The notes beneath the pieces were generated by a model that saw only the letters and a program-made list of their open reading frames with translations, had not been told where the DNA came from and searched no databases. From a virus, in IMG/VR virus record IMGVR_UViG_3300031566_000295, positions 1-27,759 of that record: a stretch of 27,759 bases of DNA; one strand, given 5' to 3'. A program made the position numbers and the translations under genes. Position 1 is the first letter of the stretch, and each line of letters starts with the position of its first letter. Of the stretch, positions 1-27,759 are shown one piece after another.

Positions 1-395
1 TTTGCCTTCTTCCCACTTACACTCATATTGATGAATACTAAAGGAGAGGTTGGAGAAGCCCCTAGCCATCTATGTGGATCAATATATACAGATAATTGGC
101 CAATCATGTAACATAATCCAATAGTGGTTACAAAAGTTTTCCCATAACCAATAGCACCACCCAATATTATTTCAATATAACTCTTTTCTGGATCAAAAAT
201 ATCTTCTAAATCAGGACGATTTTCTGGATACAAATCTTTGGCAATCTTACCAAAGTAATAATCATCATCTAAAAACTGTTGAATAGATACAAATGGATAC
301 CCTTCTTTGTATATTCCATTTAAACCTGAGTCAAGGGCATCAATAGAAAGCCCAGAATGATAGATATTTTCAATTATCCTACTGTTATCCAACAC
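1..395 (-). CDS. terL: Terminase large subunit, N-terminal part (partial)
   Basis: This is the ATPase-nuclease motor that packages DNA into the prohead. Only the first 131 codons are in the window; the rest runs off the left edge. The visible part holds a P-loop, GGAIGYGKT, at about residues 83-91, followed by a TerL-like stretch (SPLVFINMSVSGKK). The P-loop is unusual for a terminase in having Ala-Ile-Gly-Tyr where Arg-Gly-Ser is common. I chose the GTG at 395 because GGGAGAA lies 8 bases upstream, overlapping the end of the preceding gene; a TTG follows directly as an alternative. The gene starts 2 bases after the stop of the upstream ORF, so the two are probably co-translated. It marks the start of the late (packaging and structural) region. 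The identification rests on the P-loop and its context. Confidence 0.8.
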   Translation of the reverse strand, partial: MLDNSRIIENIYHSGLSIDALDSGLNGIYKEGYPFVSIQQFLDDDYYFGKIAKDLYPENRPDLEDIFDPEKSYIEIILGGAIGYGKTFVTTIGLCYMIGQLSVYIDPHRWLGASPTSPLVFINMSVSGKKA

Positions 396-397
396 AG

Positions 398-868
398 TTA
401 TTTTCTCCCAGACATTCTCTTTTTAGCCTTCTGAAGTTCCTTGGTAAACCATTCCAGCATCTCAAACTTCTTATCTTCCAACCGCCCCATTAATTCATCC
501 CTAATATCCGAGTCCAACCCAGAAAGTGATTCCTCAATAAACCCCTTTCTAACATCCTGTGCTGCTCCCTGTAGTACCGGCTCCATCTCTGTAAGAAAAT
601 GTTCGGTTTCTATCAACCATTGAAGTACTAATCTAGCAACAGCAACCTCTCTATTAGCCTCTGCTGCAAATTTCTTTTCCGCTAATCTTTCTGCCTGGTA
701 AGTTATAAACTTAGAAAAGTGTGCGTAAACCTTATTATAAGCCTCTAACTTAGCTCTAACTTGGCCAATATCCTTTAACGCCAGATCAACAGCTTCTGAT
801 TTAATAATAACAGTAGCCTCAGAAATAGTTTCTATTTCAGTAGTAACAGCTTTAAAATTATTCTTCAT
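398..868 (-). CDS. Unknown helical protein next to terL (small-terminase position)
   Basis: A 156-residue protein that I do not recognise. It is rich in Glu, Lys and Ala, predicted to be nearly all helix, and has a very basic end (KAKKRMSGRK). There are no Cys pairs, signal peptide or membrane segment. It lies immediately upstream of the terminase large subunit with a 2-base gap, the usual place for a small terminase subunit, but no helix-turn-helix is obvious, so that role is only inferred from position. The start at 868 is supported by AAGGG 8 bases upstream. A 65-base gap separates it from the Mor-like gene, and no sigma70-type promoter is visible there. Confidence 0.75.
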   Translation of the reverse strand: MKNNFKAVTTEIETISEATVIIKSEAVDLALKDIGQVRAKLEAYNKVYAHFSKFITYQAERLAEKKFAAEANREVAVARLVLQWLIETEHFLTEMEPVLQGAAQDVRKGFIEESLSGLDSDIRDELMGRLEDKKFEMLEWFTKELQKAKKRMSGRK

Positions 869-933
869 TTATTAACCCTTTATAAATATAGTATGGCAAA
901 TCTAACCATTCTCCATAGTAAAAACCAAAATAT

Positions 934-1551
934 TCAATGATTCTCAGCAATTTTTTTTAGTACTAATTTTACCGCCTCATCAATCTTGTACTCCCTGCCT
1001 GTAAAGATTGGGTGTTTCTGTACATCCAATATACATTTACTCTTTAACTTATCCACACCATCTTTAAGAACAAAGAGATCCTCAGGATTCTGGGTGATAT
1101 CATGCACAGAAAAATACCCAACACCATACTTATCAGTAAATAATCCTCTCATATCTTTATTAAATTTTTCAACATTTTTCCTGTAAATTGTTTCCACTAT
1201 TTTTCCCACTGTAGTACTTGTTAATTTCATACTAGGAAGCCTGTTTCTTTGGGAGTAATATATATTCCTTATTGTATATTCAGGAATACCAAAATAATGG
1301 GCTAATTGTTTTACATTCGTATGATTATTTAAAATAGAAAGTGCATCAACAATAATTTTATTTCTAAAAGTTTTCCACATAGTATCTATCTTTGGAAAAC
1401 ATATTGTTCTACCATTGTACAGTATCATCAACTTTAATACCGTATCCTGATCAAAATGGGTTAATAAATCTGCAATAATAGAATCTGGATACCTACTCTG
1501 TACTTCAGATAAACTTTCCTTAATTATATCGGACTTCGATTTTTTAATCAT
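934..1551 (-). CDS. Mor-like helix-turn-helix protein, possible late-transcription activator
   Basis: A 205-residue protein whose central part (about residues 38-104) resembles the Mor/C family of phage late-gene activators: a Leu-rich helix, a turn containing NGRTICFPK, a basic segment, then a helix-turn-helix around residues 79-100 (NVKQLAHYFGIPEYTIRNIY). In Mor, the segment containing the Pro-Lys helps shape the dimer and the HTH contacts DNA upstream of -35. The C-terminal half (residues 110-205) has no family that I recognise. The first 8 bases overlap the end of the sigma-like gene, so the two are probably translated together. It sits just before the terminase region. An alternative reading is a sigma region-4-like partner. 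Assignment is from motif shape only. Confidence 0.6.
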   Translation of the reverse strand: MIKKSKSDIIKESLSEVQSRYPDSIIADLLTHFDQDTVLKLMILYNGRTICFPKIDTMWKTFRNKIIVDALSILNNHTNVKQLAHYFGIPEYTIRNIYYSQRNRLPSMKLTSTTVGKIVETIYRKNVEKFNKDMRGLFTDKYGVGYFSVHDITQNPEDLFVLKDGVDKLKSKCILDVQKHPIFTGREYKIDEAVKLVLKKIAENH

Positions 1552-1906
1552 CTAGTTCATCCACTTCCATAAGTAAAGAATCAATAGGAACACAATTAAT
1601 CTTTGAATGCTTAGATATCCTTGTAAGACTAGAATCCATAAAACCCCTTACTTTGAAGAAGAAAAAATTAACAGGAACAGTATCTTCAAGGCTATTTCTT
1701 AACTTGTCTATATTTTTCCAATTCTTCCAAATACAAAGTAAAACATCTTGCCGTATATCATCATAAAATTCTGAAAAATCAGGAAACCTGAGTAATATCT
1801 TATTAATCATTGGTATAAGAGCGTGCAATAAAGACCTAAAATCCTCTTCTTTCCCAAATGTAATATAGAGTATTGATAATGCATTTATTTCATCTTGGTC
1901 ATACAT
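1544..1906 (-). CDS. Sigma factor region-2-like protein
   Basis: A 120-residue protein that looks like an isolated sigma region 2. Residues 45-65 (EFYDDIRQDVLLCIWKNWKN) resemble the region 2.1-2.2 helix that binds the RNA polymerase clamp, and residues 78-98 (PVNFFFFKVRGFMDSSLTRI) resemble the aromatic and basic region 2.3-2.4 helix that melts and reads the -10 element. The acidic tail ends in DELDD. It is much shorter than a full sigma factor and has no region 4; T4 gp55 and SPO1 gp34 are known precedents for minimal phage sigmas. Its start follows GGGAAA and overlaps the primase stop (TAATG), and its end overlaps the Mor-like gene by 8 bases. Likely role: late promoter recognition. Confidence 0.55.
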   Translation of the reverse strand: MYDQDEINALSILYITFGKEEDFRSLLHALIPMINKILLRFPDFSEFYDDIRQDVLLCIWKNWKNIDKLRNSLEDTVPVNFFFFKVRGFMDSSLTRISKHSKINCVPIDSLLMEVDELDD

Positions 1907-2805
1907 TACAACATTTCCCTTAATAGTAACTTAACCTCCCCTGATGTTGTAAAGAACATAGCCTCATTAAGCACTTCTTTCATCCTCTCCTTTGTAATAC
2001 TAGCAGGATCTTCCTCACCTGATAATCTACACAATTTAGGAATATGCCCAAAACCTTTTAATGTCCTAGCTATCCTCATAGCCCCATCCAGGGCATCCCC
2101 ATCCAACATTATGTAAAAACACGTATCCAATTTTAAAAGTTTAAAAAGCTGCCCATTATGCAGCTGTTTCCCATTAATAGCAATAAAGGCACCACCATCT
2201 TTGACAGAACCTAAAATTGCATCAAAAATCCCTTCTACAATCACAACATAAGGTGGGTTATTCTTCCTTACAGCATCCCACCCAAACATACATTCACTGG
2301 TTGTATTTATAGTTTCCCCATGGTGAGGAAATAAATATTTTGGTTTCACGCCTTCTAGAAAGGATCTGGCCACAAAACAAACAATCCTACCATCCTCTAA
2401 AATAGGTACTAAAACCCTCCCATAGTACCTACCAAAAGATGCAAATTTAATATTATAGAACCTTATTAATTCTTTAGTAAATCCTCTACTTTTAAGGTAT
2501 TTTAAAGCCTGCCTGTCAAGTTGATCATGTATACCAGTAACCTTTCTAAACTGTAAAAAGTCTGTTTCCGTATGCCGCTCTTTCTCAACTAATCCAGGCC
2601 CGCTTTCTATCTCATCCCCATTTCCATAATCTAATGCTAACTGCCTAATAGTACCTTTTTTCCCACAAAAATGGCAAATAAAAAACCCCACCTCAGCGTT
2701 AACATAACAGTGATTATGGGTAGGATGATCACCACAATATGGGCATCTAATGCAGTATTCCTGATTTGATTTCCATTCCCCATCAAAAATATCATCAATT
2801 AGCAT
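1906..2805 (-). CDS. DNA primase, zinc-finger plus TOPRIM (DnaG type)
   Basis: Makes RNA primers for lagging-strand synthesis, probably with the DnaB-type helicase encoded at 21696-23045. With the start at 2805 it has 299 residues. An N-terminal zinc finger has C21, C24, H27, C44 and C47 (CPYCGDH, CHFCGKKG). It is followed by a primase core with YYGRVLVPI, and a TOPRIM domain with E191 (VVIVEGIFDA) and D235/D237 (YIMLDGDALDGA). The reading frame is open upstream to 2937, but that extension runs through a tRNA gene and gives a nonsense-like N-terminus; ATG 2805 has GGTGGG just before it and sits directly in front of the zinc finger. There is no C-terminal helicase domain, so it is a stand-alone primase. 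Confidence 0.9.
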   Translation of the reverse strand: MLIDDIFDGEWKSNQEYCIRCPYCGDHPTHNHCYVNAEVGFFICHFCGKKGTIRQLALDYGNGDEIESGPGLVEKERHTETDFLQFRKVTGIHDQLDRQALKYLKSRGFTKELIRFYNIKFASFGRYYGRVLVPILEDGRIVCFVARSFLEGVKPKYLFPHHGETINTTSECMFGWDAVRKNNPPYVVIVEGIFDAILGSVKDGGAFIAINGKQLHNGQLFKLLKLDTCFYIMLDGDALDGAMRIARTLKGFGHIPKLCRLSGEEDPASITKERMKEVLNEAMFFTTSGEVKLLLREML

Positions 2806-2829
2806 ATCCCACCATTTTGATCCAAAAAA

Positions 2830-2903
2830 TGCCCCAGGTCGGATTTGAACCGACACTTGGTGAATTTTAAGTCCACTGGCTCTTCCAATTGGCCTACTGG
2901 GGC
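2830..2903 (-). tRNA. tRNA-Leu (UAA), class I-like with short variable loop
   Basis: The 7-bp acceptor is GCCCCAG/CTGGGGC, and the discriminator is A73, as expected for Leu. The D-arm has 3 bp with GG in the loop. The anticodon arm is GTGGA-CTTAAAA-TTCAC, anticodon UAA at 2869-2867. The T-arm is GTCGG-TTCAAAT-CCGAC. CCA is not encoded. The variable loop is only 5 bases (CAAGT), whereas bacterial Leu tRNAs normally have a long variable arm. It would read UUA codons. Confidence 0.85.
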
Positions 2904-2907
2904 ATAA

Positions 2908-2983
2908 TGCCATGGAGAAGATTCGAACTTCCAACACATAGGTTCTAAGCCTACTGCCTCTACCTTATTTGGGCTACCATGGC
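2908..2983 (-). tRNA. tRNA-Leu (UAG), class I-like with short variable loop
   Basis: The acceptor is GCCATGG/CCATGGC with A73. The D-arm has a 3-bp stem (GCC/GGC). The anticodon arm is GTAGG-CTTAGAA-CCTAT, anticodon UAG at 2947-2945, reading CUA. The T-arm is GGAAG-TTCGAAT-CTTCT. CCA is not encoded. Like the neighbouring Leu tRNA it has a 5-base variable loop (GTGTT) instead of a long arm. Only 4 bases separate it from that tRNA. Confidence 0.85.
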
Positions 2984-2986
2984 AAA

Positions 2987-3057
2987 CAACCCTCCTTGGA
3001 TTCGAACCAAGATTGCCGGGATCAAAGCCCGGTGTCCTACCATTGAACGAGGGGGTT
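2987..3057 (-). tRNA. tRNA-Gln (UUG)
   Basis: The D-arm is GTTC/GGAC, the anticodon arm CCGGG-CTTTGAT-CCCGG with anticodon UUG, and the T-arm CTTGG-TTCGAAT-CCAAG. The discriminator is G73, as usual for Gln. The acceptor AACCCCC/GAGGGTT has one C-A mismatch at pair 6-67. It starts with A1-U72, a weak first pair like that of bacterial tRNA-Gln. CCA is not encoded. The 4-base variable loop is CAAT. Confidence 0.85.
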
Positions 3058-3061
3058 AAGA

Positions 3062-3134
3062 AGGGACAGGGTGGAATCGAACCACCGTCTCCTGATCCAC
3101 AGTCAGGAATTCTTACCAATTGAACTACCGCCCC
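3062..3134 (-). tRNA. tRNA-His (GUG) with atypical end
   Basis: The acceptor is GGGGCGG/CTGTCCC, the D-arm GTTC/GAAT, the anticodon arm CCTGA-CTGTGGA-TCAGG with anticodon GUG, and the T-arm GGTGG-TTCGATT-CCACC. The loop has U33-G34-U35, the recognition triplet for tRNA-guanine transglycosylase. Position 73 is U and position -1 is U, so the G(-1):C73 pair that bacterial HisRS relies on is not encoded. CCA is not encoded either. Confidence 0.8.
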
Positions 3135-3147
3135 AAATAAAGAAAAA

Positions 3148-3224
3148 TGGAGTGAGCCAGATTTGAACTGGCATCTCCCCAAAAAACTTTTGGGGGCTCT
3201 TCTTATTAATTGAGCTACCACTCC
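3148..3224 (-). tRNA. Degenerate tRNA, Asn (GUU)-like
   Basis: A complete cloverleaf outline: acceptor GGAGTGG/TCACTCC with A73, D-stem GCTC/GAGC, T-arm GCCAG-TTCAAAT-CTGGC. The anticodon stem CCCAA/TTGGG fixes the loop as AAGTTTT, giving anticodon GUU (Asn), but position 33 is A rather than the near-universal U. The 12-base D-loop lacks the G18-G19 pair. The anticodon arm extends into a strong near-perfect palindrome (CCCCAAAA with TTTTGGGG). It may be a decaying tRNA, a decoy, or a tRNA with a non-standard role. CCA is not encoded. Confidence 0.55.
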
Positions 3225-3231
3225 ATACATT

Positions 3232-3477
3232 TTAAATTACCGTCTCCATTTGTTTAAGTTCTTTAATACGCTCTATAGCATTATTCAATTCTTCTTCTTC
3301 TAATTTTACTAAACCAATTATAGCACCATGAAAAAGTTGTATTATTTCACTCACTAAAAGTGGCTTCTTTGGGATATAAAGTGATTTAATTATTTTATCC
3401 CCAGTAAAAGAAAGTATTTCAAAGCTGGAAGTGGATTTTACTGTCATTTTTAATTTTAAACCTTCCTTAATAATCAT
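3232..3477 (-). CDS. Small protein of unknown function between tRNA genes
   Basis: An 81-residue ORF lying between the Pro tRNA and the other five tRNA genes. It has a beta-rich first half (SFEILSFTGDKIIKSLYIP) and a helical, charged second half (LEEEELNNAIERIKELKQ). No Cys, signal peptide or known motif is seen. ATG 3477 has AGGGG about 9 bases upstream; an internal ATG at codon 11 has AAGGAAGG but a spacing of 13, so the first is preferred. It is likely transcribed with the tRNAs from the promoter at 3600-3628. Function unknown. Confidence 0.7.
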   Translation of the reverse strand: MIIKEGLKLKMTVKSTSSFEILSFTGDKIIKSLYIPKKPLLVSEIIQLFHGAIIGLVKLEEEELNNAIERIKELKQMETVI

Positions 3478-3500
3478 TTTATTTTTCCCCTAAAAATTAA

Positions 3501-3576
3501 TGGTGGAGAAGGTGGGAGTTGAACCCACAATTCCGGGCTTCCAACGCCCAGCTGTTACCAGCAACATCTCTTCTCC
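3501..3576 (-). tRNA. tRNA-Pro (UGG) with encoded CCA
   Basis: The acceptor is GGAGAAG/CTTCTCC with A73 and an encoded CCA, the only one of the six with CCA. The anticodon arm is TGGGC-GTTGGAA-GCCCG, anticodon UGG. The T-arm is GTGGG-TTCAACT-CCCAC. The D-arm has pairs U11-A24, G12-C23, U13-A22 and G18-G19. Position 8 is A and 14 is U, a swap of the usual U8-A14 pair. It is the first RNA downstream of the promoter at 3600-3628. Confidence 0.8.
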
Positions 3577-3599
3577 ACTGCAATATCTTTCATGTTTAT

Positions 3600-3628
3600 A
3601 GTATAAAATAATTAACAAATTCTATCAA
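3600..3628 (-). promoter_or_regulatory. Sigma70-type promoter for the tRNA-primase-sigma unit
   Basis: On the minus strand: -35 TTGATA (3628-3623), a 17-base spacer, -10 TATACT (3605-3600), each 5/6 to consensus. The start would be near 3593, about 17 bases before tRNA-Pro. The TGA stop of the upstream nrdJ gene (3627-3625) lies inside the -35 box. Confidence 0.7.
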
Positions 3629-5301
3629 GATTTCAGTTTTTCAAGATAATCCAGTACTTCTTTCTTATTAAGTGGGTATAATACCTGCTCTGCACGGCTC
3701 TTATCCACATAGACGGTTACCCCCTTAAGTTCATACAAGTACTCCTGTAACCAACTGGCTAATTGGATTACAGAGGTTCCCGCTGGAAGATTAACAGTCT
3801 TACTAATAGCCCCATCAATGTATTTTTGAATACTGGCTTGTACCTCAAAATGTTCCTCTGGTGTAAGATCATAAGAATCTACAAACCAATCTGGAATCTT
3901 CTCTTTTTTACAGAGAATCTCTTTATATAAAGGGTGAATATATATCCGCTCTCCTATTTTATCCTTCCTACAATAGGCCTTGGAAAACAGCGGCTCTATA
4001 CCACTAGTAACCCCGGCAACAAGAGAAATAGTACCAGTAGGAGGACAAGTTAATAACGCAACATTCCTAATACCAAACTTCTTAATACGTATCCTTAGTT
4101 TTGCCGGCAATTTCCGAATAAACCTAGCCTTACTAAATTCCACAGTATCAAACTTAGGAAATACCCCCTTTTCAATTGCCAATTCTACACTAGCATTATA
4201 TGCCTCATCCCGAATAAATTTAAATAACCGCTCTATCTCCTCATTAGCCTTTACTGAACCATAGCGTAGTTTCTTCATAAAAAGATAATCTGCTAATCCC
4301 ATTACCCCTAATCCTATCCTCCTACTATCCTCAGCCACAACCTTCATTTCATGTATAGGAAATGTAGTAAGATCAATTACATTATCTAATAACCGCACAG
4401 CAAGAGGAATTGCTTTCGCAAGATTAAGCCATTTTGTACTACCGTCCTTAGGATTTACAAATTTTGGTAATACCAAAGAACCTAAATCACAAGAACCATA
4501 TGCTTGTAAAGGTAACTCACCGCAAGGATTAGTTGCTATTACTGGGGCGTAATAGAAGCTATTTGCCTTTAAAAGATTACTCATATTAATAATCCCAGGT
4601 TCTGCACTAGTAATAATATTTTTTAAAATCTTATGCCATAAAACCTTAGCCCTAATCTGTTTGTATTCCCTGGCACCATAAGTAAGTTTCCAAAAGTCAT
4701 CACGCTCTACCGCCTCAATAAACTCATTTGTTATGGCGACAGAAATATTAAAATTTTTTAATTTATCATGTTTTAATTTTGCGTCAATAAACTCTTCAAC
4801 CTCCGGATGGGAAATATCAACAATAGCAATAGCAGCTGCCCTCCGCTGCCCCCCACTCTCTATCGTAGTAGCAACAGCATCAAGAGCAGTAATAAAAGAC
4901 ACAAGACCAGAAGAATACCCACCCTTACCTTGGATCTGTGTTCCTTTTGGCCGGAGGGAAGAAAAATTTATACCAACACCACCTCCAGCAGCCCATGTAA
5001 TCAAAGAATCCTTAATACAGGTACCAATCGCTTCTATATTATCCCCAATTGGAAGTACAAAACAATTCAACATATTCCTATTATACTGCCCAGCATTCCT
5101 TAGAATTCTACCACCAGGAAGAAATAATTTTGAATTTATTAAATTAAAAGTATCCTCTAAAACTGCCTTATCACCATCACTTTTTGAACAAAGTGCTATA
5201 GCCACCCTTCTTGCCAATGCTTCCCACTTCTCACCATCTTGATAATATCTAGATTCTGCAACAGTTTCCTGGTGCTTCAAATCCACATTAAGATACCTCA
5301 T
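3625..5301 (-). CDS. nrdJ: Adenosylcobalamin-dependent (class II) ribonucleotide reductase
   Basis: Reduces ribonucleotides to deoxyribonucleotides for phage DNA synthesis, using a B12 radical. It has 558 residues. Class II-like motifs include the first redox Cys in MLNCFVLP, the Gly-rich AAGGGVGINFS, SGGQRRAAAIAI, the radical site NPCGELPL (Asn, Cys and Glu all present), the second redox Cys in YGSCDLGSLVL, PPTGTISLVAG followed by SGIEPLF, and DGAISKTVNLP. No small (NrdB-type) subunit gene is nearby, which favours class II. The C-terminus (DKSRAEQVLYPLNKKEVLDYLEKLKS split by no Cys) lacks the CxxC-type tail that usually re-reduces the active site. Its ATG overlaps the end of queE by 4 bases, with GGGG 6 bases upstream. 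It is last in its unit, and its stop is part of the next promoter. Confidence 0.9.
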   Translation of the reverse strand: MRYLNVDLKHQETVAESRYYQDGEKWEALARRVAIALCSKSDGDKAVLEDTFNLINSKLFLPGGRILRNAGQYNRNMLNCFVLPIGDNIEAIGTCIKDSLITWAAGGGVGINFSSLRPKGTQIQGKGGYSSGLVSFITALDAVATTIESGGQRRAAAIAIVDISHPEVEEFIDAKLKHDKLKNFNISVAITNEFIEAVERDDFWKLTYGAREYKQIRAKVLWHKILKNIITSAEPGIINMSNLLKANSFYYAPVIATNPCGELPLQAYGSCDLGSLVLPKFVNPKDGSTKWLNLAKAIPLAVRLLDNVIDLTTFPIHEMKVVAEDSRRIGLGVMGLADYLFMKKLRYGSVKANEEIERLFKFIRDEAYNASVELAIEKGVFPKFDTVEFSKARFIRKLPAKLRIRIKKFGIRNVALLTCPPTGTISLVAGVTSGIEPLFSKAYCRKDKIGERIYIHPLYKEILCKKEKIPDWFVDSYDLTPEEHFEVQASIQKYIDGAISKTVNLPAGTSVIQLASWLQEYLYELKGVTVYVDKSRAEQVLYPLNKKEVLDYLEKLKS

Positions 5302-5939
5302 ACTTGCCCCAAAATTTTATGAATCTGACAGGATAAACGCCACTTTGGATTCTTTCTAAGTAACTCAAATACCACAGCAAAAGCACTTCTAATATCCCAC
5401 AATGGGGCGGTATTTTGGTATTCCTGGGCAAGTGCTGGCTGTAAATAATAGTACTTAAACCCCATATTTTCATAGTACTTTAAATTAAATTCTTCTACAT
5501 CCCAGTTATCTATTACCAATTTTAATTCATCCCCATCTGTAAAAAATGATTTTGTTTTAGGGGAAATTGTCACCCAATCCAGCCCAAGCCTATCCTTATT
5601 CATTAGGACGGTACCATTTGTTTCCACAGCAACTTCCTTCACCTTTCCAACCTTTAACAATCTAATTAATTCAGTAAGACTTTCATGATCTTGTAAAAGT
5701 GGCTCACCACCAGTGAATATCATAAAATCTGAAAATAAAATAGATTCTAAAAGTTTATCTGCCAACTCTCTAGGTTGATATCCCCCACCACTTGCGGCGG
5801 TCTGTGCCCAAACAGTATCGCAAAACTCACACCTCAAGTTACATCCAGAAAATCGCACAAATGTTGCCTGTCTACCGGCATGAAACCCTTCTCCCTGAAT
5901 CCCCTTAAACATTTCTGATACAATTAAATGTTTACTCAT
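5298..5939 (-). CDS. queE: 7-carboxy-7-deazaguanine (CDG) synthase, radical SAM
   Basis: Converts 6-carboxytetrahydropterin, the product of QueD, to CDG with SAM and an iron-sulfur cluster. It has 213 residues, the usual QueE length. Visible are the substrate loop FKGIQGEG (11-18), the QueE-type CX3CX2C cluster motif C33-C37-C40 (CNLRCEFCDT), the radical-SAM GGEP at 77-80, and VETNGT and ISPKTKS further on. Near the end, SCQIHKILG matches the family's conserved His-Lys. It overlaps queD by 8 bases and nrdJ by 4 bases, so it is tightly coupled. Phages use QueE for DNA deazaguanine modification or to perturb host queuosine metabolism. Here a DpdA-like gene at 19375 makes DNA modification the better guess. 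Confidence 0.92.
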   Translation of the reverse strand: MSKHLIVSEMFKGIQGEGFHAGRQATFVRFSGCNLRCEFCDTVWAQTAASGGGYQPRELADKLLESILFSDFMIFTGGEPLLQDHESLTELIRLLKVGKVKEVAVETNGTVLMNKDRLGLDWVTISPKTKSFFTDGDELKLVIDNWDVEEFNLKYYENMGFKYYYLQPALAQEYQNTAPLWDIRSAFAVVFELLRKNPKWRLSCQIHKILGQV

Positions 5940-6372
5940 TATTATCTACCACTATAGCACTAGCAATATCAGATTCCCAAACCTGAACAGACACTAGTTT
6001 TATCTTATTCCAGATGGTAAGGGAATAATACTGTAAGTCCGCCCCTACCTGACTAAAAATCATATAGGCAAGATTCTCACATGTAGGGTTTCCTGATGTT
6101 AAGGCAATTCTTCTAAGTCCAAATTTACCAATCATATCAAATAGTGGATCAGAAGGATTCAATAAAACACTATGGTCAAAATTAGAAATAGTTTTAGTAA
6201 ATAGTGATTTCAAAACCTTGAAATCCACTACCATTCCAGTATCCCCCACTGGTCCACTAACTGTAAATCGAACTTTCCACGTATGGCCATGAAGATTGAC
6301 ACAAAGACCATCATGGTCTAATAGCCTATGTGCCGCATCAAATTTTAATTCCATAACTAATATAGTATCCAT
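5932..6372 (-). CDS. queD: 6-carboxy-5,6,7,8-tetrahydropterin synthase
   Basis: Converts 7,8-dihydroneopterin triphosphate, made by GTP cyclohydrolase I, to 6-carboxytetrahydropterin, the substrate of QueE. It has 146 residues. The zinc ligands are H15 (FDAAHRL), H28 and H30 (NLHGH), with catalytic C24 in the right spacing. GMVVDFKVLK, FDHSVLLN, NPTCENLA and VQVWES are all typical of QueD. The start at 6372 follows a strong GGGGGAAAGG. It overlaps queE. The first enzyme of this pathway is encoded about 14 kb away as a fusion (20706-21653), so the pathway is divided between two transcription units. Confidence 0.92.
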   Translation of the reverse strand: MDTILVMELKFDAAHRLLDHDGLCVNLHGHTWKVRFTVSGPVGDTGMVVDFKVLKSLFTKTISNFDHSVLLNPSDPLFDMIGKFGLRRIALTSGNPTCENLAYMIFSQVGADLQYYSLTIWNKIKLVSVQVWESDIASAIVVDNNE

Positions 6373-6381
6373 CCTTTCCCC

Positions 6382-6789
6382 CTATTTACCAGCCAAAATA
6401 TTTCTCTTACTAAGATCCTGCATTTCCTTCTCCAAGTTTGTAGTAACTAAAACACCAGCGTTTGGATAATGGATATCCATGAACCTTGTTAAATTTCTTT
6501 GAAACTCTTCCTCATTATTATGAATATTTTCCTCTACCGCTACTATAAATGCCTTAGTCATAGCAAAATGGGTATCTAGGATATTAGCAATAGTACCCAT
6601 AGTGATTTTAAATTCAAGATCTAACCTTTCAGTCAACCGTTTATTCCGACGTAATTTATTACGTGTATGTTTTAAAAGCTCTATTGAGTATATGAGCCTT
6701 GAGGCAATTTCAGACAGTTTAACAGCCTCCTTGCCGGCATATATCTTTGTAGTTGGAACACCAGATTTAGTCTTTTTACTCTTACTCAT
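6382..6789 (-). CDS. Unknown helical protein
   Basis: A 135-residue protein of unknown function. The N-terminus is Lys- and Ser-rich (MSKSKKTKSG), then come long helices (residues 24-85) with an Arg- and Lys-rich patch around residues 42-53 (TRNKLRRNKRL), and an acidic stretch (EENIHNNEEE). No Cys pair, membrane segment or enzyme motif is seen. The start follows GGAGAAAAC and overlaps the end of the winged-helix ORF upstream by 8 bases. Its position between a winged-helix ORF and queD gives no clear clue. Confidence 0.75.
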   Translation of the reverse strand: MSKSKKTKSGVPTTKIYAGKEAVKLSEIASRLIYSIELLKHTRNKLRRNKRLTERLDLEFKITMGTIANILDTHFAMTKAFIVAVEENIHNNEEEFQRNLTRFMDIHYPNAGVLVTTNLEKEMQDLSKRNILAGK

Positions 6790-7000
6790 TAGTTTTCTCC
6801 ACCCACTGCCATAAATAATACATAGGCGGATTCACTGTTTGATACTTCCTAGCACCAAACATCCGTATTTTTGTTATATACCCATGTTTTTCGAGAATTC
6901 TAAGATCACTCCTTAATAAACCAAACTCCCCTGTTTTTATGGCCTTCTTTTTTCTGAATACTTCAGTAGCACGGGAAAGAAGTTCATTAGATATAGGCAT
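6782..7000 (-). CDS. Small winged-helix-like protein
   Basis: A 72-residue protein that looks like one winged-helix DNA-binding domain: a recognition-helix-like stretch (LLRSDLRILEKHGYITKIRMF) followed by a beta wing (ARKYQTVNPP). I chose ATG 7000, 8 bases after AAGGAG; the GTG one codon upstream (7003) with spacing 5 is also possible and would extend the protein to 73 residues. Its start overlaps the stop of the lytic transglycosylase. It could be a small transcription regulator of this unit. No specific family is recognised. Confidence 0.7.
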   Translation of the reverse strand: MPISNELLSRATEVFRKKKAIKTGEFGLLRSDLRILEKHGYITKIRMFGARKYQTVNPPMYYLWQWVEKTNE

Positions 7001-7713
7001 CACATAAACTCCTTCAATTTCTTTTCAATGGAAATGGCATATTTTAAACTTGCCTTTGGAGTATCAGAGTTTACGGCCACCATAAGATTACTAACCGCCA
7101 TAGTACTCCACTGATATAATGAAAAGGTTAGTTTCCAATCATCCTTAGACGCCACACCACCAGCAATGAATTTCAATTGATAATCAACAAGCCTTCTTAT
7201 ACCTAACCTAAAGTTCCATATTGGATCATCAACATACTCTAAAACTTGTTTTTTAGATAATCCCTTTAACCCAAAATATCTATCCAAACCATCAATAGCC
7301 GTAATATACATATGCTGTGTAAGCCCCATCGCCCCAGCATAAGATTCTACAGTTGGATCAAAATTACTTTCTACATCAATCCAGGCAAAAATCTTCCAGT
7401 ATTCTAATCCAATTGGAATTTCCCCAGTTTCCCCATTATATTTTTGATGGTAAGTATAAGTTAATAGTGCTAAATTTCGTAAAGTATCATCATCCATATA
7501 CTCCCTACCATTCTCAAACCAAATATCTAAAATTTTCTTATAAAGTAAAACCTCATTAGATACAGTCTTAAAGGACTCAACATTTCCCATAATTTTAACA
7601 TACTCAACCTTTCTTTGGGCCCTTTCTTGAATAATAGCGTAGGACAAAACACCAAGGCCAATAAAACAAACGCAAAGAGCAACATTAAAAGCTACTAAAC
7701 TACTTTTTTTCAT
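7000..7713 (-). CDS. Membrane-anchored lytic transglycosylase (SLT fold)
   Basis: Cleaves the glycan strands of peptidoglycan. It has 237 residues. The N-terminus has one hydrophobic segment after MKKSS (about residues 6-28), which could be a signal anchor or a signal-arrest-release sequence. The SLT catalytic domain follows: catalytic E115-S116 in WIDVESNFDP, then AGAMGLTQ (126-133), the family signature. The WNFRLGIRRLVDYQ segment matches the usual helix bearing the substrate-side residues. It is the first gene after the promoter at 7733-7761, with AAAGGAGAA before ATG 7713. It lies in an operon with nucleotide metabolism genes and without an obvious holin, which is odd for a lysis gene. 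Confidence 0.85.
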   Translation of the reverse strand: MKKSSLVAFNVALCVCFIGLGVLSYAIIQERAQRKVEYVKIMGNVESFKTVSNEVLLYKKILDIWFENGREYMDDDTLRNLALLTYTYHQKYNGETGEIPIGLEYWKIFAWIDVESNFDPTVESYAGAMGLTQHMYITAIDGLDRYFGLKGLSKKQVLEYVDDPIWNFRLGIRRLVDYQLKFIAGGVASKDDWKLTFSLYQWSTMAVSNLMVAVNSDTPKASLKYAISIEKKLKEFM

Positions 7714-7732
7714 TTTGATTCTCCTTTACTTT

Positions 7733-7761
7733 ATTATAAAATATTTACTCATAAAAATCAA
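7733..7761 (-). promoter_or_regulatory. Sigma70-type promoter for the lysin-queD-queE-nrdJ unit
   Basis: On the minus strand: -35 TTGATT (7761-7756), a 17-base spacer, -10 TATAAT (7738-7733, perfect). The start is expected near 7726, giving a very short leader that begins almost at the ribosome site. The first 10 bases of the box plus spacer (TTGATTTTTA) and a GTAAATA in the spacer are shared with the promoter at 15755-15783. Confidence 0.65.
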
Positions 7762-7766
7762 TTCTA

Positions 7767-8318
7767 CTATCCTCTATAATGAGCAAAATCAATCCAAGAA
7801 AAAACCTCACTCAGTAGAATAAACGTACAAAATACCTCATCACTAAATATAGTATAAAACTTAGAATCTGGAACACCAAAAATATCTAATAAATCATTAA
7901 AAACAGGCTGTGATAAAATAGCAATATTATTTTTCCCATATAATTTAAAAACCACCATGGGCAACTTCCCAGTAGGAATTGAATCCAATTTAGCCTGCTC
8001 CACCCAATCAAACATAGCAGATTCAGCGGAATATAACCCAGAAAAAAAATGCTTTACATTCTTTGCATTCCAATTCTTACATTCAATAGAGAAAGGAAAA
8101 GTAGAATCTGGTTCCAGCTGTCCTGTACCATCCCCACCATCTTTAGCAGTAAATAAAAATGGTGATATATCCCCACAAATAATCCTTTTATCCCAACCGC
8201 CGGATTTTGGTACCCTTTTAAATACACCTTCATTATTGGGGTAATACTGTTCAGTAAATAACTTAGCAACAACCAACTCATATGCACCACCTTTTGGTCT
8301 TTGCCTACCCTTTTTCAA
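7767..8318 (-). CDS. Hjc/RecB-like PD-(D/E)XK nuclease, probable Holliday junction resolvase
   Basis: Likely cuts branched DNA to resolve recombination or replication intermediates before packaging. It has 183 residues. The order of motifs fits the Hjc-like nucleases: E14 in GGAYELVVAKLF, RVPKSGGWD (36-43), acidic D50 in ICGDISP, and the E79-C-K81 catalytic pair in FSIECKNW. An insertion rich in Gly and Asp lies between D50 and E79. The start is TTG at 8318, supported by AGGAG 7 bases upstream; no ATG lies in a suitable place. It ends the recombination unit, after SbcCD and two unknown genes, which fits this role. Confidence 0.75.
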   Translation of the reverse strand: MKKGRQRPKGGAYELVVAKLFTEQYYPNNEGVFKRVPKSGGWDKRIICGDISPFLFTAKDGGDGTGQLEPDSTFPFSIECKNWNAKNVKHFFSGLYSAESAMFDWVEQAKLDSIPTGKLPMVVFKLYGKNNIAILSQPVFNDLLDIFGVPDSKFYTIFSDEVFCTFILLSEVFSWIDFAHYRG

Positions 8319-8361
8319 TATAAACTCCTATTGTGGCAATATAATATTTTACATAAAGCAT
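8305..8361 (-). CDS. Possible 18-residue leader ORF overlapping the nuclease start
   Basis: A tiny ORF (MLYVKYYIATIGVYIEKG) with AAAGGTGA 5 bases before its ATG. It overlaps the first 14 bases of the TTG-started nuclease gene in another frame. Ribosomes finishing it would end just past the nuclease start, so it could couple or tune translation of that gene. It may also be chance; the size allows no test by sequence alone. The rest of the 94-base gap (8319-8412) shows no convincing promoter. Confidence 0.25.
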   Translation of the reverse strand: MLYVKYYIATIGVYIEKG

Positions 8362-8412
8362 TATTTCACCTTTCTAAAACTTAAACACTCAGTTTTTACC
8401 TCGCAATCCATC

Positions 8413-8784
8413 CTAACTCACCACTAATGGCTTATCAGGATCTGGACCATATTTATTAACCGTAAATCCATAGCTACAGTGGAATACCTCAAAACCAGGC
8501 TCAACTGTTAATATTGAAACAACCCTCTTTCCATCCTCCCCATCATCCTCACAAACATCAAAACTATGTACCTTAAATTCAGCAACTAATAACTCTCTCC
8601 AAGTAAGAATAAATGATTGTATATAATTACCATGGCATAAGGATGCCCCAATTTTAAGTTCCTTGAAAAGAAGAGATTTCTTCCTCATTGCGGCTGGATA
8701 AAGTAGCCTATACTCCTCCTCCTTTTCTGGAAATTTCCGTAATGCACCATGAATCTTTTGTGTAAAACTCCAATCAATTTTCAT
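8413..8784 (-). CDS. Unknown protein
   Basis: A 123-residue protein with no family that I recognise. The N-terminal half is helical and basic (PAAMRKKSLLFKELKIG), the C-terminal half beta-rich with an acidic loop (CEDDGEDGKR). Three Cys are scattered, with no metal-binding spacing. A good ribosome site (AAAGGAGAAATATA) precedes ATG 8784, so it is a real gene. It lies between another unknown gene and the Hjc-like nuclease in the recombination unit. Confidence 0.75.
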   Translation of the reverse strand: MKIDWSFTQKIHGALRKFPEKEEEYRLLYPAAMRKKSLLFKELKIGASLCHGNYIQSFILTWRELLVAEFKVHSFDVCEDDGEDGKRVVSILTVEPGFEVFHCSYGFTVNKYGPDPDKPLVVS

Positions 8785-8796
8785 TATATTTCTCCT

Positions 8797-9276
8797 TTAA
8801 AAAGCCTGTTCCCACTTTCTATTCTTTTCATTCCAAGCAATATCATGTAGTACTCGAAAAACATGTAAACAAAGACATTTCTCAAGTGTAAGGCTAGTCT
8901 GATCAAACATCCTAACAGCACCACGTAGAATTGTTTTATCCCAGAGACAAGGAAAATTTTTTACCATATCTAGCCACTGATCAATTCTTGGTACCCAAAC
9001 TGGATTATATATGTTATGAATAACATATTCCTCTCTACGCATAACTACCCTATCTAGGCTACTTTCCATAGTAAAGGGAGTTATGTCCGATGGCATAGCC
9101 ACATAAAAGTGCCTATCATATCCATACCTAAAATGGTCTTTTACCTCTATAAAGTCATATGAAAGAACCTTAAGGGAATCCCCAGACCAGACAAAATCAC
9201 CATACTCAGGCTTCCAAGATTCCTGCAATACAACTGTATGGCACATATCTCTATAGTCCGTTGTTTTATCCATCAT
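8797..9276 (-). CDS. Unknown phage protein with WKPEYGDFVW and WVPRIDQW motifs
   Basis: A 159-residue protein. It opens with a segment like those seen in many phage proteins of unknown role (QESWKPEYGDFVW), has a middle WVPRIDQWLDMV motif, and ends in a helical region with FRVLHDIAWNEKNRKW. It is rich in Trp, Tyr and Asp. There is no membrane segment. It overlaps the end of the SbcC-like gene by 11 bases; two ATGs in a row (9276 and 9273) are possible starts. The function is not known to me. Confidence 0.8.
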   Translation of the reverse strand: MMDKTTDYRDMCHTVVLQESWKPEYGDFVWSGDSLKVLSYDFIEVKDHFRYGYDRHFYVAMPSDITPFTMESSLDRVVMRREEYVIHNIYNPVWVPRIDQWLDMVKNFPCLWDKTILRGAVRMFDQTSLTLEKCLCLHVFRVLHDIAWNEKNRKWEQAF

Positions 9277-11188
9277 TTAACTCTGATATACCATCTTTTC
9301 TCTCTATAATAATAAGATTATCAAAATAATCCCTAAGTTCATTTTGATGGCTGATTACAAATATTGCCTTATCCCTGGATGATTCTTTTAACAAGTTTAC
9401 AGTATTTTCAATCCCAACTATATCCAAACACTCAAATACTTCATCAAAAATTACTAAATTACAATCCTTTACACTTCGCCTAAAAATAAGACTCTGAAGT
9501 GCAAGAAGAATAGAAATATCTATCCTAGCCTTTTCCCCGTTTGAACAAGTTTCATACCCAACCTCTATATCATTAGCAAGTATCTGAACAGAAAATCTAT
9601 CTCGTTTTTCACCACTTTTCAACGTTGCCTCTGTATCAAATCTAACTACCATCTCATCCCCCAAAAGAACAGAAGCATACTTACTAACCTCATCATTTAA
9701 CTCAGGTAAAATCTCATCAAGTAGAAATGATTTTATTCCTTTAGGCCCAAATCCCTCTACCCAGAATTTATAATACTCAATATCTAATTCTATCCCAGCA
9801 TATCCAGATTTTAACTCCTCATCTTCCTTCTCTGATTCAGCAATTTTACCTTTAAGTTCCTTTAATTGATCACCTATTTGTTCTTTTTCAGTTTCAAGTA
9901 ACCTACCAATATTCCTAAGTTCTACAGCAAAATTACTAATCTTATTTTCAATCTCCCTAATAGTACTTTTTCTCCTCTCCATTTTTAGTTTCTCTGTATG
10001 AATAAACTCCTCTACTGCACTCTTTAATTTCAACGCCTCATCCAACTTCTTATCAAAAATAGCGGTTATTTTCACCACCTCCGCCAGGGCAACTTCATAC
10101 TTTTTCTTGGCTTCATCTAATAATGGGGATAGTTTATCAAGCTCACCATGAAGATGTTCCAAAACCTCTGCAACTGATTTCTCATCTACTACAGAGTAAC
10201 AAGTTGGACATCTTACCCCCTTCTCCGAGATAGTTACCGCCTGTATGGCGTCCTTTAAAGTAGAAACCTTAGCGGAAAGTGTACAATATGTGACATTACT
10301 TTTCTGAGTAATATCATTTAAATTACTAATTGCTGTAATCTTTTCTAGCCTGATTTCACTAAAAGCAGCAAAATACTTATTCTGTTCCTCATTAAGTTCC
10401 TCAATATTACTACTAGATTTTTCATACTCTTCCTTAGCTGTGGTAAGTTCTGCCTCTAAAACCTTCTTCTTATTATTAATATCCGCTGATACTAAAGCAG
10501 AATCGACTTCCTTTTTCTTAAATAATTCACCCTTAAGTTTTAACTGGCTATAGTCTACTACACATTTTTCTAAGTAGGCCTCTATCCCAGTAATCTTAGA
10601 GGAAATTTCACCCATATCCTCAATTAACTCTTTTATCTTATCCTTCACCATTTGGCATGGTTCATCAAAGATATTTAGCATAATCAATTCATCAAAAATC
10701 TTTTTCTTCTCTGTATCATTTGCCTCAGTAAACCTTCTAGCCTTTTCACCAAAAATTATTGCAGTAGAAAATAACAACCAGTCCAACCCAATAGTACTAT
10801 CTATTAATTTTTGGGTTTCTCTCTTACTCAATTGGGTTAAATCCTGGGAACCCTTTATAAGACGTAAAGAACTACCTAAATCAGAGTCATTAATGGATCT
10901 GATAATATCATACTCACCTTCTTCCGTTGAAAATGATACATTCACAATACAGTTTTTACCTACATCCCTATTCACAATTCTATCAGCATCAGCATTTCTA
11001 ATTGTTTTACCAAAAAATGCAAAACAAAGAACTTCAAAAAATGCACTTTTCCCTGCCCCATTACTATTTGATATAGTCCTGCCAATCACATCACCACCGA
11101 CAAAGTATAACCCGGATGTGGGAAAGGTATACTCAAGGGTTTTAAAACTTAAAAAATTACTGGCACTAACCTTTAATATCTGCATCAT
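9266..11188 (-). CDS. sbcC: SbcC/Rad50-like (T4 gp46-like) recombination ATPase
   Basis: Works with the SbcD/Mre11 partner encoded just upstream to process DNA ends for recombination-dependent replication. It has 640 residues. Walker A SNGAGKS is at 42-48 in the N-terminal lobe. Long coiled coils follow (about 200-470), broken by a zinc hook C327-P-T-C330. The C-terminal lobe has Walker B NLVIFDE with D582/E583 and the H-loop His near 614 (FVISHQ). The length is close to T4 gp46 and shorter than bacterial SbcC (about 1000). It starts in an ATGA overlap with the stop of sbcD. A second ATG follows directly. Confidence 0.93.
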   Translation of the reverse strand: MMQILKVSASNFLSFKTLEYTFPTSGLYFVGGDVIGRTISNSNGAGKSAFFEVLCFAFFGKTIRNADADRIVNRDVGKNCIVNVSFSTEEGEYDIIRSINDSDLGSSLRLIKGSQDLTQLSKRETQKLIDSTIGLDWLLFSTAIIFGEKARRFTEANDTEKKKIFDELIMLNIFDEPCQMVKDKIKELIEDMGEISSKITGIEAYLEKCVVDYSQLKLKGELFKKKEVDSALVSADINNKKKVLEAELTTAKEEYEKSSSNIEELNEEQNKYFAAFSEIRLEKITAISNLNDITQKSNVTYCTLSAKVSTLKDAIQAVTISEKGVRCPTCYSVVDEKSVAEVLEHLHGELDKLSPLLDEAKKKYEVALAEVVKITAIFDKKLDEALKLKSAVEEFIHTEKLKMERRKSTIREIENKISNFAVELRNIGRLLETEKEQIGDQLKELKGKIAESEKEDEELKSGYAGIELDIEYYKFWVEGFGPKGIKSFLLDEILPELNDEVSKYASVLLGDEMVVRFDTEATLKSGEKRDRFSVQILANDIEVGYETCSNGEKARIDISILLALQSLIFRRSVKDCNLVIFDEVFECLDIVGIENTVNLLKESSRDKAIFVISHQNELRDYFDNLIIIERKDGISELNDG

Positions 11189-12219
11189 TTTACCCCATGA
11201 AAAAATTCCCTACCGATAGTAACCAATTTATTTTTATCCAAATCACCCGCACGCATATCCACATATTTGGTTATAATATCCTCTGAAGAATCAGAAAATT
11301 TAATAGTAGATCTTAAGGATTCTTTCCCACTGAATTTATAAGTTATCCGCTTATGCCTAATCACCCCCAACTCACTTGGAAGTAATTTACCATGTACTGT
11401 AATCCTATAATAATCAACTTCTGGATTTCCTGGAATTTTAGTGCCATCATCATAATAATCAACACTGTAAAATTTTGGAGAAATTGTGTTTTCAATAAAT
11501 TTAAGATCCTTTACCCCTTTATCAAAATCAAGTATCCACCATCCTCTCTTTCCACCCTCATCAGAAAATGTATGCTGAAGAGGAGCCCCAACACTTATAA
11601 CATTATCCCTAACCTTAAAAGATTCATGACAATGCCCCAGAAATGATATCTTAAATTTACTGCTTAAAATATCGGCATCAAAACCTTTTTCCACTAAAAA
11701 TCCACCATAATGTACCCCAATTATATCCTGATGCCCAAGGAAGACATCCCCAGATATTTTAGAAAGTACTTCATTCATACCACTAGTACTCCTAGTATAT
11801 GGTGTAGTATACGGAATAAAGACATCATTACAATCCTCAAACTTTTCATGTAGAAACCCAGGTACATCTGCTATCTGTATTTGGTTTTCAAAGTTTTTAA
11901 ACAACTCTAAAAATGCCGGTGAGTAACCCCATAATCTATAATCATGGTTACCGGGAATAATAAACAATGGAAAAAGCCTTGCCATATGATTAAAACAAGA
12001 AGATAACAATTTAAGAACTTGGGTATCCATATTATTTTTTAAATGAGTAAGATCACCAAGAAACAGTACCGCATCAACCTCATTCTCACTGGCATCCTTA
12101 GTAATCCTATCTAGTACAGTAACCTGCTCTGCTAATCTACTATTCACCCCATTTTCATCAATATAGCTAAATTCTTTAAAATTATGTCCATGTAAATCTG
12201 CAAAAATAAGAAATTTCAT
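11185..12219 (-). CDS. sbcD: SbcD/Mre11-like (T4 gp47-like) nuclease
   Basis: The metal-dependent nuclease partner of the SbcC-like ATPase. It has 344 residues from ATG 12219. Calcineurin-type phosphoesterase motifs appear in order: FADLHGH (D8, H10), LFLGDLTH, IIPGNHDY, the LGHQD region, and FLGHCHESF. The frame opens 3 codons earlier with a GTG (12228) in a GTGA overlap with the upstream stop, but GGGGAG lies 8 bases before the ATG and touches the GTG, so the ATG is preferred. It overlaps sbcC by ATGA. Confidence 0.92.
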   Translation of the reverse strand: MKFLIFADLHGHNFKEFSYIDENGVNSRLAEQVTVLDRITKDASENEVDAVLFLGDLTHLKNNMDTQVLKLLSSCFNHMARLFPLFIIPGNHDYRLWGYSPAFLELFKNFENQIQIADVPGFLHEKFEDCNDVFIPYTTPYTRSTSGMNEVLSKISGDVFLGHQDIIGVHYGGFLVEKGFDADILSSKFKISFLGHCHESFKVRDNVISVGAPLQHTFSDEGGKRGWWILDFDKGVKDLKFIENTISPKFYSVDYYDDGTKIPGNPEVDYYRITVHGKLLPSELGVIRHKRITYKFSGKESLRSTIKFSDSSEDIITKYVDMRAGDLDKNKLVTIGREFFHGVK

Positions 12220-12224
12220 AGTAT

Positions 12225-13184
12225 TCACTCCCCAATGGATAAAGCAGCCCTTTTTTTAAACAAAAGCTCAAACGGTTGAATAAACAAAGGAAACCTATCA
12301 ATAGTATGCTGAAACCCATATTTATTTAATACTTCAATTACCCTAGTATGTAATTCATTTATATTTGTTAAAAAATCCTCTTTTATTGCTAAATTAAGCT
12401 CCCCATTATCCACCCGTATAAACTCCATAAGATCTCTCATTTTCGTAAATTCCTGCATATTTTCTGTTAGCAGGTTTATAAATCTAAGATCCTTATTCGG
12501 TATCTCTTCACCAGCAGATTCCTTTGGTACTTCCATAAATACCCGTTCTACTAACATCCTTGCGCCAACTTCCCCTATTCCAGATACTCCAGGTAAGTTA
12601 TCAGAAGTATCACCAATCATAGCCTTATAATCAAGATAATGAGTTACTGGAAAACCAAATTCCTGCTCAAAAATTTCTTTAGTAATTTCAATCTTTTTAA
12701 CTGGATTATATATTATAACATTACTAAATTCCGAAAATAGTAGAAAGAAATCTTTATCTGTTGAGCTAACTACAAATTCAACCTGTTCATCCTTAAATAT
12801 GGTAGATGATAAATCAATTATACTATAAATGATATCATCCGCTTCCCTGTCCGGCCACTCTGCTTGAATGAACCCAAACCCACTAAAACAGGATTTCAAA
12901 ATATCCACCTGTTCAAAAAATATTTCTCTTTCCCTCTTCTCAATCATAGTTTCATTTTTCTTTTTTCTATGGGCCTTGTATTCAGGAAATTTTTCCAATC
13001 TTCTAGGATCTCTACCACCATCCCATACTATAAATAATCTATCCGGAGTATGAATATTTAGGAGATTAGATAGCATATTTAACCCAAAAAATATAACCTC
13101 TGTACGCTGACCATTATAGGATAATACCTGGGAAGAGTGCCCCATATGTGCAAAATTATTACCATCAATGATTAAAATTTTCAT
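12225..13184 (-). CDS. 5'-3' exonuclease / flap endonuclease (PolI N-terminal type)
   Basis: Removes RNA primers and 5' flaps; it supplies the activity that the polymerase encoded at 15780-18329 lacks. It has 319 residues. Acidic metal-site residues sit at D7 (IIDGNN), D55 (VWDGG), E114/D116/D117 (READD), D143/D145 (STDKDF) and D192/D195 (GDTSDNLPGVSGIGEVGA), the last with the helix-3-turn-helix. An arch with YKAHRKKKNE is present. In E. coli PolI this domain is fused to the polymerase; here, as in T5 and T4, it stands alone. It is in the recombination unit between recA and sbcD. Confidence 0.92.
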   Translation of the reverse strand: MKILIIDGNNFAHMGHSSQVLSYNGQRTEVIFFGLNMLSNLLNIHTPDRLFIVWDGGRDPRRLEKFPEYKAHRKKKNETMIEKREREIFFEQVDILKSCFSGFGFIQAEWPDREADDIIYSIIDLSSTIFKDEQVEFVVSSTDKDFFLLFSEFSNVIIYNPVKKIEITKEIFEQEFGFPVTHYLDYKAMIGDTSDNLPGVSGIGEVGARMLVERVFMEVPKESAGEEIPNKDLRFINLLTENMQEFTKMRDLMEFIRVDNGELNLAIKEDFLTNINELHTRVIEVLNKYGFQHTIDRFPLFIQPFELLFKKRAALSIGE

Positions 13185-13196
13185 TAACTTGTACTT

Positions 13197-14153
13197 TTAT
13201 TTAAATAATTCTTTATTGTTATTATAATATTCCGGAAAAGACTTTTTCTTAAAACTTACATCAGTATCACCAACATTTGAAGCATAATTTCCTTTTCCCT
13301 TGTCAATCAGCTTCCCATGCCGAACAAAATAATCAAGTAATCCGCTATATGGATCTATTGGATAATCCGCCAACATTTCAAAATTCACAACTCCAAATGG
13401 TCTACATACCTTTGATTTATCTACACTAATTCTACCCTCATATCCTGTGACTTCTTTTGTTTGGGCATCCTTAATTTGCTTAGTAATCCTACAGTGTAAC
13501 CTAAGAGAATATTGGAATTTCAAAGCCCTTCCACCCACTGTAGATGCCTGCTCTCCAAACATCACACCAACGTTATCCCTAAGTTGGTTAACAAACACCA
13601 TACAGATTTTATGCCGGTGTACTTCAGGGGCTATCCGCCGTAAACCACTACCAATTATAGCTGCTCTTCTAGCGGGCACCATTCTACCACCCAAGTCACC
13701 AGTTAATTCATCCTTACAAGGAATAACAGCAATAGAATCCAGAATAAACGTTACTAGTAAATCCTTATGGTTTTTCTTAATCTGAGTGATTAATTTCTCC
13801 ATCACCTCAAACGTATCTTCCAAAGTAAGAAGCTCCTCATCCGGATTAACAGAGACAATAGAATCCCTGTCTACACCAGTAAGATCCAAAAGCCCAGGGG
13901 CTAGTGAACGTTCAACATCCAAAAATATCACAATCCCACCAAGTTTTTGAGTTTCAGCAGCTATATGACAAACAAGTCTAGTTTTACCACTGGAAAAATC
14001 ACCGTATACTTCGGTGAACTTACCGGCGGGGATGCCCCCGCCGGTAACTATATCCATAGCAATATTCCCAGTAGGAACACGAAACTTAACAAGATCAGCA
14101 AAATGCAAAGAAAGGTCCAATAACTGAACCCCATGTGGCTTAAAGTTTACCAC
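13197..14153 (-). CDS. uvsX: RecA/UvsX-like recombinase
   Basis: Forms filaments on single-stranded DNA and catalyses strand exchange. It has 318 residues. Walker A GDFSSGKT is at 51-58, Walker B is in IVIFLDVE, and the catalytic-core segments VTFILDSIAV and CMVFVNQLRDNVG follow, with the L2-like GGRALKFQYSLRLH. The C-terminus is short, without a long acidic tail. The start is GTG 14153, 5 bases after GGAAAG and 2 bases beyond the SSB stop. Context with SSB, a UvsY-like protein, SbcCD and a 5' nuclease fits a T4-like recombination system. Confidence 0.92.
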   Translation of the reverse strand: MVNFKPHGVQLLDLSLHFADLVKFRVPTGNIAMDIVTGGGIPAGKFTEVYGDFSSGKTRLVCHIAAETQKLGGIVIFLDVERSLAPGLLDLTGVDRDSIVSVNPDEELLTLEDTFEVMEKLITQIKKNHKDLLVTFILDSIAVIPCKDELTGDLGGRMVPARRAAIIGSGLRRIAPEVHRHKICMVFVNQLRDNVGVMFGEQASTVGGRALKFQYSLRLHCRITKQIKDAQTKEVTGYEGRISVDKSKVCRPFGVVNFEMLADYPIDPYSGLLDYFVRHGKLIDKGKGNYASNVGDTDVSFKKKSFPEYYNNNKELFK

Positions 14154-14155
14154 CC

Positions 14156-15295
14156 TTACTTTCCTTTCTGCATCGCCTTTAACCTAGCCTTTAACACGGC
14201 AACAGCATCATTTGGATCAGGCGTATCTACAGTTTTTTCCTCAGCTTTTTCTACTACCTTTTCCTTTTCCAATTTGACCCGTTCTTCTTTTTCTGCTTTT
14301 TCTTTTTTCTCCTGTTCTTCTTTTTCTGCTTTTTCTTTTTTCTCCTGTTCTTCTTTTTCCTTTTTCTCTGCTACCTTCTCCGCTGCCTTTGTTTCTCTTT
14401 CTACAGCCTTTTCTGACTTTCCAGCAGATTCCTTTTCTACCGTTTTTTCTTCCTTTGTATCTTCAGAATTGGATTCACTAGAACTAAACTTAGTGTTCTC
14501 CTCTTCCCAAATTTTCTGTAAAAGCTCCTTCAGTAATTTCCGTTCTTCTGAAGATCCAAATGCTTTAATCTCTGCATGTTCTGGTTCAATTCTAAATGCC
14601 ACCTTCTCTGCCTCCAATGGTATCATATCCTCTACCCATCTAAGTACCTCATCCGGTGAACCCATTGGACATTGATCAACAGGGTATGCATTATACTTAT
14701 TTTGCGGTTGTTGTTCCTTATCATAAGTAACTACCCAATCCCGTCCAGGAGTACTAATATTGCCCTTATCATCTGCAAATTCATCGAAAACATTTGACAT
14801 ACGACCCTTTGAATGAACAATATTAAAAATCTTTGTCCACACTGAAATAGGGGCCTCCCAAAGCATCACAACCCCATCGCCACCTCTAGGCACAATATTA
14901 AATAAACCATACCTTTGAGGTGCGTAATCCTTAATCAACCTGTCCAACTCCTGTAAAGCCTCAACCTTAGTAATCTTATCCACTCCCATATTGCTCTTAA
15001 GTTCCTGTTTCTCCTTGATAAGGTCCTGCCTACGGGTACAGACTGGACAAGGCAGACCATAGACCTCCCTCATACAAGTAAACACTTCTAATGACCCGTC
15101 AGAATGGCGCATAAAATGCTTTGCTCCCTTGAAGTACCAGTTAGTACTAGTAGGGGCCGGAGGAAGAATTCGAATCACATTTTCTATGTTTGAGGTTGGC
15201 TTCCAAAACCTATCCGACCACTTTCTACCATGGCTTGCATTCTCAGCAGCCTGCTGACTCTCCTGATCAAAATCCCTTTTTCCAAATAATCCCAT
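14156..15295 (-). CDS. Single-stranded DNA-binding protein, gp32-like with zinc site and E/K-rich tail
   Basis: Coats single-stranded DNA during replication and recombination. It has 379 residues. The N-terminal core has a putative zinc site H64-C74-C83-C86 (FMRH, FTCM, CPVC), spaced much like H64-C77-C87-C90 of T4 gp32. Residues about 270-360 are low-complexity Glu/Lys/Ala, including an 11-residue unit EQEKKEKAEKE encoded by an exact 33-bp DNA repeat. The protein does not end in the usual acidic tip but in a basic segment (KARLKAMQKGK). The ribosome site AGGAGG is strong, as expected for an abundant protein. It is followed directly by recA. Confidence 0.88.
   Translation of the reverse strand: MGLFGKRDFDQESQQAAENASHGRKWSDRFWKPTSNIENVIRILPPAPTSTNWYFKGAKHFMRHSDGSLEVFTCMREVYGLPCPVCTRRQDLIKEKQELKSNMGVDKITKVEALQELDRLIKDYAPQRYGLFNIVPRGGDGVVMLWEAPISVWTKIFNIVHSKGRMSNVFDEFADDKGNISTPGRDWVVTYDKEQQPQNKYNAYPVDQCPMGSPDEVLRWVEDMIPLEAEKVAFRIEPEHAEIKAFGSSEERKLLKELLQKIWEEENTKFSSSESNSEDTKEEKTVEKESAGKSEKAVERETKAAEKVAEKKEKEEQEKKEKAEKEEQEKKEKAEKEERVKLEKEKVVEKAEEKTVDTPDPNDAVAVLKARLKAMQKGK
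14281..14359. repeat. 33-bp tandem repeat (2.4 copies) in the SSB gene
   Basis: Two identical 33-bp units (14281-14313 and 14314-14346) and a 13-base third start. The length is a multiple of three, so copy-number change keeps the frame and adds or removes 11 residues of the E/K-rich linker. Confidence 0.95.
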
Positions 15296-15317
15296 TTAAA
15301 ACCTCCTAAAAATTTTG

Positions 15318-15728
15318 TTAATCTCCAATTTCTTTACTTCTTGTTACAAACTCTGGATCACATTGTTTTCTCATATTTGCAGCAAGGGTAATTGCCATAT
15401 CCTTATTTATCTTAAAAGCCTCAGAAATATACTTTAAAACATCACAAGTCTCCTTTGCCGTTATATACTCCCCATCTAAAAATACAGTACTCTCAATCCT
15501 TTTTTCAGAAAATTTCTCCCCAGCTGCTAAAAAAGCATCTCTTACCTCATTGTTTAATCTGGATTCTGTTGTTCTCAAAACACCATCTGCCTTTACAAAT
15601 AAAATAGAATAAAACGCAAATAAACTTGCCTGTCTCTGTAAATCTTGATTAATTGTCTCTTCACTAAGTTTTAACTCTTCTACATAGTTACACTCATACT
15701 CATTACCACTAATTATGACTTTAAGCAT
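15318..15728 (-). CDS. UvsY-like recombination mediator (putative)
   Basis: A 136-residue, mostly helical protein. The pattern of an early QRQASLFAFYSILFVKAD helix, a following RTTESRLNNEVRDAF helix, KFSEKRIESTV, and a final helix ending in LAANMRKQ resembles small phage proteins grouped with UvsY-type mediators, which load the recombinase onto SSB-coated DNA. The size matches T4 UvsY (137). It sits directly upstream of SSB and recA and is first after the promoter at 15755-15783. Sequence similarity to T4 UvsY itself is weak, so the call depends on size, pattern and place. The ribosome site is AGGAG. Confidence 0.5.
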   Translation of the reverse strand: MLKVIISGNEYECNYVEELKLSEETINQDLQRQASLFAFYSILFVKADGVLRTTESRLNNEVRDAFLAAGEKFSEKRIESTVFLDGEYITAKETCDVLKYISEAFKINKDMAITLAANMRKQCDPEFVTRSKEIGD

Positions 15729-15754
15729 TTAAACATTCTCCTATTGTTATATTT

Positions 15755-15783
15755 ATTTTAACGTATTTACCATTAAAAATCAA
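15755..15783 (-). promoter_or_regulatory. Sigma70-type promoter for the recombination unit
   Basis: On the minus strand: -35 TTGATT (15783-15778), a 17-base spacer, -10 TAAAAT (15760-15755, 5/6). The start is near 15748. The TGA stop of the DNA polymerase (15782-15780) is inside the -35 box. Confidence 0.7.
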
Positions 15784-18329
15784 GTTGATAATTTCTCCAA
15801 CTTACCCCAGTGAGTGCCTATAGAAATATCAACGGTTAATGGACAAGTAAGCCAAGGAAATTGTGGGAAAGATACCATTCTACTATTAATAATTTCTATT
15901 AACTTCATCCCATCATCCTCACAAACATCAAATAAACAGGCATCATGTATCTCGGCAACCATCCTACTCTTAAACTGTAAACGCCTCATTTCTTTCCATA
16001 CCTGATAAATTCCTGTAAGTACAATATCACTAGCTGTGGATTGAATTGGCATATTTATTGCCTCACGAATAACGGCTTCATGTTCGGCAGGACCAAAAAT
16101 ATTAGAGGTATTAAAGTATCTTCTCCTTCCAAATGGAGTATCTATATACCCAAATTTAAAAACATGATTGATTACCCGGTTTTGATATTCCTTTACCTCA
16201 GGATAGGCCGTAAAAAAAGCATCTATCCAACCTTGGGCTTCCTTAACACTAGCCTGAAGATCCCTAGAAAGACTCTTTGCGCTAACACCATAAATTACAC
16301 TAAAATTAACAGATTTTGCCTGGACACGTTGCTCATTCTGTTTAGATAGAGGTAACATTGAATTATCCCCAAAAATAGAATACCTAGTAGCCTCATGAAT
16401 ATCCCTACCATCCCTAAAAACTTGTAGTAAATTCCCATCCTTAGAAATATCCGCAAGTACTCTAAGTTCCAACTGAGAATAATCAGCTTCCAAAAGATAA
16501 TCATAAAATGCTGTAAACACCGGCCTGGTATCATACGGTACATTCTGTAAATTAGGTTTAGAACTTGATAACCTTCCAGTACTAGAAATTGTAAATGAAT
16601 ATGTACAGTGAATCTTAGAATCTATCATATCCTCGGAATATCTCTTTAAGTAAGTACTAAGAATCTTTTCTTTTTTCTTATACGTTAATAGATCACCAAT
16701 AAACTCATGCTTATCCTTTACTTGCTCAAGTGATTCAGCATCAGTAGAAACCTTTTTCGTCTTTTTCGTTTTCTTTCTAATTATAATCTTCATCATATCA
16801 AGCAATGATCTAATATCATCAGCGGAATTAAAATTAACTGGTTTGCCCATATTTTTAGCTAATTCAAGAACTTCCTTATAATTCACCATCCTATCTTCCA
16901 AGGTAGTTATTTCATCAATATAGTTATCCGTCATTTCCTCTAATGCCCCAAGATCCAAACATACTCCAGTTTCTTCCATCTCTGCAATACACATCATCGA
17001 CGGTACAACAACCTCAGTTATCGTTTTTCTTTGCAAGTCGTCTAAATTACTCCATTGAACATCCTTAATCTTTTTAGTAAGAAAAGCATCCAAACAATTA
17101 TAACCAGCAACCTCCTCTATAGGAGTATCCTTTAAGGTTGTTGGATCTATCTGATATCCACCAAAATCAGTATATTTCCAAGCCATTTCCTTCAACCCGG
17201 TAGGTACATATTTACCATGTAAAAAATACTCTGCAAATTGAGTATCATAGTATAAATTCCTAACCTGTATTCCATATCTTTTAAACATAAATTTCATATC
17301 AAACTGGGCATACTGCATAATTAATTTTACTTTACTATTGGTAAACAAATAATCAAATCCATCCAATACTTCCAAAGAAGAATCCTTAAATGGGGATTGT
17401 GAATGTTCCAAGGGAATAAACCAAGTATCAATACCATCTGAAAATGCCATAGATAGTACCGAATCATCATGATAATTACGACTAGGAGTCTCAATATCAA
17501 ACGCCAATTCAACTGGCCCCCTATCCTTAATCATCTCCAAAAACAATCTAATTTTAGAAGAAGTATCCAATATGGAATATTCAATGGAAGGAGGCATATA
17601 CACAGAAGTAAATACCTTTTCAAGATCCTCCCTAAATTGCTCTTCCACAGCATGGTCATTGCTTCTAATGACATAAGATGGATGCCAGGTACAAAAAATT
17701 GTCCTACCATACATATTCTTACTTATCCCATATCCACGCAATCTTGTAATAGAATATTTCCCTAAAAGTGCCCTAGTTGCCACACCACCTAAAGCCACAA
17801 TAAACCCATCAAAGTTAGCTATTTCAGAATTAAGATACCTCTTTTTACAGTAGCCTACCTCAGAATCAGCCGGAGTCCTATTTCCAGACGGCCTGCATTT
17901 GCAAACATTTGTAAATGCTACCTGATCATCAGGAAACCCAATATCCTTCAAAATACCACGTAAAAATTTACCAGACTTACCAATAAAAGGTTCACCGCCG
18001 GCAACTTCCTCTGCCCCCGGTGCTTCCCCCACAAAAAGAACCTTTGCATCGATAATATTACTTGTTGCTGGAACAAAATATCTATGATCTAATGTACAAT
18101 TATCACAAACATCAATGCTAGATCTGTTTACCGGATTAGCCCTCTCATCCATACAGTTATCAAATGAAAGGTTCTTACTTTTTAATAATTCCTCTACCTC
18201 ATCCAAAGTGTACAAACGCATTGCCCCTGGTACTTGAGGAACCCTAAACCCAAATTGTTCCCTAATTTCCCTAGGAGAGTATACCTGCTGCTCAGAAAAT
18301 AAAAAATTTTGTAATCTATCTCTAGCCAT
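15780..18329 (-). CDS. polA: DNA polymerase I (family A) with N-terminal family 4 uracil-DNA glycosylase domain
   Basis: The replicative polymerase of the phage, 849 residues, in three parts. Residues about 70-240 form a family 4 UDG: cluster Cys C75, C78, C145 and C161 (the last two 16 apart, as in UDGa), GEAPGAEE (101-108), and HPSY (H216). Residues about 270-420 form a 3'-5' exonuclease with D278/E280 (FDIE), D344, Y410 and D414 (YNCLD). Residues about 430-849 form the polymerase: motif A around D616 (LEADYSQLELR), motif B with K672 and F676 (AKSVNFSVIYG), and motif C H795-D796 (EIHDACLF). There is no 5' nuclease domain; that is a separate gene. All catalytic residues appear intact. It is the last gene of the unit that starts with the Gpt-FolE fusion. 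Confidence 0.95.
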   Translation of the reverse strand: MARDRLQNFLFSEQQVYSPREIREQFGFRVPQVPGAMRLYTLDEVEELLKSKNLSFDNCMDERANPVNRSSIDVCDNCTLDHRYFVPATSNIIDAKVLFVGEAPGAEEVAGGEPFIGKSGKFLRGILKDIGFPDDQVAFTNVCKCRPSGNRTPADSEVGYCKKRYLNSEIANFDGFIVALGGVATRALLGKYSITRLRGYGISKNMYGRTIFCTWHPSYVIRSNDHAVEEQFREDLEKVFTSVYMPPSIEYSILDTSSKIRLFLEMIKDRGPVELAFDIETPSRNYHDDSVLSMAFSDGIDTWFIPLEHSQSPFKDSSLEVLDGFDYLFTNSKVKLIMQYAQFDMKFMFKRYGIQVRNLYYDTQFAEYFLHGKYVPTGLKEMAWKYTDFGGYQIDPTTLKDTPIEEVAGYNCLDAFLTKKIKDVQWSNLDDLQRKTITEVVVPSMMCIAEMEETGVCLDLGALEEMTDNYIDEITTLEDRMVNYKEVLELAKNMGKPVNFNSADDIRSLLDMMKIIIRKKTKKTKKVSTDAESLEQVKDKHEFIGDLLTYKKKEKILSTYLKRYSEDMIDSKIHCTYSFTISSTGRLSSSKPNLQNVPYDTRPVFTAFYDYLLEADYSQLELRVLADISKDGNLLQVFRDGRDIHEATRYSIFGDNSMLPLSKQNEQRVQAKSVNFSVIYGVSAKSLSRDLQASVKEAQGWIDAFFTAYPEVKEYQNRVINHVFKFGYIDTPFGRRRYFNTSNIFGPAEHEAVIREAINMPIQSTASDIVLTGIYQVWKEMRRLQFKSRMVAEIHDACLFDVCEDDGMKLIEIINSRMVSFPQFPWLTCPLTVDISIGTHWGKLEKLST

Positions 18330-18331
18330 TT

Positions 18332-19366
18332 TTATCTCATTTTCGCTATAATATGCCTAGTATTACCCTCATTTACAGCAACACAATTAGAATACACATA
18401 AAAATTTTTCCATCGCAATAGTAACTCAATAAACAACACCATATTTATTCTAAAATTGCCAATAGGACCACTAACAGCTGCAGAAAACTCTGTACTAAAA
18501 TCTTCATTTTTATTCACAGATTTTATAAAAACACCAACAGAATCAGTATTAATAGAAATTAACCCATCATTATTAAACCTATCCCCCTTAACTATTGCTA
18601 AAATACTAGTAAGTTCCTGATTCTCAATATTACATTCACTAACCTTTGTATAATTACCAGTAAGTTGTTTTTTAAATACACGCTCAAGATCTGGATACTT
18701 TATATCCAACTCAGAACTATAAGTGTAAAAATTTGGGTACATAAAAAATAATACACCATTCTCCCTATAAAACCCAAGCGGGGCATCCTTTAATGCCCTC
18801 AACACCCCACAAAAATCATAAGATATAAAGGAATCTGCAATCCCTGTAAAAACAGGTGGTAACTCTAAAGAGTATGCCCTAACATTATCACAAGAATAAA
18901 TCTTATTAGAATTAATGTACACCCCATACAAGTTTAATTGCCGCACATCCTCTGTTACAGCAAACTCTGCCATACCCAAAGATTCTACAAACTCCGTAGG
19001 ATTTTTAAACATAATAATCTTATCAGCATCAGCAATTGGAATGTTAATTTCAACATCCGCAATTAAAGTAGATTTATACCTTGTTCTTCCCATCTTCCAC
19101 ACCATTCCAGAACCTGATACCTCAATATCAACAAATTCTAATGTCTGGATTAATGGTAACATCTTTGACAACACCTCAAATGGAAGACTAAATTCATGGG
19201 ATAATTGAAAATCATGAAATATTACTACCCCAGAATATAAATTTCTGGCAAGAATTCTATCCTTATAAAAAAATATATGATTTAAAGATTGATCAAATGG
19301 AACCTTCTGTAAAAATAGTTTTACTATACCTACAATACCATACAATTCTTTGGCTTTTATACGCAT
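18332..19366 (-). CDS. Sliding-clamp-like protein (DnaN fold, putative)
   Basis: A 344-residue, beta-rich protein just upstream of the polymerase gene. Residues 145-166 (NLYGVYINSNKIYSCDNVRAYS) resemble the DnaN signature in which a conserved strand is followed by 'atDghRla'. The length is near that of bacterial beta clamp (about 365), and repeated strand-rich blocks fit a three-domain clamp. A role in polymerase processivity is inferred from the fold pattern and its place. ATG 19366 is preferred because GAGG lies 6 bases upstream; a TTG 12 bases earlier in a TTGA overlap is possible. No clamp loader is seen in the window. Confidence 0.5.
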   Translation of the reverse strand: MRIKAKELYGIVGIVKLFLQKVPFDQSLNHIFFYKDRILARNLYSGVVIFHDFQLSHEFSLPFEVLSKMLPLIQTLEFVDIEVSGSGMVWKMGRTRYKSTLIADVEINIPIADADKIIMFKNPTEFVESLGMAEFAVTEDVRQLNLYGVYINSNKIYSCDNVRAYSLELPPVFTGIADSFISYDFCGVLRALKDAPLGFYRENGVLFFMYPNFYTYSSELDIKYPDLERVFKKQLTGNYTKVSECNIENQELTSILAIVKGDRFNNDGLISINTDSVGVFIKSVNKNEDFSTEFSAAVSGPIGNFRINMVLFIELLLRWKNFYVYSNCVAVNEGNTRHIIAKMR

Positions 19367-19374
19367 AATATTCC

Positions 19375-20319
19375 TCAAAATAGGGTATTCTGTCTAACAA
19401 TTCGCTCTGAAGTGCCAGAATCCCTAGAATTGTTTATATAGTCCTCAAATTCTAACCAGGCAAGAAAAGAGATGTAACACCTACACCACCAATCATTAAG
19501 ATCAGAAACTTTAATAGAGTACTTCACAGATAAATACTCCAATATAGCAGGTGATACTTTTTTTGTACTCATAATTCCAGCAACATATACTGTGGATAAT
19601 TTTTTAAGTTCAGTATTAAAAATAAACACACTACCATGACCAACAGCAAGGGCCACACTCACAGAATCAACAGAATACCATGGGTAACCCTTTACCAAAG
19701 ATGATGATGTAATTCCAAAACCATGTAAATTAACACTAATACCAGTATCTTCTATATGAGTAAAAAGACTATCTAACCATAACCTTTTATTTTTATCTGA
19801 TACAGCCCTAGCCATTCCACCTATCCCAATATAATCTACCCCAATTTCCAAATATCTATCTAAAACTCCTAAATCTTCACCAAAATGATATACAGGAATA
19901 TTAACAACACCTGCTTCCTTCATCCTTACATAATTTAAATAACTAGTATTACTAGCATTCTTAAGTTCATCACCAGTAGGAGCAGTAGAAATTGTTCCAG
20001 GAATCTTATCCAAACCAACAAAATATAACTCACCCCATTGTGATTCAGTTAATTCCTTCTTACAAAAAGCAATATAACTATCAAGATCCACCTCAGTACC
20101 AGATTTCCAAATAGAGTAGGCACCTGAATCAAGCATCATTTTCATACCACTGCTAAACCCACCTACACCCAGTTTTATCAGCAGATAACTCTTTATTTCG
20201 GAGTAAGTATACAACACAGCTGGCCCTTTCCCAATAAATTTGTCAAACCATATTCTAGATTGATCACCTACAACAGGAACAGTCCTACTATGACCAAAAT
20301 AAATAGTTAATTTATTCAT
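19375..20319 (-). CDS. dpdA: DpdA/TGT-like guanine transglycosylase
   Basis: Predicted to exchange guanine for a 7-deazaguanine base, probably in phage DNA. It has 314 residues and a TIM-barrel layout like bacterial TGT. D64-S-G (MMLDSGAYS) matches TGT's TDSGGF. D104 lies in FVGLDKI. VPVYHFGED (142-149) and IGIGGMA (164-170) match TGT's GGLavGE region. HGFGITSSSLVKGYPWYSVDS (split over 199-219) places D218 where TGT has its nucleophile Asp. The CxCx2C-His zinc site of bacterial TGT is not seen; only WWCRC occurs near the end. This pattern is that of phage DpdA-type proteins. It lies between a cREC-like gene and the clamp-like gene, in the same unit as the Gpt-FolE fusion. Confidence 0.78.
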   Translation of the reverse strand: MNKLTIYFGHSRTVPVVGDQSRIWFDKFIGKGPAVLYTYSEIKSYLLIKLGVGGFSSGMKMMLDSGAYSIWKSGTEVDLDSYIAFCKKELTESQWGELYFVGLDKIPGTISTAPTGDELKNASNTSYLNYVRMKEAGVVNIPVYHFGEDLGVLDRYLEIGVDYIGIGGMARAVSDKNKRLWLDSLFTHIEDTGISVNLHGFGITSSSLVKGYPWYSVDSVSVALAVGHGSVFIFNTELKKLSTVYVAGIMSTKKVSPAILEYLSVKYSIKVSDLNDWWCRCYISFLAWLEFEDYINNSRDSGTSERIVRQNTLF

Positions 20320-20322
20320 ACC

Positions 20323-20703
20323 TTAAATCCCTAAATTAGTAAAAATAGTACCAAGATTATCCACCCAGGCAAATGGATAAGCCAAAGCCTCTGGAAGAAC
20401 ACTAATAATATTTTTCCTTCCTGCTTCATTCAAAGAATGAGTTATAATAGTCTTTGGCTGTAGATCCCTATTTTCAACTAACCACAAAGCCAAATCATAT
20501 CCAGTAGGCTCTTCACCAAAAGAATTAACATAAACCCTACCACCTAAGTCATGATCAATAAATAAAACATCAAATTTAGCCCCCTGAAGGTTTCTAACTG
20601 CGCTTTCAACAGTAGCTACTACAGTAACAGTATTACCAACATAACCCCACCGTAAAAAGGCTATCTGACGTGAAGAATCATCTTCTAATACTAATATATC
20701 CAT
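20323..20703 (-). CDS. Receiver-like protein of the cyclic-phosphate processing (cREC) type
   Basis: A 126-residue protein with a receiver-like fold: an acidic start E7-D8-D9 (LVLEDDSSR), then D50-H-D52-L-G-G (FIDHDLGG), TGYDLALWL, and IITHS with H89. The DHDLGG plus HS pattern marks the cREC family, predicted to act on cyclic or terminal phosphates of RNA rather than as a phosphorelay switch. There is no output domain. It lies 3 bases after the DpdA-like gene's start side and 2 bases after the fusion gene's stop, so the three are co-transcribed. A link to RNA end repair or to deazaguanine metabolism is inference. Confidence 0.7.
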   Translation of the reverse strand: MDILVLEDDSSRQIAFLRWGYVGNTVTVVATVESAVRNLQGAKFDVLFIDHDLGGRVYVNSFGEEPTGYDLALWLVENRDLQPKTIITHSLNEAGRKNIISVLPEALAYPFAWVDNLGTIFTNLGI

Positions 20704-20705
20704 TA

Positions 20706-21653
20706 TTACTTCCCTATCAATCTTAAAAATTCATTTCTTGTAGCAATTTTTTCCCTAAACACTCCATGCATATAACTAGTCGTCATTTTTGCATTTTCTT
20801 TTTTAATCCCCCGCATTAACATACACAAATGAATTCCCTCTACAACAACTGCTACGCCATTAGTCTGCATAATATCATCAAACTCCTCACCTATTTGCCG
20901 AGTCATACGTTCTTGAATTTGTAATCTCCGGCTAAAAACCTCTACTAATCTAGAAATTTTAGAAATCCCAACAATTCTACTTTTAGGGATATATGCAAAA
21001 TGAACTTTTCCATAAAATGGAAGCATGTGATGTTCGCACATTGAATAAAATTCTATATCCTTTAGTATAATCATTTCATCATAACATTCACTATTAAAAT
21101 TAGTACTAATAATTTCCTTTGGATCTTGATTATACCCAGAAAATAATTCATCATATGCCCGTGAAATTCTACTTGGAGTACCTTTCAACCCCTCTCTTAA
21201 TGGATCTTCCCCAATACTCCTTAATAAGGCAGTCACCGCCTGCTCCCTAGCCCCTGAAAAAAAACTATCTAAGGACCCTTCCCAAGGAAAAACATACCAA
21301 CGTTTATCAGATGAATCTTTAGTATATAAAAATGTAAAGTTAACCTTTCTTAATTTCTTTTCTACAGCAAGGTTCTTAAAAAATTCTACTGTTGCTCCTG
21401 TATCCAAAATATCATCAACCACTAAAATTCTTTTCCCTTCTAATCCATCAAAAGCACTCTTATCAAAAGGATTAACTATTAATAATTTTATAGCCTGATA
21501 TTTTTGCATCTTCCAAAGAAGAGTAGCAGGAATAATTCCACCCCTTGATACTCCTATAATATAATCAAGATCTGGAAAAATCTCCTTAAAAAGGTGAACC
21601 ATATCCAAAAGTTTTTCCTCTACCATTTTCATACTAATAACTTTTCTATCCAT
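20706..21653 (-). CDS. folE: Fusion: Gpt-like phosphoribosyltransferase - GTP cyclohydrolase I
   Basis: Two enzymes in one 315-residue chain. Residues 1-130 are a type I phosphoribosyltransferase resembling xanthine-guanine PRTase: GVSRGGIIPA (34-43), the PRPP loop ILVVDDILDTGAT (76-88), and WYVFPWE (119-125). Residues about 134-315 are FolE, which turns GTP into dihydroneopterin triphosphate: zinc and catalytic C206-E-H208-H209 (SMCEHHMLP) and C277 (HLCMLMRG), exactly 71 residues apart as in E. coli FolE (110 and 181), with TPSRISRAY and TTSYMHGVF. All key residues are present in both parts. FolE feeds QueD and QueE encoded at 5298-6372. It is the first gene after the promoter at 21671-21699, with GGGAG before ATG. 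Confidence 0.92.
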   Translation of the reverse strand: MDRKVISMKMVEEKLLDMVHLFKEIFPDLDYIIGVSRGGIIPATLLWKMQKYQAIKLLIVNPFDKSAFDGLEGKRILVVDDILDTGATVEFFKNLAVEKKLRKVNFTFLYTKDSSDKRWYVFPWEGSLDSFFSGAREQAVTALLRSIGEDPLREGLKGTPSRISRAYDELFSGYNQDPKEIISTNFNSECYDEMIILKDIEFYSMCEHHMLPFYGKVHFAYIPKSRIVGISKISRLVEVFSRRLQIQERMTRQIGEEFDDIMQTNGVAVVVEGIHLCMLMRGIKKENAKMTTSYMHGVFREKIATRNEFLRLIGK

Positions 21654-21670
21654 TTTTATCTCCCATATCT

Positions 21671-21699
21671 ATTATAGTAAATTAACCATACTAAATCAA
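21671..21699 (-). promoter_or_regulatory. Sigma70-type promoter for the Gpt-FolE to polymerase unit
   Basis: On the minus strand: -35 TTGATT (21699-21694), a 17-base spacer, -10 TATAAT (21676-21671, perfect). The start is near 21664. The TGA stop of the DnaB-type helicase (21698-21696) is inside the -35 box. Confidence 0.75.
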
Positions 21700-23045
21700 G
21701 TATGTTTCTCAGGATTTACCCTAATTTGACAGTTACCCTTATTAACTAATAAATGCACGGTAACCCTATCCTTTGTCTCCCTAGAACCTGCCACAAACGC
21801 TCGCATATGCTGTTCACCGGGAAATTTTTCTTCATCCCCTTCTTCCTTTGTCTGGTTTAAAGTAATAATTAAATCAGCATCCCGCATTGGTTCAAAACTA
21901 TCACCACTATCATCCAAATCAATTACACCCTTTGAGCCAGAACCCCTCGTACTTTGATGTAGTAACCAAATAGCAAAATTATTCCTCTGCCCTAAAGATA
22001 ACAACTCTTTAGCAATTTCCCCTAACAGATAATATTTACCACCAGAAGAAGCCTCTATTTTTAGAGTTTTAGTACTACTCATTAACCCAAGATAATCCAC
22101 AACTATAAGATCTGGAATAAAATTCTCTGTAAAACGTAACCTCTCAATATGGGCCTGCATAGTACGAGCACTACATGATTGTGCAGGATAGTGCTTCACC
22201 ACTAACCTACCAACCCCAATAGCCTGAGTATGAAAATAATCAACGGCATGTTGAACTTCTACCCTGAAATCATCTAAGTAATCTTTATCAACACCAGAAA
22301 TAGACGAATCATATAACGCCTCCGTTCTGTCCTTACTCCCCTCAAATCCATAATGTATTACGTTCTTCTTAGCAAGTAAAGCCCCCTTTACAAAACTTAT
22401 TGCCATAGTAGTTTTTCCACGTTTTGCTGGACCCATAATTACACCCAACTCACCCGGAGCTATACCACCACCTAGCCTGCTATCCAAAATATCCAAACCA
22501 GTAGGAATAGCAATATACCGCCTCTGCTGACCATCCTGCCTTCTCTGTATCCTAGCCTCAGTATCTTTAAAGTAAAAATCCCCAAGATCTTCTGTATTCT
22601 CTCCAATCTGTACAGCCTTACCAATCATATCCACGATTTCTGCATAATCCGGTTTTTTCTGAAGTATCTCAGCAGATTTCAAAATAGCCGATTTAGCTGC
22701 CTGAAACCTAGCAAAATCCCGTACTTTATCCTTAAGGTACCCATAATCTTTATCCTCTGGTGGAAAGAGAATTTCATTTAGCAGGGTGGCCCATTGCTCC
22801 TGTGGAAACTTTTTCTTCCCAGACATAACCACTTCAGTTTCTTCCAACATCTCAGCAGGAGATGGTAGCCGTACATACTTTGCATGGAATGTATAAATTA
22901 CTTGGACAAAGATTTGAAGAATTGGATTATCAAAAAATTTTGGTTGGACTATATCCATATTTACAATAAATGATTGATAGTCAAACAAAAGGAGTGAGAC
23001 TATTTCTCTCTGTAGTGGCTCAGAGAACCCATAGGTTTCAGACAT
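21696..23045 (-). CDS. dnaB: Replicative DNA helicase, DnaB-like
   Basis: Unwinds the fork and probably partners with the separate primase (1906-2805). It has 449 residues. An N-terminal helical domain (about 1-110) and a linker lead to the RecA-like motor: GLDILDSRLGGGIAPGEL, Walker A GPAKRGKT (205-212), Walker B in LIVVDYLGLM, the H4-like WLLHQSTRGSG, and an Arg-containing stretch near the end (VAGSRETKDRVTV). The Walker A is a little unusual (Ala-Lys-Arg in place of the more common Arg/Ser-Met/Ser-Gly). It overlaps the upstream unknown gene by 8 bases. It is last in its unit. Confidence 0.9.
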   Translation of the reverse strand: MSETYGFSEPLQREIVSLLLFDYQSFIVNMDIVQPKFFDNPILQIFVQVIYTFHAKYVRLPSPAEMLEETEVVMSGKKKFPQEQWATLLNEILFPPEDKDYGYLKDKVRDFARFQAAKSAILKSAEILQKKPDYAEIVDMIGKAVQIGENTEDLGDFYFKDTEARIQRRQDGQQRRYIAIPTGLDILDSRLGGGIAPGELGVIMGPAKRGKTTMAISFVKGALLAKKNVIHYGFEGSKDRTEALYDSSISGVDKDYLDDFRVEVQHAVDYFHTQAIGVGRLVVKHYPAQSCSARTMQAHIERLRFTENFIPDLIVVDYLGLMSSTKTLKIEASSGGKYYLLGEIAKELLSLGQRNNFAIWLLHQSTRGSGSKGVIDLDDSGDSFEPMRDADLIITLNQTKEEGDEEKFPGEQHMRAFVAGSRETKDRVTVHLLVNKGNCQIRVNPEKHT

Positions 23046-23763
23046 ATTTTAGTACCGTACCTTCAATACCTCTAACCAATTCAGCCCTTATCCTTAGTAT
23101 GGCATCTTTCTGAAATGACTTTAACTCAGATTCCATAGCATTATGTGCTTTTATCAAATATTCACTAGAAGAGTTAAGTGGATGTAAATAAAGGTAAATA
23201 GGATCAATAGCATTCATCCTCACCAACATTTCTAATTCCTTTATTGCAGTAGCTTCCTCAAGCTCCGGATACTCCAGTAACCTAGTTAGATACTTCCCAA
23301 TAGAGGAAACAAATTGGGATCTAATATGGGTTAAATTATCATTAAAATACTCCCTAATATATTCCTGGGATAGCTTTACCCTGGAATTAAGTCTAGCTTC
23401 CCATTCCTCATATCTTAAAATTGCCTTAGCTGTAGTCATAGTAGAAAAATGTAAAAATGCTTTTTTTGATTTACCGGTTTTTTTAACTAACCAAGGTGCT
23501 AAAATTTCAAACTGTGCTTTTATATAAACATTGTATTGTGTCTCCAACTGTAAGCTAATTTCTAAAAGTTTTTTGATTTGCTGAATATCCCTTTCATACG
23601 ATTTTGTACCTTGATTTGCTGGAAACCATGTATCTCTGTTGAAATACCTCTTTACTAGATCCATGTATAATTGTCCAACCTGTCTATAGGTACTTACATT
23701 CAAAAAATCACTTATATTGGTTTCCACCTTTGAGAACAAAGATGTTGGCTTGGCAACACTCAT
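23038..23763 (-). CDS. Unknown helical protein upstream of the helicase
   Basis: A 241-residue protein of unknown function, almost all helix, basic and rich in aromatic residues, without Cys pairs, P-loop or membrane segment. It overlaps the helicase start by 8 bases and the small Tyr-rich ORF by an ATGA. The place directly before a DnaB-type helicase is where helicase loaders or replication accessory proteins often occur in phages, but no AAA+ motif is present, so a loader role is only a positional guess. Confidence 0.8.
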   Translation of the reverse strand: MSVAKPTSLFSKVETNISDFLNVSTYRQVGQLYMDLVKRYFNRDTWFPANQGTKSYERDIQQIKKLLEISLQLETQYNVYIKAQFEILAPWLVKKTGKSKKAFLHFSTMTTAKAILRYEEWEARLNSRVKLSQEYIREYFNDNLTHIRSQFVSSIGKYLTRLLEYPELEEATAIKELEMLVRMNAIDPIYLYLHPLNSSSEYLIKAHNAMESELKSFQKDAILRIRAELVRGIEGTVLKYV

Positions 23764-23966
23764 CTTTGTAAAAACTCTGTTTTTATAAAGTGAGAATACA
23801 AGTAAATACCATAATAATTACTTAACATTAAATACCTCCAATATCTATACTCTATATAAGTATAATATATAGGTAACTTTTTTATGAAATTATAAAATTC
23901 AAGTTTTTTCAGATTTATAAGATAGGAATCTATTAAATCCACTAATGAGTAACTTTTTAGGTTCAT
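23760..23966 (-). CDS. Small Tyr-rich protein
   Basis: A 68-residue ORF with 13 Tyr and many Leu and Ile; it looks like no family that I know. The composition partly reflects a very AT-rich stretch. It ends in an ATGA overlap with the next gene, typical of real coupled genes. No strong ribosome site precedes ATG 23966; GTGGAT is the best candidate and is part of a duplicated 17-base motif that covers the start. It is either a small helical protein or a non-coding AT-rich segment read by chance. Confidence 0.5.
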   Translation of the reverse strand: MNLKSYSLVDLIDSYLINLKKLEFYNFIKKLPIYYTYIEYRYWRYLMLSNYYGIYLYSHFIKTEFLQR

Positions 23967-23983
23967 TTAGATCCACTAATGAG
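23933..23983. repeat. Near-identical 17-base direct repeat, 34 bases apart
   Basis: On the minus strand CTCATTAGTGGATCTAA (23983-23967) and CTCATTAGTGGATTTAA (23949-23933), 16/17 identical. One copy precedes and one follows the ATG of the Tyr-rich ORF, just downstream of a winged-helix gene. It could be paired protein or RNA binding sites, or a local duplication. Confidence 0.8.
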
Positions 23984-23986
23984 GGA

Positions 23987-24271
23987 TTAGGTAATGAATT
24001 CATATTTTTTTGCTTTACCTCTACTTTTATCCAACCGTTTTAGTGCCAATGCTTTCTCCAAATCTCTTAAAATACAGATTACTTTACTATCAGAAAATCC
24101 TGAAAGTAATGCTAATTTACTAATAGTAATTTTTACAGTTTTATCATTTTTACTCTCTGCTCTTAGAATTAACCAAATATCAAACGCTCCAGAATGTATT
24201 TGATTAAATGTAGAAATAAGATCAGTTTTAATCTCATCCTTTTTAAGTACCAGTGTATTTTCTTCTTTCAT
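23987..24271 (-). CDS. Winged-helix-like DNA-binding protein
   Basis: A 94-residue protein with one predicted winged helix: a first helix (FNQIHSGAFDIWLILRAE), then KITISKLALLSGFSDSKVICILRDLEKALALKRLD, in which SKLALLSGFSDSKV is the turn and recognition helix, and a short basic wing (KSRGKAKKYEF). It resembles phage and plasmid replication-initiator or MarR-like modules in outline only. A near-perfect ribosome site (AAAGGAGGACGG) precedes the ATG, which overlaps the FmdB-like stop by 4 bases. It is a possible regulator of this replication unit. Confidence 0.75.
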   Translation of the reverse strand: MKEENTLVLKKDEIKTDLISTFNQIHSGAFDIWLILRAESKNDKTVKITISKLALLSGFSDSKVICILRDLEKALALKRLDKSRGKAKKYEFIT

Positions 24272-24510
24272 CCGTCCTCCTTTCTCCTAATAGTTTTTGG
24301 ATCTAATGTATGATCCTTTTCAATCTCCGCTGCCCTTTTATAATCATTTCTGTAGAACCCAGGGCCAATAAATCTGATTCCGGCAGAACTCACTAACTTC
24401 TTTAAAATTGCACTACACTTAAAGCATTTTTGGTTATTTCTATCCTTTACCTTACAGAAAAGTGTTACCGTAATTTTACAGTTAGGGCATTTGTATTCAT
24501 AAGTAGGCAT
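24268..24510 (-). CDS. FmdB-like zinc-ribbon protein
   Basis: An 80-residue protein. MPTYEYKCPNCK opens it exactly like the FmdB/CxxC_CxxC_SSSS family. Zinc ligands are C8, C11, C29 and C32, and the SSAGIRFIGPGFYRNDYKR segment is also typical of the family. The basic, charged C-terminal half (KDHTLDPKTIRRKEDG) extends past the ribbon. Family members are small zinc-binding proteins of uncertain role, some regulatory. The start shares one base with the phosphoesterase stop (TAATG), with GAGGAG 11 bases upstream. Confidence 0.88.
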   Translation of the reverse strand: MPTYEYKCPNCKITVTLFCKVKDRNNQKCFKCSAILKKLVSSAGIRFIGPGFYRNDYKRAAEIEKDHTLDPKTIRRKEDG

Positions 24511-25043
24511 TATTCTATAATCTCCTCTATAAGATCCATACTTTCTTTTATCCTATCAAAGGATACTGGGGTAAAATTCCAAAGATCCATCCCAACATCA
24601 AAAGATTTTCCATGTTGTAATAATGAACCATGGGAATGCCCAAATAAATGCCAGGAACCATGCATTGATGCCCGCCAACATCTATGGGCATAATGAGACA
24701 AGAATATTTTTTGTCTTTGTTCCTTAATATATAAAACATCTACCACCTTGACAAACACCTTTTTATACAGTGCTAATAATGCTTTATTTTTTAAATCATG
24801 GTTTCCTAAAATTAAGAATTTTTGGCCATTTAATTGATATAAAATATTCTCTATCTCTGAAACCCGCAATTTTGGGTTCTTTGGCAGTGCTACATCACCA
24901 AGGACATAAACAATATCTCCTGAAGTTACCACAGTATTCCAATTTTTAACGATAACTTCTGTTTGTTCATCTGTTGATTTAAAAGGCCTTATATTGAGTA
25001 TACCTTCGTGTAATAGATGTGGATCTGCTGTAAAGTATTTCAT
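24510..25043 (-). CDS. Calcineurin-like metallophosphoesterase
   Basis: A 177-residue small phosphoesterase. Metal-site motifs in order: D7-P-H9 (FTADPHLLHEG), G-D50 (VLGDVAL), G-N81-H82-D (LGNHDLK), H117 (FLSHYAH), and GHSHG with H136 and H138. It lacks extra domains. Such small phage phosphoesterases act on nucleotides or phosphorylated ends; the substrate cannot be told. The ATG is preceded by an unusual AAAAAAT heptamer run instead of a Shine-Dalgarno sequence, so expression may be low or variable. It is the first gene after the promoter at 25073-25101. Confidence 0.88.
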   Translation of the reverse strand: MKYFTADPHLLHEGILNIRPFKSTDEQTEVIVKNWNTVVTSGDIVYVLGDVALPKNPKLRVSEIENILYQLNGQKFLILGNHDLKNKALLALYKKVFVKVVDVLYIKEQRQKIFLSHYAHRCWRASMHGSWHLFGHSHGSLLQHGKSFDVGMDLWNFTPVSFDRIKESMDLIEEIIE

Positions 25044-25067
25044 TTTTTATTTTTTATTTTTTATTTT
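25042..25067. repeat. Heptamer run in the leader of the phosphoesterase gene
   Basis: Three perfect ATTTTTT units (25042-25062) and a partial fourth. On the coding strand these are AAAAAAT repeats, and the last unit supplies the A and T of the start codon. There is no ribosome site in the leader. Confidence 0.9.
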
Positions 25068-25072
25068 CTTTT

Positions 25073-25101
25073 ATTATAGAATAATCCTCTGCATAACTCA
25101 A
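25073..25101 (-). promoter_or_regulatory. Sigma70-type promoter for the phosphoesterase to helicase unit
   Basis: On the minus strand: -35 TTGAGT (25101-25096), a 17-base spacer, -10 TATAAT (25078-25073, perfect). The TGA stop of the UvsW-like helicase (25100-25098) is inside the -35 box. The start is near 25066, so the mRNA leader is mostly the heptamer repeat. Confidence 0.75.
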
Positions 25102-26480
25102 GTTATAAACCCAGCCTCTTTGTATAAATACATTCTTTTTTTACTATGTTTAACTAAAAAAGAAGAAGAATCTTTAAAATCATAAACAAGTAACTTACTA
25201 CCATCCTGTTTTTTTCTCAATCCCCTTCCAATCCGCTGAATTGTTTTTATTTGGGATTTTCCACCACCGGCCAGTATTAAAGCATTTATTTCCGGAATAT
25301 CTACCCCTTCATCAAAAATAGATGTAGCAATAATTACAAATTTATTCTCTTTTTGTTGGAATATTGTAGTGGCATAAGCCCTAGTTTTACTATCAACCAT
25401 TCCATATAGGAACACATTGGATACATCTAGATTAGTTAAAAGATCTGAGATAATGTTACCATGTGCTACCTCTTTTACCAGTATTAAAATATTTTTATCC
25501 TTACTAAACAATTCCTTAGCAACATCAGTAATTAGTTTATTCCTGGCATTACTATGGACAATACCACTGGAATATACACCACTCCAGGTATTAGCAGTTA
25601 CCATTTCTGGATTATCTATCATAGTGATTTCAATTTCTGATAAATCACCTGCTTCAATTAACTCTGTAACTTTTAATGAGTAGATTTGTTCACCAATACA
25701 GGCATGTAATTTGACGTTTGATAATTCTGCCTTAGCCAGTGGCGTACCAGATAACCCAAATCTGTAAAAGCTGCTATGGCAGAACATAGCTATTTTATAC
25801 CAAGAAGTAGCAGAGGCGTGATGGCATTCATCTAGGATTAAAATTGAAAAACTATTCAATAGTTTTTTAATCTGAGTACCTGATCTTTTAAGTATACTGT
25901 TAATAGTTTGAATCATCCCAACAGTAACATCCTCCCCCCACTCTGTATATCCATCCCCAATTGGTTTAACATCAATTCCAGGTATCCGTTCTTTAAACCT
26001 GGCTACTGTTTGGTGTAATAGGTCTTTTGTATGGACTAAATAAAGAGTTTTACATCTTAGTACATTAATAATAGCAATAGCTACTTCAGTTTTTCCCGAT
26101 CCAGTAGGTAGTTGTAATACTCCTCTCTGATTCTTAATTGCTGTTTTAACGGCGTCTAACTGATAATCCCGTAAAATAACACCAGAAAGCATATCCTTAG
26201 TAGGGTGGTTAGTAATTGATTGAAATACGAGCCTCTCATCGATTATTTCCACCTTTATATTATTAGTTTTACAGTACTCATATATAATAAATAATAATCC
26301 AGTAGGAACTCTTAAAGATGGAAGCTTAAGAAAATGAGTTTTTCCATCCCAAAATCCTTTTTTATATTGTGGGGAAAACCAGTAATTTTCGTGTTTAATC
26401 GTTAGTAGTTCCTCTAATTCATTAGTATAATCACTAAGAATAGAGTATACATTTTTAATAGTAATTATAAGATTTTTCAT
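25098..26480 (-). CDS. uvsW: UvsW-like SF2 DNA helicase
   Basis: Probably rewinds and branch-migrates forks and recombination intermediates. It has 460 residues. The N-terminal part has WFSPQYKKGFWDGKTHFL (34-51), the small DNA-binding domain pattern of UvsW-type helicases. The helicase core follows: RDYQLDAV (104-111), Walker A LPTGSGKT (124-131), motif II LDECHH (216-221), motif III GLSGTPL, and the second RecA lobe with IFDEGVDIPEINALILAGGG and QRIGRGLRK (motif VI). No strong ribosome site precedes the ATG; a perfect 10-base palindrome sits there instead. It is probably read from the promoter at 26847-26875. Confidence 0.9.
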   Translation of the reverse strand: MKNLIITIKNVYSILSDYTNELEELLTIKHENYWFSPQYKKGFWDGKTHFLKLPSLRVPTGLLFIIYEYCKTNNIKVEIIDERLVFQSITNHPTKDMLSGVILRDYQLDAVKTAIKNQRGVLQLPTGSGKTEVAIAIINVLRCKTLYLVHTKDLLHQTVARFKERIPGIDVKPIGDGYTEWGEDVTVGMIQTINSILKRSGTQIKKLLNSFSILILDECHHASATSWYKIAMFCHSSFYRFGLSGTPLAKAELSNVKLHACIGEQIYSLKVTELIEAGDLSEIEITMIDNPEMVTANTWSGVYSSGIVHSNARNKLITDVAKELFSKDKNILILVKEVAHGNIISDLLTNLDVSNVFLYGMVDSKTRAYATTIFQQKENKFVIIATSIFDEGVDIPEINALILAGGGKSQIKTIQRIGRGLRKKQDGSKLLVYDFKDSSSFLVKHSKKRMYLYKEAGFIT

Positions 26481-26490
26481 TGATTAATCA
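26481..26490. promoter_or_regulatory. 10-base perfect palindrome just before the UvsW-like start codon
   Basis: TGATTAATCA abuts the ATG at 26480. It could be an operator or an element shaping translation of the helicase gene, whose Shine-Dalgarno is weak. Ten-base palindromes occur by chance in AT-rich DNA, so confidence is low. The rest of the 60-base gap up to 26540 shows no good promoter or terminator. Confidence 0.25.
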
Positions 26491-26540
26491 GGCCTTATAA
26501 CCATTGTATCCATAGATAAAAATAATTTTCTAACTACCCT

Positions 26541-26810
26541 TTAGTACTTCTTATCCAAATCTTCTAACAAGTCCATACTAACCTTACCCCAGCAATGAGG
26601 AAGTACACCTTTAATACCATAAGGTGCATAGTTCACATCTCCAACAACCTTAAAAAATGGAACAGCTTGAAGCCCTTCATAACTCTCCCAACCAACAAAT
26701 ACTACGGATGTTCCAGCTTCCAATGTAACACCTGTAAAATTACGTCTATCAAACCGGCAACTCCGAGTAAGTTTGTAAACATGAAATAATCTTAATCCTT
26801 CTTTGTTCAT
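26541..26810 (-). CDS. Small unknown protein, first gene after an operator-like promoter
   Basis: An 89-residue protein, beta-rich, without a known family. It includes YKLTRSCRFDRRNFTGVTLEAGTSVVFVGWESYEG split across residues 9-43, which has the look of a small barrel or SH3-like fold, and VLPHCWGKVSMDLLEDL at the end. I chose ATG 26810, 8 bases after AAAGGAAA; the frame opens 9 codons earlier with an ATG lacking a ribosome site. The leader from the promoter at 26847-26875 is about 30 bases. Function unknown. Confidence 0.75.
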   Translation of the reverse strand: MNKEGLRLFHVYKLTRSCRFDRRNFTGVTLEAGTSVVFVGWESYEGLQAVPFFKVVGDVNYAPYGIKGVLPHCWGKVSMDLLEDLDKKY

Positions 26811-26832
26811 TTTGTTTTCCTTTGTTTTATTT

Positions 26833-26851
26833 ATCATCTTATTTAGATGAT
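26833..26851. promoter_or_regulatory. Inverted repeat overlapping the -10 box and start site (operator candidate)
   Basis: ATCATCT-N5-AGATGAT, 7-bp perfect arms. One arm overlaps the -10 hexamer and the other covers the predicted start site near 26840, a classical repressor-site arrangement. In RNA it could also form a hairpin at the 5' end of the transcript. Confidence 0.55.
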
Positions 26852-26875
26852 AATGTTAATTTAACAGAAAGTCAA
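26847..26875 (-). promoter_or_regulatory. Sigma70-type promoter with built-in palindromes
   Basis: On the minus strand: -35 TTGACT (26875-26870, 5/6), a 17-base spacer, -10 TATCAT (26852-26847, 5/6). The spacer contains an 11-base palindrome GTTAAATTAAC, and the -10 overlaps a second inverted repeat. It would drive the small unknown gene and the UvsW-like helicase. Confidence 0.75.
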
Positions 26876-26894
26876 GTGTTTTGTTAAAATAATT

Positions 26895-27092
26895 TTATTC
26901 TTTTCTACTATACCGGAAAACCCCAAGTAAATATTTTCTACACTTATCACATGTTTGGTAAGATCTACTCCAAGTTACTTTTCCTGCTGAATGGCTTCTT
27001 AATTGAATAGATTTAGTCTTTTCTACTGGACAATAACAATACTCACATATCCAAGGAACACTTACAGCTTGATTAGATTGAATTTTTTCCAT
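26895..27092 (-). CDS. Small zinc-ribbon protein
   Basis: A 65-residue protein with two Cys pairs, CEYC (C16 and C19, with C21 nearby) and CDKC (C48 and C51), about 30 residues apart, so a single zinc ribbon is likely. Both flanks are basic. The family is unknown; such small ribbons in phages may bind nucleic acid or host proteins. Its Shine-Dalgarno is weak (AAAAGA). It is followed by the promoter and operator region at 26833-26875. Confidence 0.75.
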   Translation of the reverse strand: MEKIQSNQAVSVPWICEYCYCPVEKTKSIQLRSHSAGKVTWSRSYQTCDKCRKYLLGVFRYSRKE

Positions 27093-27117
27093 TCTTTTGT
27101 ACCACTGGAATCTAAAC

Positions 27118-27753
27118 CTATTTCCAAAGAGAAATCACGGTATTTCCAGTATTCCCTAAACTTTTATCTTGATGGAACTTTAAAGATATCTGAGAAGGAA
27201 CTATACCACCTTTAAATTTCATCCAAGTTTCCCAGTAATATCTATTAGCGGCGGATAAGGAAAGATTTTTTAGCAGAAATGAGCTAATATTTTTTTCATT
27301 TTTGAAAAATCTTGGTATAAACACCAAACCTACAATATTAGCATGATTTTGAAAATCAGTAAGGAGTTTCTGTTGCTGTTGGTATGTTTCAGGGAAAGCA
27401 CAAACAAGTATAGTATTGGAACTATAGCTAGGATTATATTGGTCTTTCCTGGAAGAGGAATAATAATAAAAATTATGTACGTTTTTAAAGCCAGAAAGCA
27501 TTTCACCTCTTCCATAGCATGTAACTGATAAAGACTTAAACAAATGAGCCGCTAAGACGGCGGTTAAAGATCCAACACTGCCATAGGCCACTAACCTATA
27601 AGAGTTATGGTTTTTAGACAGTACATGTGGTCGTAATGCCCGCATAATTGCTAATGCTCTATTAAGCATAGTCTTTGGATCAAAGTAAGGAAATGTGGCA
27701 TTAATTACATCACCCGCACAATCCAACCTTAAAAAATCAAATACGTCTTTCAT
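27118..27753 (-). CDS. Unknown protein, possibly incomplete at its N-terminus
   Basis: A 211-residue ORF near the right edge of the window. A glycine-containing strand-turn-helix, RLVAYGSVGSLTAVLAAHLF (about residues 53-72), with VTCYGRGEML after it, looks like the first strand and helix of a nucleotide-binding or PRTase-like alpha/beta fold; a Ser/Tyr-rich stretch (FYYYSSSRKDQYNPSYSS) follows. No catalytic motif is certain. The ATG at 27753 lies 6 bases from the window edge, so an upstream start cannot be ruled out and its ribosome site cannot be seen. No function is assigned. Confidence 0.6.
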   Translation of the reverse strand: MKDVFDFLRLDCAGDVINATFPYFDPKTMLNRALAIMRALRPHVLSKNHNSYRLVAYGSVGSLTAVLAAHLFKSLSVTCYGRGEMLSGFKNVHNFYYYSSSRKDQYNPSYSSNTILVCAFPETYQQQQKLLTDFQNHANIVGLVFIPRFFKNEKNISSFLLKNLSLSAANRYYWETWMKFKGGIVPSQISLKFHQDKSLGNTGNTVISLWK

Positions 27754-27759
27754 TTTAAA

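Follow-up and report, generated by a model that had tools for sequence, protein, structure and literature searches.

The Queuovirinae phages CAjan and 9g, whose DNA carries dPreQ0 and dG+, respectively, and the Cellulophaga phage phiST (NC_020842), which presumably carries another deazaguanine, are among the closest described systems to the locus analyzed here. A 2023 study reportedly added four further deazaguanines in phages. The Mycobacterium phage Bipper (KU728633) is a case in which the pathway appears to stop early: no QueC was found in its complete 77.8 kb genome, its host M. smegmatis is without the queuosine pathway (PMC6884629), and its DNA was suggested in 2019 to carry the substrate of QueC, which would make Bipper a possible CDG phage (Hutinet et al., PMC6884629). 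By their gene content, QueC-less DpdA phages are thus already known, and further ones were found in our survey. In this study, we analyzed a stretch of 27,759 bases, the incomplete virus record IMGVR_UViG_3300031566_000295, which we call the window. Our new finding is that the three closest relatives of this phage, which are collinear with it, keep a Gat-QueC gene and a second QueC-like gene at a place where the window has neither.

Deazaguanine genes of the window

The window is a tailed-phage fragment with its replication genes on the minus strand. An overlapping contig of 22,361 bases (G001), whose polymerase is 100% identical to that of the window over residues 285-849, extends ~4.9 kb beyond window position 1 and adds terminase, portal, and head protein genes. 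Together, the two cover ~33 kb of a genome whose relatives reach up to 98 kb; the segment between FolE and the polymerase (the FolE-Pol segment) is represented by one contig. The following genes, all open and full-length, are those considered here.

20706..21653, minus strand: PRTase-FolE fusion (Pfam GTP_cyclohydroI 2.2e-73 and Pribosyltran 1.2e-7)
20323..20703, minus strand: cREC (cyclic-phosphate-processing receiver domain) protein (PF20274 3.4e-15)
19375..20319, minus strand: predicted DpdA-type DNA guanine transglycosylase (PHROG 887 6.3e-38)
18332..19378, minus strand: sliding clamp, the DNA polymerase processivity factor (PHROG 947 4.6e-14)
15780..18329, minus strand: fusion of UDG domain, 3'-5' exonuclease, and family A DNA polymerase (Pfam UDG 1.3e-28, exo1 1.3e-14, DNA_pol_A 3.4e-92)
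5932..6372, minus strand: QueD, 6-carboxytetrahydropterin synthase (PTPS 4.2e-29; NCBIfam QueD 8e-25)
5298..5939, minus strand: QueE, radical SAM CDG synthase (PHROG 2076, QueE-like, 2e-30; NCBIfam QueE 6.8e-40)
3625..5301, minus strand: class II (adenosylcobalamin, B12-dependent) ribonucleotide reductase (NrdJ_Z 2.5e-148)

These family matches (Pfam, PHROG, and NCBIfam) confirm the identities that a sequence-only reading of the window had given to the FolE fusion, QueD, QueE, and the transglycosylase, and they support its claim that FolE, QueD, and QueE lead to CDG. The NCBIfam match of QueD, at 87 bits, is slightly short of the model cut-off of 89.25, and that of QueE is under the equivalog cut-off of its model; the QueD translation has the His / C-x3-HGH / PTxEN pattern, and QueE has the radical-SAM motif CxxxCxxC in the form CNLRCEFC. 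The ribonucleotide reductase that adjoins QueE is a neighbor outside the deazaguanine pathway, and the UDG-exonuclease-polymerase gene is the flank of the variable segment described below. A single scan of bacterial genome contigs with the polymerase gave matches mostly to its UDG domain, in unrelated bacteria. The sequence-only reading had also divided the pathway genes between two transcription units, which was not borne out: the genes are all codirectional, and the promoter and terminator counts in the window show no excess over shuffles.

DpdA-type transglycosylase and PRTase-FolE fusion

The transglycosylase is a member of the phage DpdA family (PHROG 887) and not a tRNA-TGT. The PHROG 887 match spans residues 32-297, over the catalytic barrel, and no Pfam family, including the tRNA-TGT family PF01702, matched up to E 0.1. 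A tblastn search found matches in 229 phage records, among them 9g, CAjan, and Dp-1. Single-sequence scans of viral contigs with DpdA and FolE gave no close relatives, but alignment queries did find them; PADLOC returned no DpdA hit. In an alignment of the window protein with 44 relatives from viral contigs (n=45), to which it is 23-37% identical, D64, S65, G66, H199, and D218 never vary, and S216 is almost constant. The sequence-only reading had called the protein DpdA-like and had proposed comparing the structure of the product of 19375-20319 with DpdA and TGT. The AlphaFold2 model (pLDDT 88, pTM 0.87) agrees with that assignment, as tRNA-guanine transglycosylases rank top in Foldseek and VIA-align superimposes 272 residues on TGT with a Z of 20.5; the sole sequence match in a PDB profile search (E 0.012) was to the DNA-guanine transglycosylase 7ui4. 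The DpdA tree also relates the protein to phage DpdAs. It is 314 residues long, and no cysteine is conserved among its relatives, so the TGT zinc-site motif is missing. A histidine that is conserved in DpdA1 and absent from DpdA2 has been used to separate these classes (PMC6884629). Matched by position, H199 would be the histidine numbered 196 in that work, and the window protein thus combines a TGT-fold barrel with two catalytic aspartates (D64 and D218) and the DpdA1 histidine. It would act by inserting a 7-deazaguanine into DNA.

The FolE fusion was upheld, and its partner, which the sequence-only reading had left unnamed, is a purine-type PRTase. The N-terminal PRTase domain (~residues 1-125), with an intact PRPP motif (VVDDILDTG), precedes GTP cyclohydrolase I (~137-313); PDB matches were to GTP cyclohydrolase I (3e-56) and to purine PRTases (3.4e-7), the nearest solved relatives of the PRTase domain. 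The fusion is common in phages, and we found no discussion of it in the literature searched. A fused PRTase-FolE was present in 22 of 80 DpdA loci (L021, with a FolE extension without the PRTase motif, being excluded) and a separate PRTase in 5 of 80, compared with 0 of 75 control loci of DpdA-lacking polymerase relatives, in a survey whose loci are of unequal length and include near-duplicates and whose PRTase profile was made from fused copies, so that the noncircular cases are the five separate PRTases and phiST. Exchange by DpdA must release guanine, which a guanine-type PRTase would convert to GMP, and the recurrence of PRTase in DpdA loci suggests that released guanine may be recycled in this way. 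The fusion offers a testable guess for the fate of this guanine.

QueC in the window, its relatives, and other DpdA phages

Among the genes for preQ0 synthesis, FolE, QueD, and QueE are present with their catalytic motifs, and QueC, as already noted in the sequence-only reading, is missing from the window and also from the 4.9-kb extension. Neither the window nor G001 contains a PF06508 (QueC) match, even with a threshold of E<=10, and when all ORFs of the two contigs were compared with a phage QueC profile in hhalign, the probability did not exceed 1.9% (positive control, 100%), so a hidden QueC in either contig is ruled out. There is no Gat-QueC in the window, and the only QueF signal there was a weak overlap of the QueF profile with the FolE domain.

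The three relatives that carry a Gat-QueC are G039 (IMGVR_UViG_3300031999_000006, 96.6 kb; locus L056), G053 (34.7 kb; L116), and G054 (98.4 kb; L117). G039 is collinear with the window and its extension from the head protein through the helicase, and the visible stretch of G053 and G054 agrees. Identity between the window and G039 is mostly 40-56% (TerL, 56%; PRTase-FolE, 54%; RecA, 49%; Pol, 40%); it falls to 35% for a Holliday-type nuclease and 28.6% for DpdA. The two clamps, although both match PHROG 947, are not detectably similar to each other (17%, z 0.4). In G039 the FolE-Pol segment holds a radical SAM gene, a methyltransferase-like ORF, an SDR, Gat-QueC (541 aa), a QueC-like gene (240 aa), a clamp, and DpdA, and the QueC genes of G039 are located solely in this segment. 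G053 and G054 have the same layout but with two SDRs and without the methyltransferase-like ORF. The homologous segment of the window holds only cREC, DpdA, and the clamp, while QueD occupies different positions in the window and G039. The DpdA tree was not upheld as proof of a segment swap: it joins the window DpdA only weakly to those of the relatives and of phiSM (SH-aLRT 89), so that divergence in place is as possible as a swap. The idea of cREC as a recurrent substitute for QueC was also abandoned, as the window was the only one of 48 DpdA- or deazaguanine-phage records to have cREC (0 of the 47 others) and its position was the sole support. We offer, as an unlikely and speculative extension, that the FolE-Pol segment could be an exchangeable end-of-pathway module within one lineage, archaeosine-type in the relatives and cREC-DpdA-clamp in the window, where it would serve to insert CDG, or a novel derivative of it, into DNA while PRTase-FolE recycled the released guanine.

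An alignment query of viral contigs returned 80 contigs with DpdA, 50 of which were searched along their full length; 40 of these 50 have QueC and 37 have QueE. QueE without QueC occurred in five of them (G009, G016, G026, G036, and the 14 kb fragment G024, whose QueE is partial), and the loci L097-L099 are likewise without QueC. The screen is able to detect QueC, since it did so in 12 of 13 named phage records. On the DpdA tree the QueC-less rows amount to five changes (shuffled mean, 8.8), with L026, L033, L043, and L053 in one supported clade and L097-L099 and the window elsewhere. Of the 40 QueC-bearing contigs, 38 have QueC no more than 3.3 kb from DpdA; in the other two the genes are widely separated on the linear map, and in one of these (L028) they stand at opposite ends of the contig. 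Because the homologous FolE-Pol segment is sequenced in full without QueC and QueC is near DpdA in 38 of 40 contigs, QueC is quite probably lacking from the phage itself rather than cut off with the fragment.

Proposed pathway, inserted base, and known phages

The reading we prefer, with confidence a little short of even, is that the phage makes CDG and that its DpdA inserts CDG or a derivative. FolE would convert GTP to dihydroneopterin triphosphate, QueD would make CPH4, and QueE would make CDG, the last step encoded by the phage's own genes seen here. After replication, DpdA would replace guanines in the phage DNA with the deazaguanine through the TGT mechanism, with Asp218 as the nucleophile and Asp64 as the acid/base by analogy with that enzyme, and the PRTase domain on FolE may return the released guanine to GMP. 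The outcome would be dCDG or a derivative of it, probably a shield against nucleases.

The inserted base may instead be preQ0. If the host supplies QueC, CDG could be converted to preQ0, which DpdA would then insert to give dPreQ0, with the phage genes only raising the flux to CDG. The DpdA of 9g, expressed alone in E. coli, inserted preQ0 made by the host (PMC6884629). In the window DpdA, the loop on the pocket side still reads IGGM, as in many phages with QueC, a weak hint of a preQ0-type substrate; the pocket loops are altered in the DpdAs of the QueC-less L033, L043, and L053. However, hosts with QueC normally have QueD and QueE, so carrying those two without QueC would be odd, and most phages of this type bring their own QueC; we consider this explanation possible but less than likely. 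It is quite unlikely in our view that a QueC or Gat-QueC is encoded elsewhere in the genome, beyond the sequenced contigs, and that the base, like that of the relatives, is preQ0 or archaeosine. The record is a fragment, QueD is placed differently than in G039, and two contigs do have QueC distant from DpdA, but the close spacing in the other 38 and the confinement of the QueC genes of G039 to a segment that is fully sequenced in the window argue against it.

A role of the genes in tRNA queuosine or pterin metabolism, with a transglycosylase that acts on tRNA, is highly improbable. In its favor, the queuosine pathway also uses FolE, QueD, and QueE, the transglycosylase has a TGT fold, and phages with pathway genes but without DpdA exist (PMC6884629). 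Nevertheless, the protein is related to phage DpdAs, matching PHROG 887 (6e-38) and not PF01702 even at E 0.1, and its length and the missing zinc-site motif also set it apart from tRNA-TGT.

Among the known phages, Bipper has the same DpdA, QueD, QueE, and FolE set ending at CDG, and its DpdA is 30% identical to that of the window over 202 residues. Unlike the window, Bipper has its genes in one compact cluster adjoining the terminase, with no cREC, and its FolE gene is 627 bp and thus without a PRTase fusion. CAjan and 9g share the FolE-DpdA-clamp-DNA polymerase order and the DpdA family of the window, but in them QueC or Gat-QueC adjoins the other pathway genes, whereas in the window QueD-QueE lies ~13 kb away, beside the ribonucleotide reductase. 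phiST also has FolE, QueE, and QueD and no QueC in 79 kb; its PRTase is a separate gene, and no DpdA of the window's family was detected in it. G039, G053, and G054 share the backbone of the window but have radical SAM, SDR, Gat-QueC, QueC-like, and clamp genes between FolE and DpdA, in contrast to the cREC, diverged DpdA, and unrelated-looking clamp of the window. Phages with DpdA and without QueC make it possible to ask if DpdA enzymes vary in base specificity and if gene swaps at the end of the pathway change the base in phage DNA, and the window and its Gat-QueC relatives, ~40-56% identical elsewhere, form a natural comparison.

Further genes and the tRNA cluster of the window

Several further genes of the window were annotated:

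15780-18329, DNA polymerase fusion (N-terminal uracil-DNA-glycosylase-type domain, exonuclease and PolA domains)
20323-20703, protein with a cREC domain, encoded immediately upstream of DpdA
2829-3576, group of tRNA genes (two for Leu, one each for Gln, His and Pro; ARAGORN)
1544-1906, protein with weak resemblance to sigma-70 region 2 (E 0.045 in Pfam; 5e-4 to a PHROG sigma factor)

The cREC-domain protein had no counterpart in 47 other deazaguanine-phage records, and the sigma-like protein is kept in the collinear relative G039. Rfam adds a sixth tRNA (3148-3224) to the five found by ARAGORN; an ORF at 2799-3230 is translated tRNA sequence.

Neighbors of DpdA in clusters lacking QueC

Some of the other viral loci that carry DpdA without QueC have the following genes in their clusters:

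L099:8090-9124, carbon-nitrogen hydrolase, between QueE and FolE
L026:13049-14080, carbon-nitrogen hydrolase (match just under the Pfam cut-off)
L026:9986-12035, two DpdA genes in tandem
L033:5699-7847, PAPS-reductase-like PP-loop protein and glycosyltransferase
L043:1255-3392, the same pair
L053:5211-7271, the same pair, the PP-loop protein in two ORFs

The second tandem DpdA matches PHROG 887, the phage DpdA family (2.5e-36). The PP-loop and glycosyltransferase genes lie just upstream of QueD-QueE-FolE-DpdA and were checked by Pfam in L033 among these three loci; the PP-loop protein could be a QueC stand-in acting on CDG.

The segment between PRTase-FolE and the clamp

In the loci of the three collinear relatives, this interval holds:

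L056:3738-8721, radical SAM, SDR, methyltransferase-like ORF, Gat-QueC, second QueC-like gene
L116 and L117:2889-7880, radical SAM, SDRs, Gat-QueC, second QueC-like gene

Among the three, the methyltransferase-like ORF is in L056. This gene content suggests that the base of these phages is possibly a hypermodified one of the archaeosine type.

Follow-up and report, generated by a model that had tools for sequence, protein, structure and literature searches.

What does a phosphoribosyltransferase (PRT) do when it is fused to GTP cyclohydrolase I (FolE), in a virus that also encodes a DNA guanine transglycosylase (DpdA)? The question is raised by one gene of the window, by which we mean the whole 27,759-nucleotide stretch that was analysed (IMG/VR record IMGVR_UViG_3300031566_000295). 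An earlier reading of the letters alone had proposed a Gpt-like PRT joined to GTP cyclohydrolase I, and the reading frame, Pfam and an AlphaFold2 model all bear this out. The gene is one unbroken open reading frame from ATG to stop. Its location had been given correctly but without a strand, which is the minus strand; the plus strand across the same positions is packed with stop codons. AlphaFold2 models the whole protein with a pLDDT of 94.5 and a pTM of 0.85, and the PRT half alone with 91.7 and 0.84. The features and their positions are collected in Table 1.

Table 1. Features of the fusion gene and of the neighbouring modification genes; positions are those of the window, and residue numbers and counts refer to the fusion protein and its 111 fused homologues.
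Feature	Position	Strand	Basis
PRT-FolE fusion gene, 315 aa + stop	20706..21653	-	ORF, Pfam, AlphaFold2 model
Gpt-like PRT half, aa 1-126	21276..21653	-	Pfam PF00156 1.2e-7; Foldseek 6-oxopurine PRT folds
PPi loop SRGG, aa 36-39	21537..21548	-	G39 111/111, G38 106/111, R37 83/111
PRPP-binding motif ILVVDDILDTGAT, aa 76-88	21390..21428	-	D80, D81, G86, T88 111/111; D84 109/111
Base-binding hood WYVFPWE, aa 119-125	21279..21299	-	W119 108/111, W124 109/111, E125 107/111
GTP cyclohydrolase I half, aa 137-313	20715..21245	-	Pfam PF01227 (GTP_cyclohydroI) 2.2e-73; 1wm9 TM 0.94; C206, H208, H209, C277 invariant
dpdA, DNA guanine transglycosylase	19375..20319	-	phrog_887 6.3e-38; aligns with phage DpdA
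queD	5932..6372	-	Pfam PTPS 4.2e-29; phrog_2389
queE	5298..5939	-	NCBIfam queE_Cx14CxxC 6.8e-40, below cut-off; phrog_2076 2e-30

The FolE half is a full-length GTP cyclohydrolase I domain with its zinc and catalytic residues. It scores 246 bits against the NCBIfam folE equivalog, above the cut-off of 181.6, and shares 49% identity with the Thermus thermophilus enzyme (1wm9; TM normalised on the target). The zinc residues C206, H209 and C277 named in the earlier reading are all found, with 71 residues from C206 to C277, which we take to be the spacing in E. coli FolE. All zinc and catalytic residues are common to this half and to GTP cyclohydrolases I such as 1wm9, from which the fusion differs in that the PRT domain replaces the usual N-terminal segment. 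Pfam additionally reports QueF in the FolE half of 65 of the 111 fused proteins; these matches we read as cross-hits via the shared T-fold, and a QueF identity was rejected. The dN/dS of the FolE half is 0.08 (106 non-independent pairs).

The PRT half has the fold of a type I phosphoribosyltransferase, including its PPi loop and PRPP motif, as seen by Pfam, the model, Foldseek and the motifs. The Pfam match (Pribosyltran) spans aa 62-126 and lies above the gathering score. Among NCBIfam models, xanthine phosphoribosyltransferase scores best with 33.8 bits, which misses its cut-off of 138, and we therefore call the half Gpt-like and do not assign it to Gpt. Its nearest solved sequence relatives are archaeal and E. 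coli-type 6-oxopurine (hypoxanthine-guanine-xanthine) PRTs, and Foldseek groups it with the P. horikoshii purine PRT, the S. solfataricus HGXPRT and the E. coli XGPRT (Gpt). With these enzymes (1a95, 4z1o, 1vdm) it has in common the fold and the positions SRGG, DDxxD(S/T)GxT, K112, W119 and P-W-E/D; it differs from them by its fusion to FolE, a shortened loop and an identity of only ~17-29%. The PRPP loop had been placed at aa 76-88, and the motif sits exactly there. Judged by K112, W119 and D84, the base site looks like that of a 6-oxopurine PRT, in which, going by what is known of Gpt and HPRT, D84 is presumably the catalytic Asp, K112 contacts O6 and W119 stacks on the base. Most of these sites are invariant or nearly so among 111 diverse fused proteins (Table 1), and K112 is kept in 94 of them. 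Purifying selection acts on the PRT half, with a median dN/dS of 0.23 and a maximum of 0.47 (106 non-independent pairs). Active-site conservation and dN/dS together argue for a PRT half that binds PRPP and a purine-like base.

The earlier reading of an intact PRT half held for the key residues and missed the state of the flexible catalytic loop. In type I PRTs the stretch from PPi loop to PRPP motif contains such a loop, which shuts over the active site. The gap between these two motifs has a median of 27 residues in 199 fused ORFs, compared to 41 in the window protein and ~49 in XGPRT, and a profile alignment leaves 21 XGPRT residues without counterpart in the PRT half. The loop appears shortened in the window protein and absent in most fused homologues. 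A PRT family so poor in loop may be slow, may close its site differently or may no longer catalyse.

The company of the gene is informative about its pathway. dpdA, folE, queD and queE all lie in the window, as in the phage 7-deazaguanine DNA modification system of DpdA, FolE, QueD, QueE and QueC (PMC6884629); no queC was seen within this 27.8 kb viral fragment. Between the fusion gene and dpdA lies a gene for a cREC_REC (cyclic-phosphate processing receiver) domain protein (20323-20703, minus strand, E 3.4e-15). Some 14 kb from the fusion gene and dpdA lies an apparent operon (3625-6372, minus strand), in which queE shares 4 bases with a gene for a B12-dependent ribonucleotide reductase (NrdJ_Z 2.5e-148) and also overlaps queD.

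We scanned IMG/VR four times and tabulated the loci with profiles built in this analysis. The same domain order, for which a search had been suggested, occurs in ~205 fused ORFs of viral contigs and fetched isolates, a count in which some loci overlap on the same contig; at 70% identity the ORFs form 121 clusters. A frameshift or an assembly join was rejected, because the fusion recurs in independent contigs and isolate genomes, and so was a peculiarity of one phage, given the ~205 ORFs and 33 GenBank phage records. The fusion is certainly real and widespread. Co-occurrence with DpdA, likewise suggested as a check, proved to be a general association. FolE is present in 69 of 80 DpdA-seeded loci, and 30 of these 69 carry a PRT, fused in 25 and as a separate ORF in 5. 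The other 39 do without, and the PRT is thus not essential; the 11 DpdA loci that lack FolE, several of them contig ends, all lack the PRT too. Seeding with bare FolE gave 30 fused and 2 separate PRTs among 79 loci, 77 of which carry dpdA. When the PRT served as seed, 75 of 77 viral loci had it fused to FolE, 62 of these with dpdA within the stretch examined. Fused loci without dpdA were mostly short contigs, and in 5 of 28 dpdA turned up at another place on the contig.

Separate PRT genes also adjoin folE and dpdA (the L112, L150 and L066 clusters), and Flavobacterium phage immuto has the order queD-queE-PRT-folE-dpdA with a separate PRT. The annotated DpdA of immuto escapes our DpdA profile, so that negatives obtained with it are soft. 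The PRT is part of the 7-deazaguanine DNA-modification cluster, with tight linkage to dpdA and que genes. On a FolE tree (FastTree only, gain and loss not distinguished) the PRT label switches often, at least 10 times on well-supported branches, which speaks for a recurrent association. Outside viruses, the matches listed from a PRT-profile scan of cellular genome contigs included one odd Lewinella contig end (L172), and a plasmid collection yielded one bacterial plasmid copy of PRT-folE, in Sinorhizobium.

Isolated phages carry the fusion as well. A tblastn search of phage records with the whole protein gave 31 in which the match spans 80% of the query or more, and a family-typical PRT half retrieved 33 isolated-phage GenBank records (Pseudomonas 17, Vibrio 7, Stenotrophomonas 3, Xanthomonas 2, Variovorax 2, Sphingomonas 2), the annotated rows of which name the gene GTP cyclohydrolase or FolE. 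All five phage genomes inspected show the order queE, queC, queD, PRT-folE, dpdA, with dpdA confirmed by profile. Members of the Queuovirinae subfamily such as VpKK5 and NP1 are included. The "GTP cyclohydrolase" of VpKK5 (Vibrio), NP1, PaMx25 and Quinobequin-P09 (Pseudomonas), MMDA13 (Sphingomonas) and Bhz54 (Stenotrophomonas) has the identical domain order, the PRT and FolE motifs of the window protein, 36-38% identity to it over the whole length and dpdA as an adjoining gene; the PRT halves are even shorter than that of the window, the flexible-loop stretch being gone. The Seuratvirus FolE examined is a bare protein of 204 aa without PRT domain. Of the 111 fused proteins, no more than 31 have a PRT half that Pfam recognises, which may be why the domain was overlooked.

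Both domains, the pathway and the gene cluster are known; what appears to be new is the PRT domain within the cluster. Quinobequin-P09 was sequenced in the 2019 phage deazaguanine study, which reports that ~28-32% of the guanines are exchanged in the studied phages; "phosphoribosyl" occurs 0 times in its text and no phosphoribosyltransferase is named (PMC6884629). The open-access literature searched held no paper describing a PRT domain in a 7-deazaguanine cluster and did not address the fate of the guanine released by DpdA. The sequence-only reading knew of no described enzyme with this fusion, which agrees with this literature, while the same architecture already stands in the 33 GenBank records under the name of FolE. 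A large share of DpdA phages, 30 of the 69 dpdA loci that have FolE, thus encodes a guanine-type PRT, mostly fused to FolE, that standard annotation misses.

As to function, we lean, if only just, towards a bifunctional enzyme of the 7-deazaguanine pathway through which guanine would be recycled in a closed loop, the model that the earlier reading had favoured. With every exchange, DpdA inserts one deazaguanine base into DNA and releases one guanine. The PRT half would convert this guanine with PRPP into GMP, by which it would also clear a product able to reverse the DpdA exchange. Host kinases would bring GMP to GTP, and the FolE half would turn GTP into dihydroneopterin triphosphate, the committed step to the next deazaguanine. 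FolE spends one GTP on every deazaguanine made, one guanine out thus equals one GTP in, and a guanine PRT would be the enzyme joining the two ends, guanine release by DpdA and GTP use by FolE. With two kinase steps between the PRT and FolE reactions, direct channelling is unlikely; more plausibly, the fusion fixes dosage and co-expression. Phages would then probably return discarded guanine to the raw material for the modified base, a question that becomes directly testable in culturable phages.

Catalysis, guanine as the substrate and flux through the loop we infer from several lines. Recycling fits best since the base-site residues are those of a 6-oxopurine PRT and the partners are an enzyme that releases guanine and one that uses GTP. 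It is further favoured by the linkage counts, by the separate PRT genes beside folE and dpdA, by the invariant PRPP residues together with D84, K112 and W119, by the hypoxanthine-guanine-xanthine PRTs as nearest solved relatives and by the low dN/dS of the PRT half. An additional, single case comes from Sinorhizobium chiapasense plasmid pSchITTGS70c (NZ_CP133151.1; locus L335, 14435-17902), which carries queD, the PRT-folE fusion, queE and queC in what looks like a captured phage cassette. A profile search that covered this plasmid detected no dpdA on it, and the PRT motif reads FIDDVVNSGAT with the catalytic Asp changed to Asn, as would be expected of relaxed selection without DpdA. Against recycling stand the shortened or missing loop with its 21-residue deletion, the many FolE loci and all FolE-less DpdA loci that do without a PRT, and two phage cases. 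Brevundimonas phage StAshley (L011, 5223-6378) has a full-length Gpt-like PRT gene whose direct neighbours are folE and a gene for a dNMP kinase, and neither dpdA nor que genes were detected in this phage. Campylobacter phages CP220 and F379 (L331 and L330, both 9995-10408) have a standalone PRT near a radical-SAM gene, with an altered PRPP loop, DDINDTSKT (G86 to S), and no DpdA match to our profile.

These exceptions and the lost loop are where other readings find their footing. The PRT half could be a non-catalytic sensor, controlling the FolE half on binding PRPP, guanine or GMP, which we regard as rather unlikely. PRPP-binding PRT folds without catalysis are known, PurR being one, and a sensor would suit both the fusion to a committed enzyme and a family in which most members lost the flexible loop and kept the ligand-site residues; it accords poorly with the retention of the catalytic D84 in nearly all members, and clusters of this type that encode the PRT as a gene of its own are hard to square with regulation from within one protein. 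Slightly less probable still is a combination in which the loop-less fold, acting either as a switch gated by guanine/PRPP or, on the FolE oligomer, as an unusual catalyst, ties FolE output to the guanine ejected from DNA and so makes the pathway self-metering. The family also provides a natural set of PRTs with the flexible loop lost. General purine salvage, in which the PRT would feed FolE with GTP made from whatever guanine, hypoxanthine or xanthine the cell offers and not from DpdA guanine specifically, is what StAshley would suggest; we think it distinctly unlikely, given that nearly all other PRT-FolE genes accompany que genes and that dpdA is visible near most of them. For telling whether the PRT goes with DpdA or with FolE, very few cases, StAshley and Sinorhizobium, are at hand.

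That the PRT half makes a nucleotide from a deazaguanine base (preQ0, ADG or CDG), a variant of the alternative named in the earlier reading, seems improbable for the fusion. In 6-oxopurine PRTs the Asp equivalent to D84 meets N7 of the base; this Asp is retained, whereas 7-deaza bases have no N7. Moreover, DpdA is present in the window phage and in its relatives with the fusion, and since this enzyme takes the free base for insertion, making a nucleotide would be a diversion. The idea draws its strength from the Campylobacter phages, for which dADG has been reported (PMC6884629) and which have standalone PRTs without a DpdA profile match; one of these PRTs bears the annotation "purine phosphoribosyltransferase / queuosine biosynthesis protein". 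Their protein is a candidate deazaguanine PRT, although its changed PRPP loop counts against the idea even there. A decaying PRT domain, finally, to which the shortened PRT might point, is hardly credible in view of the motif invariance and a dN/dS well below 1 across independent contigs and isolate genomes; the artefact that would complete this explanation, a frameshift or chimeric assembly, is already refuted.

Two minor observations concern gene boundaries. Three of the separate PRT ORFs (L248, 61-456; L112, 7298-7735; L021, 9809-10387) end in a short tail that resembles the start of the FolE domain and looks as if a fused gene had split. In the window, five tRNA genes (Leu-taa, Leu-tag, Gln, His and Pro) lie at 2829-3576 on the minus strand, and a 143-aa ORF called at 2799-3230 covers tRNA genes and is probably not a gene.
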